A DNA stretch of 64,000 bases. It comes from Brucella grignonensis. Lineage in GTDB: Bacteria; Pseudomonadota; Alphaproteobacteria; Rhizobiales; Rhizobiaceae. Under the pieces are notes generated by a model. That model was not told the origin of the DNA. It did no database searches and saw only the letters and a list, made by a program, of their open reading frames with translations. The translations under genes were made by a program, and so were the position numbers. Location: the NCBI RefSeq assembly GCF_002252505.1, contig NZ_NNRL01000143.1, forward strand, positions 62,001 through 126,000. The letters run 5' to 3'. Positions 1 to 64,000 of the stretch are shown in pieces (within the stretch, counting starts at the first letter, position 1; every line of letters begins with the position of its first letter).

Positions 1-227
1 TCGTCAAAAGCCTCGCGCGGAAGCGGCATCTTCGCCGCTTTGCGCAGCGCCACACCATGCTTCTCACGAAGACGCGCGGCGGTCTGAAGCGGGCTTTCGG
101 CAACACGGCGGCGCTCGATCGCCTCCTTCATGGCGATGACGATCGCGTCGGTGATGCTCACACCGGCCATATGAGCGAACCGGCGGGTAAGCGCATCCGC
201 CTCCGGATTGTTGACATTGATCGGCAT
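1..227 (-). CDS. VapB-family antitoxin, partial
   Basis: The reading frame begins at an ATG at 227 and runs off the left edge after 75 codons. It starts MPINVNNPEAD, followed by a helix with ITDAIVIAMKEA and an arginine-rich stretch (ERRR), then a C-terminal region that would embrace a toxin. This pattern fits the Rv0623/VapB-type ribbon-helix-helix antitoxins, which neutralise a PIN-domain VapC RNase and repress their own operon. The toxin would lie just outside the window, downstream on the minus strand. The inverted repeat 30 bp upstream (257-282) fits autoregulation. The family call rests on the sequence pattern only; the partner is not visible. Confidence 0.75.
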   Translation of the reverse strand, partial: MPINVNNPEADALTRRFAHMAGVSITDAIVIAMKEAIERRRVAESPLQTAARLREKHGVALRKAAKMPLPREAFD

Positions 228-256
228 GGAGCCTCCGTGTAGATAATTTTTCCCGT

Positions 257-282
257 GAATGTAGATGCTCTAGTCTACATTC
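257..282. promoter_or_regulatory. Inverted-repeat operator upstream of the antitoxin
   Basis: Two perfect 9-bp arms (GAATGTAGA at 257-265, TCTACATTC at 274-282) are separated by 8 bp, 30 bp upstream of the antitoxin start on the minus strand. Type II antitoxins of this class usually bind such palindromes to repress their own operon, so this is the likely autoregulatory site. The arms are seen directly; the binding is inferred. Confidence 0.6.
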
Positions 283-329
283 GCAAGGTTCCTGATCTCG
301 AAGGGAGCTGCCGCGTCTCCGGGACCGAG

Positions 330-597
330 CGGTCGATGGACCTGCTGCGTCGCATTCTGGAACCATCCGGTCCAGCCCCATATCATCTTGCTTCTTCCCC
401 GGCGCCCGGATCGGGAATCGGTCCCACTTCGCGATGTCAATCGTGACCCAGCCGTCGAATGGGTGAAGATTGCCGCTGTGCAGGACCGAATCCTGATACC
501 TGACGGCCCAGCGGCAACCACGGGCAGCAGTGATCGCCGGAAAGACGAATGATCGCCATACGGAGCGCGACAGGGCAGAAGTCCGGCTTGGGTACAA
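330..597 (-). pseudogene. Degenerate gene fragment, copy A
   Basis: Reading leftwards from 597, the frame encodes a segment with RWAVRYQDSVLH and HPFDGWV, then KWDRFPIR. A second copy at 3711-4139 on the same strand encodes YWALTYQDAALH and YPFDGWVVV, and similarity continues at DNA level for about 100-130 bp. In this copy the frame stays open, but it runs on into the antitoxin gene with low-complexity sequence, so a normal C-terminus is doubtful. I do not recognise the family. The fragment lies directly beside the CTTAAG operator at 600-616. It may be a real small gene, but a remnant is more likely. Confidence 0.35.
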
Positions 598-599
598 CC

Positions 600-616
600 C
601 TTAAGTTTACCTTAAG
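600..616. promoter_or_regulatory. CTTAAG-N5-CTTAAG box 1 (PmrA/QseB-type site)
   Basis: Half-sites CTTAAG at 600-605 and 611-616 are separated by five bases. A plausible -10 element (TACGAT, 626-631) lies about 10 bp downstream, so the box would cover the -35 region, the usual position for an activating OmpR-family regulator. It is 95 bp upstream of the YggS-family gene. The same box occurs six more times in this window. The regulator is probably the response regulator at 22499-23164, although that gene lies 22 kb away. Confidence 0.7.
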
Positions 617-711
617 GTGGGCTGTTACGATCTAGAAGAAAGCTTATCGACGAATTGGGAAGCGTGGGTATTTTCTGCTGATGCGCCGACATTCTTGAAG
701 AGGGGATTGTA

Positions 712-1377
712 ATGACGCTCTCAAGCATCCTTCCTCAGATCGCTGACGCCGAACGTAGCTGCGGCCGACGGAGCGGTTCAGTTACTGTAGTTGCGGTTTC
801 CAAGCTTCAGCCACTTGATAGGGTGCAAGCGGCGCTGGCAGCCGGTCATCGAGAATTTGGCGAGAACTACGTAAAGGAGGCCGCGGAAAAGTGGCCCTTG
901 CTTCGCGCAAAGTATCCGGACACTCGGCTCCACCTGATTGGCCCACTTCAGTCCAACAAGGCAAAGGCGGCAGTGGGATTGTTTGACGCGATTCACAGTA
1001 TTGACAGAATTTCTTTGGCTGTCGCCTTGGCGAAGTCTGTTCAGGCAAGTGGCACATGTCCGCAGTTGTTTGTTCAGATCAATACGGGTGGTGAACCACA
1101 GAAGGCAGGTATCGCTAGCGGTGCTGCAGATCAGTTCATCGCCGAGTGCCAGCGGTTAGACCTTCGGGTATTGGGTTTGATGTGCATCCCACCATCCGGA
1201 CAGGAGCCGATTCCCCATTTCCAAATGCTTGCTGATATTGCCGCCCGGAACGGTTTGTATGGCTTGTCGATGGGAATGAGTGGTGACTTTAAGGCCGCCA
1301 TATCACTTGGCGCAACCCATGTACGTATCGGTTCTGCCGTTTTTGGAGAACGCAGTACGAAAGAGCCTAAGGAGTAA
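712..1377 (+). CDS. YggS/PROSC-family PLP-binding protein
   Basis: This 221-residue protein has the hallmarks of the YggS (PLPBP) family, a single-domain TIM-barrel protein that binds pyridoxal 5'-phosphate and helps PLP and amino-acid homeostasis in the cytoplasm. Visible motifs are the PLP lysine in VAVSK (Lys31), FGENYVKEA, HLIGPLQSNKAK, a C-terminal MSGDF and the phosphate-binding HVRIGSAVFG. The length matches the family. It is a probable accessory paralogue rather than the housekeeping copy, because its neighbours are unrelated to the usual proC/pilT context. It precedes the unknown gene at 1444 in the same direction with a 66-bp gap. A CTTAAG operator lies upstream. Confidence 0.85.
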   Translation: MTLSSILPQIADAERSCGRRSGSVTVVAVSKLQPLDRVQAALAAGHREFGENYVKEAAEKWPLLRAKYPDTRLHLIGPLQSNKAKAAVGLFDAIHSIDRISLAVALAKSVQASGTCPQLFVQINTGGEPQKAGIASGAADQFIAECQRLDLRVLGLMCIPPSGQEPIPHFQMLADIAARNGLYGLSMGMSGDFKAAISLGATHVRIGSAVFGERSTKEPKE

Positions 1378-1443
1378 GTGCCGGGCGCAATTAGAACAAT
1401 GGCACAAGATCCAAGACGCCAAATAAGTGAAGGGGGAGGATCC

Positions 1444-2772
1444 ATGCGCACTTTGGCATTCACGGAGCTGTATCGCAACAATCATATTATTCTCCCAAAG
1501 CAGGATGAACTAAAAATCGCTGAGTCCATTGCTTGGCGAATAGTGCCATATTTTCCACGACGCGGTCGAATGGCATGGTACCGCCTGAAAACACCCGTGG
1601 CCAGTTTAACAGCCGAGGGACGCCTGCTTTCGGGTGTAAAACTGAAAGGACTTGGTGCCTACAATCCACCGGTGGAGGGTCGTGGGCGAGACGCAATTCT
1701 CGATTCCTTCGCTCAGGACCCGGTGCAGCCGACCACCTTACCGTTATCCAGTTTCGCAACTTATCCTCATCTGGGCTTCGATGTGAAAGGTGAGTTAACG
1801 GTGTCGCTTGGTGCTACCGCCCCTGTCGGTGGCATCGTGGTAGAGCGCGCGACCCGGGAATATCTGACAGCACAGAGGTTGATAGAACGGGGGGTCTCAT
1901 CGATTGAGCCTTATCTCGTCGTCCACTATACAGAATTGAATGCTTTTGCGGATCAGCCGCTGGGCGCGGTCGTATCATTGACGCCCGACGCGGCCCCCTA
2001 CAGAATATCTGAAGTTCAGACGGGTGCCGCGCTCTCTTTAGGACGCGACAGCGAGCGAGACGAATATTATCTTCGGATTCTGAAGGCACTTGAAATCAAT
2101 GGTGATCCTGCGTCGGAAGTCACGCGCCTCAATGCGGTTGCCTCCCTCGCCTTCAAAGTTGCCAATGCCATGCGGCAATTCTCTGCTGCTGGCTTATATC
2201 GCTACTCAGCCGAGTTTCCGAACTTCGATTTCGATTTTAGGCATGCTGAGGTGGTGTTCACCGATCTGGATTCTTCCCTTTTCCTCGACGGCTTGGAGCC
2301 GCCCGCTCGGGCTCGTCAGATCCTCAGGGACGCGGCGTCGATGATTTATCACCTAGTGGCGAAGTTTTCGGGACCCACGGCTCTGGGTGCCTACACAATT
2401 AAAGCACTTCTTAAATCCGATCCAATCTATGCGGCCCTCCGCGGCTATTTCCATCAATTAAATGAAGATGATGCGAAGCGTGTTTCGCAACGCCTTTGGC
2501 AACTCTATCTACCACATTTTTATCTTCTCAATATGCACAGGGATAGAATTATTGGCGAATGGAGCCAAGAGCGCCGACGAAGTTACAAGATGGATCACCA
2601 CCTGTTCTTTCTAGCTGTTATGTATTTCTTTTTACGGATTGCTGAGCGCGCAGGTGATCGCGAGGATCTGATAGATAATAGTCTCACCAGCGATCAATTC
2701 ATGGGCATGGCCGAGCGTTTCCTCGGTCAACGGTTCGAGTATCTGGAGTACGCAGTCGTTGGCGTGTTGTGA
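1444..2772 (+). CDS. Unrecognised 442-residue protein, possible kinase-like fold
   Basis: A strong ribosome binding site (AGGGGGAGGA, 1431-1440) selects the ATG at 1444 rather than an upstream in-frame GTG. No signal peptide or membrane segment is evident. The N-terminal half has a pattern resembling a kinase N-lobe: GGIVVERATREY, then a helix and YLVVHYTEL, a hinge-like strand. The middle has NFDFDFRHAEVVFTDLDSS, which could be a degenerate catalytic/metal loop. The C-terminal 130 residues look helical. I cannot name the family; the kinase resemblance is a weak inference from spacing. It is probably co-transcribed with the YggS-like gene, so it may act on or with a PLP- or amino-acid-related substrate. 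Confidence 0.6.
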   Translation: MRTLAFTELYRNNHIILPKQDELKIAESIAWRIVPYFPRRGRMAWYRLKTPVASLTAEGRLLSGVKLKGLGAYNPPVEGRGRDAILDSFAQDPVQPTTLPLSSFATYPHLGFDVKGELTVSLGATAPVGGIVVERATREYLTAQRLIERGVSSIEPYLVVHYTELNAFADQPLGAVVSLTPDAAPYRISEVQTGAALSLGRDSERDEYYLRILKALEINGDPASEVTRLNAVASLAFKVANAMRQFSAAGLYRYSAEFPNFDFDFRHAEVVFTDLDSSLFLDGLEPPARARQILRDAASMIYHLVAKFSGPTALGAYTIKALLKSDPIYAALRGYFHQLNEDDAKRVSQRLWQLYLPHFYLLNMHRDRIIGEWSQERRRSYKMDHHLFFLAVMYFFLRIAERAGDREDLIDNSLTSDQFMGMAERFLGQRFEYLEYAVVGVL

Positions 2773-2838
2773 TCGCTCAAGCCAAACAAACATCGAACCT
2801 AGGCCTTTTGGAAATGGCTGTGTTCGGGGAGGAAGCCG

Positions 2839-2946
2839 CTGCCTGATCTCACTGTCCAGCCAGCATTTATAGCTGCCGTCATCGTATTGGCTATCACCCC
2901 CGGGCAGGACCTCGCGATGGCGATTACTTGGATCAACACGACATAG
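2839..2946 (+). pseudogene. LysE/RhtB exporter N-terminal scrap
   Basis: An open frame ending at a TAG (2944-2946) encodes AAVIVLAITPGQDLAMAI. This closely matches the first membrane helix of LysE/RhtB amino-acid exporters, whose signature is a hydrophobic run followed by TPGP-D-A. Only about 35 codons remain, with no credible start, so it is a truncated remnant. A complete LysE-family gene lies at 46381-47019 in this window, so a gene of this type was once probably part of this cargo. Confidence 0.5.
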
Positions 2947-2965
2947 TGCGCGCGTTAAGTAATCG

Positions 2966-3700
2966 CTATGACTCTTTGGATAAAGCGGACATAATCATGT
3001 CCAGAACGGAATCGAGGCGATCAGGTTCCTCTGATCTTAATCGACTCATAACGAAATGATCAATGCCGTCCAAGAGGACCAGTTTTCGAGTGGAACTGAT
3101 TGCAGATTCATAACAGCGGTGGATCACCTCAGAAGGTATTACCACATCCTCACGGCCAGCAATGACAAGTAGCTTCCCGGTAAATTTTTCCAAAATCCTC
3201 CATGCGTCACTTCGTTCGTAACTTTTAGGTTTGCGGATTATATCGGTGAAATTCGGACCGAACTTTGTGGTATAGGCAGCAGCATCATACATAGCTGGTG
3301 CGATCAAAATCATCGCGGGTAAATTGACGTGCTGGTGGAGCCGCACCGCAACATAGCCCCCCATACTCATGGAAATGGCGCCGAGCAAACGCTCCGGTTT
3401 GAAAAAATTCAGCGTGGCAACGGCTTCATCAACCCGAGTTTGGAGCGATGCGTCCTCTAATGCTCCTCCGGTCCGGCCGTGACCAAGGTGATCTAACGCT
3501 AGCGTACCAATGCCCCGTTGTGCTAAATCGACACGAAGCGGAAAGATATCTTTCGACGCTGAAGTACCCCCTCCATGCAGTAGAAGCGCAGTCTGCTTCA
3601 GAGTCCCGAAGTAACTCGCGTGGATACTATGGATGCCGACCGGCACATTGAACTCACGCATCGATTGTGACATGGAATTTCCACTTGAGTTACGGAGCAT
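2966..3700 (-). CDS. Alpha/beta hydrolase
   Basis: The product has 244 residues, or about 230 if translation begins at an internal Met. It shows the alpha/beta-hydrolase order: an oxyanion-hole motif LLLHGGGTS, the nucleophile elbow SMSMGGY (Ser in place of the usual first Gly), an acid at GREDVVIP and a catalytic His in DGIDHFVM. No signal peptide is obvious, so it should be cytoplasmic. The substrate cannot be deduced. It converges on the 442-residue gene from the opposite strand and ends the cargo unit that lies between the two repeated fragments. The family call is firm; the specificity is unknown. Confidence 0.8.
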   Translation of the reverse strand: MLRNSSGNSMSQSMREFNVPVGIHSIHASYFGTLKQTALLLHGGGTSASKDIFPLRVDLAQRGIGTLALDHLGHGRTGGALEDASLQTRVDEAVATLNFFKPERLLGAISMSMGGYVAVRLHQHVNLPAMILIAPAMYDAAAYTTKFGPNFTDIIRKPKSYERSDAWRILEKFTGKLLVIAGREDVVIPSEVIHRCYESAISSTRKLVLLDGIDHFVMSRLRSEEPDRLDSVLDMIMSALSKES

Positions 3701-3710
3701 TGAATAACCT

Positions 3711-4139
3711 TCATCGCGTTATTTTCGTAAATTCACAGTGCCTGTCAATTGAGTTAGCGCTGGGTAGTTCTACATGGCACACCCACCTTGCGAGTTCCAA
3801 GCGCGGTATCGGACGTTCGATAATGCGGCGCGCCGTGTTGCTATGATGATTGAGGTTATCATAGGCCGGACGTCGCTCTGACGCCCCATCTCCAGATGAC
3901 CTTGGCCCGGCCGGTCCGGCCGAACGGGAATCGGTCCCGCTCCGAGACGTCCCGACCACGACCCATCCATCGAACGGGTAGAGATCGCAACGATGCAGCG
4001 CCGCGTCCTGATATGTGAGCGCCCAATAGACTGCCATCGGCGCCTTGTTGTGCCGCCAACTCCGTTCGGGCTGTGTCCGCGCATTGCGGAACAGGCCGCG
4101 CAGCAGGGCGGGAAGCGCGTGCCGCCTCGCTGTCGGCAC
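3711..4139 (-). pseudogene. Degenerate gene fragment, copy B
   Basis: This is the second copy of the fragment seen at 330-597. The segment 3890-4020 aligns base for base with 380-500 at roughly 70 percent identity by eye. The protein-level match (YQDAALH, YPFDGWV) holds at first, but then the frame shifts: the counterpart of DRFPI continues in another frame (RDRFPFGRT). This copy is therefore broken. It sits just downstream of the PAPS-reductase-like gene. The two copies flank the YggS/unknown/hydrolase cargo in the same orientation, suggesting duplication around an insertion. The function of the ancestral protein is unknown. Confidence 0.4.
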
Positions 4140-4204
4140 GTCTCGTACCTGCTGCGCCGAGCCGAAGCTTCAGGGTTTTTTTCACCTCCGCGCGCGAGGA
4201 TCGA

Positions 4205-5149
4205 TCAGATACCGCACATACCCTCGCACTCGTTCGGCCAGAGATCGAGCTGGCCGCGGTCGGTGGCCGTCGAAAGATCGACGTCGTCGAGTGGAACGCA
4301 TGATCGATGCAGGTAAACCTCGCCACGGATACTCCGCAGTCCGATCCGAAGTGCCCGATCGACCTCGACAGCATCCTCCCAGGCCTCCGCGTCGCGTTCG
4401 CGCATCGATCGCCACATGGCGTTGCTGTGAAACGGGCAGCCGATACATGCGCTCTTTGGCGGATCGGGATAATCGTGGCGGCGCAACCAGGCGAGGCAGT
4501 CTCGTCGGCTCATGCGTTTTTCGATCAGCGGAAAACGCTTGATCTGCCACGCTTCGAAGCTCGGCTTCGCGCGAACAATCTCGTCCGTCGAGATGCCTAT
4601 CCAGCATTCCACCACTGGAAAGGAAGGAGAGCGTTTGCGCGTCAAGTCCGCGAGCTCACGCACTTTCCGACGGATCGGGACAATTTTATAGTCAGTCGTG
4701 CATTGACGCCGGATCATGCCGATCGAGACCGTCTCACTCGTCGTCCGGCGGGTGGCGATTTCGATCAGCTCGCCTTCGTCGTTCTCGTCGAAGACAGGAA
4801 CATCCGCACCCGCCGGCGTCACGGTCTTGGCGAAGGCGGGTATCGAGGCCCAGCGGTTGCCTTGCCCGGCCGCGATCAGCTGCTCACGAATATTCCCGGC
4901 CGAGACGATATGGACCGGGAACGGGAGAACATTGGGAGACATCAGCCATGCGAGATGATCGTAGACGGCCCGCGGTTCCCAGCCGGTGTCTGCAAAAATA
5001 GCGCAATCGGGCATTGGCCCGATCTCGCCATGCGCCGCCATGAGGGCGAGGGTGGTTGATTGCACGCCGGCGCCAAGCGAAAGCGCGCGCAGGCGGAGCG
5101 GGGAAGGCTCGGTGCCCTCGCCCATGGTGTTCGGAGCGTGCAACATCAT
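4205..5149 (-). CDS. PAPS-reductase-like PP-loop protein
   Basis: The protein has 314 residues of the phosphoadenosine phosphosulfate reductase-like superfamily common on phages and plasmids. It has the PP-loop SLGAGVQSTTLAL (about residues 24-36), ADTGWEP, RRQCTTDYKI and a CIGCPF cysteine pair, with another Cys pair at the C-terminus (ECEGMC). These cysteines may hold an iron-sulfur cluster. Related mobile-element proteins are not assimilatory reductases; some are linked to DNA modification (DndC-like). It overlaps the ArdC gene by 4 bp (ATGA), so the two are translated together. The exact substrate is unknown, but the pairing with an antirestriction gene suggests a role in DNA protection. 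Confidence 0.75.
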   Translation of the reverse strand: MMLHAPNTMGEGTEPSPLRLRALSLGAGVQSTTLALMAAHGEIGPMPDCAIFADTGWEPRAVYDHLAWLMSPNVLPFPVHIVSAGNIREQLIAAGQGNRWASIPAFAKTVTPAGADVPVFDENDEGELIEIATRRTTSETVSIGMIRRQCTTDYKIVPIRRKVRELADLTRKRSPSFPVVECWIGISTDEIVRAKPSFEAWQIKRFPLIEKRMSRRDCLAWLRRHDYPDPPKSACIGCPFHSNAMWRSMRERDAEAWEDAVEVDRALRIGLRSIRGEVYLHRSCVPLDDVDLSTATDRGQLDLWPNECEGMCGI

Positions 5150-6072
5150 GCCGCCTCGGCGACCTGCGCCGCGCCCGGCTGGAGTTCGTGCAGGTAGTTG
5201 ACGGCGCGTTGGGCATGGGCAGCCGCGGCAAAGATGAACCGCTTCTCGTTCTTGAGAATTTCAAGCCAACTCGCCAGGTAGCTCGCATGATCGGGCCTTG
5301 GCTCCAATTCGGGAACGATGCCAAGGTCGGCCGCCAAAAAGCAGCCGCCCAAATCAGCCACGAGCTCCTCGTGCGCCCTGAAGGAGCGATCCTTGTGATA
5401 GCGGGAGAGGTTGCGATCAAGCCGCTTTTCCGAGCCGACCCAATGGGTTAGCTCATGTCCCAAGGTTGCATAGTAACTCGGCGCATCGCGAAAGCTCTCG
5501 AACGGCGGCATTTGCACGATATCGAGCGCCGGATTGAAGAAGGCCTTGTCGCCACCGTGCCGGATCACCGCTCCGGTATTGGCAAAGAAGGCATCTGCGT
5601 GCTCGACCCGCTCCACCGGATCGTGCACAGGCGCGGGATTGCCATAATACTGCGCCGGCAGGTCCTCGATCTGATCGGCGCAGAACACGGTGTAGGCCTT
5701 AAGGAAGGGAATGCCGCGCTCGAGCTCCTCCCCGCGCGCATCGGTTTCGGTGCGCGTGAAGCGGCTGGCGTAAACCACCATCGAGCCTGTCTCGCCCTTG
5801 CGGACATGTCCACCCAGCTCGACGCTCTGCTTGAAGGTCATCCAGGTTGGCGAGACAAAACTCCGCGCCACAGCCTCCGACCAGAGAAGCAGCGTATTGA
5901 TCCCCTGATACGGGAGACCGTTATGCCGGAGCGGGCGGGTGATCTGGCCTGTCGTATTCCCGGCACTCCAAGGCTTGACCCAGGGACGCACGCCCTTCTC
6001 CAGATCCGCGACGATGCGGTCGGTGATTTTCGCGTAGATATCGACGCGGGGTTTGTTTTCTTTCCTGCTCAT
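5146..6072 (-). CDS. ardC: ArdC-like antirestriction protein
   Basis: The ATG at 6072 follows GGAGG and gives a 308-residue protein. The N-terminal domain (about 1-130) carries DIYAKITDRIVADLEKG, RPWVKPW, GLPYQGIN and KAYTVFC, the single-stranded-DNA-binding ArdC/TraC-type module. The C-terminal metalloprotease-like domain has GHELTHW (HELTH at 206-210) followed by a downstream acidic helix AHEELVADLG. ArdC proteins protect incoming plasmid DNA from host restriction during conjugation. It heads a two-gene unit with the PAPS-reductase-like gene. A long inverted repeat starts 23 bp upstream of the start codon (6095-6282). Confidence 0.88.
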   Translation of the reverse strand: MSRKENKPRVDIYAKITDRIVADLEKGVRPWVKPWSAGNTTGQITRPLRHNGLPYQGINTLLLWSEAVARSFVSPTWMTFKQSVELGGHVRKGETGSMVVYASRFTRTETDARGEELERGIPFLKAYTVFCADQIEDLPAQYYGNPAPVHDPVERVEHADAFFANTGAVIRHGGDKAFFNPALDIVQMPPFESFRDAPSYYATLGHELTHWVGSEKRLDRNLSRYHKDRSFRAHEELVADLGGCFLAADLGIVPELEPRPDHASYLASWLEILKNEKRFIFAAAAHAQRAVNYLHELQPGAAQVAEAA

Positions 6073-6094
6073 TTTCCAAAACCTCCATTCGAGG

Positions 6095-6282
6095 CCGCGC
6101 CAGTCGCGGCCGTCACGAGGTCCGCACGCGCAGGACCGCAGGTCCGCGAACCCGAAGATGAGCAATCGGAAAGAAGAGAGATGTCGCAGGATGGGCCGAA
6201 ACGCAGTGAAGGACGGCGCAGCCGTTTCGCGGGACGAGGACCGGAGCAGGACCAACATTCGTGACGGCCGCGACTGGCGCGG
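6095..6282. repeat. Long inverted-repeat element upstream of ardC
   Basis: A perfect 24-bp inverted repeat (6095-6118 and 6259-6282) flanks 140 bp. The interior holds further stems: GGACC/GGTCC at 6133-6145 and CGAAACG/CGTTTCG at 6197-6229. On single-stranded DNA the whole would fold into a large branched hairpin ending 23 bp from the ardC start. No ORF explains it, and the rest of the 6073-6407 gap shows nothing else. Candidates are an Frpo-like single-strand promoter, an origin for second-strand priming, or a MITE-like insertion. The repeat is seen; the role is inferred. Confidence 0.6.
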
Positions 6283-6407
6283 GCCACAATGTCTATTCCT
6301 GGTGTTAGGTTTGGATCATGAAGACATGCGAAGAGGCCGGCGTCCACAAGGACACCAGCCTGATTGGGTAGGAAATCGGGCGGAGCCGAAGCTCCGCCCG
6401 TTGGCGA

Positions 6408-6995
6408 TCAGCCAAGTGCCGCCATCTGGAGATCGGCAGCATGCCGGCTGACGTTCTGGCCGGGGTTCTCGACCTGGCGCTCGTAGGGCTTCCAGCTTTC
6501 GCCGACGATGTGCTCGTAGGCAGCAATGGCACCCTCGGCCGCCATGCGCAGGGCGTGCGACTGAAGACCCATGTCGGCAGCGAACTCACGCTTGCGCTGC
6601 GCGTTGCTGTCGAAGCCGACCGGACCGTCGAGGTCCTCATCGCGGATGTCGTTGGCGAGCTTAGCCGTGGCATCTTTCGCCTCGGTTACGGCCTTCGAGT
6701 AGAACTGGCCAGCTCCGTAGGCGGAGCCGACATAGGAGCCGACGATCCGCTGCAGGTGGATTTGCATAGCCTTGTCGGAAAGACCCTCGGAGAGGGTGTC
6801 GGCGCCTTCAATCAGGCTGCGCTGGTGGAACTCGCGGATGCCGTCGCTGTCGAGGACAGGGAGGCCGAAGCTTTCGGAGATGAGGGAGGCCTGGCTGCCA
6901 TCCGGGCAGCAGAGCCGGACCATTTCGAGGGTCGTGCCCTTGCGGAGGGCGACGACGCGGGCCTTGGAGTTGGTGGAGCGGGTTGAACTGGACAT
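6408..6995 (-). CDS. Conserved-looking hypothetical protein of the plasmid block
   Basis: This 195-residue soluble protein begins MSSSTRSTNSKARV after an AAGG Shine-Dalgarno. The middle contains an invariant-looking stretch GSYVGSAYGAGQFYSKAV and an acidic-basic helix. The C-terminal part is alanine-rich and helical and ends with YERQVENPGQNVS. I recognise no enzymatic motif. Position and orientation link it with ardC and the genes upstream, so it probably belongs to the plasmid establishment set. Like ardC, it has a long inverted-repeat element (7034-7289) just upstream of its start. The coding call is good; the function is unknown. Confidence 0.65.
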   Translation of the reverse strand: MSSSTRSTNSKARVVALRKGTTLEMVRLCCPDGSQASLISESFGLPVLDSDGIREFHQRSLIEGADTLSEGLSDKAMQIHLQRIVGSYVGSAYGAGQFYSKAVTEAKDATAKLANDIRDEDLDGPVGFDSNAQRKREFAADMGLQSHALRMAAEGAIAAYEHIVGESWKPYERQVENPGQNVSRHAADLQMAALG

Positions 6996-7033
6996 GAAGC
7001 TTACCTTTCTAGCGATGCCCTCCAGGTGATCGG

Positions 7034-7289
7034 CCCTCGGCCGGTCTTCCCTGCGGGTGCGGTCAAAAGGAACCGGCGCAAGCTGGGCGCTTCAGGGTCC
7101 GGAGCGTGCCAGGCGAGCGAGGTCGGCTTGCGGACAAGCGGGGGCAGGCCTTCCCTGGCCCCGCGCGGGACGCGGGCCGGCCTTGCCGAGATCGGCGGGT
7201 TCCGGCCGCTCCGCGGCGCGATAGCGGCCTTGAAGGGACCAGGCGCTGGTTCAGACCGCAGCAAACCCGCCGGGAAGACCGGCCGAGGG
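7034..7289. repeat. Second long inverted-repeat element
   Basis: The 25-bp ends (7034-7058 and 7265-7289) are inverted copies matching at 24 of 25 positions. The pairing continues inward imperfectly (TGCGGTC and AACC-GCGC on both sides), giving a stem of about 45 bp around a GC-rich core. The core contains hairpins such as GCTTG/CAAGC and GGGGC-AGG/CCT-GGCCCC. The element starts 39 bp upstream of the gene at 6408-6995, placed as the one at 6095-6282 is relative to ardC. The arm sequences of the two elements differ. I see nothing in the adjoining 7290-7468. Confidence 0.6.
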
Positions 7290-7468
7290 ATAGTCATCGC
7301 CACCGGCATGCGAGAGCGATAAGCGCCCGGTCAATCCGCGCCCCCATCCAATGTGTTCGTCCCCGCCGCTCCGCAGTTACATTCCCCGACCTGTTCGGGT
7401 CGCCATGGAAACGACCGTCACGACCGCTACAGATCGAAGATTGGCTGACGCGCGGACGCCAGCACGCT

Positions 7469-7792
7469 TCACGCACACAGATCCTGCGATTGAAGCTGGG
7501 CCCTCAACGCCCTGATAGCGCTTTCCTGCCATGCGAGCTTGCGCGACAGAGCGTCGATATCCGGCTGATGCTCGGCGGTGACGGCGGCCAGGGTTGCACG
7601 ATACCGTTCGAGAAACGTGCCGGGATCAGGCGGCTTTCCGCACCGATAGGTGCTCTGGCGCGGGTGCAATCGCGGTATCAGCGCTGTCATGCGCCGTGTG
7701 ATCTGCCGGTCGATCATGTCCAGTTGCCGCTGGGTCTGCCGATGAGCTTCTTCCATGCGAAAGAGCTGCGCCCGGCGATCTGGCCCGGTCAT
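7469..7792 (-). CDS. Small coiled-coil hypothetical protein
   Basis: The ATG at 7792 overlaps the stop of the upstream gene (TGATG) and follows GGGGAG, so it is preferred over an upstream TTG at 7813. The 107-residue product is polar and mostly helical: an N-terminal EEAHRQTQRQLDMIDRQI stretch has heptad character, and a C-terminal helix runs around KLAWQESAIRALRAQL. No catalytic motif is visible. It is the last gene of a three-gene unit (9161 to 7469) in the plasmid block. Its function is unknown; it may be a structural partner of the larger protein encoded upstream. Confidence 0.6.
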   Translation of the reverse strand: MTGPDRRAQLFRMEEAHRQTQRQLDMIDRQITRRMTALIPRLHPRQSTYRCGKPPDPGTFLERYRATLAAVTAEHQPDIDALSRKLAWQESAIRALRAQLQSQDLCA

Positions 7793-8676
7793 CACGCAGG
7801 TCTCCCCTGCCAACCGACAAAGCTTGACGGCCCGCCATAGGCAGCGTGGCGCTCCGGATCGATCACGAAGCCAAAACGACCGACGCGATATTCATCCAGA
7901 GGGACGAGAAAGCGACGTTCCTCGGCGCCTGGCCCACGCCTGCCACCGGGAACAGCGACGACCTCGGTGAAGCCGGGTTGGTGATCGCAGACGATCGCCG
8001 ACACCACGATCCAGTCATCGTGGTGCTTCGCGAAGAAAGCACGCTCATCCTTCTTCCGGGATTCACCGGGTGCAAGCACGCTGTTTGTGATCGCTTCCCA
8101 AGCGTCCGGGAAGCTGTCCTTCATGGTCTTCTCGGCGGCACGACGCTCGAAGCTGGTAAACAAATGCGGGAAGCTGAACGCGATGATCGCCCACGCCTCA
8201 TCCTCTTCATAAGCGGCGCCAACGGCCCGGATCGAGTGATGGACCTTGCCGTTGCGATCGGCCGAAAGGAGAAATCCACCATGGCCGGCTGTCGAGTGGA
8301 AGACAACACCGTCGGCATAAACGGTCGCACCTTGCGACTGACCCCAGGGCGTACTCGCACGGGAGCGTTCCTCGCGCCGGCAAAGAGCGACCTTCTCGCG
8401 TTGGTGCTCGGCATTCTCCAGAACCCTTGCCCGGAAGGCAATCTCGTCGGCGAGTTCGCCGCCATGACCATAGAAATCGTCGCGCTTCCATTCCGCCATG
8501 GGCCGGCGAATGCGCCAACCGGTGACAAGATAATGCCGGCCGTCGCGGGCGGGAGCCATGGCGAACGCATGTTCACCGACGAGGGCAACGGGCATGCCAT
8601 CGGCGCTTCGACCAAAGGAAACCCCCAAAAATCCGTGAGTTTGGATGAGATCATGCTCGGGGTTGCGCGCATTCAT
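7792..8676 (-). CDS. Plasmid-block hypothetical protein (DUF7007-like)
   Basis: Start at 8676 (MNARNPEHDL) is chosen because it forms an ATGA overlap with the preceding gene; the frame is open further upstream but out of context. The product has about 294 residues. Visible blocks are FLGVSFG, GRHYLVTGWRI, TPWGQSQGATVYADGV, FHSTAGHGGFLLS and a C-terminal GFVIDPERHAAY. The TPWG and HSTAGHGGF signatures recall the DUF7007 family of alphaproteobacterial plasmids, a tentative match from memory. No known activity. It lies between two small genes with which it overlaps at both ends, so expression is probably coupled. Confidence 0.65.
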   Translation of the reverse strand: MNARNPEHDLIQTHGFLGVSFGRSADGMPVALVGEHAFAMAPARDGRHYLVTGWRIRRPMAEWKRDDFYGHGGELADEIAFRARVLENAEHQREKVALCRREERSRASTPWGQSQGATVYADGVVFHSTAGHGGFLLSADRNGKVHHSIRAVGAAYEEDEAWAIIAFSFPHLFTSFERRAAEKTMKDSFPDAWEAITNSVLAPGESRKKDERAFFAKHHDDWIVVSAIVCDHQPGFTEVVAVPGGRRGPGAEERRFLVPLDEYRVGRFGFVIDPERHAAYGGPSSFVGWQGRPA

Positions 8677-9161
8677 GCCGCTACCCTCCCTTCCACAGCA
8701 TCCGCCGCGATCGCGTCGGCCGAGATCTCCTGCATGACGGCGTTCGGATAGCCGTGGCGGGTCAGCCATTCCTCAGCGGCCGCGCGATTGGCGGCAAGAT
8801 GGACAAGCTCGGCATCGTCGCCGGCGCGGTCGAGTACGAGAACCGAGCCGATAGCCGGCCGCCCGACGACTGCGAACTTCAGCTCGCTGTTCACCGAGAA
8901 TGTCCGGTGGACACGCAGGACGATCGTGCCCTGACTGCCGTAATCGCCCTCGTGCAGGGTGATGTAGGCAGGGATCGTCGTGTTGCCGATGCGGGATTCG
9001 GCCTGTTTTCGGACCAGGCGACCGCCCGAGCTTCGGTTTTCCCAGGCGGCGAGCTTCTTGCGGTGGCGCTCCGGCGGTCGCGGCGTGCCATCGGAATATC
9101 TCAGGGTCGAGCCCAGGGGCACGAGGTCGTAGATCATTTCGGCGGACATGGTTTTCTTCAT
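8673..9161 (-). CDS. Hypothetical protein of the plasmid block
   Basis: This 162-residue protein begins MKKTMSAEMIYDLVPLGSTLRYSDGTPRPPERHRKKL. The N-terminal part reads like a small folded domain (SRIGNTTIPAYITLHEGD, then VLRVHRTFSVNSELKF). The C-terminal third is alanine-rich with LTRHGYPNAVMQEISA. No catalytic motif is evident. It opens a tightly overlapped three-gene unit. The DNA just upstream (9162-9243) has a short GC hairpin (CCGCCG/CGGCGG). The coding evidence is the uninterrupted frame, codon bias like its neighbours, and the overlap with the next gene; the function is unknown. Confidence 0.62.
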   Translation of the reverse strand: MKKTMSAEMIYDLVPLGSTLRYSDGTPRPPERHRKKLAAWENRSSGGRLVRKQAESRIGNTTIPAYITLHEGDYGSQGTIVLRVHRTFSVNSELKFAVVGRPAIGSVLVLDRAGDDAELVHLAANRAAAEEWLTRHGYPNAVMQEISADAIAADAVEGRVAA

Positions 9162-9243
9162 GGTGTTGATGGTGGAAACAAAACCGCCGCGGCGATATGC
9201 CGGCGGCGGGATGATCGTTCACAAGAGTTGAAGCGGAGGCGCC

Positions 9244-10983
9244 CTATTCAGCGGCGACCTTGTAGGCCTCACGCTGTTCGTCGGTGAGGTCGTCGTTCTG
9301 CGGAGCCGGATACTCCTCGACGTAGCCATGCGCGGGTTCGACAACGGCATCGCCGTCGAATTCGTCCTGGTCTTCCGGAGTGCCGTCGTCCTCAGAATTT
9401 TCCGTGCGCTCGTTCTTTTTGAGCCACGACGAAAGTTTCGCCTGGTCGGGTCCGAACAGCGCCGACGGATGGATGAAGCGACCGTCCTTGAAGTGTTCCA
9501 CCAGGGCCGCGCGGGTGGCCTTAACCTTCTGACGCGGCAAGACCGATGTATCGGCGCACGACGCCTCCAGAGCCGCTCGTGACAGGCAAGAGAGGAAGTC
9601 TTCCGTACCCATGTTGGGCAGGAAGTTGTCCGCACCGATCACGTCGCCAGCCACTCGGGAGAGGATGCCGCTGTCAGACCGGTTCTCCCGGCAAGACAAC
9701 ACATCGATCAGCAGGGACCGAACCGCGATGCGTAGCGTGTCCATGTCGAAGTCGAACTTACCCTCCTGGTCGAACAGGCGCGCGGCATGTTCGCCGAGAC
9801 CCGCCGCCCCGTAATACGAGATGTCGCGCGCACCCGACGCTACCGTCACGTTCTGGCCGGCGAAGGCGAGAACCAGCAACGCCATCAGCGTGTCGTCCTC
9901 GATCGGCGTCCGCGACAACGCCTCGTGCAGAGCATCGGTGCGCAGATCGCCGATCATCTCGATGCCCTTGCGGGTGACATCGGGGCGCGTTTTGACGACG
10001 ATCGCGGCATCGTTACCCTCGCCAAGCGGCTGCTCGCCCTTCTTCGGCTTCTTCGCCTCGGGCATGCGGAAGTGGACCGACTGCACCTTTCCCTCGCGAT
10101 CGAGATAGAGGGCGGTGTGATCGGACTTGCCGGGCTTGCCATAAACGCGCTCGGCCTTCTTCGGCAGCTCCGGCTGGCCCCAGTTGTTAACCTCGGTGAT
10201 GACCCCCTTCTTGGGAAGGTGCTGCGTCATCCACTCCTGCTGCGCGCCGAGGAACGCCTCGACGTCGGTCGTGTAGCGGCTGTCCTGATCGGCCGGCGCG
10301 AACAGGTCTTCGACCCAGGCGATGCCGTAGGCCTGAGCGAGTTCGTCGTCGAAGCTCGCGTCGCGGGCGTACATGCGGGTCTTCTGCAGGCCCTGCGCCA
10401 CGCTCCACCAGGAGACCTGCGGGTCAGCCTTGGACGGCTTGTGCTTCTTCCAGACCTCCTTCTGCTCGTCGAGCGAGGCCGAAGCGATGGTGCGGAGCTG
10501 GCTTTCATTGGGCATATCGCCCTTCGCCATCTGATCCAGCATCGCCGGCAGGACATTGGCGAGCAGACGCAGCTTGCGGATCTGGCGAACCGGCAGAGCC
10601 AGGGCGACCGCGATCGCTTCCTCAGTCCAGCCAAGCGCAACCAGACGCTCGATTGCCCGCCACTGGTCGACGGGATTGAGCTGCTCATGCGCAAGCGTTT
10701 CGGCGAGCGAGCGCATCGCGCCGCCGTCCTCGGCCCGCTCTATCACCAGCACCGCGATCTCCTCAAGCCCGGCCGCGATGGCCTGCTTGACGCGGCGATG
10801 ACCGGCATCGATGACGAAGCCGTTGCCACCATCGACGTCAGGGGCGACGACGGGCGGCTGCACGATGCCGACGGCACGGATGGTCGCGAGCAACAGGGCG
10901 TCTGCCTGCGGGTTGGACTTTGAACGCCGTGCCTTGTCGGGGTTTGCCTTTAGCGCGCGCGGATCAACAAACTTCAGTTCCAT
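9244..10983 (-). CDS. ParB/RepB/Spo0J-family protein of plasmid type
   Basis: An AAGGAG seven bases before the ATG at 10983 sets the start of a 579-residue product. Residues 1-110 form a ParB/Srx N-terminal domain with PRALKANP and VIDAGHRRVKQAI (GHRR at 61-64), and a helix-turn-helix region follows to about 170. The remaining 400 residues are unlike chromosomal ParB and include a long acidic tail. There is no ParA gene beside it, so it is probably not a segregation protein. Such orphan ParB-like proteins of conjugative plasmids are nucleases or DNA-binding helpers in the leading region. The family is sure; the role is inferred. Confidence 0.8.
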   Translation of the reverse strand: MELKFVDPRALKANPDKARRSKSNPQADALLLATIRAVGIVQPPVVAPDVDGGNGFVIDAGHRRVKQAIAAGLEEIAVLVIERAEDGGAMRSLAETLAHEQLNPVDQWRAIERLVALGWTEEAIAVALALPVRQIRKLRLLANVLPAMLDQMAKGDMPNESQLRTIASASLDEQKEVWKKHKPSKADPQVSWWSVAQGLQKTRMYARDASFDDELAQAYGIAWVEDLFAPADQDSRYTTDVEAFLGAQQEWMTQHLPKKGVITEVNNWGQPELPKKAERVYGKPGKSDHTALYLDREGKVQSVHFRMPEAKKPKKGEQPLGEGNDAAIVVKTRPDVTRKGIEMIGDLRTDALHEALSRTPIEDDTLMALLVLAFAGQNVTVASGARDISYYGAAGLGEHAARLFDQEGKFDFDMDTLRIAVRSLLIDVLSCRENRSDSGILSRVAGDVIGADNFLPNMGTEDFLSCLSRAALEASCADTSVLPRQKVKATRAALVEHFKDGRFIHPSALFGPDQAKLSSWLKKNERTENSEDDGTPEDQDEFDGDAVVEPAHGYVEEYPAPQNDDLTDEQREAYKVAAE

Positions 10984-11478
10984 GGAAATGCTCCTTACGG
11001 GGTTGCCGGACACCGCCAATCGCGACGTCCTTTCTCGTCTTCTTCCCGAAGACCTCCCCCGGCCCGCGGAGCGGACGGGCCGGTGCAACTGCGGCCGAGC
11101 ATCCCTGCCCGGCAGGACAAGCGGGGCTAACAGCCCTGCGAAGGACGACGCGGCCGGGATCGCGAGCGGCGCGGTTGAGCGCATGCGTCATCGGTTCGGT
11201 CGATCTGCGAACGGTATTTTTCCTTCTCCTTTCCCATGCTTTACCCTTCACACACGCGTGTAACGTTGCGTCGCCAGCGTCTAAGGGTCCGACCTGACCA
11301 TTGCTTTGCCCAGATCGTTTCACTTGCCTTGCGCAAGAGGATTGTTGGTCTCGTCAAGACCATTGCGGGATAGTCGCGGTGGGGCGACGACGCCGACGAT
11401 GGGACACTCGTCGGCCGGGTGCGCCCCCCGATAGGCGGGTCACTTGCCCGGCTAGCCAACGGCATCTTGTCGTTGCCT
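10984..11478. other. 495-bp gap between the ParB-like and methylase-helicase genes
   Basis: No convincing ORF is present. A perfect 8-bp stem with an 8-base loop (GCCGACGA 11392-11399, TCGTCGGC 11408-11415) lies 64 bp past the stop of the methylase-helicase gene and could help to terminate it, although no T-run follows. A second small hairpin (TGGTCT/AGACCA) lies near 11345-11362. The part nearest to 10983 should hold the promoter of the ParB-like gene, but I cannot pick a convincing -35/-10 pair. Unlike 6095-6282 and 7034-7289, I found no long inverted repeat here. Confidence 0.4.
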
Positions 11479-14400
11479 CTACGCTGCCTTTGAGGTCAGA
11501 GCCGGTGTGCCGTCGATATCCTCGGCGAGCGCCTTCTCGACCTCGTGAAGTTGCCGACGCTTCTCGGCCAGGTCCCCCGCGAAGGCGAATTCCGCGCCGT
11601 CGTCCCTGGACTGGTACGACGCACGTCGGCGCCGGGCATCGGCAAGACGTTGGGAAACGCGCTCCCGCTCACCCTCGAAATCGTCTAGCGCGTGTTCGAG
11701 GCGGGAAACTGCGCCAAGCGGCGTGACCGTCATGGAAAGTTCCATTTCGTAGTCGGCGCCGGTACGCATCAGCATGGTGGTATAGCGGTAGCCGTCCTTG
11801 CCGAAGCGCTCGCCCTCATATTCCAGATCAAAGCCTCCGATGGAGGCTATGACGTTCTCGCCTTCATGCTGGAGTTGCACCAAGGTCAAGATTTCCTTCA
11901 TGAGCGCGCGGCCTGCCTCCTTGCGTTCGGCGAAGATCTTACCCGCGACGGTCATGGTGAATGTCTCCCCGGCCGTCGGAACGAGACGCTCGATATCCCG
12001 GCCGATCTCGGCGATCCGACGCGTGGAATACTCGATATCGCGCTCGGCTTCGCGAATCTGCCGGCGAACGGCATGCTGGTCGTCAATATGGGCGGCGCGC
12101 TGGCGCTCCAGCCGCGCAATGTCTGCTTCGAGGCCTGCCTTCTGCATGAGGCGTTGATCGCCGGACGCGATGGCCTTGGCCATGGCAAACTGGTTCGCCT
12201 GGCCTTCGCCGAGATCCTCGAGGCGGCGGACTGAGGTATCGCCCGAGAGCGCGGCCGCGATAAAGCGAGCCTTGCGCTCGTTGTTCTGCCACATCGTGGC
12301 GTCGAGCGAACCTTCGGTAGCGTAGGCGAAGATGTCGACCTCGTCATGTTGGTTCCCTTGACGCACGATGCGGCCCTCGCGTTGCTCGATCTGCGATGGC
12401 AGCCAAGGCACGTCGAGATGGTGGAGCGCCTTAAGTCTTAGCTGGGCATTGACGCCGGTCCCCATCGTATCAGACGATCCGATCAGAAACCGGACCTTGC
12501 CCGCACGGACGTCACCGAAGAGCCTCTGCTTGGCTTCGGACTTCTTATAGTCCTGCATGAAAGCAATTTCCGACGCCGGTACGCCCATACGGATCAGTTC
12601 GTCCCTGATCCAGCGATAGGCGGAAAAGCCCCTGCTCTTCTCCACCGAGATGGTGCCGAGATCAGAGAAGATCATCTGCGCGGCGCCCGGAAGCTCGAAC
12701 CGCTTGCCGTCGTGTCGGGTATAGGCGCTATCCGCCGTGGTCCTCCAGATACTAAAGGCGTTCGAGATAAGATTGTTGAGCTTGTTGTCCGCCTCATTGT
12801 CATTGTCGGCGTCGACCAGGCGCAGATCGATGGCGGCATGCCGACCATCGGTGATGACGGAGAGCAGGATGTCGTCGCCCGGCTCGGGGGGCCGGTCCCG
12901 CTTCTCAATCTCAGCGATGCGCGCAGCGAGGACCATCTGGTAGTGTTTGAATGCCTGTGTCGGCTTGGAGGTGATGATCTGGCGCTTGCCGGTCGAGATC
13001 GAGGGCACCTTCACGAATTGCCGCAGATCCTCTGGCATCACGACGTCCGCAAAGGACCGGAACATCGCGATCAATTCGGGGACGTTGACGAAGCTGGCGA
13101 AGCGAGACACCGGCTTGTATTTGCCGGACGGCTGAAGCTCCAGTTCGGTCGTCGTGTCGCCGAAGGTTGACGCCCAGGCATCGAATTCATGCAGGCCGCG
13201 TTCCATCAGCGCCGCATAATCCATGAGCCGTTGAACCGTGAACATCTCCCCAAGCGTATTCGTGATTGGCGTACCAGATGCCAGCACCAGTGCCCGGCCG
13301 GGATTCCTGGTGTCGATGAACCGAGATTTCACATAGAGGTCCCATGCCCGCTGCGAGCCGTTCGGATCCACTCCCTTGAGCGTCGACATGTTGGTGGCGA
13401 AGCTGAGCTTGCGAAACTCCTGCGCTTCATCGACGATGATCTGGTCGACGCCGATCTCGGCTATGGTTAGGAGATCGTCCTTGCGGGTGGATAGCGCTTC
13501 AAGTCGTTCCTGCAGGCCCTCCTTCAGCCGCTCGAGACGTTTGCGTGAGACGCGGTCATCGCTCTCGACCTTGGTAAGGAGGCTTTCGTAGAGTTCCAGC
13601 TCATCGTGGATCATCTGCTGCTCAAAGGCCGAAGGGACGCCGATGAACCTGAACGCCGAATGGGTGATGATGATCGCATCCCATGTCGCGGTCGCCGCTC
13701 GCGACAGGAAGCGTGCGCGCTTGTCCTTCGTGAAATTGGTTTCGTCGGCGACGAGGATGCGGGCGTTGGGATAAAGCGCGAGGAACTCGCGCGCGACCTG
13801 CGCAAGGCAATGGCCCGGAACGGTAAGCATGGCCTTGGCGACAAGGCCGAGACGGCGTTGCTCCATGATCGCCGCCGCCATCGTCATTGTTTTCCCGGCG
13901 CCGACCGCATGCGCGAGATAGGTTGTGCCAGCGGAGATGATGCGCCAGATCCCACGCATCTGGTGGCCATAAAGAGTAAAGGCGCCCGAGGCGCCTGGAA
14001 GTTTCAGATGGGAACCGTCGAAGGCTCTGGGTGCGATGTTGTTGAAGCGGTCGTTGTAGACGCGCGACAACCGGTCGGTGCGGTCTGGATCGGACCAGAT
14101 CCAGCGCTGGAACGCCTCCTTGATCTTGTGAAGCTTCTCCTTGGCAGCCTCGGTATCGACGACGTTGAGCACACGTCGCTCGCTGTCGCCGTCCTTGATC
14201 GTATCGAAGATCTGAGGGACGCGGCTGTTCAAGGCGTCCGCCAGCAGCTCGCCGGCATGACGACGTCCTGTCCCCCATTCGGAGGTCCCGACCGCGAGAT
14301 AGCCGAGTTGGCGGGCCTCGACGGTCCATGATGCGAGTTCCGGCATGTGGTGGATTCTGATGTCGACGTCCATCGCCTCCTTGACGAAGGCGACCACATC

Positions 14401-16581
14401 GAGGGCGGGAATCCAGGGTGCGCCGAGGCGGGCGGTGATGTCGGAGGGGCGAAGGTCGATCGGCTGCACACCCTGCAATGCCGTAACGTTCCGCTCGTAA
14501 ACCGGATCGAGCGCCGCGGCGGCTTCCGCGACTTTCAGCTTGTCGCGGACATGACCCGACAGATAGCCGTCTGCCGTCTGCCAGGAGCCATCGGCCGGAT
14601 CGCAAAAGATCGCGCTACCAAGCTCGGCGACAACATCCTGCGGATCTCGGTGCAGCAACTCGGCAATATGGTCGAGATCGACCCGGCCGCGTTCGTTCAG
14701 GACAACGGCGAGCGCGTCGGCGGCACTCGTGATGATCGGCGGAGCTGGCGGGGAGATTACGCGCTCCGTGAAAATCGGCCCAGGCCTCGCTGTATCATTT
14801 TCGAGGTCGTAGTCCTCGATGGAGGCGATCAGCCAGCAATCCGGATCGTCGAGGAACGGCTGGAGGTTGGGTCGTCGATGGCTCTCGCGCGACTCGCCGG
14901 TCTCCGGATCCTCGCTGATCGAGACCGTCGTGTGGTTGATTGGACCGAAGTCGCGCATGAAGCTCGACCAAGCGATGCGGAGTTTGACCTGAAGGTCCTT
15001 CCACGGTCGATCGAGCTCCTGGGCCTTGAGCACTTCGCGCACCGCGTCGCGAACCGGGATAAGCTTGCGAATGATGCGGATATGTTTTTCCGGGATGCCA
15101 TCGGCGCTGCGGCCCTTGCGGACCTTCACAGCGATGGGCTCGCCGTCGATCAGTTGCATGAGGCCTCGGGCATTATCGAAGAAGAAGCTGCCTTCGCGCA
15201 CATGGCGCTCGGACGGAAGATCGACAGGAGAGTCACCGACCACATCCTCAAGATCGACATCGATCTCCGTAGGCTCACCGTCATAGCGGTCTTCCGGAAG
15301 GAGATTGACCGCGGCCGACAACATGTCGGAGAGAACCTCGCCCTTGTGTGGCAGGCACGTGTAGGTTTCGCCGAACGGGCCTGATGTGAGGGCGTGCGTG
15401 CCGAGGACGAAATCTGGGTGCCGTGCAAACCATCGATTGACGCGGATCGCGCCCTCGTCATCGGTTGCCGGCCGCACCTCGTCTGTGTCGAGCCATGCAA
15501 GGTCGCCCTCCGGCTCCCCGATCTTGCGCTTTCGGAGAAAAAGAATGTCGACGACGACGTCCGTGCCTGCGTCGGAGCGGAAGCTACCTTCCGGCAGGCG
15601 GATGGCTGCGATCAGATCGGCAGCTTTCGCGAGATGCTCGCGTGCGGAAACTTCGACCTTGTCCATCGTGCCGGAACTGGTGACAAAGGCCGCCAGTGCT
15701 CCCGGCTTCAATAGATCGATGGACCTGGCGATGAAGTAATCGTGCAGCCGCAAGCCGAGCGCGCGATAGGATCGGTCGGAACGGACTGTGCGATCGGAGA
15801 AAGGTGGGTTGCCAATGGCGAGATCGAAGCCCGCCGGCAGCTCCGTTCGAGCGAAGTCGCCCGTGATGATGCGCGCCTGCGGCTGCAACAGCCGGGCGAT
15901 GCGGGCTGTTACGGGATCGAGTTCAATGCCGGTGACATGGGAGACGTTGATCAGGCCTTTCGGCATCAGTGCGGGAAACAGCCCCGTGCCAATCCCTGGC
16001 TCCAGCACACGACCGCCCCGCCATCCCATGCGACGGAGGCCCGACCAGATCGCCTCAATGATGAATTCGGGCGTGAAATGGGCGTACTGGGTGCAGCGCG
16101 CGAGCGAGGCATAGTCGCTCTCGCCGACGGCATCCTCCAGCTCAGAGCCTATCTCATCCCAGCCCTTACGGAATTCAACCTCGCCCGGGCGGCGGAAGAC
16201 GCCGTTGGCGAGATCGGACGCACCGAAACCGGTGAAGCGGATGAGTTGCGCCTGTTCCTCTGCGGTGGCCGGACGTTCATCCGCCTCGATGTCGGCGGCG
16301 AGCCGGATCGCAGCGACATTGTCGCGGGCTCGTTCCTTCCAGCCCCGCGCGAGAACCCGGCCATCGGCGAGATGGAAGTTCGAACCAAGCAAACGGGCGC
16401 GCTTGGAAGGTGCGTGGGCGATGGCTGCGATCGGCATCGCCGGCGCCGGGGACGATGGATCAGGATCGGGATCGTCCTCGGGTTCAAAGCTGCCGGCGAA
16501 GGCCGTCACGCCGAGGCCGAGACCGGATGAAAGAGCTGTATTGCCGAAAAGATCGATGGTGAAAGGGTCGTCATGAGACAT
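11479..16581 (-). CDS. Giant DNA methylase-helicase (DarB-like antirestriction)
   Basis: The start MSHDDPFTIDLFG at 16581 follows AAGGAG; the product has 1,700 residues. Order of parts: a disordered acidic N-terminus; an N6-adenine-type methylase core with VLEPGIGTG near residue 194 and NPPFSD near 259; a linker; an SF2 helicase with Walker A HAVGAGKTMT near 894, DEAQEF near 1050, SGTPITNT and the arginine-finger motif QREGRIVRQG near 1400; then a C-terminal coiled coil. The architecture matches the plasmid/phage methylase-helicases related to phage P1 DarB, which shields incoming DNA from type I restriction. It is a central gene of the block. Confidence 0.85.
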   Translation of the reverse strand: MSHDDPFTIDLFGNTALSSGLGLGVTAFAGSFEPEDDPDPDPSSPAPAMPIAAIAHAPSKRARLLGSNFHLADGRVLARGWKERARDNVAAIRLAADIEADERPATAEEQAQLIRFTGFGASDLANGVFRRPGEVEFRKGWDEIGSELEDAVGESDYASLARCTQYAHFTPEFIIEAIWSGLRRMGWRGGRVLEPGIGTGLFPALMPKGLINVSHVTGIELDPVTARIARLLQPQARIITGDFARTELPAGFDLAIGNPPFSDRTVRSDRSYRALGLRLHDYFIARSIDLLKPGALAAFVTSSGTMDKVEVSAREHLAKAADLIAAIRLPEGSFRSDAGTDVVVDILFLRKRKIGEPEGDLAWLDTDEVRPATDDEGAIRVNRWFARHPDFVLGTHALTSGPFGETYTCLPHKGEVLSDMLSAAVNLLPEDRYDGEPTEIDVDLEDVVGDSPVDLPSERHVREGSFFFDNARGLMQLIDGEPIAVKVRKGRSADGIPEKHIRIIRKLIPVRDAVREVLKAQELDRPWKDLQVKLRIAWSSFMRDFGPINHTTVSISEDPETGESRESHRRPNLQPFLDDPDCWLIASIEDYDLENDTARPGPIFTERVISPPAPPIITSAADALAVVLNERGRVDLDHIAELLHRDPQDVVAELGSAIFCDPADGSWQTADGYLSGHVRDKLKVAEAAAALDPVYERNVTALQGVQPIDLRPSDITARLGAPWIPALDVVAFVKEAMDVDIRIHHMPELASWTVEARQLGYLAVGTSEWGTGRRHAGELLADALNSRVPQIFDTIKDGDSERRVLNVVDTEAAKEKLHKIKEAFQRWIWSDPDRTDRLSRVYNDRFNNIAPRAFDGSHLKLPGASGAFTLYGHQMRGIWRIISAGTTYLAHAVGAGKTMTMAAAIMEQRRLGLVAKAMLTVPGHCLAQVAREFLALYPNARILVADETNFTKDKRARFLSRAATATWDAIIITHSAFRFIGVPSAFEQQMIHDELELYESLLTKVESDDRVSRKRLERLKEGLQERLEALSTRKDDLLTIAEIGVDQIIVDEAQEFRKLSFATNMSTLKGVDPNGSQRAWDLYVKSRFIDTRNPGRALVLASGTPITNTLGEMFTVQRLMDYAALMERGLHEFDAWASTFGDTTTELELQPSGKYKPVSRFASFVNVPELIAMFRSFADVVMPEDLRQFVKVPSISTGKRQIITSKPTQAFKHYQMVLAARIAEIEKRDRPPEPGDDILLSVITDGRHAAIDLRLVDADNDNEADNKLNNLISNAFSIWRTTADSAYTRHDGKRFELPGAAQMIFSDLGTISVEKSRGFSAYRWIRDELIRMGVPASEIAFMQDYKKSEAKQRLFGDVRAGKVRFLIGSSDTMGTGVNAQLRLKALHHLDVPWLPSQIEQREGRIVRQGNQHDEVDIFAYATEGSLDATMWQNNERKARFIAAALSGDTSVRRLEDLGEGQANQFAMAKAIASGDQRLMQKAGLEADIARLERQRAAHIDDQHAVRRQIREAERDIEYSTRRIAEIGRDIERLVPTAGETFTMTVAGKIFAERKEAGRALMKEILTLVQLQHEGENVIASIGGFDLEYEGERFGKDGYRYTTMLMRTGADYEMELSMTVTPLGAVSRLEHALDDFEGERERVSQRLADARRRRASYQSRDDGAEFAFAGDLAEKRRQLHEVEKALAEDIDGTPALTSKAA

Positions 16582-16703
16582 GTTGTTCTCCTTCGTGAAA
16601 GCGCACTTCGCCGGCCCGGTGGTGATCTCCAGCAGGCTCGGCACGCGCGAATTGTGGGATTGGGATGCCGGACGGCCGCCTGACGGCGCCCATCGCCGGA
16701 TCG

Positions 16704-17105
16704 CTAGTCCTGCTGGACCGCCAGGAGTTGCATCGAGTTCGGCAGGAAAACGATCTTCAGGTGGGTACAGCCAGGGCTTGCCGCGATCAGTTTCACGAGC
16801 ATGAAGCCATCGAGAAACTCGATTCCGTCATCGCCGCCGAAATGCTGACGCTTGTAGTGCCAGTAGTCGGGGTTGGTCTTCGGGTCGCACTCTTCGGCAT
16901 AGACGACGAACGGACGCTGCCCTTCGGCGAGCTTGCCATTAGAGAGGATGTAGACGCCTTCGTCACCGACCAGCCAGACACCCGGCTTTTCATCGCGCCC
17001 AGGGTAAAGGCCATAATGGGGATTGCGGAAACCACCATTGAGGTGGGCGTCGAGCCGTCCGCGCATCATCACGACACGCACATCCGTCACGGAGAAGGTG
17101 AACAT
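16704..17105 (-). CDS. DUF3085-like small protein
   Basis: The 133-residue product carries NPHYGLYPGRDEKPGVWLVGDEGVYILSNGKL, then VVYAEECDPKTNP and a DGIEFLD segment. The GVWLVGDEGVY block is what I remember of DUF3085, a family restricted mostly to rhizobial and related plasmids. No signal peptide, no known activity. It lies between the giant methylase-helicase and a DUF1419-like gene with only a 12-bp gap to the latter, so these form one minus-strand transcription unit. The conserved acidic residues suggest a small nucleic-acid or regulator-binding protein, but this is a guess. Confidence 0.65.
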   Translation of the reverse strand: MFTFSVTDVRVVMMRGRLDAHLNGGFRNPHYGLYPGRDEKPGVWLVGDEGVYILSNGKLAEGQRPFVVYAEECDPKTNPDYWHYKRQHFGGDDGIEFLDGFMLVKLIAASPGCTHLKIVFLPNSMQLLAVQQD

Positions 17106-17117
17106 TGCCTCTTCCCC

Positions 17118-17723
17118 TCATGCCGCGATCGCGTCGGGGAGGTAGCGCAGATGCACCGGCAACTTGGCGGCGATCTCGGAATCGGTGAGATCGTCTAGCA
17201 GTTTGACGTCGCGGCCTCGGTCGGGTCCAAAGAACAGAACTGTTCGACGGCCACGCTGCGCGTGCGGAAAACGCCAATCGGCGTAACCACGGTATTCGTC
17301 GTAGCTTGAACTCCAGATATGCTCGATCCGTTCTTCGCGCGTCATTGCGCGGACCGGCCGGCTCTCCCGATCGACGATCGCGGCGCGCATATGCGCTGAT
17401 GAATGTTTATCGGCAAGGTCGCAATAGGCGTGGAAGAATCGCATCCGGTCGTCGATCTTCAGCGTGAAGAAGACGCTGGTGATGTGGCCCACGAGGAATT
17501 CGCGCATGGCGAACATTTCGCCGTTCATGAAGAGCGGCGGCAGGATATTGAACATGTAGTCATGCTCGTTCTCGGCAAGTTCGAACCACTCACCGCTATA
17601 GAGGCCGCCATCGGCGTCCTGGAAGCGATTGGGTCGCTGTGCATGGCGGTCGAACATGCGGAACATCTGCCGGCGACCGGCAATACCCTGGTAGACCTTA
17701 CGGATTGGAGAAGAGGGGTTCAT
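17118..17723 (-). CDS. DUF1419-like protein
   Basis: GGAGCC stands before the ATG at 17723, giving 201 residues. It begins MNPSSPIRKVYQGIAGRRQM, then FDRHAQRPNRF, GEWFELAENEHDYMFNILPPL, FLVGHITSVFF and YCDLADK. This series matches my recollection of the DUF1419 family, found on symbiotic and virulence plasmids of Rhizobiaceae beside antirestriction genes. No biochemical role is known. It is the first gene of the unit that continues with the DUF3085-like gene and probably the methylase-helicase. The divergent 246-bp region upstream, shared with the + strand gene at 17970, should hold its promoter. Confidence 0.7.
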   Translation of the reverse strand: MNPSSPIRKVYQGIAGRRQMFRMFDRHAQRPNRFQDADGGLYSGEWFELAENEHDYMFNILPPLFMNGEMFAMREFLVGHITSVFFTLKIDDRMRFFHAYCDLADKHSSAHMRAAIVDRESRPVRAMTREERIEHIWSSSYDEYRGYADWRFPHAQRGRRTVLFFGPDRGRDVKLLDDLTDSEIAAKLPVHLRYLPDAIAA

Positions 17724-17834
17724 TAGCGGGCTCCTTCAGCCTCGTCGGACTGGAGCGCGGCGCATCCTCGGGGATCGCCATCATCTTCAGCCCTTCCTGA
17801 CCCCTCTCCCGCGGCCGCCTCTCCGTCCGGGCGG

Positions 17835-17874
17835 GTCAAGTGCCGGCGAAGCCGGGCGAAGCTTCACACTTGAC
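17835..17874. repeat. Inverted repeat in the divergent intergenic region
   Basis: GTCAAGTG (17835-17842) and CACTTGAC (17867-17874) form perfect 8-bp arms 24 bp apart, midway between the DUF1419-like gene and the divergent secreted-protein gene. It could be an operator for either, or a structural element as seen elsewhere in this block. The arms are seen; the role is not known. Confidence 0.35.
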
Positions 17875-17969
17875 GCGGCTGGCGGGCATGCGGCAGCTGG
17901 GTTTCATTCATTTTTCTTCTCTTCTTCTTTCTCCCCAATTCGGCCGCATGGCCGCGCTGATATCCGTCG

Positions 17970-18551
17970 ATGAACCGAGCACTCGTCTTCGCCTTCGTTG
18001 TTGTCGCCACCGGCGTCCCGATGGCTGCAGAAGCGGAATCGCCGGACCGGGTGGATCCGGTCCTCGATTGCGCAACGCCAGTCCTCGACGCCGACACACC
18101 GGAGAAGGCGAGACTGTTGCGGGTGCAGTACGGCGCCGACGCGATGGTGCGCCAGTTGCGACAGACCTATGCCCCTCGGCTGGCCGGACTGTTCTGGGAG
18201 GAGACGGAAGGAGAGGATAGCAGGCTGGTCCTGCGGCTGACGGGTGACGAGCCAGTTCAGAATGAGAGAATGACGGTTTGCGGGGAGCTGTTAATCGTCG
18301 AGTTCGTCCCAGGCCAGATGCATACGAGGGAAGAGCTCCAGAAGATCCACAGCAACAATCTCGAATGGTTTCGCGGCAAGTTCCCCGGCCTACAGGGGAC
18401 CTATGCCGACGAACGCACGGGCGAGATTGTGTTGCAAATCTACGAGCCGGAGGCAGGATCCGACGTTGAGGCGATCACAAATGAAGCAGAGTCCCGCCTG
18501 GGCGCCCCGCTGCGGGTCGAGATGATCACGGCAAAGGTGGTGCCGCAGTAA
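17970..18551 (+). CDS. Secreted protein of unknown function
   Basis: This 193-residue protein begins with a clear signal peptide (MNRALVFAFVVVATG...MAAEAE, probable cleavage near residue 23), so it is exported. It has two cysteines (in VLDCATPVLD and MTVCGEL) that could form a disulfide. The second half, with IHSNNLEWFRGKFPGLQGTYADERTGEIVLQIYE, resembles the small alpha/beta prodomains of alpha-lytic-type proteases, but no protease follows. It is the only + strand gene among the minus-strand block, and it overlaps nothing. A surface or periplasmic role in conjugation or entry exclusion is possible but not shown. Confidence 0.65.
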   Translation: MNRALVFAFVVVATGVPMAAEAESPDRVDPVLDCATPVLDADTPEKARLLRVQYGADAMVRQLRQTYAPRLAGLFWEETEGEDSRLVLRLTGDEPVQNERMTVCGELLIVEFVPGQMHTREELQKIHSNNLEWFRGKFPGLQGTYADERTGEIVLQIYEPEAGSDVEAITNEAESRLGAPLRVEMITAKVVPQ

Positions 18552-18565
18552 TTTCGACTGCGCTC

Positions 18566-19465
18566 TCAGGTGGTTGCCGCATCCTTCAACATCGCATTCC
18601 AGTCCTCGGCCAGCGGCCTTAGACGTTCGAAGTCGCAGGGAAGCTCACTGGCAAGCTCGCGCAACCGGGACACGAATGCCTCGCCCTGTGTATTTGCGTC
18701 GGTGGCCGCGACAAGTCGAGCACCGGGCCGTTTGCCAAGCAGGCGTATGGCGTTGTCGGTGGCAGGTGACCAGCCTCCGCCAGTGCTGACGTAGAGTGTG
18801 TCGCGTCGGATCTGCTCGATCGCGGCGAGACTCATCGCATCGATAGCGGCCTCGGTTACGCAGACGCGTTCGGCACACTTCGGTCCGAGCCGAAACAGGA
18901 CCTTGCTTCCGCCGGAGGCAAAGCCGCGCCATTCCGGCCCACGCTCCTCCCAGCCGGTGACGCCCCCCTCATCATCCTGATGAGCTGCCCACATGCTGCC
19001 CCGCGGCCCTTCACGCACGAGATTGTGCGCAATTCCAGCACGGATCACGTATTCGGGAAGGTGACGGTCGTCCCGCAGATAACGCCAGGTCGCCGATCCC
19101 CGCCACGGCCTGCGTCGCGCGGTCCAGCGCTCAGGTATCGACTGGTCGGGCTCAATCTCACGCGATTGTCGCTGCCATTCCGGTTGACGTTGCTCGAAAC
19201 CGACCAGCGATGCGACCTGCACAAAGGCTTCGAGAAAATCGCAGCCGTCCAGATGCTGAACGAGCGAATAGACATCGCCCTTGGCGTCCGAGAGCGGATC
19301 AAACCAGCCCTTGCCTTCGTGGATGACGATAATGATGTCGTCGGCGCGCCGGTATTTTACCGCCTTGCGCGTGCTTTCCTTCAAATCGATCGCGAAACCG
19401 CCTGTCTCCAGCACGGCTGCACAACCAACCCGGATTCGTAGCTCTTCAATATCCGCTTTTTCCAT
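18566..19465 (-). CDS. Toprim-domain protein (DUF3991-like)
   Basis: The start at 19465 (MEKADIEELR) follows GGGAGA; the product has 299 residues. The N-terminal part has the DUF3991-like order KYRRADDIIIVIHEGKGWFDPL, DVYSLVQHL and FLEAF. The C-terminal Toprim fold shows VTEAAIDAMSLAA, the glutamate motif, and later VAATDANTQGEAF, the acidic DxN metal site. Such proteins act like primase accessory domains on conjugative plasmids, sometimes with relaxases. It ends 14 bp from the convergent secreted-protein gene. No helicase or relaxase gene is next to it here. Confidence 0.78.
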   Translation of the reverse strand: MEKADIEELRIRVGCAAVLETGGFAIDLKESTRKAVKYRRADDIIIVIHEGKGWFDPLSDAKGDVYSLVQHLDGCDFLEAFVQVASLVGFEQRQPEWQRQSREIEPDQSIPERWTARRRPWRGSATWRYLRDDRHLPEYVIRAGIAHNLVREGPRGSMWAAHQDDEGGVTGWEERGPEWRGFASGGSKVLFRLGPKCAERVCVTEAAIDAMSLAAIEQIRRDTLYVSTGGGWSPATDNAIRLLGKRPGARLVAATDANTQGEAFVSRLRELASELPCDFERLRPLAEDWNAMLKDAATT

Positions 19466-19639
19466 TCTTTTCTCCCGGCCATTCTTTGGCCGACCTTTGT
19501 GCAAGTCTATCTCTTCCGCGCAATTCGCGGAACACCTTGGTGACTGCCGCAAAAAGCAAAGGGGGCAAGGGCGCGGCATCGCCGCGGCGCAGCTTCCCTT
19601 GCGGCCTGCCGCTTGCTTGCGGCCCGCTGGGCGGGAAGA

Positions 19640-19658
19640 GCCGGTTCAATGAACCGGC
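19640..19658. terminator. Hairpin at the end of the small ORF
   Basis: A perfect 9-bp palindrome with a one-base centre (19640-19658) overlaps the last codons and stop of the small gene at 19646-19834. It is followed, on the minus strand, by GC-rich DNA rather than a clean T-run, so it may slow or stabilise transcripts rather than terminate strongly. A second inverted pair (GCAAGGG/CCCTTGC) lies within the next 100 bp. The structure is certain; the role is inferred. Confidence 0.4.
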
Positions 19659-19834
19659 CGGCCGCCTGTGTAGGGGCAATATTCGAATATCGCGTCGACC
19701 TCTTCGCCGTCGAGGTCGTCAGCAGGAAGAACGCCGTATTCGTCTTCATCGACCTTGAATAGGATGACTCGGGTCATAAGGGTGCGGGCAAGGTTCCAGG
19801 CGTGGTTCTGAGCGAAGCTGAGTTCGTGCGACAT
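19646..19834 (-). CDS. Small acidic hypothetical protein
   Basis: The 62-residue product begins MSHELSFAQNHAWNLARTLMTRVILFKVDEDEYGVLPADDL and ends with FEYCPYTGGRPVH. GGAG lies about 9 bases before the ATG. The acidic middle (DEDEYG, DDLDGEEVD) fits a DNA-mimic or regulator-binding peptide, but there is no named family. It shares strand and orientation with the Toprim gene 180 bp downstream and closes the plasmid block. The small size leaves moderate doubt. Confidence 0.5.
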   Translation of the reverse strand: MSHELSFAQNHAWNLARTLMTRVILFKVDEDEYGVLPADDLDGEEVDAIFEYCPYTGGRPVH

Positions 19835-20547
19835 TTGATTTGGCTCCCGTTCGAGGGGACCATTCCCCGCTCGACAGGCGCCCGTCAGGTCCAGAACGAG
19901 CCGCGATCATCGCGATGGCGAAACCGTGAGCGACGGCACGCTTGCGTAGTCCGACCCCTTGCGGGTTGATCGACAAGGCCGGGGCTGGAACAAGGGAATA
20001 AGCCGAGCAGTGCGGGGATTGGTCTTCGCATCGAGACCACGTCCAAGCAGGAGCCCTCGGTAAAAGTTGCGCTTACTGCAGGTCGCAGGCGGACGTCGGT
20101 CGGTCCCAGATCAGGCCGCAAAAACCTCAAAATCGAGACAGCGCTAGGCTAGATCGATCTCGTGACGGTCGATTAGACGATATGCGACGCCATGATGGTG
20201 CTGCTTTTCACGGAGCATAGGATTGAAGCCGCACTCGAGATTGGTGATGGATGTCGCTGACCGCGCGAAGAGACGGCGACAAATCACCCGCTATTCGGTA
20301 TGAATGGATTCGAGGCAGCGACGCACTGCCTCGAGGGCGTTGAAACCCTTGGTTAGCGGTTGGTGTCGGCCGTGACGGCACCACACTCCTTGATCCTTAT
20401 GATCGGGGAGCCTGTGGCGTATGCAACAGGCTCTCTGAGCTGAAGGTCACAGGGCCGTCTAACCACGGTTTCAAACTCCCCGGTCACCAGGGGTCAATGA
20501 GCATCGACGCGGGGGCGAACCGCAGGCGATGAGTTCGAAACCGGATA
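19835..20547. other. 713-bp intergenic region with hairpins
   Basis: I see no convincing gene. Structured points: near 19855-19876, CGAG-GGGA / TCCC-CTCG; a perfect 9-bp stem with a 7-base loop at 20310-20334; and a perfect 8-bp stem (GAGCCTGT/ACAGGCTC) with a 10-base loop at 20408-20433. None is followed by a T-run. This region separates the plasmid block from the HTH gene and the redox block. It could hold a small RNA or a replication or transfer site, but there are no repeats of the iteron type, so nothing can be assigned. Confidence 0.4.
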
Positions 20548-20928
20548 ATGGCAGAAAGAATTTCCAAAGCGACGGTGAAGCTTGGCTACCAGCTTGTTCA
20601 CGATCTGATGCTTCATCAGATCATGACACGTCCGCTCGACAAGGAAACGCCTGGGTCCCGGTTACGGCAATTTGCGATGATCACCATCATGCTGGATCTT
20701 TGCCGAAGCGGTAAAGCAATTACAGTATCGAATATCATTGATGTAACAGGAATGACGCGAGGCGCCGTCGATGATACGCTTTCCCCACTGGAGGAGCGCG
20801 GTTTAATCGACGCATTTTGGACTAAAAATTCGTTGGGAAGAGGCCAGGCTAGAGAATACAAACTCGCTGGTCAATTGACGGTCGATGTCTCCAGCTTGAT
20901 TAGGGGTGCTGGTTCATTCTGCGAATAG
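20548..20928 (+). CDS. MarR-like winged-helix regulator
   Basis: The product has 126 residues. After an N-terminal helix (KLGYQLVHDLMLHQIM) comes a winged helix-turn-helix: LRQFAMITIMLDLCRSGKAITVSNIIDVTGMTRGAVDDTLSPLEERGLI, with the recognition helix in MTRGAVDDTLSPL, then a wing containing GRGQAREYKL. The form is that of small MarR-like repressors on mobile elements. No neighbouring gene is divergent, so its target is not evident; self-regulation or control of the block at 21-34 kb is possible. The fold is a confident call, the target is not. Confidence 0.72.
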   Translation: MAERISKATVKLGYQLVHDLMLHQIMTRPLDKETPGSRLRQFAMITIMLDLCRSGKAITVSNIIDVTGMTRGAVDDTLSPLEERGLIDAFWTKNSLGRGQAREYKLAGQLTVDVSSLIRGAGSFCE

Positions 20929-21089
20929 TCTCGATCGCAGACATCGTTCATGCATCAATCATTGTGACCAAGGGTCCATCAGGCGAACCTTGCCAACACC
21001 AAGTGATCAGCGCCCTAAACGTCGCAGTCGCCACGAAGGATCACATATTGTAGATTGGTACGGCGTTCGTCTTCCTTCTTGTCGTGTCG

Positions 21090-22502
21090 TCAGGCGATCG
21101 ATTTAAGAGGATCTTCTTGACGCTGTCGGGGGGAAGCTTTTTCCAAGCAGTCGGTTTGTACTGTATCGGAAAAGCGCAGCTCCGCTCTTAGTCCGCCCTC
21201 GCGACGATTTGCGAGATAAACCTCTCCTCCAATCCGCTTTATGGCGAGATCGGCGATCGCCAGACCAAGACCACTGCCCATTACTGTCTTATTACGGCCC
21301 CGGAAGAATCTGTCGCGAACCTTCGGTAACTCCTCCTCCGGTATGCCCGGTCCGCTGTCATCAATGACGATAGCGAATCCGTCTGCCCCGTTGCGCACCC
21401 AGCAGTGCACCACTCCGTCCCGACCCGAATGCAGGGCGGCATTCTCCAAGAGGTTTCGCGATGCAAGGGTGAACAATGAGGGGTCGACAGAGAGGCAGAT
21501 ACTCGCAAGCGCCTGATCCACCTCGATTGTGGCGGTGTCCGAATAATGCTGATCGATGTCATCCGCCAATTGCCCGAGGATTCTGCCGAGGTTGACATCG
21601 CGTTTGGTCGTTGTGATCTCGCCACTTTCGGTATTCGTCAGATCGGTCAGCTGTCTGACCAGGCGAGACGTCCGATCCACTCCGATCACTATTTGCCGCA
21701 AAGCGTTGCTTCTTATCTCGGGGTCTTCACTTCCTAGCGCTACCTGCGCCTGTGTTTTCAGGCCGGCAATCGGCGTTCGCAGTTCGTGCGCCGCGAAGGC
21801 GGTAAAGTCGCGTTCTCGTTCGCGAGCCGCGCTCACGCGTCCAAACAGCCCGTTCAGTGATCGGATGACGGGTACAATCTCCTTGGGCGTATCGATGTCG
21901 GGTAAGGCACTTAAATCTGATGCCGGACGCGTCTCGAGTGTCCGGGCCATCGCGCTCATCGGAGCGAGACCTTGCCTGACGCTCAACCAGATCAGGCCGG
22001 CCAGGATAGGCAGTATCAGCAACGCGGGGAGCGCAAGCCCCCGGATAACGTCTTCGACCAACCGATCGCGAACGCGCATGTTGTCACCGACGAGCACACG
22101 CATGCCAAGATCAGCATTCGCAACCGCATAAACGCGCCAGATCTCGCCGTCGACCAATGTTTCCGAGAATCCATCGCCACTTTCGGTGAGAGGGGTCGTA
22201 GGCGCTGCGTCCGAGCGACCAACCAGCGTTCCGTTGAACGCCCATATCTGGCAGGAAAGTTGCCGTTCGTAGGACGTATGTTGAGCAGATACGACTGGAG
22301 GAATTTGCGCGGCACGGGATGGGTCGATTTCCTGGCTGGTGATCAGCGAGCTGACCATTCGCGCCGCTTCGATCAATCGCGCGTCGAGAACCCGTTCGAC
22401 CTCCGCTCGCGTGCTGAGATAAATCCATGCAATCGCCGACATCCACACGACGCCTGTGGTGATCATCAAAATGAGGAACAAGCGGCTTCGGATCGATGTC
22501 AT
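21090..22502 (-). CDS. QseC/PmrB-like sensor histidine kinase
   Basis: This 470-residue inner-membrane sensor has one N-terminal helix (about 7-29), a periplasmic domain of roughly 130 residues with one cysteine (ERQLSCQIW), a second helix (about 160-182) and a short HAMP-like linker. The kinase core follows: H-box AAHELRTPIAGLKTQ (phospho-His), N-box NLLENAALHSG, G1 DDSGPGIP and G2 GSGLGLAIA. The H-box sequence is typical of the QseC/PmrB/TctE group. It overlaps the response-regulator gene by 4 bp and is co-transcribed with it. The ligand is unknown; a redox, metal or thiol signal is plausible from the target genes. Confidence 0.85.
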   Translation of the reverse strand: MTSIRSRLFLILMITTGVVWMSAIAWIYLSTRAEVERVLDARLIEAARMVSSLITSQEIDPSRAAQIPPVVSAQHTSYERQLSCQIWAFNGTLVGRSDAAPTTPLTESGDGFSETLVDGEIWRVYAVANADLGMRVLVGDNMRVRDRLVEDVIRGLALPALLILPILAGLIWLSVRQGLAPMSAMARTLETRPASDLSALPDIDTPKEIVPVIRSLNGLFGRVSAARERERDFTAFAAHELRTPIAGLKTQAQVALGSEDPEIRSNALRQIVIGVDRTSRLVRQLTDLTNTESGEITTTKRDVNLGRILGQLADDIDQHYSDTATIEVDQALASICLSVDPSLFTLASRNLLENAALHSGRDGVVHCWVRNGADGFAIVIDDSGPGIPEEELPKVRDRFFRGRNKTVMGSGLGLAIADLAIKRIGGEVYLANRREGGLRAELRFSDTVQTDCLEKASPRQRQEDPLKSIA

Positions 22503-23164
22503 GGCGATTCCTCCGCCAGCCTGTATCCCACACCTCTCACGGTTTCGATGGTAGCAGGGCCAAGCTTTTGCCGGAGGTTATGGATATGGACCTCAATCGT
22601 ATTGCTTTCTACATCCTCTTGCCAGCCATAGAGACGATCTTCCAGGTGGCCCTTGGATAGGATCTGTCCGGGCCGGTCCATCAGCGCGTGCAGGATAGAG
22701 AACTCGCGACGCGACAGCTTTACGGGGTCGCCTGACCTAGAGACCGTCATCATTGCCGGGTCGAGCCGCAACTCGCGCCAAACACGGCAAGCTGAGGCAG
22801 TTCCATTGCCGCGCCGTGTCAGAGCTCGCAATCGTGCGGCCACTTCGTTGAGATCGAACGGCTTGCCGAGATAGTCATCGGCTCCGGCATCAAGACCGGC
22901 AATGCGGTCGGGGATGCTGTCACGCGCCGTTAGGAGCAAAACCGGCGTTGCTACCTTGCGCGCCCGCATTTCGTCGAGGATGTCTAGCCCGGATCCGTCG
23001 GGAAGCATCAGATCGAGGACCACTGCATCGAAAGCTGAGCTATGCAGCGCCGCAGAAGCATCGCCACAGGTCGAAACAGCGTCGACTGTAAAGCCTGCGA
23101 GGCCGAGACCGACCTGCAAGCCGTTCAATAATACTGCATCGTCTTCGACCACTAGAACTCTCAT
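22499..23164 (-). CDS. PmrA/QseB-like OmpR-family response regulator
   Basis: The start MRVLVVEDDAV at 23164 is preferred over a longer frame because it aligns with the usual receiver-domain start and gives the standard 221 residues. Receiver: the acid pair EDD and the phosphoacceptor Asp51 in VVLDLMLPDGSG, TARD, and Lys in YLGKPF. DNA-binding winged helix: LSRREFSILHALM, SNTIEVHIHNLRQKLG and the terminal TVRGVGYRL. A CTTAAG-N5-CTTAAG box, the site type bound by PmrA and QseB, lies 47 bp upstream in the divergent region with dsbA, so the protein probably regulates both itself and dsbA. It is the best candidate regulator of all seven boxes. Confidence 0.87.
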   Translation of the reverse strand: MRVLVVEDDAVLLNGLQVGLGLAGFTVDAVSTCGDASAALHSSAFDAVVLDLMLPDGSGLDILDEMRARKVATPVLLLTARDSIPDRIAGLDAGADDYLGKPFDLNEVAARLRALTRRGNGTASACRVWRELRLDPAMMTVSRSGDPVKLSRREFSILHALMDRPGQILSKGHLEDRLYGWQEDVESNTIEVHIHNLRQKLGPATIETVRGVGYRLAEESP

Positions 23165-23211
23165 AACACCTCTTGTTACCTCCGACAGAAGATCTGCCAT
23201 TCACCCGCGAC

Positions 23212-23228
23212 CTTAAGCCAGCCTTAAG
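23212..23228. promoter_or_regulatory. CTTAAG box 2, between regulator and dsbA
   Basis: Half-sites at 23212-23217 and 23223-23228, five bases apart, sit in the divergent region 47 bp from the response-regulator start and 71 bp from the dsbA start. Each half is itself palindromic, so one box can serve both directions. This is the most direct clue that the adjacent two-component system owns this motif. Confidence 0.8.
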
Positions 23229-23299
23229 GTGACGGGCGCGGTTCTCGTTTCTAGGCGGGGCGATGCCCTGTCCGTCTCGTAACGAAAAGGAGATCGCCT

Positions 23300-23938
23300 A
23301 TGCCAGCTATCACGCGCCGCGGCGCCATAATGACCTTCGGTGCCGCTGCCCTCGCGGTACCGCTTATGCATCGGACAGCTCTTGCGCAGTCTGCCGACGT
23401 GTCCAAGGAGATGATCCTCAACGACCCTGCCGCGCCGACGGCCGGCAACCCAAAGGGTGACGTGACCATCGTCGCTTTCCTCGACTACAACTGCCCATTC
23501 TGCAAAAAGTCTGCGCCCGATCTTGACCGCATCGTTAAGGAAGACGGCAAAATTAGGCTGGTCTATAAGGACTGGCCCGTCATCCGGCCGACCTCGATCG
23601 ACGGAGCTATGATGGCGCTCGCTGCCAAATATCAAGGCAAATACGATATCGCTCACCACGCACTGATGGGTATCCCGGGATCGGGGGTCGCCAAGGACAA
23701 AATGCGTCAAGGCTTGCAGGCAGCGGGCATCGACATGCGACGCCTCGATGCCGACATGAAGTCGAAGGCCGCAGACATCGACGCCATCATCAAGCGCAAC
23801 ATGGCGCAAGCCGATGCGATCGGTTTCCAAGGTACTCCGGCCTACCTCGTAGGCCCGTTCCAAACCTCGACCCTCGACTATCAGGGTTTCAAACAGGTTG
23901 TGGCGGATGCGCGCAAAAAGCAGGCGGAGGGGCAGTGA
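23300..23938 (+). CDS. DsbA-family periplasmic thiol oxidoreductase
   Basis: The product has 212 residues. The N-terminus (MPAITRRGAIMTFGAAALAV...ALAQ) is a Tat-type or twin-arginine-like signal, cleaved near residue 30, so the enzyme acts in the periplasm. The thioredoxin fold carries CPFC at 65-68 and a cis-proline in GFQGTPAYLV, with the helical insert between them. The CPFC pair and overall length match DsbA/ScsC-like proteins. It lies divergent to the two-component system with operator box 2 between them and is followed by the convergent SQR gene. DsbD at 29829 could keep it reduced, in which case it would act as an isomerase or reductase. Confidence 0.87.
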   Translation: MPAITRRGAIMTFGAAALAVPLMHRTALAQSADVSKEMILNDPAAPTAGNPKGDVTIVAFLDYNCPFCKKSAPDLDRIVKEDGKIRLVYKDWPVIRPTSIDGAMMALAAKYQGKYDIAHHALMGIPGSGVAKDKMRQGLQAAGIDMRRLDADMKSKAADIDAIIKRNMAQADAIGFQGTPAYLVGPFQTSTLDYQGFKQVVADARKKQAEGQ

Positions 23939-23951
23939 GGCGCCCAAGCTC

Positions 23952-25214
23952 TCACCAGCCTCGCTCGCGATGCTTGATGTCGATCGTGCCACCCCTCAGC
24001 ATGTGAGACCAATAAAGCCAAGGCAGAAATTTTGTCTTGAGGTACCACATGCTTCGGCGTGGAACCCGTGGGTCGAGCGGGAAGCTTGGCGTCACCTTCC
24101 CGCCGTAAGCGAATTCAGCGAGAACGATCTTGCCCAGGCTCACGGTCAATGGGCACGACCCATAGCCATCGTAGGTTTTGGCCGGAGCGCTGCCCTTCAT
24201 GGCGGCGAGGAGGTTTGCAACGACGACGGGTGCCTGCAGCCGCACGGCCGCCGCTGTCTTGGCGTTCGTTGTCGAGGCCGCATCCCCCAGCGAGAAAACG
24301 TTCGGATAGCGGACGTGCTGAAGGGTTGCCGGGTCGACCTCGATCCAGCCAGCCGGGTTAGCCAGTGGACTGTTGCGCACGACATCGAGCCCCATCTGTG
24401 GTGGGACGACATGGATCATGTCGAAACGCATCTCAAGGTCACGCGCTTCGCCATCTTTGTTGGTCACGGAAAACAGCGCAGACTTCGCCGGCCCGTTGAT
24501 GGCGATCAGGTTGTGCTTATAGGCGACCTCGATGCCATATCCGTCGACCGCCCGCTGCAATGGCGGAACGAAAAAAGGAACACCGAACAGCGCATCACCG
24601 GCAAGGCAGAATTTAAGCTTCGTGCCGCTCAGCCGCCCGCGTCGACGCAAGTGATCCGCCATCATGTACATAATCTTCTGGGGCGCTCCGGCGCATTTGA
24701 TCGGCATTGGCGGCTGGGTAAAGAGCGCGGTGCCACCTTTGAAGTCCTGGATGAGGCGCCACGTGTATTCTGCCGTGTCGGCCCGGTAGTTGCTGCACAC
24801 GCCGTTTTTTCCGAGCGTATCTTTCAGGCCCTGAATCGCGTCCCAGTCGACCTTCAGTCCAGGGCAGGCGACGAGATAGTCGTATCCGAGCGCGCGGCCG
24901 TCACTCAGCCTGACGATATTGTTGTCAGGATCGAAAGCGCTGACTTCAGCCTTCAGCCAAGTCACACCTTTGGGAACAAGCGATCGTTCGGCGCGCTCCG
25001 TCTGCCGTCGCGTGAATACGCCCGCGCCGACGAGTGTCCATCCCGGCTGGTAGGAATGTGTTTCGGAAGGTTCAACGATCGCCACGTCGAGGCTTGCATC
25101 GCGACGCAGGAATTCGGCCGCAACGGTGATGCCTGCGGCGCCTCCGCCGACGATCACGATCCGATGCTTGAGTGTGGCTGTCTGGCCGACCTGCGGCTGC
25201 AATGCAACGTCCAT
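23952..25214 (-). CDS. Sulfide:quinone oxidoreductase-like flavoprotein
   Basis: The protein has 420 residues. The FAD-binding IVIVGGGAAGITVAAEF (GGGAAG, about 23-28), YDYLVACPGL and NVFSLGDAAST are the standard dinucleotide-binding blocks. Cysteines at 140 (NGVC) and 174 (PIKCAGAPQK) stand where SQR needs its redox pair. The C-terminal part is hydrophobic (SMWYLKTKFLPWLYWSHM), typical for membrane contact. SQR oxidises sulfide, transferring electrons to quinone and the sulfur to an acceptor as persulfide. It is transcribed divergently from blh, which handles such persulfide. The type is most like the mitochondrial/type II group, though I could not check this. Confidence 0.85.
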   Translation of the reverse strand: MDVALQPQVGQTATLKHRIVIVGGGAAGITVAAEFLRRDASLDVAIVEPSETHSYQPGWTLVGAGVFTRRQTERAERSLVPKGVTWLKAEVSAFDPDNNIVRLSDGRALGYDYLVACPGLKVDWDAIQGLKDTLGKNGVCSNYRADTAEYTWRLIQDFKGGTALFTQPPMPIKCAGAPQKIMYMMADHLRRRGRLSGTKLKFCLAGDALFGVPFFVPPLQRAVDGYGIEVAYKHNLIAINGPAKSALFSVTNKDGEARDLEMRFDMIHVVPPQMGLDVVRNSPLANPAGWIEVDPATLQHVRYPNVFSLGDAASTTNAKTAAAVRLQAPVVVANLLAAMKGSAPAKTYDGYGSCPLTVSLGKIVLAEFAYGGKVTPSFPLDPRVPRRSMWYLKTKFLPWLYWSHMLRGGTIDIKHRERGW

Positions 25215-25240
25215 GATTATCCTCCCACTTGCAGAGTCTC

Positions 25241-25276
25241 ATATCTTATTATATGTAATTATGTAATTCATATTGA
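25241..25276. promoter_or_regulatory. AT-rich divergent region between SQR and blh
   Basis: A strongly AT-rich stretch, in sharp contrast to the surrounding GC-rich DNA, includes ATATG...CATAT inverted arms (25251-25273) and two tandem ATGTAATT units. Repressors of the BigR/SqrR (ArsR) type, which sense persulfide and control blh operons elsewhere, bind AT-rich palindromes, so this may be such an operator. No BigR gene lies nearby, and no CTTAAG box is present, so this pair of genes appears to be regulated separately. Confidence 0.45.
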
Positions 25277-25297
25277 GGATCGTCAAGGAGCTGCCGT

Positions 25298-26599
25298 ATG
25301 AAACCTATTCCGGTCACTGAGAAGTTTTCCGTCGTCGGGCAAATTCAGCCGAGCGATTTCGCGGAACTACGCCGTCTCGGCTTCAAAACAGTCATCAACA
25401 ATCGCCCTGATGGCGAAGATACGACGCAGCCAGGATCTGATGCGGAAGAAGCGGCAGCCAAGGCTGCTGGGCTCGACTACGTATTCATTCCCGTTACCAG
25501 TACATGCATGCCGGAAAACGACGTTCGCCGTTTTGCCGAGACAATCGTCGCCTCGGACGGCCCGGTGATTGCGCACTGCCGGTCCGGCGCCCGCTCTTTC
25601 TACATGTGGATTCTGGCCGGTGACGCTGAAGTTGATGGCTTCAGCGACGACAAGCTGATCGCCGTCGCAAGCGATGTGGGCATCGCGCCGGACGCATCAC
25701 GGGCCTGGCTCGCTTCGCACCGTCGTATCAGCAAACCTGACGTGAAGGGATTCTACGATCCCAAAACCGGCAGCATCCAATATGTCGTCAGCGATCCGGC
25801 GACGAATGCATGTGCGATCATCGACCCGGTTCTCGACTATGACGAGAAGTCCGGGGCGACCAAGACCGAACATGCTGACGAGATTCTCGCTTATGTCGCC
25901 GAGCATGGCCTTATAGTCGAATGGATCCTCGACACCCATCCGCATGCCGATCACTTCTCGGCGGCCCGTTACCTAAAGGAAAAGACCGGAGCATCGACAG
26001 CGATCGGCGCCCGTGTCGTCGATGTGCAAACGCTGTGGAAGAAGATCTACAACTGGCCGGACTTTGCGAATGACGGCAGTCAGTGGGACCGCCTGTTCGA
26101 GGAAGGGGAGACTTTCAAGCTCGGCACGATCGACGCGAAAGTGATGTTTTCGCCCGGACACACGCTCGCCTCGATCACCTATGTCATCGGAGACTCCGCG
26201 TTCGTCCACGACACGCTGTTCATGCCGGATTCCGGCACGGCGCGGGCCGATTTCCCGGGCGGCAGCGCCAAGCGGCTATGGCGATCCATTATGGATATTC
26301 TCTCGTTGCGTGACGAAACACGCATCTTCACCGGCCACGACTACCAGCCGGGCGGGCGCAAGGCCTTGTGGGAGAGCACAGTCGCCGTGCAGAAGCACTC
26401 CAACCCACATATCGCCGGGCAGACCGAGGAGAGCTTCATCGCCTTGCGGGAAGCCCGCGATGCCACGCTGCCAATGCCCAAGCTCATTCTGCATGCACTT
26501 CAGGTGAATATGAACGGGGGAAGACTTCCAGAGCCGGAAAGCAATGGCCGAAGGTATCTCAAGATTCCACTCGATGCGCTTGAGGGGGCGGCTTGGTGA
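25298..26599 (+). CDS. blh: Bifunctional sulfurtransferase/persulfide dioxygenase
   Basis: The 433-residue protein has two domains. Residues 1-110 form the DUF442/phosphatase-like sulfurtransferase with NNRPDGE and HCRSGARS (Cys94). Residues about 150-433 form a metallo-beta-lactamase persulfide dioxygenase with THPHADH (HxHxDH at 214-219), SPGHT, DTLFMPD and GHDYQPGG. In Agrobacterium and Xylella the Blh fusion oxidises glutathione persulfide to sulfite and moves sulfane sulfur to thiosulfate. It fits directly downstream of SQR chemistry. A 1-bp stop/start overlap (TGATG) links it to the YeeE genes and to TauE. Confidence 0.88.
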   Translation: MKPIPVTEKFSVVGQIQPSDFAELRRLGFKTVINNRPDGEDTTQPGSDAEEAAAKAAGLDYVFIPVTSTCMPENDVRRFAETIVASDGPVIAHCRSGARSFYMWILAGDAEVDGFSDDKLIAVASDVGIAPDASRAWLASHRRISKPDVKGFYDPKTGSIQYVVSDPATNACAIIDPVLDYDEKSGATKTEHADEILAYVAEHGLIVEWILDTHPHADHFSAARYLKEKTGASTAIGARVVDVQTLWKKIYNWPDFANDGSQWDRLFEEGETFKLGTIDAKVMFSPGHTLASITYVIGDSAFVHDTLFMPDSGTARADFPGGSAKRLWRSIMDILSLRDETRIFTGHDYQPGGRKALWESTVAVQKHSNPHIAGQTEESFIALREARDATLPMPKLILHALQVNMNGGRLPEPESNGRRYLKIPLDALEGAAW

Positions 26600-27018
26600 T
26601 GGAAGCCTATTATTCTCCTCTCGCCGGCGGCGCACTCATTGGCCTATCTGCCAGCCTCCTCATGCTTCTTAACGGCCGGATAGCGGGGATCAGCGGCATC
26701 GTCGCCGGTATCCTGGGTAAGCGCAATGGCCGCTTCCTTCACGACGCAGCGTTCGTCGCGGGACTTCTTCTTGCCCCCATGATCTATTTCGCGATCTACG
26801 GCGCTACTCCACAAGTGCAAATATCTGCCGGATGGCCGCTGCTGCTCGTTGCGGGACTTCTCGTCGGTTTCGGCACGCGCATGGGTTCGGGCTGCACCTC
26901 GGGCCACGGCATTTCGGGTCTTGCCCGTTTGTCTCCAAGATCCTTCGCGGCAGTAGCAACGTTTCTCGTCGCGGGTGTTCTTACCGTGTTGGCGATGCGG
27001 GCTGGAGGCTGGCTATGA
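26599..27018 (+). CDS. YeeE/YedE-family sulfur transporter, first half
   Basis: This 139-residue membrane protein (about four helices) contains the family signature MGSGCTSGHGISGL with its conserved cysteine in the pore. YeeE/YedE proteins move thiosulfate or sulfur compounds across the inner membrane. It is one half of a split pair; the partner is encoded directly downstream with an ATGA overlap. Each half would supply about four helices, which together match the fused YeeE form. Its place after blh fits import or export of thiosulfate made or used by the pathway. Start at 26599 is set by the overlap with blh. Confidence 0.85.
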   Translation: MEAYYSPLAGGALIGLSASLLMLLNGRIAGISGIVAGILGKRNGRFLHDAAFVAGLLLAPMIYFAIYGATPQVQISAGWPLLLVAGLLVGFGTRMGSGCTSGHGISGLARLSPRSFAAVATFLVAGVLTVLAMRAGGWL

Positions 27019-27443
27019 ACAGGCTGCTGCACACGCTGTCATCTCTTACGGCCGGGCTTCTTTTCGGCTTGGGGCTGGCAATCTCCGGCATGCTCAATCC
27101 GGCGAAAGTCCAGGGCTTTCTCGACATCAGTGGTGCGTGGGACCCGAGCCTCGCCTTCGTTCTTGGTGCCGGCCTTATTGTTTCCTTCGTCGGTTACAGG
27201 CTGGCCTTCGCACGCAATAAGCCCATGTTCGATGATCAACTCCATCTGCCGACCAAAACCCGCATTGACGGCCCACTCATCATTGGCTCGGCCATCTTCG
27301 GTGTGGGTTGGGGACTGGCTGGCTTCTGCCCTGGCCCTGCAATCACCGCGCTTTCGCTTGGAATGATCGCGCCAGTGATCTTTGCCGTCGCCATGCTCGC
27401 CGGAATGCTTGTGCATGATCGCTTCATGGCAGGAAAGGGGTGA
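27015..27443 (+). CDS. YeeE/YedE-family sulfur transporter, second half
   Basis: The ATG at 27015 overlaps the stop of the first half. The product has 142 residues with about four helices. GLGLAISGMLNPAKVQGFLDI and FGVGWGLAGFCPGPAI are the matching signature blocks, the latter carrying the conserved pore cysteine. It most likely assembles with the preceding subunit. The next gene (TauE) starts 3 bp after its stop, so the whole blh-yeeE-yeeE-tauE set is one operon. Confidence 0.85.
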   Translation: MNRLLHTLSSLTAGLLFGLGLAISGMLNPAKVQGFLDISGAWDPSLAFVLGAGLIVSFVGYRLAFARNKPMFDDQLHLPTKTRIDGPLIIGSAIFGVGWGLAGFCPGPAITALSLGMIAPVIFAVAMLAGMLVHDRFMAGKG

Positions 27444-27446
27444 GAA

Positions 27447-28226
27447 ATGTTCGCCAACCTTGGCCCTGCGCTCGCCTCGGGCGGCCTTGTCGGGTTCTCT
27501 CTTGGACTGGTCGGCGGCGGCGGCTCAATCCTCGCGACGCCGCTTCTCCTCTATGTCGTTGGCGTGACGCAACCGCATATCGCAATCGGTACGAGCGCGC
27601 TTGCCGTTTCAGTTAACGCATTCGCCAATCTGATTGGCCACGCTAAGAGCGGCAATGTCCGCTGGCGTTGCGCTGTTATCTTTGCCGGGGTCGGCACGGT
27701 CGGCGCGCTTGCCGGATCGACACTTGGCAAACTGGTCGACGGTGAGCGGCTGCTGTTTTTATTTGGCCTCCTCATGATCGTGGTCGGCGCGGTTATGCTG
27801 CGGCCGAAGCCCAAGATCGCATCTCCTGAAAAGCCTGTCGATCTGCGCACCTGCCTCACTACCGCTGCTATCGCCTTTGTCGCCGGCATGACTTCCGGCT
27901 TCTTCGGGATCGGCGGCGGCTTCCTTATCGTGCCGGGCTTGATGCTTGCCACCGGGATGCCAATGATCAATGCCATCGGCTCATCGCTTCTTGCCGTTGG
28001 CAGCTTTGGGCTCGCAACCGCGCTCAACTATGCCATCTCGGGGCTTGTCGACTGGCCCATCGCATTCGAATTCATCGTCGGTGGCATCATTGGCGGCGTC
28101 ATTGGCATGATGCTCGCCAACCGTCTGGCGTCCGGCAAAGACACACTCAACCGGCTTTTTGCGGGGCTTATCTTCGCTGTTGCCGCCTACGTCCTTTATC
28201 GCAGCGCCGGGGGCTTGGCCGCTTGA
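27447..28226 (+). CDS. TauE/SafE-family sulfite/organosulfonate exporter
   Basis: The product has 259 residues with about eight hydrophobic helices in two homologous halves. The repeated glycine-rich starts LVGGGGSILATPLL and FGIGGGFLIVPGLML are the TauE/SafE signature. Such proteins export sulfite or sulfonate-like anions. This would relieve sulfite produced by the persulfide dioxygenase activity of Blh. It is the fourth gene of the operon (3-bp gap) and is followed after 38 bp by an AhpD-like gene. Its anion is not demonstrated by the sequence. Confidence 0.83.
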   Translation: MFANLGPALASGGLVGFSLGLVGGGGSILATPLLLYVVGVTQPHIAIGTSALAVSVNAFANLIGHAKSGNVRWRCAVIFAGVGTVGALAGSTLGKLVDGERLLFLFGLLMIVVGAVMLRPKPKIASPEKPVDLRTCLTTAAIAFVAGMTSGFFGIGGGFLIVPGLMLATGMPMINAIGSSLLAVGSFGLATALNYAISGLVDWPIAFEFIVGGIIGGVIGMMLANRLASGKDTLNRLFAGLIFAVAAYVLYRSAGGLAA

Positions 28227-28264
28227 CGCTCGGAGAGTGCGACACGAACCATGGAAGAGAAAAC

Positions 28265-28612
28265 ATGATCGAAGACTGGAAAAAACTGATCGAGAATATG
28301 AATGGTGGGGTAAAGGAGCTTCGCCAAAGCGCACCGGATACGATGAAGTCGTTTTCCGAATTGTCTCGTGCCGCCCATAGCGGTGATGCTCTTGACGGCA
28401 TGACCAAGGAATTGATCGCGCTCGCTCTGGGAGTGGCAACCCGGTGCCAGCCCTGCATCGCCTATCATGCCGAAGGTGCCCTCAAGAAAGGCGCCAGCCG
28501 TGAACAGGTCGCCGAAGCGCTCGCCATGGCGATCTACATGGGCGCCGGCCCGTCGGTGATGTATGCGGCCCAAGCGCTCGAAGCCTTCGACCAGCTTGGC
28601 CCCAGCCAATAG
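28265..28612 (+). CDS. AhpD-like (carboxymuconolactone decarboxylase family) protein
   Basis: The ATG at 28265 gives 115 residues, a single CMD-family domain. The redox-active pair CQPCIAYH (Cys61, Cys64, His68) matches the AhpD peroxidase/thiol-reductase site, and the helix GASREQVAEALAMAI is standard for the fold. It should act in the cytoplasm as a thiol-dependent peroxidase or persulfide-reducing enzyme. It is last in the blh operon, so a role in handling peroxide or reactive sulfur is plausible. The substrate is not known. Confidence 0.83.
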   Translation: MIEDWKKLIENMNGGVKELRQSAPDTMKSFSELSRAAHSGDALDGMTKELIALALGVATRCQPCIAYHAEGALKKGASREQVAEALAMAIYMGAGPSVMYAAQALEAFDQLGPSQ

Positions 28613-28938
28613 CTCTGCGATCTTATTACTGCCGACGCGACGTCAGCTCACCCGGCCGTCGCGATTCGGATGCGCCCAGTTCTATGTCGAAGTCTGGCTA
28701 AGCGAAAGCAATTCGTGCCAGAGCAGCCGGCGGAACAGTCGCTGCGACCGGGTAGGCGTATGTGATGCGCTGCGAGTTGGTGCGGCGTGCAACTGGTCGG
28801 CCCAGGGATTCCGACGGTCGGAAAGTCATCACAGGCGGTCAGATCACGGTCGGCGTCAGATCTCTTAATCCTGCCTTAAGCTTGCACCGCAAGTGACGTG
28901 AGCGTTTACGGTTCAAGATATTCTGATTGGTGACTGAA
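28613..28938. promoter_or_regulatory. CTTAAG box 3 in the 326-bp gap upstream of the DsbG-like gene
   Basis: The box CTTAAT-N5-CTTAAG lies at 28864-28880, 58 bp before the DsbG-like start at 28939. It has the only half-site ending in T, still within the consensus known for PmrA boxes. The rest of the gap (28613-28863) shows no gene and no clear structure, so the AhpD operon probably ends here and a new transcription unit starts. Confidence 0.72.
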
Positions 28939-29721
28939 ATGAAAATGGCTTTGCTCGCAGCCGCCTTCGCAGTGACGCTTGCTGGTTGCAATGATAATGC
29001 TGGCCCGCAATCCAGCAACGGATCCTCCGGAAACGAAGCGATCTTGCAATCGCTTAAGAACCAAGGCGTCACCGTTCATGGCCCCCTGAATGTGCCGGGT
29101 GGGCTCGCGGCATTTGCTGCTAGCGCGGGCACTCAGCCACTCGCCGTTTACATCCTGCCAGATGCAAAATACGCATTGATCGGCACTCTGATCGATGCCC
29201 AGGGCGTCTCCGTTGCCGACGCGGAATTGAAGCGCGTCGTGAGCGAACCGATGGAGCGGGAATCTTGGGCAGCGCTTCAAGCGGCAGCCTGGGTGCAGGA
29301 TGGAGATCCGAAAGCGGGCCGCATTGTTTATGCGTTCACAGACGCGAATTGCCCCTATTGCAATGAGCTATGGCGCTCCGCGCGCCCGTGGGTAGAGGCC
29401 GGAAAGGTGCAGATTCGTCACGTCATGGTGGGTGTCATCCGAGAGGATTCACCCGGCAAGGCCGCGGCGATCCTCGAAGCATCCGACCCACAGGCTGCTC
29501 TCACTCAAAATGAACGGGATCACGATAAAGGTGGCATTGCGCCTCTCAAGACCATTCCCGCCGAGACGAGCGCCAAGCTCAACAGCAATGTTGAACTGAT
29601 GAGGCGACTGGGTTTCAGCGGCACGCCAGGGCTGGTGGCTCAAGGTAGCAACGGCGCACTTACCCTGCAATCAGGTGTGCCCCGCGGGGCTGGGCTTGAA
29701 GCGGTCTTCGGACCCCTCTAA
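28939..29721 (+). CDS. DsbG/DsbC-like thiol isomerase lipoprotein
   Basis: The ATG at 28939 gives 260 residues with a lipoprotein signal (MKMALLAAAFAVTLAGC, acylated Cys17). The N-terminal region resembles the dimerisation domain of DsbC/DsbG. The thioredoxin domain has CPYC (138-141) in FTDANCPYCNELW and a cis-Pro near FSGTPGLV. In this family the enzyme is a periplasmic disulfide isomerase or a protector of sulfenylated cysteines, kept reduced by DsbD. The lipid anchor is unusual compared with soluble E. coli DsbG. Operator box 3 is directly upstream and the DsbD gene follows 107 bp downstream. Confidence 0.83.
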   Translation: MKMALLAAAFAVTLAGCNDNAGPQSSNGSSGNEAILQSLKNQGVTVHGPLNVPGGLAAFAASAGTQPLAVYILPDAKYALIGTLIDAQGVSVADAELKRVVSEPMERESWAALQAAAWVQDGDPKAGRIVYAFTDANCPYCNELWRSARPWVEAGKVQIRHVMVGVIREDSPGKAAAILEASDPQAALTQNERDHDKGGIAPLKTIPAETSAKLNSNVELMRRLGFSGTPGLVAQGSNGALTLQSGVPRGAGLEAVFGPL

Positions 29722-29767
29722 CGGCCGGGGTATAAGCTTTTTCGCCATTTGGTGAAGCCAAACACCC

Positions 29768-29784
29768 CTTAAGTCTGCCTTAAG
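29768..29784. promoter_or_regulatory. CTTAAG box 4 upstream of dsbD
   Basis: Half-sites at 29768-29773 and 29779-29784 are separated by five bases and lie 44 bp before the GTG start of the DsbD gene. The box should drive the dsbD-tlpA unit, possibly reading through to the L,D-transpeptidase at 32572. No stem-loop terminator is visible between the DsbG-like gene and this box. Confidence 0.78.
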
Positions 29785-29828
29785 CTGCCAGTCGGACCTC
29801 TCCCTGCGTAGCCACCTGAAGCGGGAGT

Positions 29829-31682
29829 GTGTCGTTGCTTGCAAGAACTGTCTGGACCCTTTTTGTCGCTGTCGTGATGACTGCCCTGGTGGCGATCTCG
29901 ACGGCTCCCGCTTCTGCGCAAGTGACGTCGACCGGAGCGATGCCGCTGCCCGTCGATCAGGCGTTTCAGCTCTCCGTCACCCGCCAGGATGACGCGAGCG
30001 TAAAGCTTCAGTGGAAGATCGCGCCCGGCTACTACCTCTACGAGGACAAGATAGGCGTGAAGCGGGGCGACGCCGACATTGCGGTTGGCGATCTTCAGGG
30101 CAATGGGCAGAGCAAGGACGATCCGACATTTGGCCAGTCCACCGTCTTTCACGATCACGTTGCCGCCGTGGTTCCTGGGAACGCCTCTACCTCGAGCCCC
30201 CTCGAAGTTCACTATCAGGGCTGCCAGGACGACGGCATCTGTTATCCGCCGATGGTCCGGCATGTCGACGTGACGACACTCGCCATTACCGATCCCGATC
30301 AGCATGATCCTGCCACCCTCGCCAATGACTGGACAGCTCCAGTCTCGACGGCGCCGGCAAGCGGCATCGCGATCGCAGCTGACAATGGCGGCATGATTGG
30401 ATCTCTTCTGAAGGACGGCGGTGTCCTGATGGTATTGGGCAGCTTTATGCTGTTCGGTGTGCTGCTTGCTTTTACACCGTGTGTGTTTCCCATGTATCCG
30501 ATCCTGGCCGGTGCCATCGCTCGACAGGGCGAGGCAGTAACGCCGCTTCGGGGCTTCACGCTTTCTGTCGCTTATGTGCTCGCCATGGCGACAGCATTCG
30601 GCCTGCTAGGCGTGGTCGCTGCCTGGTCCGGCCAGAACCTTCAGATGGCGTTGCAGTCGCCCATCGCTATCGGCGCGGTCTCGGCGCTCTTCATCATTCT
30701 GGCGCTCTCCATGTTCGGCCTCTTCGAGTTGCAACTCCCCTCGTCCTGGGTCAACGCAATCGGTGGCCTTGGCAGCGGTAATCGCGGCTCGATCGCGTCC
30801 GCCGGCCTGCTCGGCTTCACGTCGGCGCTTATCGTAGGGCCTTGCGTCACCGCACCGCTCGCGGGCGCGCTGATCTATATTGCTCAGACAGGCGACGTCG
30901 CTCTTGGCGCAGCGTCGTTATTCGCACTCGGCCTCGGCAAGGGCATTCCGCTGATTGCCTTCGGTACGCTCGGTCCGAAAGCCCTTCCAAAGGCGGGGGG
31001 ATGGATGACGGCGGTGCGACAGGCGTTCGGTTTCGTTTTTGTGGCGACCGCCATCTGGATGGTCTCCCGCATCATCCCGGCGGAGGCCGGTCTCGCGCTT
31101 TGGGCGCTCTTCGCGATAGGGCTGGCCGTCTGGCTCGGGGCGTTCGACACGCTCGGTCCCGACGCCGGCGGCCGGCGCCGGACCGCAAAAGCCGCCGGGC
31201 TGGCGGCAGCACTCTACGGCATCGCCCTTGGTCTCGGCGCTGCAAGTGGCGGCAATGATCCCCTCCGGCCGCTCGGCAACCTCGTTGCGCAACGGGGAGG
31301 CAGCGGTGCGGGTGAGGAATTGTCTTTCCGTACGGCCGGCACCTCGGCGGAGCTCCAGACGCAGATCGCGGCCAGCGACGCCAAGCCAAGCCTTCTCTAC
31401 GTCACCGCTGACTGGTGCGTCACCTGCGCTGTCATCGACCGCAGCGTCTTCCCCGACCCGGCAGTTCAGGCCGACCTTAACCGCTTCAATCTCATCAAGC
31501 TCGACGTTTCCGGCAACACGCCAGCGCAGCAGCAGATCATGCGGAGCCTGCAGGTCGTCGGACCGCCGACGATGATTTTTGTCGACAAACAAGGACGCGA
31601 GACAGCGGGAACCCGACTGGTCGGCGACGTCACCAAGACGACCCTGCGAGCTTCCGTCGAAAAGACGGGGATCGCGCGATGA
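29829..31682 (+). CDS. dsbD: Thiol:disulfide interchange protein DsbD
   Basis: The GTG at 29829 follows CGGGAG; the product has 617 residues. It has a signal peptide (cleaved after SAQ), a periplasmic alpha domain with YYLYEDKI and CQDDGICYPP (cysteine pair), about eight membrane helices with TPCVFPMYPIL and VGPCVTAPLAG (the two membrane cysteines), and a C-terminal thioredoxin domain with ADWCVTCAVID. All six redox cysteines of the electron relay are present, so the protein should carry electrons from cytoplasmic thioredoxin to periplasmic partners: the DsbA-, DsbG- and TlpA-like enzymes around it. It overlaps the TlpA-like gene by 4 bp. Confidence 0.9.
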   Translation: MSLLARTVWTLFVAVVMTALVAISTAPASAQVTSTGAMPLPVDQAFQLSVTRQDDASVKLQWKIAPGYYLYEDKIGVKRGDADIAVGDLQGNGQSKDDPTFGQSTVFHDHVAAVVPGNASTSSPLEVHYQGCQDDGICYPPMVRHVDVTTLAITDPDQHDPATLANDWTAPVSTAPASGIAIAADNGGMIGSLLKDGGVLMVLGSFMLFGVLLAFTPCVFPMYPILAGAIARQGEAVTPLRGFTLSVAYVLAMATAFGLLGVVAAWSGQNLQMALQSPIAIGAVSALFIILALSMFGLFELQLPSSWVNAIGGLGSGNRGSIASAGLLGFTSALIVGPCVTAPLAGALIYIAQTGDVALGAASLFALGLGKGIPLIAFGTLGPKALPKAGGWMTAVRQAFGFVFVATAIWMVSRIIPAEAGLALWALFAIGLAVWLGAFDTLGPDAGGRRRTAKAAGLAAALYGIALGLGAASGGNDPLRPLGNLVAQRGGSGAGEELSFRTAGTSAELQTQIAASDAKPSLLYVTADWCVTCAVIDRSVFPDPAVQADLNRFNLIKLDVSGNTPAQQQIMRSLQVVGPPTMIFVDKQGRETAGTRLVGDVTKTTLRASVEKTGIAR

Positions 31683-32482
31683 ACGCCGTCAGCATCGGCC
31701 CGTTCGTTTTTGCCACGGACCAGTTCGCGGCTCTACTCGGGATATTCGCCTTCACCATCGTGACATCGATCCTGTCTCGCAGAATCGACCCTGTGATCGG
31801 TCGATGGTCGACATGGGCGTTGATCGGCGGGTTGGTCGCAGCAAGGCTCGGTCATGTCGCGCTACATTGGCAGAGCTTCCTAGACGAGCCATGGCGGGTG
31901 ATTGCATTCTGGCAAGGCGGTTTCCAGCCGGTAGCAGGTCTGATCGGGGTCGTGATCGTCAGCGCACTCTTTATCCGATCGTTGAGAGCTGGTCTGGGCG
32001 CATCGGCCGCACTCGGCCTCGCGGTGGTCATCTGGATCGGGGTCGCAGAGCTGACGAGGGCGACCCTGGGGCAGCCCGCACCGACGATTGCCCTGCAGCA
32101 GATGGACGGCCCGCCCATCGCCGTCAGCGACGTTATCGGCAAACCCGCCGTCGTCAACCTCTGGGCAACCTGGTGCCCACCGTGCCGGAGGGAGATGCCA
32201 TTGCTGGCTGAAGTGGCAGCGAGCCGCGACGATGTCTCCTTCCTGTTTGTCAATCAGGGTGAAGGGACGGAAAAAATCCGGTCCTATCTGACGTCCGAAG
32301 GTCTGAAACTTGATCGCGTCCTACTCGACCAATCGATGCAGATCACCCGACATTACGGCGCGATGGGACTTCCTATCACCCTCTTCCTCAGAGCCGATGG
32401 AACGCTCGCATCCCTGCATATGGGTGAAATCTCGCGCGAAGCTCTCACCGCCAATATCGAAAAACTCGCCGGCCCGTCCTGA
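31679..32482 (+). CDS. TlpA-like thioredoxin fused to an LGT-like membrane domain
   Basis: The product has 267 residues. Residues 1-125 form four membrane helices with a pattern close to prolipoprotein diacylglyceryl transferase: ARLGHV, then PWRVIAFWQGGFQPVAGLIGV, which resembles the W-GG-GG segment of Lgt but lacks its catalytic histidine. Residues 130-267 form a TlpA/ResA thioredoxin domain with WCPPC (165-169) and a cis-Pro in MGLPITLFL. It overlaps dsbD by ATGA, so the two are made together; DsbD probably reduces it. Related fusions are described as TlpA/ScsD-like reductases. The Lgt-like half is likely a membrane scaffold. Confidence 0.82.
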   Translation: MNAVSIGPFVFATDQFAALLGIFAFTIVTSILSRRIDPVIGRWSTWALIGGLVAARLGHVALHWQSFLDEPWRVIAFWQGGFQPVAGLIGVVIVSALFIRSLRAGLGASAALGLAVVIWIGVAELTRATLGQPAPTIALQQMDGPPIAVSDVIGKPAVVNLWATWCPPCRREMPLLAEVAASRDDVSFLFVNQGEGTEKIRSYLTSEGLKLDRVLLDQSMQITRHYGAMGLPITLFLRADGTLASLHMGEISREALTANIEKLAGPS

Positions 32483-32571
32483 CTTGGGTCCTCGGCACCT
32501 TGCCAGTCATCCTTCCATCAACGTTCGATCAATTTGCTGGACTGCCAGCCTGAGCCAACAACGAGTACGTA

Positions 32572-33234
32572 ATGCCTACAAAGAATAGAAGCCCAATACT
32601 CCTTTCTCTCTTGCTCAGTATGGCAGTTGCCGGCTGTACCGCGACAACGACAGCAACCACCGCCGTCACCAAGCCGCTTGAACAGTCCCGCGCTGTGGAA
32701 ACCGCAAGCTACGTTGCTCAACCGGACGAAAAATTCCCCGTCGCAGCCGTCGATGTCTCTAAGGTCGATCCGAAAAACCTGCGACAACAGGTTGAGTATC
32801 GCACGTCCCAACCCGCGGGCACGATCGTTGTCGATACCAAGAACCGCTTCATCTATCTGGTGCAGGGCGGAGGCAAAGCTATCCGATATGGTGTTGGGGT
32901 AGGCCGGGAGGGCCTCGAGTTTGCTGGCACGGCGAATGTGGCCTGGAAGCAGGAATGGCCTCGCTGGACCCCTACCCCCGACATGATCAAGCGACAGCCA
33001 GAACATTATGCAAAATGGGCCAAGGGGATGGATGGCGGCCCACAGAATCCGCTCGGCGCGCGCGCGCTCTATCTTTTTAAGGACGGCAAGGACACATTGT
33101 TCCGCATCCACGGCACCAACGAGCCACAGAGCATTGGGCACGCCGTCTCCTCCGGCTGCATCCGGATGATGAACCAGGACGTCATCGATCTCTATCGTCG
33201 GGTGCCGGCGGGATCGAAAGTCGTCGTCATATAA
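32572..33234 (+). CDS. L,D-transpeptidase (ErfK/YbiS type), copy 1
   Basis: The 220-residue lipoprotein has a lipobox near Cys22 (VAGC). The catalytic domain has the family motif HGTN-x7-HAVSSGCIRM with nucleophile Cys196, plus GTIVVDTKNRFIYL and GARALY. L,D-transpeptidases form 3-3 cross-links in peptidoglycan or attach proteins to it, and matter for polar growth of Rhizobiales. The gene lies 89 bp after tlpA with no box of its own, so it probably belongs to the dsbD-tlpA unit. The catalytic Cys would benefit from a reducing periplasmic system. Closely similar proteins lie at 44369 and 47054. Confidence 0.86.
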   Translation: MPTKNRSPILLSLLLSMAVAGCTATTTATTAVTKPLEQSRAVETASYVAQPDEKFPVAAVDVSKVDPKNLRQQVEYRTSQPAGTIVVDTKNRFIYLVQGGGKAIRYGVGVGREGLEFAGTANVAWKQEWPRWTPTPDMIKRQPEHYAKWAKGMDGGPQNPLGARALYLFKDGKDTLFRIHGTNEPQSIGHAVSSGCIRMMNQDVIDLYRRVPAGSKVVVI

Positions 33235-33309
33235 ACATGCTTGCGAAGTTAAATTGTGGTTTGAAACGCAATGACCCGCAGGCCCGCCGAAGCGATGGAA
33301 CGCCGCATC

Positions 33310-34029
33310 ATGGAGAATAGCTGGGACAACAGGTTTGATCGGGAAGACTATTTATTCGGCACGGAGCCGAATGCCTTTCTTGCTTCGCAAGCCTTCAGGT
33401 TAAAGATCGGAATGAAGGCGCTGGCCGTCGCCGACGGTGAGGGCCGAAACGGTGTCTGGCTGGCCGAACGCGGACTTAACGTCGTTTCGGTCGATTCCTC
33501 AACGGTTGGGCTGGCAAAGGCGCGCGCGCTTGCGCATGACCGCGGCGTCAACTTGGAGACGGTTCATGCCGATCTTGCCGAATGGGAGTGGGAACCCGAA
33601 ACCTTCGACGTCGTCGTCGCGATCTTCGTGCAATTCGCCCCGCCGGAGCTGCGGAAGAAGATGTTCGCAGGGTTTCATACCTGCCTGAAGCCTGGCGGGC
33701 TGCTAATCATGCAGGGATACCGGACTGAGCAGCTCCAATACAGAACAGGAGGTCCGCCGAACGCCGATCACCTCTACACCGCCGACCTGCTGATCCGCTC
33801 CTTCGCGCATTGGGAAATTCGCTATCTTCAGGAGCACGACAGTCTGATCGAGGAAGGCGCGGGCCATGCCGGCATGTCCGCGCTGATCGATTTGGTCGCT
33901 GAAAAAGCAATGCACGATTCCTTGCCGATACCGGCAGCTCACGCGATCGGCACCCAGCAAGACGTCGCGCCACCATTCGCAGCGCGTGGTCGCTCAGGCA
34001 GAGCTTTGACGGGAAGCGGCGCGGATTAG
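33310..34029 (+). CDS. TehB-like SAM-dependent methyltransferase
   Basis: The ATG at 33310 (MENSWDNRFDRED) is chosen by comparison with the family start. The product has 239 residues with the class I methyltransferase order: AVADGEGRNGVWLAERG (motif I), NVVSVDSS (acidic end of beta-2), VHADLAEW, and FDVVVAIFVQF (motif IV/post I). C-terminal residues beyond LIDLVAEK are additional and may be read-through. TehB-like enzymes methylate soft nucleophiles such as tellurite or thiols, so a link with sulfur chemistry is possible. It stands after the L,D-transpeptidase gene (about 75 bp) and convergent to an AraC gene. Confidence 0.8.
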   Translation: MENSWDNRFDREDYLFGTEPNAFLASQAFRLKIGMKALAVADGEGRNGVWLAERGLNVVSVDSSTVGLAKARALAHDRGVNLETVHADLAEWEWEPETFDVVVAIFVQFAPPELRKKMFAGFHTCLKPGGLLIMQGYRTEQLQYRTGGPPNADHLYTADLLIRSFAHWEIRYLQEHDSLIEEGAGHAGMSALIDLVAEKAMHDSLPIPAAHAIGTQQDVAPPFAARGRSGRALTGSGAD

Positions 34030-34049
34030 AGTGGACGGGATTCCCCCAT

Positions 34050-34835
34050 CTACTCAGGTTTCCGCCTGCGCATGTAAGCCTGCGGGCTGCAACCCATCTG
34101 GGTTCGAAACGCATAGACAAAGGCAGAGGTCGAGCTGTAGCCAAGTTCCATCGCCACCTGCGTCACGCCAAGGCCTCCGCCAAGCAATTCGATCGACCGG
34201 AACAGCCGTAAACGCCGTCGCCACGAGCGCAGGCTCATGCCTAGGTTCGCTTCAAAGCGTCGCGCGAGCGTTCTGGGTGACACCTTGATGGTGTCCGCTA
34301 GTTCTTCCGGGCCGCGCCGATCGGATGGGTTGAGGTAAAGCTCTTCGCATAGTTTCATCAGGACGGGATCCGGAGGCCAGGGCAGCGCCGCGGCTACGCT
34401 GCGAGCCCGCTGTAGCTGGTCAAGGATCAGAGAGGTGACACGGTCGGCATAGCCATCTTGATCAGCTTTCCCCTCGATCGCGGCGGCTTCAACGATCAGC
34501 GCCTTCAGTAGAGGGGACACGCTGAAAACGGAAAACGTTCGTGGCAGGATTTCGGCAGCCTCTTCCGCGATCCATAGGCTACGAAATTCGGCTCCCAGAA
34601 CGGATCCGACGTGGTGCGCGAGGCCGGTGGGCAGCCACACGGCGTGGTCAGGGGTGATAGCGAAAGATTCCGCGTCGGTGACGACCGTCAGCACGCCCGA
34701 GATCGCGTAAACCAACTGGTTCCAAGGATGGGAGTGCCGCGGGAAGTAATGACGCGGCGGGATCGTCTGCGCACGCACGGTAACCGGCTCTGGCGGCGCG
34801 AGGTTTTGCGGGGTGGCTATCGATGTCCAATTCAT
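34050..34835 (-). CDS. AraC-family regulator with cupin sensor domain
   Basis: The start at 34835 (MNWTSIATP) follows AAGGA. The 261-residue protein has an N-terminal cupin-like arm (RHYFPRHSHPWNQLVYAISGVLTV, DHAVWLPTGLAHHV) and a C-terminal double HTH: ELADTIKVSPRTLARRFEANLG and VTQVAMELGYSSTSAFVYAFRTQMGCSPQAY. It resembles regulators that control a divergent transporter. The divergent neighbour, with a 281-bp gap, is the MFS transporter at 35117, the likely target. The ligand cannot be read from the sequence. Confidence 0.85.
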   Translation of the reverse strand: MNWTSIATPQNLAPPEPVTVRAQTIPPRHYFPRHSHPWNQLVYAISGVLTVVTDAESFAITPDHAVWLPTGLAHHVGSVLGAEFRSLWIAEEAAEILPRTFSVFSVSPLLKALIVEAAAIEGKADQDGYADRVTSLILDQLQRARSVAAALPWPPDPVLMKLCEELYLNPSDRRGPEELADTIKVSPRTLARRFEANLGMSLRSWRRRLRLFRSIELLGGGLGVTQVAMELGYSSTSAFVYAFRTQMGCSPQAYMRRRKPE

Positions 34836-35116
34836 GCTCAATGTCCTTTGGCAGATATTCGACATTGATTGTCTGATTGTAGAGATACAGCCAAAAGAAA
34901 AAGAGGTAAATTCCGGAATGAAGGAATCTGTCCGATGCGGACATCAATCGATGGGCGCTGACTTTGGCCGCCCAGGTCTGAACCAGCGTCGATCAGGAAT
35001 TAGGGTGCGGCTCGTTTCGTGACCGATTGTCACTGATCGTCAAGTCTCCGTGTTCGGCTCCTTCTATGACCAACCGCGCTCGCGCGCCTAACCTCTCCGC
35101 ATATGGTTGAAGTTCA

Positions 35117-36367
35117 ATGTCGCAAAGTACTGCGGGCGCATCGCTCGAGCCATCATCTCCATCGCAATACGATTATGCTCGCGGAAACGTCGCGCGGTTG
35201 ACCATCGCACAGGCGCTTGCTGGGGCAAATTCAACCGTCCTGTATGCGACCGGCGCAATCGTTGGGAACATGCTCGCCCCCAGTCCGGCGTTAGCGACAC
35301 TGCCTATTTCGATCTTCGTCGTCGGTATGGCGGCTTGCACTTTGCCGTCCGGGATGATCGCGCAACGATATGGACGCCGAGCCGCTTTTCTGATCGGGAC
35401 GGCATCCGGGATCCTGTCAGGATTGATCGCGGCTTTGGCCATCGTATTGGCTTCGTTCTGGCTTTTCAGTGTGGCCACCTTTTTCGGCGGCGCCTATGCC
35501 GCCGTCGTACTGTCATTCCGCTTCGCGGCCGCTGACTGCGTGCCGGCGCAGAAGCGTCCCCGAGCGCTTTCTTTTGTGATGGCGGGTGGTGTTTTCGCGG
35601 GCGTGATCGGCCCGCAGCTTGTCACCTACACAATGTACATCTGGATGCCTCACATGTTCGCGGCAACATTCGTTGCGCAAGCCGCGGTCGCCGCCCTATC
35701 GGCCCTCGTCTTGCTTGGTGTGCGCCTTCCGACACCGACTGCAACGGAGGTTGCCGGCGGGCGGCCCCTTGGTGTCATCGCTCGACAGCCGCGCTTCATT
35801 ATCGCCGTGATCTGCGGCGTCGTCTCATATTTGCTTATGAATTTCCTGATGACAGCCGCGCCGCTGGCAATGCAGATGTGCGGCCTGTCGCAGGAATCGT
35901 CCAATCTTGGTCTACAGTGGCACGTGATCGCCATGTACGCCCCAAGCTTTTTCACAGGGCGGTTAATCACGCGGTTCGGAGCGAACTCCGTCGTGATGGT
36001 CGGCCTGGCGCTCACGGGCGCATCCGCAGCGGTCGGCCTGCTTGGGGTCGATGTAGCGCATTTCTGGCTCACGCTGATCCTGCTTGGCATCGGCTGGAAC
36101 TTCGGGTTCGTCGGCGCATCAGCAATGGTGCTGGAATGCCATCGACCTGAGGAAAAGGCGCGCGTGCAGTCGCTGAACGATTTCGTCGTTTTTGGAACGA
36201 TGGCCTTCGGCTCCTTCCTTTCGGGCGGTCTCCTCACTTCATATGGATGGAGCGCGGTTCTCTGGTTGTCCTTCGTTCCGCTCGCGATGGCAATGATAGC
36301 CTTGACGGGAGCGCTGAAAACGCCGCGCCTCGACGCTAGCCAACAGCGCGCAGACGAGAACGCTTAG
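35117..36367 (+). CDS. Major facilitator superfamily transporter
   Basis: The 416-residue protein has about twelve hydrophobic helices with an intracellular loop. MFS motif A is seen in SGMIAQRYGRRAAFLIG (loop 2-3), with RFGANSVVMVG at the corresponding loop of the second half. Hydrophilic ends lie on both sides. It is probably an exporter or solute carrier of the inner membrane. Control is likely through the divergent AraC protein. The substrate is not evident; the LysR and TetR genes that follow suggest the whole stretch handles small organic molecules. Confidence 0.82.
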   Translation: MSQSTAGASLEPSSPSQYDYARGNVARLTIAQALAGANSTVLYATGAIVGNMLAPSPALATLPISIFVVGMAACTLPSGMIAQRYGRRAAFLIGTASGILSGLIAALAIVLASFWLFSVATFFGGAYAAVVLSFRFAAADCVPAQKRPRALSFVMAGGVFAGVIGPQLVTYTMYIWMPHMFAATFVAQAAVAALSALVLLGVRLPTPTATEVAGGRPLGVIARQPRFIIAVICGVVSYLLMNFLMTAAPLAMQMCGLSQESSNLGLQWHVIAMYAPSFFTGRLITRFGANSVVMVGLALTGASAAVGLLGVDVAHFWLTLILLGIGWNFGFVGASAMVLECHRPEEKARVQSLNDFVVFGTMAFGSFLSGGLLTSYGWSAVLWLSFVPLAMAMIALTGALKTPRLDASQQRADENA

Positions 36368-36541
36368 CGACGGTCCCGCCACGCCGTTACAGCGTGTTCG
36401 CGTTCGATACTGTGGCGGCGCTTCGCGCAAGAAGATTGAAGGCCCGGGGCTGGAGGGCGGCTATCCCGAGTGGAAGGCCGCTCGGCTTGCGGTTAAGAAG
36501 GAAGCCACCTGTACAAGGCCAAGAGGAATATCTTAAAGACA

Positions 36542-37450
36542 ATGAAGGCGCCGACCCATCTCAATGCGCTGCGGGCTTTTGAAGCGAGCGCCCGGCACGG
36601 CAGCTTCTCGGAAGCGGCCGGCGAGCTGAATGTGTCCGCCGCAGCTGTCGGCCAGCTCGTTCGCGGACTCGAGGAGTGGCTCGGCGTACCGCTCTTCCAT
36701 CGCAGCCTTTCGGGAAAGTCGCGGCTCATTCCCACAGAAGCGGCCGATCGAGCACTTCCGGACATCCGTGCGGGGCTTGACCGTCTGACACTTGGACTTG
36801 AAAGGCTGAAGGAGACGACGACGAGCGGCGTGCTGACGGTGACCGTGAGTCCGGCGTTCGCGGCTAAGTGGCTGCTTCCCCGCATCGATCGCTTTCAAGC
36901 CGAATGCCCGGATGTCGATCTACGCCTGGAAACCAGCCTCAAGCTCGTCGACTATGTGGCAAATGGCATTGATGTCGGCGTACGCTACGGGACGGGAAAC
37001 TGGCCAGGCCTTACGGCTGAAAAGCTTATGGATGAAGAGATCTTTCCGGTTTGCTCGCCTGCACTGCACGCGAAACTCGCTCTCACAGCACCCGCTGAGC
37101 TGACCCATCATAATTTGATCCATGACCTGTCCGTCGAGGCAAGCACGGGCTTCATGACATGGGATATGTGGTTGCGAAACGCTGGATCCGAAGTCGCGAC
37201 CCAACGCGGAATGAGGATCAACAACTCGGCCGCGGTGCTTCAGGCAGCGATCGATGGACAAGGCATTGCGCTTGCTCGCAGCATCATGGCGCGCGACGAC
37301 GTTGCCGCGGGCCGGCTGCTACGCCTTTTCCCGGACGTCAGCGTCAATTCTGCACTAGCTTATTACGTCGTCTATCGTCCGGAATGCTCATCGCTTTCCA
37401 AGTCCGAGGCATTTCGTCGTTGGCTGTTTGATGAAGCGGCACAAATCTGA
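36542..37450 (+). CDS. LysR-family regulator (GcvA-like)
   Basis: The product has 302 residues. The N-terminal winged helix is THLNALRAFEASARHGSFSEAAGELNVSAAAVGQLVRGLEEWLG, with the recognition helix in SAAAVGQLVRGLE, followed by the inducer-binding domain with DVGVRYGTGNWPGLTAEKL. This is the GcvA-like subgroup. The GcvA family controls many amino-acid and carbon pathways. It faces the TetR gene tail-to-tail with a 21-bp gap. No divergent target is visible. Confidence 0.85.
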   Translation: MKAPTHLNALRAFEASARHGSFSEAAGELNVSAAAVGQLVRGLEEWLGVPLFHRSLSGKSRLIPTEAADRALPDIRAGLDRLTLGLERLKETTTSGVLTVTVSPAFAAKWLLPRIDRFQAECPDVDLRLETSLKLVDYVANGIDVGVRYGTGNWPGLTAEKLMDEEIFPVCSPALHAKLALTAPAELTHHNLIHDLSVEASTGFMTWDMWLRNAGSEVATQRGMRINNSAAVLQAAIDGQGIALARSIMARDDVAAGRLLRLFPDVSVNSALAYYVVYRPECSSLSKSEAFRRWLFDEAAQI

Positions 37451-37471
37451 AGCGCCTGCGGCCGCGAATTG

Positions 37472-37975
37472 TTACGCCATCGCCGCCGTGCCAGCTTCGA
37501 ACATAGTGCGATCTTCCAGTACGTTTGCAGCAAGCATCGCACCTTCAAGCGTGGCGAGGACTTGTACCGCAGCATCTTTGGTCAAGCCGCCCTGCATCAA
37601 CCGTTCAATCCCGAGAAGGAAAAACCGCTTCACTTCGTCTCGGACTTCTGTGGCAAGGTCGTGAGACGTCGCTCCCAGAGCGCCGCAAAGACACATCCGT
37701 CCATCGCGGTACAACGCGTCACGGAAGACCTTCCGCCACGCTTTGACAATGTCGTCACCGGCATCCAATTGGCGATCCACCGCTTCCACGAAGCGGTCCG
37801 TATAACGCCGTGCAACTGCCGCAGCGAGTTTCTCCTTGGTGGGGAAGTGATAATGGACGCTGGAGCTCTTCACGCCAATATCGGCGGCTACCTCGCGGAA
37901 GCTGAATCCGCTGTAGCCAGCCTGCCGAATCCTCTCCTCGGCCGCATCCATAATTGCGCCTGCTGTATCGTTCAT
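37472..37975 (-). CDS. TetR-family regulator
   Basis: The 167-residue protein begins MNDTAGAIMDAAEERIRQAGYSGFSFREVAADIGVKSSSVHYHFPTKEKL, the canonical TetR DNA-binding domain. The ligand domain is somewhat short, with MCLCGAL containing two cysteines that might sense electrophiles. Two near-palindromic 18-20 bp sites in the divergent intergenic region (37989-38006 and 38046-38065) are probably its operators. The divergent gene is a short-chain dehydrogenase now broken by an insertion sequence, so the regulator may have lost its main target. Confidence 0.86.
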   Translation of the reverse strand: MNDTAGAIMDAAEERIRQAGYSGFSFREVAADIGVKSSSVHYHFPTKEKLAAAVARRYTDRFVEAVDRQLDAGDDIVKAWRKVFRDALYRDGRMCLCGALGATSHDLATEVRDEVKRFFLLGIERLMQGGLTKDAAVQVLATLEGAMLAANVLEDRTMFEAGTAAMA

Positions 37976-37988
37976 TTCAGATTCCCAT

Positions 37989-38006
37989 CTATCTAGCGAT
38001 AGATAG
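37989..38006. promoter_or_regulatory. TetR operator 1
   Basis: This 18-bp site has outer arms that are inverted copies and two mismatches at the centre. It is almost the same sequence as the perfect site at 38046-38065 and is 14 bp from the TetR start, consistent with autorepression. Confidence 0.7.
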
Positions 38007-38045
38007 GGCTTGCAAATCCGGAAAGCAAGCTCTATGTAGACACCA

Positions 38046-38065
38046 TCTATCTATCGATAGATAGA
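38046..38065. promoter_or_regulatory. TetR operator 2, perfect palindrome
   Basis: A 20-bp perfect palindrome built from CTATC repeats lies 15 bp before the short-chain dehydrogenase start, between it and its ribosome binding site (AAAAGGAG). It repeats operator 1 at a centre-to-centre spacing of about 58 bp. Repression of both divergent genes is the simplest reading. Confidence 0.75.
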
Positions 38066-38080
38066 GAAAAGGAGAAAGTC

Positions 38081-38470
38081 ATGAGATTTGAAGGTAAGGT
38101 TGTAGCAATCACTGGCGGCGGGTCTGGCATCGGTAAAGAAACTGCAGCGCGGTTCATCGCCGAAGGTGCGAAAGTCGCCATCAACGGCAGGAATCTGGCG
38201 AAGCTTGAAGTCGCTGCGAAAGAAATCGACCCAAGCGGCAAAAACGTTGTTGTTTCCGCAGGCGATATTGCCAGGCCTGAGACCGGAGCCGTTCTCGTCA
38301 ATACCGCCATTTCCAGCTTCGGCAAACTCGATGTTCTCGTAAACAATGCCGGCGTCTTCAATCCGAAGCCGTTCTTGGAACTCACCGAAGCAGACTACGA
38401 CTGGTATCTGGACACGATCCTCAAGGGCAAGTTTTTCACGGCGCAGGCTGCGGCCAAAGCAATGATGGAC
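38081..38470 (+). pseudogene. Short-chain dehydrogenase, truncated by IS insertion
   Basis: The N-terminal 130 codons are intact: the Rossmann start VVAITGGGSGIGKETAARF (TGxxxGIG), GDIARPETG and LVNNAGVFNPKP (NNAG). The protein then stops matching at MMD, where the insertion sequence begins (38471); the remaining frame reads into IS DNA to a stop at 38510. The catalytic Tyr-x3-Lys and the C-terminal half are missing, so the enzyme is inactive. The right flank of the IS does not continue this gene. The TetR operators upstream are intact. Confidence 0.85.
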
Positions 38471-38559
38471 TGTCCGACATCAACGCCCATGAGACCAAAT
38501 TGTATTAATTGAGAAGAGAGGGTTTTCGGCTCATCATAGCTTTATCAAAGGACGCAAAG

Positions 38560-38934
38560 ATGAGACAGAAACCCGTTCCCCAAACGTCTTCTGCGGAGAA
38601 GACGATCAAAGATATCCGTCGTGCCACGCGTAAACATTATTCGGCCGAGGATAAAATCCGTATTGTTCTGGAAGGTCTGCGCGGGGAAGACAGCATTGCT
38701 GCGATCTGCCGCCGCGAAGGGATTGCAGAGAGCCTGTATTATAGCTGGTCGAAGGAATTCCTTGAAGCTGGCAAGAAGCGCCTTGCAGGCGACACCGCCC
38801 GTTCTGCCACCAGCGACGAAGTAAAAGCGCTGCGTCGTGAAAGCCGTGACCTGAAGGAGGCATTAGCCGACGTCACCCTGGAAAACCGCCTGCTCAAAAA
38901 AAGCATGATCGGGGATGGGGGCGACGACGAATGA
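38560..38934 (+). CDS. IS3-family transposase OrfA
   Basis: This 124-residue protein has a helix-turn-helix of the transposase_8/IS3 OrfA type: HYSAEDKIRIVLEGLRGEDSIAAICRREGIAESLYYSWSKEFLEAGKKRL. A leucine-zipper-like helix follows (LRRESRDLKEALADVTLENRLLKKS). It binds the IS ends and guides the transposase. Its stop overlaps the start of OrfB (ATGA), so OrfB may be made by translational coupling rather than the classical -1 frameshift. Confidence 0.86.
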   Translation: MRQKPVPQTSSAEKTIKDIRRATRKHYSAEDKIRIVLEGLRGEDSIAAICRREGIAESLYYSWSKEFLEAGKKRLAGDTARSATSDEVKALRRESRDLKEALADVTLENRLLKKSMIGDGGDDE

Positions 38935-39911
38935 GATATCCCGCCACCGAAAAGCTTGAGATCATCCGGCTTGTGGAGCAGTCGCATTTGTCAGCCAGGC
39001 AAACTCTCGACAAGCTGGGCATTCCAAGGCCGACCTTCTATCGATGGTATAGTCGGTTCCTTGCCCACGGTGTCGAAGGACTGGAAGAGCGGACGTCCGC
39101 AGCTTCGCGGGTGTGGAATCGTATCCCTGACGATATCCGGGATCGCATCATCGCACTGGCGCTCGATCATGCCGACCTGTCACCGCGTGAACTGGCGGTG
39201 AAGTTCACTGATACGGAAAGTTATTTTGTATCAGAGGCTTCGGTCTATCGCTTACTCAAGGCTCACGACCTGATCACGTCGCCAGCCTATATTGTCATCA
39301 AGGCCAATGACGAGTTCAAGGACAAGACCACGAGGCCGAACGAGATGTGGCAAACCGACTTCACCTACCTGAAGGTCATCGGCTGGGGATGGTTTTACCT
39401 ATCGACCATCCTCGACGATTATTCCCGTTACATCATCGCCTGGAAGCTGTGCACCAGCATGAAGGTGGATGACGTCACCGATACACTCGATCTTGCATTG
39501 GCCGCCTCAGGCTGTGACAAGGTCAAGGTTGAGCACCGGCCGCGTCTGCTGTCGGACAACGGTTCGTGTTACGTCGCCTCCGATCTCGGCGAATGGCTGG
39601 AGAAATACAAGATCGACCAGGTTCACGGCGCTCCCGGCCACCCGCAGACGCAAGGGAAAATCGAACGCTGGCACCAGACGCTGAAGAACCGCATCCTGCT
39701 TGAAAACTACTTCTTCAAGGAGGACCTCGAAGCCCAGATTGCAGCCTTCGTCGAGCATTACAATCATCGCCGTTACCATGAGAGCCTCGACAATCTCACT
39801 CCCGCCGACGTCTACTTCGGACGCGCACAGACCATCCTGCTCGAACGCGAAAGGATCAAACGAGACACCATCAGAAAACGCCGCTTGAACCACCAGGCCA
39901 AAGCCGCTTAA
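38931..39911 (+). CDS. IS3-family transposase OrfB (DDE integrase)
   Basis: The product has 326 residues. An N-terminal HTH_21-like region (LDKLGIPRPTFYRWYSRF) is followed by the rve integrase core: first Asp in WQTDFTYLKV, second in LLSDNGSCYVA, and Glu in QTQGKIERWHQTLKN; the tail has YNHRRYHESLDNLTPADVYFG. The catalytic triad is complete, so the element looks functional. It starts inside the OrfA stop (ATGA). Confidence 0.9.
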   Translation: MRYPATEKLEIIRLVEQSHLSARQTLDKLGIPRPTFYRWYSRFLAHGVEGLEERTSAASRVWNRIPDDIRDRIIALALDHADLSPRELAVKFTDTESYFVSEASVYRLLKAHDLITSPAYIVIKANDEFKDKTTRPNEMWQTDFTYLKVIGWGWFYLSTILDDYSRYIIAWKLCTSMKVDDVTDTLDLALAASGCDKVKVEHRPRLLSDNGSCYVASDLGEWLEKYKIDQVHGAPGHPQTQGKIERWHQTLKNRILLENYFFKEDLEAQIAAFVEHYNHRRYHESLDNLTPADVYFGRAQTILLERERIKRDTIRKRRLNHQAKAA

Positions 39912-39987
39912 ATCAAACCCCAAACCGAGCCGGAAACTCCAATCTTCAAAAACACAAATAGTCTCAAATCATTCGACGACGGACAGC

Positions 39988-40071
39988 GTCGCGATCCTTC
40001 TGAATGCCGGCGCGGCACTGACCTACACCGCACGCGTCTTTGATGCGATTGATAACCTTCCGTCGGCCTGA
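39988..40071 (+). pseudogene. C-terminal gene remnant right of the IS
   Basis: A frame directly after the IS end reads VAILLNAGAALTYTARVFDAIDNLPSA and stops at TGA (40069-40071). It does not look like the C-terminus of the short-chain dehydrogenase cut at the left, so it belongs to a different gene of which the first part has been lost. I do not recognise the family. A stem-loop that may terminate the lost gene follows at 40078-40105. Confidence 0.45.
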
Positions 40072-40077
40072 CGGATC

Positions 40078-40105
40078 GGGTGGGGCCGAATAGTCGGCCT
40101 CACCC
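40078..40105 (+). terminator. Stem-loop after the remnant gene
   Basis: Twelve-base arms (40078-40089 and 40094-40105) pair at 11 of 12 positions around a four-base loop. No T-run follows, so termination may be partial. It separates the remnant from the amine-oxidase operon, whose start is 15 bp further on. Confidence 0.5.
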
Positions 40106-40119
40106 CCTGAAAAGAAGAA

Positions 40120-41238
40120 ATGATGCGACCCTCGATCATTATTATTGGAGGAGGCCTTGCGGGATTGACTGCAGCGAGGCTTCTCCATCACGCCGGAATT
40201 AACTTCGAGCTTCTGGAGGCGAGAAATCGCCTCGGCGGACGCATCCTTTCTGCGGACGCGACCGGCGAGCCGTCGGCGAATGGATTCGATCTCGGCCCGT
40301 CCTGGTTCTGGCCCGCCATGCAGCCTGAATTGGCGAAGCTCGTCGCCGAGCTCGGACTTTCAATCTTCGCACAAAACAGCGAAGGCGACATCGTCTTCCA
40401 ACGGACTGTTCATGAAAAGCCGCAGCGTTATCCCGGCATGCGCCAGGAACCGCCATCGATGCGGATCGCCGGGGGAACAGGCGCGCTGGTCACAGCGCTC
40501 GCGTCGCGCCTGCCCGCCGGCTGCCTTCATCTCGGATCTCGCGTGACCGATGTCAGGCTTGCCGATGAAATCGTCGAACTTCGCATCGTTGGCCCAGCAG
40601 GGGCCGAAAGGAGCTTGCGCGGCTCCCACGTCATTTTCGCACTGCCGCCGCGTCTGCTCGAGGCGACGATCGCCTTTACGCCGGCGCTCGACGCGCAAAC
40701 GACCGAACGTTGGCGCAGCACACCGACATGGATGGCTCCGCAAGCCAAGTTTTTCGCACTCTACAAGCGGCCTTTCTGGCGGGAGACCGGTCTTTCCGGC
40801 GCGGCGCAAAGCCTGGTTGGGCCGCTCGTCGAAATCCATGACGCCACCACCGGTGACGGCGCCGCCGCCTTGTTCGGATTTATCGGCGTACCGGCTGAGC
40901 ATCGCATCGCGGCTGGCCGTGATGCGATCATCGCAGCATCCGTTCGGCAACTGACGACATTGTTTGGGGCCGAAGCGGATACTCCGATCGCCACGCTTTT
41001 GAAGGACTGGGCGGCGGATCCGCTGACGGCAACGACCGCCGATCGGGTCGCAAGCGGGCACCCGCTTCCTGACAGGCGCTCATGGGTAGATGGTCGCTGG
41101 AGCAAGCACGTTCTGCTTGCCGGCAGCGAGACCAGCACGACCGAGCCTGGCTATCTGGCGGGGGCCGTCGAAGCGGCAGGTCGGGTGGTCGGTGAACTGA
41201 TTGGCAGCCTGACCGAAACCCATGGTCGGCTGGACTGA
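40120..41238 (+). CDS. FAD-dependent amine oxidase-like enzyme
   Basis: The product has 372 residues of the flavin monoamine oxidase family. It begins with the FAD-binding IIIIGGGLAGLTAARLL and has LEARNRLGGRI (GG motif), a substrate domain, RIAGGTGALVTALASRL and a C-terminal flavin-contact block VLLAGSETSTTEPGYLAGAVEAA. It oxidises an amine to an imine/aldehyde with O2. It heads a four-gene operon with an alcohol dehydrogenase (20-bp gap), a cupin and a C-S lyase. The aldehyde product could feed the dehydrogenase. The substrate is unknown. Confidence 0.83.
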   Translation: MMRPSIIIIGGGLAGLTAARLLHHAGINFELLEARNRLGGRILSADATGEPSANGFDLGPSWFWPAMQPELAKLVAELGLSIFAQNSEGDIVFQRTVHEKPQRYPGMRQEPPSMRIAGGTGALVTALASRLPAGCLHLGSRVTDVRLADEIVELRIVGPAGAERSLRGSHVIFALPPRLLEATIAFTPALDAQTTERWRSTPTWMAPQAKFFALYKRPFWRETGLSGAAQSLVGPLVEIHDATTGDGAAALFGFIGVPAEHRIAAGRDAIIAASVRQLTTLFGAEADTPIATLLKDWAADPLTATTADRVASGHPLPDRRSWVDGRWSKHVLLAGSETSTTEPGYLAGAVEAAGRVVGELIGSLTETHGRLD

Positions 41239-41257
41239 CGAGAAGGAAGGCGATGCA

Positions 41258-42298
41258 ATGAATGAGACTTATCGAGTCATACAGGTGAAGACGCCCGGCG
41301 CTCTGGAACTTGCGGAGCGAGAGGTGCCGACGCCCGGTTCAGGTTACGTGCTGATCGCAGTCGAAGCCTGCGGGATCTGTGGCGCGGATGTGAGCGACAT
41401 CGAGAATGCGGACCCTACGCTGCAACCGTCCAGGGTTCCTGGACATGAAGTCGTCGGGCGTATTGTCAATCTGGGTCCCGGCGTGCCGTCGATCTGGCGC
41501 GTCGGCCAACGTGTCGGTGTCGGACGGAAGGGCGGGCACTGCCTTGAATGCCAGGCATGCCGGAGCGGGCGGTTCCATCTTTGTCCCAACCAGCCGATCG
41601 TTGGCGCGAGTTGCGACGGTGGCTACGCCGAGATGATGATTGCCCGCGCAACCGGACTGGTCGCCATTCCCGAAGAACTCACCTCGGAAGAAGCTGCACC
41701 CATCCTGTGTGCTGGTATCGCCACCTTCAATGCACTTAAGAAATCCGGCGCCGAGGCCGGCGATACCGTCGCCATCTTCGGCTTGGGCGGCCTTGGCCAC
41801 ATGGCCGTACAATATGCACGCAAGATGGGATTCCGCGTCATCGCGATCGGCCGGGGCCAGCACATCGCGGCTGATGCGATGGAGCTTGGCGCACACCGCT
41901 ATATCGATACCGAGAAGGAGGACGCGGCAGAAGCCCTGAAGACGCTCGGCGGCGCGAAGGCGATCGTGTCGACGCCGGTCCATGCAGCGCCGGTCGCAGC
42001 TCTCATGCCTGGCCTTGCACCGGAGGGACGCCTTGTCCTTCTGGGCGTCGGAAAGGAACCCTTGCCAGTTGCGATGGGCCCATTGATTGGAGGCGAGCGC
42101 GGGGTGATCGGCTCTATCACCGGTTCGCCGTATGAGAACGAACGAACGCTGGATTTCAGCGTGCTGACCGACGTCCGTCCCATGATCGAGACCATGCCGC
42201 TCGAAAAGGCGTTCGAAGCCTACACGAAGATGAAGTCCGGCGACGTAAAGTTCCGGATGGTGCTGACCATGGAGAATAACCGCTATGCGCATTCATGA
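41258..42298 (+). CDS. Zinc-dependent alcohol dehydrogenase (MDR family)
   Basis: The ATG at 41258 follows GAAGGAAGG; the product has 346 residues. Catalytic-zinc ligands lie in CGICGADV and GHEVVGRI, and structural-zinc cysteines in GHCLECQACRSGRFHLC. The Rossmann part has AIFGLGGLGHMAVQYARKMG. The pattern resembles the cinnamyl-alcohol-dehydrogenase-like branch of medium-chain dehydrogenases. It probably interconverts aldehyde and alcohol with NAD(P). It overlaps the cupin gene by 14 bp, a sign of translational coupling. Confidence 0.85.
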   Translation: MNETYRVIQVKTPGALELAEREVPTPGSGYVLIAVEACGICGADVSDIENADPTLQPSRVPGHEVVGRIVNLGPGVPSIWRVGQRVGVGRKGGHCLECQACRSGRFHLCPNQPIVGASCDGGYAEMMIARATGLVAIPEELTSEEAAPILCAGIATFNALKKSGAEAGDTVAIFGLGGLGHMAVQYARKMGFRVIAIGRGQHIAADAMELGAHRYIDTEKEDAAEALKTLGGAKAIVSTPVHAAPVAALMPGLAPEGRLVLLGVGKEPLPVAMGPLIGGERGVIGSITGSPYENERTLDFSVLTDVRPMIETMPLEKAFEAYTKMKSGDVKFRMVLTMENNRYAHS

Positions 42299-42962
42299 CG
42301 ATCTGTCGCAACCCGTCATTGTCCATGCTGCGAAAATGAACTGGATCGCAAGCCCTGCGGCCGGCGTCGACCGGCGCATGCTGTTTCGCATCGGTGATGA
42401 GGTCGCTCGGGCCACCTCGATCGTACGCTATGCGCCAGGCAGCGCCTTCCCTCGTCATACCCATAGCGGCGGCGAAGAGATCGTCGTGCTCGAAGGCACG
42501 TTTCAGGACGAGCATGGCGACTATCCCGCCGGCAGCTATTTTCGCAATCCGCCCGGGACCTCGCATGTACCTGCCTCTCGGGAAGGCTGCACGATTTTTG
42601 TTCGTCTCTGGCAGTTCCGCGAAGGCGACAAGACCCAGATCGTTCGGCAGCCGGGCGAAGGTGAAAGAGCCGATGCCGCGCCAGGCGTATTGGCCAAGAC
42701 AGTATTGTTCGACGATGGCCACGAGAAAGTGTTCCTTGAAGACTGGGCTTCAGGTTCGACTATTACGGTCGATAATCGACGCGGGTTGGAATTTCTCGTT
42801 GTCGCCGGAGGCATGATCATTGGAGACGAAACGCTTGAGCCCCAGAGTTGGGGTCGACTTCCAGCCGGCATGGCGCTAACGGCCAAGGTAGGGCCGCACG
42901 GTGTGCTGATCTGGATAAAGGATGCAGCTTTAATGCATCCGGATGTTTGCCAAATGCCATGA
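42285..42962 (+). CDS. ChrR-like double-cupin protein
   Basis: The 225-residue protein contains two cupin domains. The first (residues 50-105) has FPRHTHSGGEEIVVLEGTFQDEHGDYPAGSYFRNPPGTSHV, with the His/His/Glu/His set of a metal-binding ChrR-type cupin. The second is degenerate (about 130-215). It has no zinc-binding anti-sigma part, so it is not a full ChrR. It may be a dioxygenase or isomerase in the amine/sulfur pathway of its operon. It starts within the end of the alcohol dehydrogenase gene. Confidence 0.75.
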   Translation: MRIHDDLSQPVIVHAAKMNWIASPAAGVDRRMLFRIGDEVARATSIVRYAPGSAFPRHTHSGGEEIVVLEGTFQDEHGDYPAGSYFRNPPGTSHVPASREGCTIFVRLWQFREGDKTQIVRQPGEGERADAAPGVLAKTVLFDDGHEKVFLEDWASGSTITVDNRRGLEFLVVAGGMIIGDETLEPQSWGRLPAGMALTAKVGPHGVLIWIKDAALMHPDVCQMP

Positions 42963-42977
42963 AGGAGGCCGTGGGCT

Positions 42978-44222
42978 ATGCTGAACGACAATACTGATAT
43001 CGCATCGCAGCCCTCGATCTTCGATGAGATCATCGATCGGACGAGCTCGAACTCGATGAAATGGGCCTACGCGCAAAAGATGTTGGCGCCTGACGAGGCT
43101 GCCGCCGAACCTTTGCCGATGTGGGTTGCCGACACCGACTTCAAGGCACCGCAAGCGGTCATCGACGCCCTTCATGAGGCTGTCGATCATGGCGTATTCG
43201 GCTATCCGGGTGGCGCGACGGAATCGTATCTGAAAGCGGTCATCGGCTGGCAGGGCAAACGCTTCGGCTGGAACGTCGACAAGAACTGGATCATCCAGAC
43301 ATCCGGCATCATCACGACGATCAAGACTGCGGTGCAGGCATTTTCAGCGCCAGGCGACACGGTGCTCGTCCAGCCGCCGGTATACGGACATTTTCATAAT
43401 GACGTTCTATTGAACGGGCGTCATCTGGCATATGCACCGCTCGAATACATCGGTGACGGCTATCGCTTCGACCCGGCGATTTTCGAGGCAGCGATCCGAC
43501 CGAACACCAAGCTGTTCATCTTGAGCCATCCACACAATCCGACCGGTAATGTTTGGTCAGAGGAAGAACTACGCACCATGGGTGAGATCTGCATGCGTAA
43601 TGGCGTGCTGGTCATTTCCGACGAGATTCACGAGGACCTGATCCTCAATACGGGCAAACGGCACATTCCATTTGCCTCTCTGGGCAAAGCATTTGCTGCG
43701 AACAGCATCACCTGCACCGCGCCGAGCAAGACGTTCAATCTGCCTGGGCTGCAGAGTGCAAACGTTATTGTTCCTGACGCTCGTCTCCGCGATGAACTGC
43801 GTCGTCAATACGAGCGAAACGTCTTCGACCTGGTCAACGTCCTCGGCATGGTCGCGGCCGAAGCGGCTTACACCCATGGAGAGGAATGGCTCGAAGAGAT
43901 GCTCGTCTACCTCAGAGCCAACCACGCCTGTTTTGCCAAAGCCATCATCCAGGCAGATTCCCGCATCAAGGTGTTACCGGCGGAGTCGCTCTACCTCGCC
44001 TGGATGGATTGCCGAGGGCTCGGCATGGGGCCGGAAGACCTGAACAGGTTCATGCTGACGAAGGCGCGTGTCTGGCTCGACAAAGGGCAGAAATTCGGCG
44101 CCGAGGGGCATGGCTTCATGCGCGTCAATCTAGGCTGCCCTCGTTCGACCGTGATAGATGCGGTCGCCCGAATTACCTCCGCCGTAGCACAGTTGCCCGA
44201 TCTCGACACGCGCTCAGGCTGA
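42978..44222 (+). CDS. PatB/MalY-family cystathionine beta-lyase-like C-S lyase
   Basis: The product has 414 residues and is a fold-type I PLP enzyme. It has PMWVADTDFKAPQAV, YGHFHN, SHPHNPTGNVW, ISDEIHEDL and the PLP lysine in TAPSKTFNLPGLQSA, all PatB/MalY signatures. Such enzymes cleave C-S bonds of cystathionine or cysteine conjugates to give thiol or sulfide, pyruvate and ammonia. It lies last in the amine-oxidase/ADH/cupin operon, 15 bp after the cupin gene. Sulfide released here could feed the SQR/Blh pathway, although this link is only inferred. Confidence 0.87.
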   Translation: MLNDNTDIASQPSIFDEIIDRTSSNSMKWAYAQKMLAPDEAAAEPLPMWVADTDFKAPQAVIDALHEAVDHGVFGYPGGATESYLKAVIGWQGKRFGWNVDKNWIIQTSGIITTIKTAVQAFSAPGDTVLVQPPVYGHFHNDVLLNGRHLAYAPLEYIGDGYRFDPAIFEAAIRPNTKLFILSHPHNPTGNVWSEEELRTMGEICMRNGVLVISDEIHEDLILNTGKRHIPFASLGKAFAANSITCTAPSKTFNLPGLQSANVIVPDARLRDELRRQYERNVFDLVNVLGMVAAEAAYTHGEEWLEEMLVYLRANHACFAKAIIQADSRIKVLPAESLYLAWMDCRGLGMGPEDLNRFMLTKARVWLDKGQKFGAEGHGFMRVNLGCPRSTVIDAVARITSAVAQLPDLDTRSG

Positions 44223-44368
44223 CCTCAGATTGCGCTGAGATCCGGGCTTGGGAAAAGCATAAAGGCGATTGTCCTCACGCGACGGTCGGGTCTCGTCGAG
44301 TGGCGTGCGCGAAGGTTCATGTCCCAGACGGTCGCCTTCAGCAGAGCGGGCGGCTTGCCTGACCGAGG

Positions 44369-45055
44369 TCAGCGCACGACGATCTTCGCGCCGGGCTTTA
44401 CGCGAGCGTGAAGGTCTATGATGTCCTGATTGAGAAGGCGGATACAGCCGGCGGAGACGGACTTACCGATCGAAGACGGGTCGTTAGTACCATGGATACG
44501 GTAATAGGTGTCGACCCCATTCTGGTGCATGTAGAGCGCACGCGCGCCCATCGGATTGTGGGGACCTCCGGCAACGCCGCCAGCGTTACGCGCGTATTGC
44601 TTCGGATTGCGCTTGATCATGTTCTGTGTCGGGGTCCAGCGCGGCCATTTTGCTTTCCATGCAACCTCGGCCTCACCGCCCGGAAACGCGCGCGCCACAG
44701 GGCCGACGCCGACTGCATAGCGGATAGCCTTGTCATCGGGCAGCACGAAATAGAGATAACGCGCCGTCTGATCGACCACGATAGTTCCGGGTGCCTCGTC
44801 TGTCCGATAGTGGACGACCTGCCGTACATGCTCCAGCTTCATGCGGGTCGCATCCACGGCCGAAATGGTATGGCCGCCATCTTTTCTCGCGGCATACATT
44901 TCCGTCGGGTTACCTCCCACAGGCCAGATAGCTGATGCGGCTTCCGACTGCGTGTTTTCGAGCGGCGCGGCGACGGCCGCACCCGGTGCTTGCCAGCAAA
45001 CCGCAAGTGCGACGGACGATGCGAGCGCAAGCGAAGTCGCGTGCTTGAATTTCAA
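44369..45055 (-). CDS. L,D-transpeptidase (ErfK/YbiS type), copy 2
   Basis: No good ATG exists. A TTG at 45055 gives a clean signal peptide (MKFKHATSLALASSVALAV); a TTG at 45088 would add 11 residues in front. The domain has GTIVVDQTARYLYFVLP, KAKWPRWTPTQNMIKR, GARALYMHQNG, YRIHGTND and the catalytic SAGCIRLLN. It makes 3-3 cross-links in the periplasm. It is the second of three related copies in the window. A CTTAAG box (45113-45129) stands upstream in the divergent region with the YafK-like gene, so both are likely switched together. Confidence 0.83.
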   Translation of the reverse strand: MKFKHATSLALASSVALAVCWQAPGAAVAAPLENTQSEAASAIWPVGGNPTEMYAARKDGGHTISAVDATRMKLEHVRQVVHYRTDEAPGTIVVDQTARYLYFVLPDDKAIRYAVGVGPVARAFPGGEAEVAWKAKWPRWTPTQNMIKRNPKQYARNAGGVAGGPHNPMGARALYMHQNGVDTYYRIHGTNDPSSIGKSVSAGCIRLLNQDIIDLHARVKPGAKIVVR

Positions 45056-45112
45056 TATAGGCAAGGAACCCCCGATGACGATGTTCAACAGGGATGCGCA
45101 TTGCCGGTGATT

Positions 45113-45129
45113 CTTAAGGCTGCCTTAAG
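45113..45129. promoter_or_regulatory. CTTAAG box 5 between two L,D-transpeptidase genes
   Basis: Half-sites at 45113-45118 and 45124-45129 with a five-base spacer. It is 57 bp from the minus-strand start at 45055 and 35 bp from the plus-strand start at 45165, so one box can serve both genes. Confidence 0.8.
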
Positions 45130-45164
45130 CCGCGTCCAGAATAGCACTGGGAAACTTTGAAGCG

Positions 45165-46322
45165 ATGACCACTTCTGTGCATTTCAGCGAACCCCACGCG
45201 GTCCTGCGACGGCCTGAGAGTCGGTTGGAAAAGAGCGGTCTTGACGCCGTTTGGAGGCTGGCTGATTTGGATTTGAAACTTATAGAGCGTCGCGCCTTAC
45301 TTCGGACTTTGATGGGCTCGGTGACCCTGTTAGGAGCCGCGGCGCTGTCAGGATGCCAGACCGGCTTCCTGCCCGATGTCACTACCAAGGCAAATGCTCC
45401 AATTCCCCCGAAGCTGCTTGCCGACATCCGGAAGAAGAACATGTCCGTCGGCTCGCCGATCCTGTTGCGCGTGTTCAAGGTCGAAGCAGAGCTGGAGGTC
45501 TGGAAACAGGATCGCAAGGGCCGTTTCGCTCTTTTGAAAACTTATCCAATCTGCAAATGGTCGGGCGATCTCGGCCCGAAGATCGCCGAAGGCGACCGGC
45601 AGACACCTGAGGGCTTCTACGACATTAGGCCCGGTCAGATGAACCCGGACTCGGAATACTACCTTTCCTTCAATCTCGGCTTCCCGAATGCCTTTGATCG
45701 TGCCCATGGGCGCACCGGCACGCATCTCATGGTGCATGGTGATTGTTCGTCCCAGGGCTGCTACGCGATGACCGACGCGCAAATCCTCGAAATCTTCGCG
45801 CTCGGCCGGGAATCGTTTTCCGGTGGACAGAGGTCGTTTCAGGTGCAGGCTTATCCATTCCGTATGACGCCTACGAACCTGGCCCGGCATCGCAACAGTC
45901 CGCACCTGCCTTTCTGGCGCATGCTGAAGGAAGGCAACGACCATTTCGAGGTCACGCGCCGCCAGCCCAAGGTCGATGTTTGCGACAAGCGCTATGTGTT
46001 CAACGCGATCGGACCTGGAGATGGGACTACACCGATGAACTTCGATCCGCTTGATTCATGCCCGGCCTATGAAGTGCCGCAGGCTATCGCTCAAGAAGTG
46101 CGGAAAAAGCAGCGTTCCGATGATCAGGAGTTCGAGCGGCTCGTCGCACAGGGTGCAGAGACAGCTCCCATCAAGAGCGGTCGCGATGGTGGCATGCACT
46201 CCTTCTGGGTAGATAAGTTGCGGCCCCGCGAAATCGTCGATCAGCACGGCAACCTTAAGCTGGTTGTCGACGGGACCAATGCAGCTCCGTTTAACGCCTA
46301 CAAGTCTCCCACAAGACCGTAA
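45165..46322 (+). CDS. YafK-type L,D-transpeptidase-like lipoprotein
   Basis: The product has 385 residues. A hydrophobic segment with SGC (Cys64) and ERRALLRTLMGS before it is probably a lipoprotein or Tat signal; the first 45 residues are unusual for a signal, so the true start may be internal. The catalytic domain has LLRVFKVEAELEVWKQ, TPEGFYDIRPGQ, HLMVHGDCSSQGCYAMTD with His191 and Cys199, the YafK/DpaA type. In E. coli, DpaA (YafK) is reported to remove Braun lipoprotein from peptidoglycan. It therefore may counter the other copies. Divergent from copy 2 with a shared box. Confidence 0.8.
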   Translation: MTTSVHFSEPHAVLRRPESRLEKSGLDAVWRLADLDLKLIERRALLRTLMGSVTLLGAAALSGCQTGFLPDVTTKANAPIPPKLLADIRKKNMSVGSPILLRVFKVEAELEVWKQDRKGRFALLKTYPICKWSGDLGPKIAEGDRQTPEGFYDIRPGQMNPDSEYYLSFNLGFPNAFDRAHGRTGTHLMVHGDCSSQGCYAMTDAQILEIFALGRESFSGGQRSFQVQAYPFRMTPTNLARHRNSPHLPFWRMLKEGNDHFEVTRRQPKVDVCDKRYVFNAIGPGDGTTPMNFDPLDSCPAYEVPQAIAQEVRKKQRSDDQEFERLVAQGAETAPIKSGRDGGMHSFWVDKLRPREIVDQHGNLKLVVDGTNAAPFNAYKSPTRP

Positions 46323-46380
46323 TGATAGGGATTCTGGCGGCAGTTTGAGCCCGGCCATCGTTGACCTGCCCGATCGCTAT

Positions 46381-47019
46381 CTATTTTGTCCGAATTTCCA
46401 TCGTCAGCAATCGCAGGCCGAGCCCGATCAGGACCGCGCCAGTCAGGCGCTCTTGCCAAAGCGTCAACCGCCGCCATCGTTCAAGCGCCTGGCCTAGAGC
46501 TGCGGCCGAGAGAGCAATGATCGTCTCGACGGCAAGCGCGACGAGCTTGAGCGTGATGCCAAGTACGATCAGTTGCAGCGTCACGGAACCGCGTTGGTGA
46601 TCGACGAATTGCGGAAGAAACGCCAGCAGGAATACGACTACCTTTGGGTTTGTCAGGCTTGCGACAAAACCGTCGCCAAGCGAAGCCAGGCAGCTGCGCG
46701 CCGCGCCAGAGGAGTGCCTTGCGGAATATCCCGCTGCCATTCTGATCAGCTTGATGCCCCGCCAGATCAGATAGGCCGCTCCAGCGTAGCGCAGAACGTC
46801 GAATGCCAAGGGGAATGAGCGAACCAACGAGGCAACGCCGAGGGCAAGAAGCGGCACCTGAACGACGCCGGCCAAGGTGAAGCCGAAGGCGGTCAACCAT
46901 GCCGACTTCCAACCTTGGCTCAAGCCCCTGCTGACCAGCAGGGCCATGTCTGGACCGGGCGTGACGCTTAATACGAGTGCGGCGAAGATAAAAGTCACGA
47001 AGGTGGTCGCATCCGGCAT
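46381..47019 (-). CDS. LysE/RhtB-family exporter
   Basis: The 212-residue membrane protein has about six helices. It begins MPDATTFVTFIFAALVLSVTPGPDMALLVSRGLSQG, the LysE family signature, with a later NPKVVVFLLAFLPQFV block. Such proteins export amino acids or their analogues. It lies between the YafK-like gene (convergent) and L,D-transpeptidase copy 3 in the same orientation, 34 bp from it, so it may be translated from the same transcript as copy 3. No box of its own. Confidence 0.84.
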   Translation of the reverse strand: MPDATTFVTFIFAALVLSVTPGPDMALLVSRGLSQGWKSAWLTAFGFTLAGVVQVPLLALGVASLVRSFPLAFDVLRYAGAAYLIWRGIKLIRMAAGYSARHSSGAARSCLASLGDGFVASLTNPKVVVFLLAFLPQFVDHQRGSVTLQLIVLGITLKLVALAVETIIALSAAALGQALERWRRLTLWQERLTGAVLIGLGLRLLTMEIRTK

Positions 47020-47053
47020 ATCGTTTAGCTCTCCCCGGATCGGCTATGGACGA

Positions 47054-47773
47054 TCACCCCACCATGAGGTGGCTCATGGACGGATCCGCGATGACGACGA
47101 TCCCGCTTCCTTCGCGCACATTCTCGGCAAGGTGGATCACATCCTGATTTATCATGCGGATACATCCGGACGACACAGCCCGGCCGATGGTCCAGAACTC
47201 CGGGTTGCCATGAATGCGGTAGATCGTATCCCGGTTGCCCTCATGGATGTAGAGCGCGCGTGCCCCCAGAGGATTGTTCAGCCCCGGGGCCATGCCGCCG
47301 TTCGCGATGCTGACCGGTTCGAGCTCCGGCTGGCGGGCAACCATCTCGTCGGGCGGATTCCATCGCGGCCATGCTCGCTTGTAGGCGATGTGGCGGCCTC
47401 GGCCGGCCCAGGAAAAGCCGTCCCTACCGACACCGACGCCGTATCGGGTCGCACGACCGTAGGGCTGGATGTGGTAAAGATATCGGTTGGGTGTATCGAC
47501 AACCACGGTGCCGACCTTTTCATCGGTCGGATAGTCTACCTCAGTGCGCCACCACTTAGGATCGACCTTGGAAACATCGACTTCCGGGATGGGAAACTGC
47601 TCGTTGGGCATGGCGTAGTACATGGGGGGCGTTGCCAGGCGTGGAGTTTCAACCTGCGCAACGGGCTGCGGCTGTCTCGCTGTGGTGGTACAGCCAGCCA
47701 GGGCGAATGCTCCAGCCCCAGCAAGAAAAGTGCGCCGGGCAATGGCGCCGGAGGGCCGACTCTGCGAACTCAA
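47054..47773 (-). CDS. L,D-transpeptidase (ErfK/YbiS type), copy 3
   Basis: The product has 239 residues. The N-terminus (IARRTFLAGAGAFALAGC, Cys28) combines twin arginines with a lipobox, so export by Tat as a lipoprotein is possible. The domain has GTVVVDTPNRYLYHI, KRAWPRWNPPDEM, GARALYIHEGN, YRIHGN and SSGCIRMINQ (Cys204). It is the third of three related enzymes in the window. Box 6 (47824-47840) is 50 bp upstream in the divergent region with the esterase gene, and the LysE gene follows downstream. Confidence 0.85.
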   Translation of the reverse strand: MSSQSRPSGAIARRTFLAGAGAFALAGCTTTARQPQPVAQVETPRLATPPMYYAMPNEQFPIPEVDVSKVDPKWWRTEVDYPTDEKVGTVVVDTPNRYLYHIQPYGRATRYGVGVGRDGFSWAGRGRHIAYKRAWPRWNPPDEMVARQPELEPVSIANGGMAPGLNNPLGARALYIHEGNRDTIYRIHGNPEFWTIGRAVSSGCIRMINQDVIHLAENVREGSGIVVIADPSMSHLMVG

Positions 47774-47823
47774 AACATGTCCTCGTATTTTCCCGTTGAA
47801 TATTCGCAGGACACCGGGTCAAC

Positions 47824-47840
47824 CTTAAGCCCACCTTAAG
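47824..47840. promoter_or_regulatory. CTTAAG box 6 between L,D-transpeptidase 3 and esterase
   Basis: Half-sites at 47824-47829 and 47835-47840 with a five-base spacer. It lies 50 bp from the minus-strand start (47773) and 41 bp from the plus-strand start (47882). Both genes should respond together. Confidence 0.8.
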
Positions 47841-47881
47841 GCAAAAAGGATCGATCGCCGCATCACGGAGAACTGAGAGGA

Positions 47882-48841
47882 ATGGGGTTGAGCTTGAGTA
47901 CACGAGGCATTTGGCGAGATATCGCCTGTTCTAGCGAAGACGCTCATGCTCGTCGTTTCGTTTTACGATCGCTGTCAAAAAGCTTTGCGGCGCTTCTATT
48001 TGTCGCTGTTTCTACCATTGGCGCGAATGCCGCGTGCAACACCGTCAATCCCCTCACGGTACCCCTGCCCGATCCCGCTTCCGGCCGTCGATATGAGATC
48101 TACGTCAGTCTTCCGGACGGCTACGCCGCTAATCCGAGCAAAAGCTATCCGCTGCTCATTCTGGCAGATGGTGGCCGCGCCTTTCCCAAGCTCAGTTGCG
48201 ATGTCCGCGCCCTTGCCAAAAGCGGCGCTATCGGCGAGGAGCCGGTCGTCGTCGGGCTTTCCTACGCGATCGGCGAGGATTTGGAGGACAGCCGGCGACG
48301 GGACTACACACCTGTCGCGGATGGTCCGACAAGCAGGGTCTATGGCGGCGCGGCAGCTTACCAAACCTATCTGCGCAACGTCGTCCTTCCCCATGTCGGG
48401 CGTCACTACCGGACTGATCCCGCGCGCCGCGTGTTCTGGGGCCATTCCTATGGTGGACTGCTCGGCGCACATATCCTCCTCACGGAACCCGGTCTATTCC
48501 AGACCTACCTTATCGGAAGCCCTTCGCTCTGGTTTGCCAATCACGCCATTTACGGTTTCGATGAGGCATACGCGAAACGAAACAAACAGCTGGATGCGAC
48601 CGTGATTCTCTACGTAGGCGGATTAGAAATCTCCCGCTACGATCCTTCCCGGAAAGGCAACACGCGCGATATGGTTGCAGGCGTTCAGGCGTTCGTGTCG
48701 CGGCTGTCTGCGCATGGCTATAGCGGCTTGCAGCTGCGTTCCTCCGTCATCGCGGGAACGGATCATCGCAGCTCGGTGCGTCCAGGCTTTGCCTGGGCTT
48801 TGACGCAGGCACTAGCTTTGCACGCGATCGCGGGTCGATAG
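47882..48841 (+). CDS. Secreted alpha/beta-hydrolase (esterase D / Fes-like)
   Basis: The 319-residue protein has an N-terminal hydrophobic segment (SFAALLFVAVSTIGANA) after a longer-than-usual basic region, so it is exported; a later start is possible. The catalytic domain has YEIYVSLPDGY, LLILADGG, GHSYGGLLGAH (serine nucleophile) and TDHRSSVRPG (histidine). This is the esterase D/enterobactin-esterase-like group, hydrolysing esters in the periplasm. It shares box 6 with L,D-transpeptidase copy 3, so it may remodel cell-wall or envelope esters. Confidence 0.8.
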   Translation: MGLSLSTRGIWRDIACSSEDAHARRFVLRSLSKSFAALLFVAVSTIGANAACNTVNPLTVPLPDPASGRRYEIYVSLPDGYAANPSKSYPLLILADGGRAFPKLSCDVRALAKSGAIGEEPVVVGLSYAIGEDLEDSRRRDYTPVADGPTSRVYGGAAAYQTYLRNVVLPHVGRHYRTDPARRVFWGHSYGGLLGAHILLTEPGLFQTYLIGSPSLWFANHAIYGFDEAYAKRNKQLDATVILYVGGLEISRYDPSRKGNTRDMVAGVQAFVSRLSAHGYSGLQLRSSVIAGTDHRSSVRPGFAWALTQALALHAIAGR

Positions 48842-48850
48842 TTTTCGACC

Positions 48851-48867
48851 CTTAAGCCTGCCTTAAG
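48851..48867. promoter_or_regulatory. CTTAAG box 7 upstream of the thioredoxin-like gene
   Basis: Half-sites at 48851-48856 and 48862-48867 with a five-base spacer, 9 bp after the stop of the esterase gene and 40 bp before the ATG at 48908. The thioredoxin-like gene thus has its own box rather than relying on read-through from the esterase. Confidence 0.8.
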
Positions 48868-48907
48868 GCCGGACCTCACGTTGCGGCGTCGCAACGGAGA
48901 GCAAAGC

Positions 48908-49438
48908 ATGGCACTTTCTACCAGCACGACGTCCCCCGCCGGTACGCATGGCGATCGAGATTCTGAGTTTCTCGACCTTGCTCACAGCTGCGGGGCTCAA
49001 CTGCCGACAAGGCGACAGTTCCTGATGACGGGCTTCGCGGTTTCAGCCACCGTAGGCTGGCCCGCCCATGCGCAGGCTGCGCAATTGACCGTCACGAACC
49101 TCGACGACTTCCGCAGCGCGCTGTCCCAGATCGCACCGACGTATAAGGCAGCCCTCATCGACATTGGGGCGGAATGGTGCGCCTTCTGCAAGACGATCGA
49201 CCAACAGATCTTGCCCGACCCGAATGTCCGCCGTGCAATGGCAGCTGTCGCGCTGATCAAAGTCGATGTCACGAAGATGGACCAGGCGAGCCGCGATCTT
49301 CTGCGATACCTGCGCGCGGATGGCCCTCCAACGCTTTTTATCATCCAGACCGCGAGTGGGCGAGAATTTTCGGGCACCAGATCGGTCGGAGCCTTTAGAG
49401 CAGGCGACCTCGTAAGGCGACTGCGCCCATTCGCTTGA
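48908..49438 (+). CDS. Exported thioredoxin-fold protein with CAFC site
   Basis: The ATG at 48908 follows GGAGAG; the product has 176 residues. LPTRRQFLMTGFAVSATVGWPAHAQA is a Tat-type signal that follows a 33-residue extension. The mature part is a DsbD-gamma-like thioredoxin domain with IGAEWCAFCKTI (91-94) and a cis-Pro in DGPPTLFII. It should reduce or oxidise periplasmic thiols and could be fed by DsbD. It is another member of the CTTAAG regulon, and is followed 100 bp on by the cytochrome operon. Confidence 0.82.
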   Translation: MALSTSTTSPAGTHGDRDSEFLDLAHSCGAQLPTRRQFLMTGFAVSATVGWPAHAQAAQLTVTNLDDFRSALSQIAPTYKAALIDIGAEWCAFCKTIDQQILPDPNVRRAMAAVALIKVDVTKMDQASRDLLRYLRADGPPTLFIIQTASGREFSGTRSVGAFRAGDLVRRLRPFA

Positions 49439-49538
49439 GTAAGGTGCCAAGGTCTTCGGTCGGCCATTGATTGAAATCAATGTGTCACAGAGCTCAATTA
49501 GGATAATTACATAGTTAAAGAATCTGTTGGAATGTGTC

Positions 49539-50879
49539 GTGAAACTATTGGTTAAACTCGCATTGGTTGGCGTTGCCGGTTTGGCGTTCGCCTACGCAAC
49601 CGCTCTCTCAACCCCTTACTGGTTCAAACCCAAGAAAGAGGCGCAGGTCGATATAAAAGACCCGGGCCTCATGGGGAAAGGCGAATATCTTGCGCATGCA
49701 GGTGACTGTATCGCCTGCCACACAGCCCCAGGCGGCAAGCCTTTCGCCGGGGGTCTCGGAATGCAGACACCGATGGGCACGATCTATTCAACCAACATCA
49801 CGCCGGAAAGCACGACGGGTATTGGCGCCTACAGCTACGGAGATTTCGAGCGAGCGGTGCGTAAGGGCATCCGGCCGGATGGAACGCATCTCTACCCCGC
49901 GATGCCCTATGTGTCCTATGCCGTCGTCCGCGACGACGACATCAAGGCGCTTTACGCCTACTTCATGTCGAGCGTCGAAGCGGTGCGCCAGAATAACCAG
50001 CCAACGACTATGCCGTGGCCCCTCAGCATGCGCTGGCCGCTTGCCTGGTGGCAGCTTGCTTTTGCTCAGCCTCGCGAGTTCGCTTCAGTTACCACCGATC
50101 CGCAGCTTGAGCGTGGCGCCTATCTCGTCGAGGGGCTTGCTCATTGCGGTGCCTGCCATACCCCGCGCGGAATCGCGTTTCAGGAAACAGCGATGGCTGA
50201 CGGCAACAACAGTGGATTCCTCTCAGGGTCAGTCCTTGAAGGCTGGTACGCCAAGAACCTACGCGGCGAGGATACGGGTCTGTCGACATGGACAACGGCC
50301 GAGATCGTCGACTTCCTGAAAACAGGGCGTAACGACAAGACGGCTGCGTTCGGCTCAATGGCCGATGTCGTCGAGCACTCGACTCAGCACCTGTCAAACG
50401 ACGACCTGACGGCGATTGCGACTTACCTGAAATCCCTGAAGCCTCGCGACGGCCGCAGCCCAACCTGGCAACCGAAGGACGATCTCACCACCGCGGCGCT
50501 GAAAGCCGGCGATTTAAGCGCACCCGGGGCCTCCTCCTATGCCGAGCATTGCGCCATCTGTCATCGGATGGACGGCAAGGGCGCACCACGCGTCTATCCG
50601 GCGCTCGCAGGGAACTCGATGGTGTTCGCCGACGACCCAAGCTCACTTATTCAGGTGACGCTGGCCGGCGGGCGTATGCCCAAGACGCCGCACGATACGA
50701 TGGCCTTCACGATGCCGGCTTTTGCAAACCTGACCAACCGGGAGGTTGCAGAGGTTCTCAATTTCATCCGCAACGGCTGGGGCAACCATGGCAGTGAGAT
50801 CACGGAAGCGGACATCTCGCGCATGCGCCACGAGATTGCACGCAAGCCGAAGCATTACGTGCCGGGAGAACAAAAATGA
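49539..50879 (+). CDS. Three-haem c-type cytochrome
   Basis: A GTG at 49539 (MKLLVKLALVGVAGLAF) is preferred over an upstream TTG; it gives 446 residues with an N-terminal membrane anchor or signal. Three haem sites are visible: CIACH (57-61), CGACH (near 205) and CAICH (near 334), each in a cytochrome c domain. The arrangement resembles the cytochrome subunit of membrane-bound alcohol/aldehyde dehydrogenases. Here it precedes a TsdA-like gene with an ATGA overlap, so it is more likely the electron acceptor of thiosulfate oxidation. No quinoprotein gene is nearby. Confidence 0.82.
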   Translation: MKLLVKLALVGVAGLAFAYATALSTPYWFKPKKEAQVDIKDPGLMGKGEYLAHAGDCIACHTAPGGKPFAGGLGMQTPMGTIYSTNITPESTTGIGAYSYGDFERAVRKGIRPDGTHLYPAMPYVSYAVVRDDDIKALYAYFMSSVEAVRQNNQPTTMPWPLSMRWPLAWWQLAFAQPREFASVTTDPQLERGAYLVEGLAHCGACHTPRGIAFQETAMADGNNSGFLSGSVLEGWYAKNLRGEDTGLSTWTTAEIVDFLKTGRNDKTAAFGSMADVVEHSTQHLSNDDLTAIATYLKSLKPRDGRSPTWQPKDDLTTAALKAGDLSAPGASSYAEHCAICHRMDGKGAPRVYPALAGNSMVFADDPSSLIQVTLAGGRMPKTPHDTMAFTMPAFANLTNREVAEVLNFIRNGWGNHGSEITEADISRMRHEIARKPKHYVPGEQK

Positions 50880-51787
50880 AGAAGCGCTCCCTTATCCTGA
50901 CCGGCGTCGCAATCGTGGCCGTCGCCGCGACAGCCGGGGCATTTGCAGTGATGCACGAGCCTGTTTTGGACGCGCCGGCTGTGAACGCGATCGCGGTGCT
51001 GGATGCCAATAACAAGCGGATCGGCGACTATCGCATTCCAGCAGACAAGACGATTGCAGAGCAGCCGAACGCGGAAGCCGTCTTGCTCGGCCAGCGGCTT
51101 CTCAATGAAACCGCACGCCTGCTGCCGGACAATGTCGGAAACGGTCTAAACTGCAACTCGTGCCACATGGCGCAAGGCAAGATGTCGGACGCCAATCCGT
51201 ACATCAACACGACCAATAGCTATCCCTCGTTTAACCCCCGCGCCAATCGGGAGGTTGATCTGAGCATGCGCATCAACGGCTGTTTCCAGCGGTCGATGAA
51301 CGGCAAGCCGTTAGGTATCGAAAGCACCGAAATGCATGCCATGCTCGCCTATATGGACTGGCTGCGCCAAGGTGTAGTCAAGGACAACAGAGCTGCCGTG
51401 CGCAACGCAGGCCCGATCGACGAAACGCTTGTACCTGACCCTGTACGGGGCAGCACGATCTACGCGGCCCAGTGCGCGTCCTGTCACGGTGTAAACGGGC
51501 AAGGCATGAAGGACCAGGCCGGCGACTACATTTTCCCGCCGCTATGGGGCGATGAATCGTTCAATATCGGCGCGGGTCTCGCACGTACCTACAAGGCGGC
51601 CCAGTTCGTTAAATACGCGATGCCGCCTGCCATGCATCTGGAGCCGCCGCTTGGAGCCGGAGGCGTCCTGTCCGATCAGGACGCCGTTGACGTGGCGGAG
51701 TTCTTCACCCACATGCCCCGGCCAGACTTTGCCGGCAAGGCAAACGACTGGAAAGGCGTCAAGAAGCCGAAGGATGCAAGATACTGA
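50876..51787 (+). CDS. tsdA: TsdA-like thiosulfate dehydrogenase (dihaem)
   Basis: The 303-residue protein has a signal-like N-terminus and two haem sites: CNSCH (93-97) and CASCH (200-204). Between them stands RINGCFQRSMNGKPL with Cys136, at the place of the unusual cysteine haem ligand of TsdA, which oxidises two thiosulfates to tetrathionate (or the reverse). Residues after the second haem include MKDQAGDYIFPPLWG. The cysteine and the RSMNGK block make TsdA the best fit rather than SoxA. It overlaps the three-haem cytochrome gene, which may accept its electrons. Confidence 0.78.
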   Translation: MKKRSLILTGVAIVAVAATAGAFAVMHEPVLDAPAVNAIAVLDANNKRIGDYRIPADKTIAEQPNAEAVLLGQRLLNETARLLPDNVGNGLNCNSCHMAQGKMSDANPYINTTNSYPSFNPRANREVDLSMRINGCFQRSMNGKPLGIESTEMHAMLAYMDWLRQGVVKDNRAAVRNAGPIDETLVPDPVRGSTIYAAQCASCHGVNGQGMKDQAGDYIFPPLWGDESFNIGAGLARTYKAAQFVKYAMPPAMHLEPPLGAGGVLSDQDAVDVAEFFTHMPRPDFAGKANDWKGVKKPKDARY

Positions 51788-52224
51788 TCGAGCCTTGTGT
51801 TGGTTGGTGCGGTAAGGTGAATGCGCCAAGCGCATCTCAGACGTCTTGGAAACGGCGGCTGAGATGAAGGCGATGAAAAACTATGCCCCATTTCGGCGCG
51901 CGCTAGCTCGCCGATGCGGTTCGATGTGAGGTAGGACTTCGTACCCACATTCCGGACGGGCTATCCCGTCGCATTCGAATTTGCTTCCAAGCTCGCAACG
52001 ATTGCGCCGGTCGTCCCCTCGGCCAGACTTGACCGATTTAAGTCACAGGTTCCGGATCCGAATCCGTGGATACCGCGCTGAAGATCAGCAATCGTCTACA
52101 AACGGCACACCGAAGCCGCGTTACGACGATGAACTGCTTTAATTCACTGACAGCATTAGGGTTTGCAGTATTTTCCAATCATGTTGCGTTCCTTTTGCAG
52201 TTCCCCGGTCCTGGAAGTTTGAAT
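51788..52224. other. 437-bp gap between tsdA and iolE
   Basis: No gene is supported. The region ends with the convergent 3' end of iolE and carries no long repeat, no CTTAAG box and no T-run hairpin. A short motif near 52045-52060 loosely resembles a tRNA TpsiC arm, but there is no acceptor stem, so I see no tRNA here. It is the border between the redox/sulfur block and the inositol block. Confidence 0.4.
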
Positions 52225-53136
52225 CTAGGCGCGGAATTTTGCCTGGATGAATTCGAAGGCTTTAGCCGTGAATTCCTTCGGCGCAGCTACTGCGGGATCC
52301 TGCTCCGCCTCGACGACGAGCCATCCGACGTAACCGCTGTCCTTGACAAACTGGATGATGGGATCGAAGTCGACGACACCGTCACCGGGAACCGTGAACA
52401 TGCCGTTGCGCACGCCGTCATTAAAACTCAGGTCCCTCGACTGCACATCGGCGCGGATTGCCTTGCGAACGTCCTTCAGATGGATATGGACGATGCGGTC
52501 GCCGAACCGCTCGATCAGTTTTGCATAGTCGAACCCTGCCGCAGCCGCGTGTCCGGTATCGAGCAGAAGACCAGCCTCCGGTCCCGCCGCGCCGATGATG
52601 TCGGAGATCTCGTCGAATGTTTCCGCAACCATAATGAGGTGGTGGTGGTATGCCAGCTTGAGGCCGTAGGTGTCGGTGAGACGCTTGCCAAAATCCGTCA
52701 GTCGGGAGGCGTAGGCAGCCCGTTCTGCAGTCGGCATCATCAGACGGCGTGACATCGGCTCGTCGAGAGGCGACCCCGGAGTCATCATCGCGACCTCGCC
52801 GTATACGAGAACGCTGCACCCCATGGCTTTGAGAAGCTCGGCGTGCGCCGCGACCGAAGTCATTTCCTCGTCAACCGACTTCTCAGCCAGCTGGCCGGAG
52901 TGCCAGCCGGATGCGAGAGCGAGGCCGTTCCTTTCAAGCAAAGGCTTCAGGACTGCCGCATCGCGGGGAAACTTTCTTCCGAGTTCCACGCCAGCGTAGC
53001 CGTTGGCGGCAGCATCACTGAAGCAAGTGTCGAGGGAAATGTCGGCACCGAGATCCTCTAGGACATCGTTCGCCCATGACAGCGGGCTTACGGCCAAGCG
53101 TGCTTTCGAGTGCGGCAGGGTTGATTGCTGGCTCAT
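52225..53136 (-). CDS. iolE: Inosose dehydratase IolE
   Basis: The 303-residue product (MSQQSTLPHSKARL at 53136, behind GAAAGAAGA) is a sugar-phosphate-isomerase-type TIM barrel. Visible metal-site blocks are YAGVELGRKFP, KLAYHHHLIMVAE, GLLLDTGHAAAAGFD and IVHIHLKDVR, with WLVVEAEQDP near the end, the pattern of IolE. It dehydrates 2-keto-myo-inositol (scyllo-inosose) to 3D-trihydroxycyclohexane-1,2-dione, the second step of inositol breakdown. It is the last gene of the minus-strand iol cluster. Confidence 0.9.
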   Translation of the reverse strand: MSQQSTLPHSKARLAVSPLSWANDVLEDLGADISLDTCFSDAAANGYAGVELGRKFPRDAAVLKPLLERNGLALASGWHSGQLAEKSVDEEMTSVAAHAELLKAMGCSVLVYGEVAMMTPGSPLDEPMSRRLMMPTAERAAYASRLTDFGKRLTDTYGLKLAYHHHLIMVAETFDEISDIIGAAGPEAGLLLDTGHAAAAGFDYAKLIERFGDRIVHIHLKDVRKAIRADVQSRDLSFNDGVRNGMFTVPGDGVVDFDPIIQFVKDSGYVGWLVVEAEQDPAVAAPKEFTAKAFEFIQAKFRA

Positions 53137-53194
53137 TGAATCTTCTTTCATTCTGCTGACTTATTGAAGCGTCGGTTGCGGCGGGCTACGCCGC

Positions 53195-53584
53195 CTACAG
53201 TTCTCCGGTCAGAAACTGGGCGCGACCGCGGCCGAAGGACCAGTCTTCGTCGGTGTTCTGGGTGAACGAGACCATCACGTCCGTCGGAGCGGTACCGCAT
53301 CGTTCCTGCAGCGCGGAGCAAAGAGTTTCGTAGAAGGTCGTCTTCTCTCCGGTCGACCTCGGACGAGTGACAACTTCGACCATCACGAAGCGGTCGGTGC
53401 GTGGAATGTCGAGCCCGGTATCGAGAGCTAGAAGATGGCTTGGCTCGTGCTCGTTCAGTATCTGGTAGCGATCCCGCTCCGGAACTTTGAAAGACTGAAC
53501 CATTGCGTCATGGGCGGCATCGAGCAGAGTGTCGATCTGCTCGGGACTGCGACCTCGGTAGATGTGGAATTTCATCAGTGGCAT
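53195..53584 (-). CDS. Tautomerase-family protein inside the iol cluster
   Basis: The 129-residue protein begins MPLMKFHIYRGRSPEQI. The proline after the initiator Met is the catalytic base of the 4-oxalocrotonate tautomerase/MIF group. It has a FTQNTDEDWSFGRGRAQFLTGEL C-terminus. In this family the enzymes move double bonds in keto/enol compounds. It lies between iolE and iolB in the same direction. A tautomerase is not part of the textbook iol pathway, so it might help the ring-opened or enol forms of the diketone intermediates. The family call is good, the role inferred. Confidence 0.75.
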   Translation of the reverse strand: MPLMKFHIYRGRSPEQIDTLLDAAHDAMVQSFKVPERDRYQILNEHEPSHLLALDTGLDIPRTDRFVMVEVVTRPRSTGEKTTFYETLCSALQERCGTAPTDVMVSFTQNTDEDWSFGRGRAQFLTGEL

Positions 53585-53627
53585 TGATCTGTCCTCGAAC
53601 CTGGTTGTCGTTGATTTCCGTCGACCG

Positions 53628-54434
53628 TCAGGCGTCGCGTTTCATGATCCATTCGACCTCGGGCGCGGGAATGAAGCGCCAATTTCTCAAGGGTCCGGCC
53701 ATGACGTTGAGGTAGTACATCTCGAAGCCGTAGGGCGCGCCGCACGGATGATGGCCGCGCGGAACGAGGACCACGTCCCCGTCGGACACGGCCATGGTCT
53801 CGTCCAGTTTTCCATCATCGGTATAGACGCGCTGGATTCCGAAGCCCTCGCCCGGATTAATCCGGTGGTAGTAGGTCTCCTCGAGGTAGGTGATCCGAGG
53901 AAAATCGTCCTCATCATGCCTATGCGATGGATAGCTCGACCAATGGCCGGGCGGGGTGAACACCTCGGTCACGAGAAGGCTGTCGCAGTAATCCTCGTGT
54001 TCCATCGCGATGTTGTTGATGTAACGGGTGTTCGTTCCTTTACCGCGTTCCGTAAGCGAGATGCCATCCGGACCGATGCGCCGCGCTTCGTGACCACCCT
54101 TGCCCGGTGCGGCGCAGATCGCGATCGTGCAGTCCGTTTCCGCCAGTGCGCTCCACTCGCGGCCGTTCGGTACGTAGAGGCAATGAGGCGGCGTCTTCTC
54201 GAAAACATTCATCCGATCGCCGAGAACACCCCATTCCTGCCCGGCGGCCGTGATCGCAGCCTTGCCCTCGACCATGACGAGAATGACCTCGTTCGTTCCC
54301 GTCTGCTCGGAAACGCCCTCGCCTGCTCGCAGTCTGTAGAGTGAGAAGCCGACGTATCGCCAGCCAGCCGATTGAGGAGTGATTTCATGAACCTTGCCAT
54401 GGCTTCCAAACGGCTTGCGCAGAAGATTGCTCAT
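53628..54434 (-). CDS. iolB: 5-deoxy-glucuronate isomerase IolB
   Basis: The 268-residue protein has the IolB double-cupin signatures: YVGFSLYRLRAGEGVSEQTGTNEVILVMVEGKA, HRHDEDDFPRITYLEETYYHRINP, GVQ-like GFGIQRVYTDD and HPCGAPYGFEMYYLNVMAG. It converts 5-deoxy-glucuronate to 2-deoxy-5-keto-gluconate in inositol catabolism. The length matches the family. It is 11 bp from iolD and 43 bp from the tautomerase gene, within one operon. Confidence 0.93.
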   Translation of the reverse strand: MSNLLRKPFGSHGKVHEITPQSAGWRYVGFSLYRLRAGEGVSEQTGTNEVILVMVEGKAAITAAGQEWGVLGDRMNVFEKTPPHCLYVPNGREWSALAETDCTIAICAAPGKGGHEARRIGPDGISLTERGKGTNTRYINNIAMEHEDYCDSLLVTEVFTPPGHWSSYPSHRHDEDDFPRITYLEETYYHRINPGEGFGIQRVYTDDGKLDETMAVSDGDVVLVPRGHHPCGAPYGFEMYYLNVMAGPLRNWRFIPAPEVEWIMKRDA

Positions 54435-54445
54435 CAGGGTCTCCC

Positions 54446-56287
54446 TCAGTTCACCAGGTTCTGCAGGCTCATGCTCTGCAGATACTTCGCGCGCGCCGCC
54501 TCGGACTTTTCCGTACGCCCGACTTCAGGCACCGCCACATCCCACCAGAAGCCGCCACCAGCTTCACCGGGGCCGGGATTCGGATCCGTGTCGATGACGA
54601 TCACCGTCGGGCGATCCCGCCCGCGCGCATTCGCGATCTGCGCTTCCAGGTCCGCAGTGTCCTTTGCCTTGATCGCATACGCGCCCATCGAGGCCGCGTG
54701 TGCGACGAAGTCGATCTCTGGCTGCGCCTCGACGTTGCAGTCCTTGTAGAGGTTGTTGAATTCCTCGCCACCGCAGTGGATCTGCAGTCGGTTGATGCAG
54801 CCGTAGCCACGATTGTCGGTCAGCACGACCGTGAACGGGATCCGGCGCATGACTGCGGTCGCGAGTTCGGAATTCGCCATCATGTAGCTGCCGTCGCCGA
54901 CGAAGCAGACGATCTCGCGATCCGGCATCGCCAGTTTGATGCCTAGTGCTCCGGCAAGCTCGTAGCCCATGCAGGAGTACCCGTATTCCATGTGATAGCC
55001 GCCCTGAGCGGGCTGCCAAAGGAGCTTCAGCGCGCCGGGCATCGTGCCAGCAGCGCACATCGCTATCGTCCTGTCGGTCGAGATCCGCTGCACCGCACCG
55101 ATCACCTCAGCATCGGTGGGCAGATATCCTTGCAGCTTGCCCTGCGGCGCCGCGCAGTGCGCATCAACTTTCGACAGCCACCTGGTTCTCGATTCCGGAT
55201 TGAAGGACGATGCCTTGTAGGAACCGAGACGGTTCGAGAGCTCCTCCAATGCGACCCGCGCATCCGCGATGAGACCGACGGCGCCATGCTTTTCCGCGTC
55301 GTAGGGCTGGGTGTTGATAGATACGAGCCTACGGCCCTGCTTGCCGAACAGCGACCACGAACCAGTGGTGAAATCCTGGAACCGGGTTCCAACGCCTACA
55401 ACGAGATCCGCGGCGGCGCAGAGTTCGTTCGCCGCGGCCGAGCCATCCACGCCCGCCGCCCCGAAATTCATCGGATGCGACTGCGCGAGTGCTGACTTGC
55501 CCGCCTGCGTCTCTACGACGGGGATACCATGGCGCACCGCGAAATCGGCCAGCGTCTTTTCGGCTTCGGAATAGATCACCCCGCCGCCGCAGACGATGAC
55601 CGGGCTGGTGGAGTTGTGAATGAGATCGACGACATCATCCAGGTCTCGCCGATCGGGTTCCGGGCGGCGTATCCGCCAGACCTTCGGCTCGAAGAATTCG
55701 ACTGGATAGTCATAGGCCTCGGCTTGGACGTCCTGGCAGAAGGCAAGCGTCACGGGACCGCAGTTGGCAGGATCGGTCATCACGCGGATGGCGCGCGGAA
55801 GCGCCGTCAGCAATTGCTCCGGTCGATGGATGCGGTCGAAATACTTGCTGACAGGTCTCAGGCAGTCGTTCGCCGACAGACTGCCGTCCTCGAAATCCTC
55901 GACCTGCTGGAGAACCGGGTCGGGGCGGCGGTTCGCGAACACGTCGCCTGGGATGAACAGGACCGGGAGGCGGTTAACGTGAGCAAGTGCAGCTGCGGTG
56001 ACCAGGTTAGTAGCGCCAGGACCGATCGACGATGTGATGGCATGGGCACGCCGACGCTTCTTTGCCTTGGCGTAGGCAATCGCGGTGTGCGCCATGGTCT
56101 GCTCGTTCTGGCCTCGCCACGTCGGAAGTGCATCGCCAATACCTTCGAGAGCTTCGCCAAGTCCCGCCACGTTGCCATGTCCGAAGATCGCCCAGACCCC
56201 CTCGATGAAGCGTTCGCCTTCCTCGGTCATCTGCACGGAAAGAAATCGAACCATGGCCTGCGCCGCAGTCAAACGGATGGTGGTCAT
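54446..56287 (-). CDS. iolD: 3D-trihydroxycyclohexane-1,2-dione hydrolase IolD
   Basis: The product has 613 residues (start MTTIRLTAAQAMVRFL at 56287) and is a thiamine-diphosphate enzyme of the acetolactate-synthase fold. It has the N-terminal catalytic glutamate region, the central FAD-domain remnant and the ThDP-binding block IVCFVGDGSYMMANSEL. The YGYSCMGYELAGALGIKLAMPD region stands before it. It opens the inositol-derived ring to 5-deoxy-glucuronate. It is adjacent to iolC (1-bp gap) and iolB (11-bp gap). Confidence 0.93.
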   Translation of the reverse strand: MTTIRLTAAQAMVRFLSVQMTEEGERFIEGVWAIFGHGNVAGLGEALEGIGDALPTWRGQNEQTMAHTAIAYAKAKKRRRAHAITSSIGPGATNLVTAAALAHVNRLPVLFIPGDVFANRRPDPVLQQVEDFEDGSLSANDCLRPVSKYFDRIHRPEQLLTALPRAIRVMTDPANCGPVTLAFCQDVQAEAYDYPVEFFEPKVWRIRRPEPDRRDLDDVVDLIHNSTSPVIVCGGGVIYSEAEKTLADFAVRHGIPVVETQAGKSALAQSHPMNFGAAGVDGSAAANELCAAADLVVGVGTRFQDFTTGSWSLFGKQGRRLVSINTQPYDAEKHGAVGLIADARVALEELSNRLGSYKASSFNPESRTRWLSKVDAHCAAPQGKLQGYLPTDAEVIGAVQRISTDRTIAMCAAGTMPGALKLLWQPAQGGYHMEYGYSCMGYELAGALGIKLAMPDREIVCFVGDGSYMMANSELATAVMRRIPFTVVLTDNRGYGCINRLQIHCGGEEFNNLYKDCNVEAQPEIDFVAHAASMGAYAIKAKDTADLEAQIANARGRDRPTVIVIDTDPNPGPGEAGGGFWWDVAVPEVGRTEKSEAARAKYLQSMSLQNLVN

Positions 56288-56288
56288 A

Positions 56289-58196
56289 TCAGTTTCCTTT
56301 CGCGGCGCTGCGCGCCTTGTCCCAGATGCCGCAGAGGCGCTCGAAGCGAGACGCCATGTCGGCGACAGCGGCTTCATCGGAGAGGTCACGCTTCATCCAT
56401 GCTCGTGCCACGTCACCGAAGATCGTCCGGCCCACGGCAAAGCCCTTCACCAGTTCGAAGGCCGCGGCCACCTGGAACGACACGGACAGCTCAGCTTCCG
56501 GAGCATCGAGGCCGAGGACCACGATCCCGCGCGTGTTGCTGTCGTTACGCTCGATCGCGGCTATTGTGTTCTTCCATGCCGCAATCGTTTTCATCGGCTC
56601 GAGCTTCCACCAGTCGGGGTAGACGCCGATATCGTAGAACTGCTGGATCAAGACGGCGCTCGTGTCGTCGTCTACGGATGAAACCTTCGAGGGAATGATC
56701 TCCAGCAGGAATTCGAGGCCATTTCGACGCGAGGATTCATACAGCTTTTTGACAGTCTCTTCCTGGTTGGCACGCTGCTGGGCACTGTCCGACGGGTGGC
56801 AGAAGCAGAGGACCTTGACCACGTTGTCGCGAGCCCATTCTTCGAGGCCGCCGCAGTCGAGACCGAGTTCCGGCTCCAGCGTCAATGGCCGCGATCCCGG
56901 CCATTCGCAGGGACGACCGACCCAAAGCCCTGTGCCAGCAGCCGCATGCAATGCCCGCCGACCGATGCGGTTGTCGCATAGGATGCCGTATCCGGCTCTG
57001 CCATTCTGGACACGCTGCGCCGCCTGAAGGCAGAGAAGCTTGAAATCACCGCCGCGCTGCAATGTGTAGCCCGGCATTTCCTCCAGCTGCATACGATGAT
57101 CGAAGGCGAAGACGTGCATGCTCGACCAGTCGCCGCTCCGGTTGGTCGACCAGTGGATTTGCTCCAACTCCTGGTCGTTGCGCAGGTCGGGGCGCTTCAC
57201 GCCGCGCGTCAGGAAAAACTGGAGTTCCTTGAGACTGGGGTAAGCCGGCGTGCAGCCATGACGACTGACGGCGAATGCACCGCAGGCATTTGCGTATTCG
57301 AGCGCCTGCGGCCAGGTTTCGCCATCCAGCCAGCCTTTCAGGAGACCGGAGAAGAAACCATCCCCGGCGCCCAGCACGTTGAACACCTCGATCGGGAACC
57401 CGGGTCCCGACTGTGCAGCGTCGAGACTATCGGGCACCCAGTCTTCGATGGCAACTGCCCCCAAAGCTCCGCGTTTGCAGATCAAAGTTGCGTCGGAGGC
57501 ATTGCGAACGGCCCGCAACGCATCGACGGTGTTGGTCGATCCGCCAGCAATATGGAATTCTTCCTCAGTGCCGACGATCAGATCGAAGAGATGCAACGTG
57601 GATTGCAGCTTGTCGGTCACAGCCCTGCTCTCGACGAACCTGCTTTCTCCGTCGCCATGTCCGGCCACACCCCAGAGGTTGGGACGATAGTCAATATCGA
57701 GCGCAGTCTTCACACCGTGCTTGCGGGCAAGCTTCAGCGCCTTCATCACTGCGGTTTCCGTACGTGGATGAGAAAGATGCGTCCCCGTCACTACCAGAGC
57801 TCGAGCGCTTGCAACAAAGTCTTCGTCAATGTCTTCTTCGGAAAGCGCCATGTCGGCACAGTTTTCCCGATAGAAGATCAACGGGAACTGGTTCTCGTCG
57901 CGGATGCCGAGAAGGACAAGGGCAGTCAGCCGCTCCGGATCAGTTGCGACGCCGCGTGTGTCGACGCCTTCGCGGGCAAGCTGTTCGCGGATGAACCGCC
58001 CCATGTGCTCGTTCCCGACGCGGGTGATGACGGCACTCTTCAGTCCAAGACGGGCGGCACCGCAGGCAATGTTGGTCGGGCTGCCACCGATGTATTTCCG
58101 AAACGACCCCATGTCTTCAAGGCGGCCGCCGACCTGAGCGCCATAGAGATCGACGGAGCTGCGTCCGATCGTGATCACATCCAGGTTCTTATTCAT
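56289..58196 (-). CDS. iolC: Bifunctional 5-dehydro-2-deoxygluconokinase IolC
   Basis: The start MNKNLDVITIGRSSVDLYG at 58196 gives 635 residues. Residues 1-320 form a PfkB sugar kinase with GGSPTNIACGAARLG and the anion-hole motif NVLGAGDGFFSGLLKGW. Residues 330-635 form a DUF2090 aldolase-like domain (e.g. HRMQLEEMPGY, KVLCFCHPSD, GIVVLGLDAPE). This fusion is typical of alphaproteobacteria and phosphorylates, and may also cleave, 2-deoxy-5-keto-gluconate. It overlaps none but stands 1 bp from iolD. Confidence 0.92.
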   Translation of the reverse strand: MNKNLDVITIGRSSVDLYGAQVGGRLEDMGSFRKYIGGSPTNIACGAARLGLKSAVITRVGNEHMGRFIREQLAREGVDTRGVATDPERLTALVLLGIRDENQFPLIFYRENCADMALSEEDIDEDFVASARALVVTGTHLSHPRTETAVMKALKLARKHGVKTALDIDYRPNLWGVAGHGDGESRFVESRAVTDKLQSTLHLFDLIVGTEEEFHIAGGSTNTVDALRAVRNASDATLICKRGALGAVAIEDWVPDSLDAAQSGPGFPIEVFNVLGAGDGFFSGLLKGWLDGETWPQALEYANACGAFAVSRHGCTPAYPSLKELQFFLTRGVKRPDLRNDQELEQIHWSTNRSGDWSSMHVFAFDHRMQLEEMPGYTLQRGGDFKLLCLQAAQRVQNGRAGYGILCDNRIGRRALHAAAGTGLWVGRPCEWPGSRPLTLEPELGLDCGGLEEWARDNVVKVLCFCHPSDSAQQRANQEETVKKLYESSRRNGLEFLLEIIPSKVSSVDDDTSAVLIQQFYDIGVYPDWWKLEPMKTIAAWKNTIAAIERNDSNTRGIVVLGLDAPEAELSVSFQVAAAFELVKGFAVGRTIFGDVARAWMKRDLSDEAAVADMASRFERLCGIWDKARSAAKGN

Positions 58197-58230
58197 GAGC
58201 GTTTCCAATTTCTGCGAGGTTGACCGACCG

Positions 58231-59238
58231 CTATCTGTAAAGATCCGGTCGCGAGAGGAGTTTGATGCGCACGGCCTGGCCATCAGTCTCCTGCGCGCGA
58301 ATGCAGGCATCGGCCGTTAAGGCCGCGACATAGCCGTCCCACGAGCTTGGTCCGGTGGCGGAGCCTGACGAGGCCGCATTGATGAAAGCCTGAAGCTCGA
58401 CGTCGTAGCTTGCGACGAAGCGATCCTTCCAGTCGGTCAGGATCGTGGTCTGCAGCTTGGCATCCAGCCGCATTTGAATGGCCATGGGTTCGGGCAGCCG
58501 GGCAGTGCCTTCTTCGCCGACGACTTCGCACTGGATGTCGTAGCCGTAGTGGCAGTTGACGAAGATCTCGACGTCGATAACGGCGCCCTTGGCGGTTTCC
58601 AGCAGCACGATCTGAGGATCGCGCAGGTTCGCGTGGCTTCTGGCCGCAGCCCTTGGGAAGATCACCCGTGCGGAAACATAGTCATCGTCAAGCAACCAGC
58701 GAAGCACATCGATCTCGTGGATCAGCGTCTCGTGGATTGCCATCGGGGTTACATACTGATTGGGAACAGACTGGTTGCGGTGGGCAGCGTGCACCATGAT
58801 CGGCGCGCCGATCTGCCGGATGGCGTTCTTCAGGGCCACGTACCCTTCGTCGTAGCGCCGCATGAAACCGATCTGTAGCAAACGCCTCCCGTGTGCCACT
58901 TCAGCGTCTACGACCCGTCGCGCCCCTTCCGCGGTATGGGCGAGCGGCTTCTCGCAGAAGCAGGGTTTTCCCGCAGCGATGACACGGAGCGCATAGTGTT
59001 CGTGGGTTGCCCCCAGAGATGTGATCAGAACGGCGTCCACATCGGCGGAATCGATTAGTTCTTCGCCTGTGTCGAAGACGATCGCATCGGGTGCGATGGA
59101 CGATTTGACAGCTTCTGCCGAATGCCTGTGAACATCATTCAGCGCGACGATCTTCGCGCCAGCGAGAACCTGATTGATACGGCGAGCGTGGTCGCGTCCG
59201 ATCGCGCCCGTTCCGATAACCCCGATGCGCAAGACCAT
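58231..59238 (-). CDS. iolG: Gfo/Idh/MocA dehydrogenase, inositol 2-dehydrogenase-like
   Basis: The 335-residue protein begins [19 protein letters not shown], a Rossmann NAD(P) site (GTGAIG), with [10 protein letters not shown] (EKP) and [15 protein letters not shown], the Asp/His catalytic region. Length and position in an iol operon make it the most likely inositol 2-dehydrogenase, oxidising myo-inositol to scyllo-inosose with NAD. A second Gfo/Idh gene lies upstream at 59329, so either could hold the main activity. It lies 34 bp from iolC. Confidence 0.8.
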
Positions 59239-59328
59239 CGCCAGGTGTCCTTATCCGTTTGCGGCCGATAATCGCGACCTTGAATTCGATCCGGCGGGAA
59301 TGCCGTGGCCTTCCCGCCGTCGACAACT

Positions 59329-60348
59329 TTAAGCGATGCGAACGGGCTGCTTCTTCGAGACGGACTCGATTGCGCCGAGTGCGATAGCCAAAGCGTTACG
59401 TGCGTCGATGCCCGTCGGCGCGTTGCCGATACTGCCTTCGCGCACGGCGTTCACGAAGGAGGCGAGCTGCTCGGTGTAGCCCTGAACGAAGTGATCGGTG
59501 TCGCGGCGCCACGTATCATTGGAGACGCCGTCCTTGTCGAACAGCGTCATGCTGGAGCGGCGGACATCGCCCATGGAGACCATGCCACCGGAGCCGAAAA
59601 CTTCGCCGCGGATGTCGTAGCCGTACATGGCGCAGAAGTTCGCCTCGGCGACTGCAATGGAACCGTTGTCGAAGCGGATGTTGACGACAGCCGTGTCGAG
59701 GAAGCCCTTCTCGCGAGCGTCTGGACGCACCAAGGCATCGGCCATGGCAAAGACTTCGACGGGCTTCGCACCGGGGTTCAGCCAAAGGAGCGTATCGAAG
59801 TCATGGATCAGCGTTTCGTAGAAGATGGTCCAGAGCGGGATCTTGTCCGGATCGGCGCCGAAGGGACCCGGATCGCGGGTGAGCGAGCGGATAAGCTGCA
59901 CCGCACCGACCTTCCCCGCGTCGATGGCGGCACGGCCTTCGGCGAAAGCCTGGTCCCAGCGGCGGTTGAACCCCACCTGCAACGGCACGCCCGCAGCCTT
60001 GGCGGCGGCGATGCCGCGGTCGGCGTCTTCGAGCGTCAGTGCCATCGGCTTTTCGCAGAAGATCGCCTTGCCAGCTTCGGCGGCCTGCACCAGGACGTTG
60101 GTGTGGAAGCGAGCGGGGGTCGCGATGATCACGGCGTCGAGACCCGGCTGGGCGAGCATCTCGGCGACGTCGGTGTAGGATGCGTCGACGCCGAGCTTGT
60201 CTGCGAGTTTGGCGGCCGCGCTGGGTGCCGGGTCGGCGACAGCTACGAGTTCGGCGTCGACGATACGCTTGGCGAGGCTCTCGCCGTGGAAGGAGCCGAT
60301 GCGGCCCGCACCGATGAGACCTACGTTGACAGTTTTGACCTTGGCCAT
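59329..60348 (-). CDS. Second Gfo/Idh/MocA dehydrogenase
   Basis: The start MAKVKTVNVGLIGAGRIGSFHGESLAKR at 60348 gives 339 residues. It has the nucleotide site GAGRIG, FCEKPMALT and a catalytic block ETLIHDFDTLLWL. It is about as divergent from the first copy as members of different subfamilies are, e.g. scyllo-inositol, chiro-inositol or other inositol-isomer dehydrogenases. The operon position (22 bp from the isomerase gene, 90 bp from iolG) suggests a role with another inositol isomer. The exact substrate cannot be read. Confidence 0.78.
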   Translation of the reverse strand: MAKVKTVNVGLIGAGRIGSFHGESLAKRIVDAELVAVADPAPSAAAKLADKLGVDASYTDVAEMLAQPGLDAVIIATPARFHTNVLVQAAEAGKAIFCEKPMALTLEDADRGIAAAKAAGVPLQVGFNRRWDQAFAEGRAAIDAGKVGAVQLIRSLTRDPGPFGADPDKIPLWTIFYETLIHDFDTLLWLNPGAKPVEVFAMADALVRPDAREKGFLDTAVVNIRFDNGSIAVAEANFCAMYGYDIRGEVFGSGGMVSMGDVRRSSMTLFDKDGVSNDTWRRDTDHFVQGYTEQLASFVNAVREGSIGNAPTGIDARNALAIALGAIESVSKKQPVRIA

Positions 60349-60370
60349 GACTTGTGTCCTGTGAAGTGGA

Positions 60371-61165
60371 TTAGAGAGTGAATGCTTCGCGGAAGGCGAC
60401 GAGCGCGGCGTCGGAATCTCCGGCGGCCCACGCTTCCATTCCGATCGGGCCGGAATAACCCATGTTAGCGAGTGCCTCGGCGACACCCTTCCAGTTGACT
60501 TCGCCCGTGCCCGGCTCGCAGCGGCCCGGAACGTCCGCGACCTGGATCTCTCCGATCCACGGTAGCGACTTGCGGCACAGCTCGATCAGGTTCCCCTCAC
60601 CAATCTGGGCGTGATAGAGGTCAAGGTTCAGCCTGAGGCGGGGATGGTTGATGTCGGAAACGAGAGCCAGCGTGTCTTCGGCGCGGCCGAACGGTACGCC
60701 CGGGTGGTCGACGGGCAAATTGAGGTTCTCGAGGGTGAAGACGACGTTTTCCTCTTCCGCCATATCGACGATCCGGCGGAGGGTGTCACGAGCCTTCAGC
60801 CACATTGCACCCGTTACAACCTCGATCGGCTGAACCGGAAGGCCGCGGTCGCCTAGACCAGTGCCATGCAGGTTGAGCCGCTGAACGCCCAGACGCTTGC
60901 CGACCTGCGCAGTCTCGCGAGCGGTCTTCAGCAATTGGTCGGCGCCCTCGTTGTCAGTAAGGCGACCCGTGAGGTAGCCGTTCATGATGGTGAAGGTCGC
61001 GCCAGTCGCCTCGAGCTTGGCGAGGTCGTGTTCCGGCCAGTTCCAGAGGCCGACACCGAAACCAAGCTCCTTCAGGCGCGACGCGCGCCATTCGATCGGC
61101 TTGTCCCGCCATAGCATTTCGGCGCATGCGGCGAGAGGAAACGGGGATTGATAGGCATGGCTCAT
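60371..61165 (-). CDS. TIM-barrel sugar isomerase/epimerase (Hyi-like)
   Basis: The 264-residue protein is an AP-endonuclease-2-like TIM barrel. Visible blocks are LNLHGTGLGD, VVFTLENLNLPVDHPG (metal Glu), RLRLNLDLYHAQIGEGNL (Asp/His) and IGEIQVADVPGRCEPGTGEVNW, which closely matches hydroxypyruvate isomerase-like enzymes. In inositol operons such proteins (IolI/IolH-like) isomerise keto-inositols. It lies between the dehydrogenase and the transporter genes. The fold is firm; whether the reaction is inosose isomerisation is inferred. Confidence 0.78.
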   Translation of the reverse strand: MSHAYQSPFPLAACAEMLWRDKPIEWRASRLKELGFGVGLWNWPEHDLAKLEATGATFTIMNGYLTGRLTDNEGADQLLKTARETAQVGKRLGVQRLNLHGTGLGDRGLPVQPIEVVTGAMWLKARDTLRRIVDMAEEENVVFTLENLNLPVDHPGVPFGRAEDTLALVSDINHPRLRLNLDLYHAQIGEGNLIELCRKSLPWIGEIQVADVPGRCEPGTGEVNWKGVAEALANMGYSGPIGMEAWAAGDSDAALVAFREAFTL

Positions 61166-61248
61166 TGGGATTTTCCCTGTTCAATGGGTATGAGTGTCCT
61201 GTGGCCGGCGCGTAAGCACCGGACCCAATTCGTGTGAGCTGAGAATTG

Positions 61249-62037
61249 TCAGATCGTTCCGCCGAGTTCCTCGGAGAGCGACTGAAGTTCCTTGCCGCCA
61301 GCCATCAAGTTTTGAAGGCCGTCAAGGTTGATCTCGTCCTTGGCGAACGTGCCGAGCGTTTTGCCGCGATTGAGCGCGGTGAAGCGATTACCCACGGCAT
61401 ACGCATGACGGACGTTATGGGTGATGAAGATCACACCCAGTCCGTTATTACGGACCTGATCGATGTACTTCAGCACCATCGAGGTCTGCGCCACACCCAG
61501 AGCGGATGTGGGTTCGTCAAGGATGAGAACTTTGGCCCCGAAATAAACCGCGCGGGCGATTGCCACGCATTGGCGCTCGCCGCCGGACAGTGTGCCGACC
61601 GCCTGACCCGGCTCGCGAACGTCGATGCCGATTTTGCGCATCTCCTCGCTCGTAACCCGGTCCGCGAATTCCATGTCCATGTATTTGAATGGGCCGAAGC
61701 CTTTAAGTGGCTCGCGACCCATGAAGAAATTGCGCGTCACAGACATCAGCGGGATCATCGCCAAATCCTGGTAGACAGTCGCAATTCCGGCATCAAGTGC
61801 CCCGCGTGGACCGTTAAAGGGGTGTGGCTTGCCCTCGATTAGGAAGTCCCCGGCGGTTGGTTTATACACGCCGGAAAGCGTGTTGATGAGGGTGCTCTTG
61901 CCAGCCCCGTTGTCGCCGAGAAGGCACAGAACCTCCCCTGCATACACACTCAGCGAGACGCCGTTGAGTGCAATGACGGAACCGAAATGCTTTACGAGGT
62001 TCTTTACCTCAACGATAGGCGTCTGGGTCGTGCTCAT
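61249..62037 (-). CDS. Sugar ABC transporter ATPase, single domain
   Basis: The product has 262 residues with one nucleotide-binding domain: Walker [15 protein letters not shown], the signature [18 protein letters not shown] and Walker [13 protein letters not shown], then the H-loop FITHNV. CUT2 ATPases for inositol and ribose usually have two fused domains (about 500 residues). A single-domain ATPase is characteristic of the FrcA-type rhizobial fructose-family transporters. It overlaps the permease stop by one base. It drives sugar import with the permease and binding protein upstream. Confidence 0.87.
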
Positions 62038-63158
62038 TACCGCTCCCCTGTCACGCGCTTGCGAATGATATTATTGAATATAACGGCGATCAGAAGCATT
62101 CCTCCGAGGAAAACGAGGTACCAGTCCTGGTCGATAGACGTGTAGGTCAGGCCGATCAGCACCATGCCAAACACAATAGAGCCGAAGAACGCCCCAATCG
62201 CTGAACCATAGCCGCCAGTCAGGAGACATCCGCCGATAACGGCCGCGATGATGGCTTCGAATTCTTTCTGGAAGCCGCGGCGCGCATCGGTCGAGCCTGC
62301 ATCAAGGACCGTGAGGATCGCGACAAGCGTGGCGCACATGGCGGTGACGATGAAGAGGGTCGTCTTCACGCGAGCAACCGGGACACCCGACTTGCGGGCT
62401 GCCTTCGGATCGCCGCCGGATGCGAAGATCCAGTTACCGAACCGCGTACGCAGGAGAACCCAGGTGGCGAGCAACGCGATAAGGATGAACCACAGAATTT
62501 CAACCGGGATGCCGGGAACCTTCGGCGCGCCGTTCGGGAAGGTGTCAATAACTCCCATGCTTCCTAGCCACGAGAACAGGCCCGTGAAGGCATCGCCAGA
62601 AAATATCGGAGCAATCGGGCTGTCAACGACAGCTTCCTTCATGCCGCGAAGCTGGGTGGCGCCGCCGCTCGCCCACTTCAGTCCTACCAGGGTCAGACCA
62701 CGGAGAATGAATAGGAATGCGAGCGTGACGATGAAGGACGGCAGACCTGTCCGCATGGTGAGCTGGGCATTGATGACACCAATGACCGCTGCGAATGCGA
62801 GCGCGATCAGGATAGCGACGCTTAGAGGAAGGTGAAGAACGACCAGAGCCGTGCCGAAGACAAGACCAGCGAACGCAACCATGGATCCGATAGACAGGTC
62901 AAATTCGCCTCCGATCATCAGAAGTGCCGCACCAATCGCAAGGATGCCAAGCTGGGCAGCAGGAGCCATGAAGTTAACCACGCCTGCCAGCGTGAACATG
63001 GCGGGGTTGGCAGTGAAGACGAAGAAGATCGTTACGAGAACCAGTCCTGCTACGGCGCCGAGTTCCGGACGGCGGGCGAGCGCGGTCATGGTTGAGACCT
63101 TCTTCAGGCGCTCGTCGGATCGGGAATTCTTCCCGTTCTGTTCGTTGGCCAGGGTCAT
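62037..63158 (-). CDS. Sugar ABC transporter permease (CUT2/FrcC-like)
   Basis: The 373-residue protein begins with a polar extension ([16 protein letters not shown]) and has about ten membrane helices with the BPD_transp_2 signature [16 protein letters not shown] and GGKVAYG-like [19 protein letters not shown]. The family forms the pore for ribose, inositol and fructose-type importers. Length matches FrcC. It follows the binding-protein gene and precedes the ATPase gene, in the order of an FrcBCA-like operon. Confidence 0.87.
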
Positions 63159-63280
63159 GGTCGTACCTCAATATGAAGAGTTAGTCGTGCGCCATCATTA
63201 TCCGTAAGACCGTATCGGGACCGGATTTCGGGCGATGATGGCGGCCCCAGCGGGAGTAGCCGGAGCCGCCGTGGGTCCGC

Positions 63281-64000
63281 TTAGCGGATACCCTGGGAGG
63301 ATTTCTCGATCACCGAGGCCGCGGTCTCCTTCTCAACGAAGCTCGGGCCCGAGGCAACGTTGCCAGCCGGGATTGTGCCATAGCGGGCATTCAGAGCGAG
63401 GAAGGTGACAGGCAGGTAACCCTGCAGATAGGGCTGCTGGTCGACGGCGAAGAGCGCCTTGCCATCCGCAACGGCCTTCAGGAAGCCAGCCGAGAGGTCA
63501 TAGGAGGCAACCTTGACCTTATCGCCGCTGCCCATCTTCTCGACAACGGCAACAGCGCGCTCGCCGACGAGCGGAGCAGACAGACCGAGAACCACGTCGA
63601 TCGAAGGATCCGAGGTCAGGGCTGCCTGGATCTTGGATTCGATTTCGGATGGGTCAGTGGTCGTGGGTAGCACTGTAACCTTTCCGCCTTCGAACCCCTT
63701 CTCGGTGCCAGCGCAACGCTGATCGAGAGCGGCGTTGCCGACTTCCTGGTTAACGCAGAGCACATGTTTCAGGCCCAGCGACTTGAGCTTTGCGCCAACT
63801 TTCTCACCTGCAGGGAGCTCGTCCTGACCCACATGAAGCTTAATGCCAAGCCTCTCGGCTGCTGCGATGCCTGAATTCATTGAAATGACTGGGATCCCGG
63901 CTGCAACAGCTTTTTGGATCGCCGGGCCAAGTGCGTCCGGATCTGGATTGGAGATCACAATACCCGCAGGGCTCTGGTTGACGGCAGCCTCAATGAGCTG
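63281..64000 (-). CDS. Sugar ABC transporter periplasmic binding protein, partial
   Basis: The frame runs through the right edge; 239 residues of the C-terminal part are present (the upstream part begins outside). It is a ribose/galactose-type type I periplasmic binding protein: GIVISNPDPDALGPAIQKAV, GIPVISMNSG, HVGQDE, VLCVNQEVGN, VDVVLGLSAPLVG-like, and a terminal GTIPAGNVASG. It captures the sugar in the periplasm for the permease and ATPase next to it. The neighbouring iol genes make an inositol or a sugar of related use the likely ligand. Confidence 0.87.
   Translation of the reverse strand, partial: QLIEAAVNQSPAGIVISNPDPDALGPAIQKAVAAGIPVISMNSGIAAAERLGIKLHVGQDELPAGEKVGAKLKSLGLKHVLCVNQEVGNAALDQRCAGTEKGFEGGKVTVLPTTTDPSEIESKIQAALTSDPSIDVVLGLSAPLVGERAVAVVEKMGSGDKVKVASYDLSAGFLKAVADGKALFAVDQQPYLQGYLPVTFLALNARYGTIPAGNVASGPSFVEKETAASVIEKSSQGIR

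What the first reader, a model, noticed from the sequence alone, without database searches (positions are those of the whole stretch)
600..48867. A seven-site CTTAAG-N5-CTTAAG regulon linking a two-component system to thiol redox and L,D-transpeptidases
Seven intergenic sites have two CTTAA(G/T) halves exactly 11 bp apart: 600-616, 23212-23228, 28864-28880, 29768-29784, 45113-45129, 47824-47840 and 48851-48867. The spacers are alike (consensus near CCTGC). By chance, 12 fixed bases at this spacing are expected about 0.004 times in 64 kb. PmrA and QseB are known to bind such boxes (established), and a PmrA/QseB-like regulator gene lies beside box 2. Every box sits 35-95 bp from a start codon: regulator/dsbA, DsbG-like, dsbD-tlpA, two L,D-transpeptidases, L,D-transpeptidase/esterase, an exported thioredoxin and the YggS pair. 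This defines a coherent envelope regulon I do not know described.
Basis: partly seen in the sequence, partly recalled or inferred. Interest (0 to 1): 0.93.

Follow-up and report, generated by a model that had tools for sequence, protein, structure and literature searches.

The report
Plasmid-borne copper-type thiol and cell-wall regulon
A bacterial plasmid carries a sensor switch and matching DNA control sites in front of genes that look after sulfur chemistry and cell-wall cross-linking in the cell envelope; the switch resembles a known copper sensor, but its apparent control of cell-wall enzymes was not found described.

Summary
Observation confirmed: all seven boxes lie where stated; the 10-base core is expected 0.01 times per window. 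Genome-wide there are 11 exact boxes plus the T variant. Nine of these 12 lie on contig C44, a repABC plasmid with transfer genes; one lies before a second, chromosomal copy of the two-component system.

In 151 family genomes, 23 of 23 with a regulator orthologue (>=60% identity) have an exact box, against 14 of 128 without (p=7e-18). Boxes adjoin the regulator, dsbD, DsbA/DsbG-like genes and L,D-transpeptidases.

The system misses the curated PmrAB and QseBC cut-offs. It groups with the Pseudomonas-type DsbRS-dsbDEG copper system (reviews): same divergent layout and operon parts, a kinase cysteine aligned with residue 82 of a Pseudomonas DsbS in 30 of 30 Dsb-linked kinases and 0 of 62 others, one branch of the tree, and the same 11-bp half-site step.

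Verdict: a real, conserved DsbRS-type regulon, extended to L,D-transpeptidases and often on plasmids. DNA binding and the copper signal are inferred. Box 1 (yggS) is the weakest member.

The parts
600..616 (.). Box 1, CTTAAGTTTACCTTAAG, before yggS
   Evidence: weakest member: off-consensus spacer, no yggS counterpart among boxes examined
712..1377 (+). YggS-family PLP protein
   Evidence: TIGR00044 161.8 bits, cut-off 106.25
21090..22502 (-). DsbS-like sensor histidine kinase with Cys84 in the sensor domain
   Evidence: 2CSK_N, HisKA, HATPase_c; Cys84
22499..23200 (-). DsbR-like OmpR-family response regulator (likely start at the internal ATG, residue 13)
   Evidence: Response_reg, Trans_reg_C; alignment to PmrA begins at residue 13
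23212..23228 (.). Box 2 between regulator and DsbA-like gene
   Evidence: regulator box conserved in relatives
23300..23938 (+). DsbA-like exported thiol oxidoreductase (CPFC)
   Evidence: DSBA, Thioredoxin_4; CxxC
28864..28880 (.). Box 3, CTTAATCCTGCCTTAAG, before dsbG
   Evidence: T-type box also before dsbG in G127 (L084)
28927..29721 (+). DsbG
   Evidence: NCBIfam DsbG 284.4 bits, cut-off 124
29768..29784 (.). Box 4 before dsbD
29829..31682 (+). DsbD
   Evidence: NCBIfam DsbD 511.9 bits, cut-off 330
31679..32482 (+). DsbE/TlpA-type thioredoxin with Lgt-like N-terminal part
   Evidence: AhpC-TSA, Redoxin, LGT; same make-up as Pseudomonas DsbE in L251
32572..33234 (+). L,D-transpeptidase, last gene of the dsbD run
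   Evidence: YkuD 82.3 bits, cut-off 23.4; active-site motif
44369..45088 (-). L,D-transpeptidase
   Evidence: YkuD 78.4 bits; active-site motif
45113..45129 (.). Box 5 between two transpeptidase genes
45165..46322 (+). Weak L,D-transpeptidase-like protein
   Evidence: YkuD 25.9 bits, cut-off 23.4; active-site motif not found by my pattern
47054..47773 (-). L,D-transpeptidase
   Evidence: YkuD 55.2 bits; active-site motif not found by my pattern
47824..47840 (.). Box 6 between transpeptidase and esterase
   Evidence: box before the homologous transpeptidase in G127 (L087)
47882..48841 (+). Esterase-like protein
   Evidence: PF00756
48851..48867 (.). Box 7 before the exported thioredoxin
48881..49438 (+). 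Exported thioredoxin-like protein (CAFC)
   Evidence: Thioredoxin_7; CxxC
49527..50879 (+). c-type cytochrome, downstream of box 7
   Evidence: Cytochrom_C
50876..51787 (+). SoxA/TsdA-like c-type cytochrome, downstream of box 7
   Evidence: PF21342, PF00034

Best explanation
This is a DsbRS-type two-component regulon. The sensor kinase (21090-22502) senses copper, or the thiol damage that copper causes, in the periplasm through Cys84 and phosphorylates the DsbR-like regulator (22499-23200). The regulator, as a head-to-tail pair like PmrA, binds the two CTTAAG half-sites 11 bp apart and activates the promoters just downstream. It switches on its own operon, dsbD-dsbE, DsbA/DsbG-like genes, an exported thioredoxin and L,D-transpeptidases. 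Together these keep periplasmic thiols correctly reduced and paired, and renew or protect cysteine-dependent transpeptidases that copper inhibits. The window's copy rides on a repABC plasmid that also carries sulfur-oxidation genes; a chromosomal twin uses the same box. Shown: boxes, their conservation and link to the regulator, gene families, phylogeny, the cysteine. Inferred: DNA binding, activation, copper as the signal, the purpose.
For: Box and regulator go together: 23 of 23 against 14 of 128 genomes. Box-adjacent ORFs fall into transpeptidases (29 box-ORF pairs), DsbD/thioredoxin (25), regulators (24), DsbA/DsbG-like (12). Of 10 named plasmid or megaplasmid loci read (of 44 found), 9 have an exact box starting 37-63 bp before the regulator match. 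P. fluorescens P5A has the same divergent layout, regulator-kinase facing dsbD-dsbE-dsbG. Kinase Cys: 30 of 30 Dsb-linked, 0 of 62 others. One side of a branch, SH-aLRT 98. Five of eight PmrA DNA-contact residues identical. Reviews: DsbS binds copper, DsbR induces dsb genes (passages); copper(II) inhibits L,D-transpeptidases (passage). A chromosomal box precedes a 136-aa ORF and cueO.
Against: No binding or expression data. The cueO box is absent in the two same-genus genomes that have cueO. The plasmid carries sulfide/persulfide genes, which suit another signal. Boxes at window 600 and C44:47183 adjoin genes with no such role recognised. Family genomes without the regulator still have 19 boxes. 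Of the 62 'other' kinases 12 have a gap at the Cys column rather than another residue. The copper role of Cys82 and the TTA-N8-TTAA site are recalled, not read.
Confidence: 0.75

Rival explanations
1. Same regulon, but the signal is sulfide, persulfide or another thiol-reactive sulfur species: the sensor cysteine is modified by polysulfide, and the regulon supplies periplasmic reductant for sulfur oxidation and repairs persulfidated transpeptidases.
For: Between boxes 2 and 3 lie an SQR-like protein (below cut-off), Blh above its cut-off, and TauE. The plasmid has SoxB-like and SoxA/TsdA-like genes. Blh and/or YeeE-TauE genes lie beside the locus in 3 of 6 named plasmid stretches that carry annotation (L256, L257, L262).
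Against: P. aeruginosa DsbRS is described as copper-responsive (passages). The locus also occurs without a listed sulfide cluster in 3 of those 6 stretches (L258, L259, L261).
Confidence: 0.3
2. A PmrAB- or QseBC-type regulon responding to iron, membrane-active peptides or catechol-type signals.
For: The best solved-structure relatives are BasR/PmrA; box geometry and most contact residues match PmrA; NCBIfam's best hits are PmrA and QseB/QseC.
Against: All miss the curated cut-offs: PmrA 234.2 of 330, QseB 217.6 of 345, QseC 236.2 of 475, PmrB 130.5 of 314. Targets are thiol and transpeptidase genes. The tree puts the system with Dsb-linked kinases.
Confidence: 0.08
3. The plasmid and chromosomal regulators share one regulon: the plasmid copy cross-regulates the chromosomal boxes and the reverse.
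For: The two regulators are 69% identical and the boxes are of one kind on both replicons. G127 also has two regulators, each with boxes on its contig. Precedent: an ICE-borne CusRS cross-talks with core CopRS, regulators 69% identical (passages).
Against: No direct test. It adds to, rather than replaces, the main explanation; 21 of the 23 regulator-bearing genomes have one orthologue listed at >=60%.
Confidence: 0.45

Closest known systems
DsbRS-dsbDEG copper-sensing two-component system of Pseudomonas (Yu et al. 2022, Sci. Bull., doi 10.1016/j.scib.2021.03.003; paper not held, known here through passages in PMC10141476, PMC9233671, PMC12802237, PMC13101516 and PMC11195947)
   Same: Regulator-kinase pair facing a dsbD operon; dsbD, DsbE (Lgt-like plus thioredoxin part) and dsbG all present; kinase cysteine aligned with residue 82; half-sites 11 bp apart; one branch in the tree.
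   Different: Half-sites CTTAAG here, GTTAA-type in P. fluorescens P5A. L,D-transpeptidases are a regular neighbour and target here; none was recognised in the 9.5-kb P. fluorescens locus. dsbG, dsbD-dsbE and DsbA-like genes have separate boxes. Often on plasmids, many boxes per replicon.
PmrA (BasR) of Enterobacteriaceae and its CTTAAG-N5-xTTAAT box (PMC3973317, abstract and passages)
   Same: Box geometry; five of eight named DNA-contact residues identical.
   Different: Curated cut-off missed; different targets.
QseBC
   Same: Kinase sensor-domain family and second-best regulator family. The CTTAA-type QseB site is recalled, from no call.
   Different: Curated cut-offs missed; QseC-like kinases in the tree lack the cysteine.
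Accessory CusRS with core CopRS in Pseudomonas (PMC11195947, passages)
   Same: A horizontally acquired system whose regulator is 69% identical to a core one and acts on the same sites.
   Different: Different regulator family, targets and site.

Membership tests
DsbRS-dsbDEG system | Regulator-kinase genes divergent from dsbD with dsbE and dsbG | tested here: met
   Chromosomal copy and relatives: dsbD faces the regulator across the box. In the window dsbG, dsbD and dsbE are in a row but about 6 kb from the regulator, which faces a DsbA-like gene.
DsbRS-dsbDEG system | Sensor-domain cysteine at the DsbS Cys82 position (role recalled) | tested here: met
   Cys84 aligns with Cys82 of P. fluorescens P5A DsbS; 30 of 30 against 0 of 62, 12 of the 62 being gaps
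DsbRS-dsbDEG system | Phylogenetic grouping with Pseudomonas DsbRS | tested here: met
   SH-aLRT 98 in a quick tree with P. fluorescens P5A and Alloalcanivorax; P. aeruginosa itself not included
DsbRS-dsbDEG system | DsbR site TTA-N8-TTAA (recalled) | tested here: met
   CTTAAG-N5-CTTAAG contains it; the P. fluorescens P5A intergenic stretch does too
DsbRS-dsbDEG system | Copper binding by the kinase and copper-induced expression | not testable with these tools
   Needs bench work
PmrAB | Score above the NCBIfam PmrA and PmrB cut-offs | tested here: not met
   PmrA 234.2 of 330; PmrB 130.5 of 314
PmrAB | PmrA-type box, two TTAA-containing half-sites five bases apart | tested here: met
   against the passage
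QseBC | Score above the NCBIfam QseB and QseC cut-offs | tested here: not met
   QseB 217.6 of 345; QseC 236.2 of 475

The most novel reading that the evidence does not exclude
An alphaproteobacterial, plasmid-mobile branch of DsbRS has become a dedicated guard of peptidoglycan L,D-transpeptidases: when copper or persulfide attacks their catalytic cysteine, the cell both repairs periplasmic thiols (DsbD, DsbE, DsbG, thioredoxin) and makes several fresh transpeptidases. Plasmids bring extra boxes and targets (cbb3-type oxidase, SoxB-like, sulfur genes) into a regulon shared with the chromosomal copy through one operator.
Probability: 0.4. Interest if true: 0.72.

Novelty: new variant of a known kind. 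Interest (0 to 1): 0.58.

Why it matters
It would tie together three things usually studied apart: copper sensing, periplasmic thiol repair, and L,D-transpeptidases, which are cysteine enzymes that copper inhibits. It gives an operator that can be read from sequence, so the regulon can be predicted in many alphaproteobacteria and tested in laboratory species. It also shows a regulon carried by plasmids whose operator is kept the same as that of a chromosomal twin.

Tried and rejected
Relaxed boxes: two-mismatch sites in the own genome are fewer than the reversed-pattern control, so I did not enlarge the regulon that way. C44:7645 (one mismatch, before a SoxB-like gene) is accepted only because exact boxes lie beside its homologues in G127 and Paracoccus indicus.

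PmrAB/QseBC membership: rejected on curated cut-offs and the tree.

Caulobacter UzcRS as the relative: the passages of PMC12864828 I saw gave no CTTAA string and name other targets, such as TonB-dependent receptors and an efflux operon; dropped.

A fixed -10 element: a profile of 99 oriented sequences shows few informative positions outside the box (T two bases after it in 72 of 99, A twelve bases after it in 59 of 99); divergent boxes are counted in both directions there, so I draw no promoter model.

Wide spread in the class: 1 of 288 other class genomes has the regulator at E<=1e-70, and 25 of 288 have a box, with background spacers in 26 of 27. In that sample the regulon is centred on the window's family, with plasmid records and a few others beyond it.

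cueO as a core target: not supported; 5 of 23 regulator-bearing genomes have a cueO-like gene at E<=1e-60 and only the own one has a box within two mismatches in the stretch read.

Literature: one search listed 3 papers, one search listed 2, one search listed 15 of 900; by titles and abstract starts none links DsbRS to L,D-transpeptidases. One search (DsbG, YbiS, sulfenic) found none. These cover only the open-access library.

Rows dropped and choices made: the 60% cut was set after seeing the gap to 52%. One search skipped boxes in loci L099-L175, and its ORFs are simply the longest ones, some spurious. One search counts box-ORF pairs, a few ORFs twice. Of the 14 box-bearing genomes without an orthologue I had neighbourhoods for 12 (not G009, G113). 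One search kept 92 of 114 rows (regulator and kinase adjacent); the group labels are mine, the Cys column was not left out of the tree, and L118, L131 and L172, whose loci hold a DsbD- or TlpA-like hit, were counted as 'other' and lack the Cys. One search used the sites that were listed.
Full report
Observation. The seven boxes are present at the stated coordinates, with 0.01 core matches expected in the window by dinucleotide shuffling. The own genome, 4.83 Mb in 169 contigs, has 11 exact CTTAAG-N5-CTTAAG sites plus the T variant at window 28864. Nine of the 12 lie on C44, the 129-kb contig that holds the window. The others lie on C50, C53 and C66.

Replicon. C44 encodes RepA-, RepB- and RepC-type replication proteins, a MobA/MobL-type relaxase and a TraG-type coupling protein. 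It is therefore a repABC plasmid with transfer genes, probably conjugative. VirB-like genes were recognised only by order and recall.

Targets in the own genome. On the plasmid the boxes lie beside: regulator and DsbA-like gene; dsbG; dsbD-dsbE-transpeptidase; two transpeptidase-type genes; transpeptidase and esterase; thioredoxin followed by two cytochromes; a cbb3-type oxidase subunit I at C44:128475 (FixO-type subunit next to the G127 homologue); yggS; and an unrecognised ORF at C44:47183. Elsewhere: C66, a second regulator-kinase pair (regulator 69% identical) facing dsbD with a transpeptidase behind it; C53, a transpeptidase homologue; C50, a 136-aa ORF followed by a CueO-type multicopper oxidase (625.5 bits, cut-off 525).

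Conservation. Of 151 family genomes, 37 have an exact box and 23 have a regulator orthologue at 60% identity or more; the next hits are at 52% or less. All 23 have a box, against 14 of the other 128 (Fisher p = 7e-18, or 3e-17 without the own genome; 61 against 19 boxes). Of those 14, I had neighbourhoods for 12; in four the box lies beside a transpeptidase gene or fragment of the same kind (G050, G131, G139, G142), and G142 keeps only part of a regulator gene. Over the boxes examined, adjacent ORFs cluster into transpeptidases (29 box-ORF pairs), DsbD/thioredoxin (25), regulators (24) and DsbA/DsbG-like (12). In the stretches read for the 23 genomes a transpeptidase is present in 22 and dsbD in 20; G101 and G124 were read over under 4 kb only. 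Outside the family, 1 of 288 class genomes has the regulator at E<=1e-70 and 25 of 288 have a box; 1 of 27 of those spacers is of the regulon type, against 46 of 59 in regulator-bearing family genomes.

Named replicons. A protein search of the plasmid collection gives 44 records at E<=1e-70, 43 of them at 60-80% identity. I read 10 of the 44, chosen for spread of genera. Nine have an exact box that starts 37-63 bp before the regulator match; Sphingobium has a two-mismatch one. dsbD is recognised in 8 of 10 stretches (not L255, L258) and a transpeptidase in 8 of 10 (not L256, which is cut by the record start, nor L258). The kinase cysteine is present in the 9 kinases that aligned there; the tenth, in L257, is annotated as two pieces and was not aligned at that place. 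Of the six stretches that carry annotation, three have Blh and/or YeeE-TauE genes beside the locus and three do not.

What the system is. The regulator and kinase miss the curated cut-offs for PmrA, PmrB, QseB and QseC. In a tree of 92 joined regulator-kinase rows, the 28 alpha Dsb-linked systems and two gamma ones (P. fluorescens P5A and Alloalcanivorax) form one side of a branch, SH-aLRT 98 (quick search, no bootstrap). In P. fluorescens P5A the pair faces dsbD-dsbE-dsbG, the layout described for dsbRS-dsbDEG in that species (passage, PMC13101516). The kinase cysteine is residue 82 there and 84 here; it is found in 30 of 30 Dsb-linked kinases and 0 of 62 others, of which 12 have a gap there. 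That DsbS binds copper through Cys82, and that the DsbR site is TTA-N8-TTAA, I recall from the abstract of Yu et al. 2022; that paper is not held. Passages confirm that copper binding to DsbS leads to active DsbR and that dsbDEG restores copper resistance (PMC10141476; PMC11195947). The P. fluorescens intergenic stretch has two GTTAA halves 11 bp apart, the geometry of CTTAAG-N5-CTTAAG.

Mechanism. For Klebsiella PmrA, two molecules bind half-sites head-to-tail (abstract and passages, PMC3973317). The window regulator keeps five of the eight DNA-contact residues named there, with conservative changes at three. I infer the same binding mode. Copper(II) can inhibit L,D-transpeptidases that use a catalytic cysteine (passage of PMC8630537, citing Peters 2018). 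That E. coli DsbG protects transpeptidase cysteines is recalled and was not found in the library. A regulon that raises thiol repair and transpeptidases together fits both. The sulfur genes on the plasmid make persulfide stress a serious alternative or second cue.

Two regulators, one box. Plasmid and chromosomal copies carry the same kind of box, so cross-regulation is likely. An ICE-borne CusRS with a regulator 69% identical to core CopR does this in Pseudomonas (passages, PMC11195947). Not tested here.

Limits. There are no binding or expression data. ORFs were called by simple scripts. Two plasmid boxes (window 600, C44:47183) have no conserved counterpart among those examined. The claim that the transpeptidase link is undescribed rests only.

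Noticed in passing
C44:25587-29348 and 49932-57294 (L077, L078; outside the window): repABC replication genes, MobA/MobL relaxase with BID-type C-terminal domain and a TraG-type coupling protein: the window lies on a plasmid. Pieces of one cbb3-type oxidase cluster sit at both contig ends, as expected if it is circular.
   Followed up: partly
window 23952-28226: SQR-like protein, Blh sulfur transferase/dioxygenase and TauE between boxes 2 and 3; similar to a Bosea plasmid at 76% DNA identity. Similar sulfur genes lie beside the DsbRS locus in 3 of 6 annotated named plasmid stretches.
   Followed up: partly
window 1378-2772: 464-aa ORF directly after yggS with no Pfam, NCBIfam or PDB match; third-position GC is lower than in most neighbours.
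   Followed up: partly
L061 (G142:C17) around 8400-8840: Only parts of the regulator and of a transpeptidase match between two boxes, which looks like a decaying copy of the locus.
   Followed up: no
L081 8661-10751 (G000:C50): 136-aa His/Met/Cys-containing ORF without a family, then cueO, behind a box that the two same-genus genomes lack.
   Followed up: partly
window 1-227, minus strand, running upstream on C44: Two small overlapping genes that look like a VapBC-type antitoxin and PIN-domain pair, by eye only; no family search was run.
   Followed up: no
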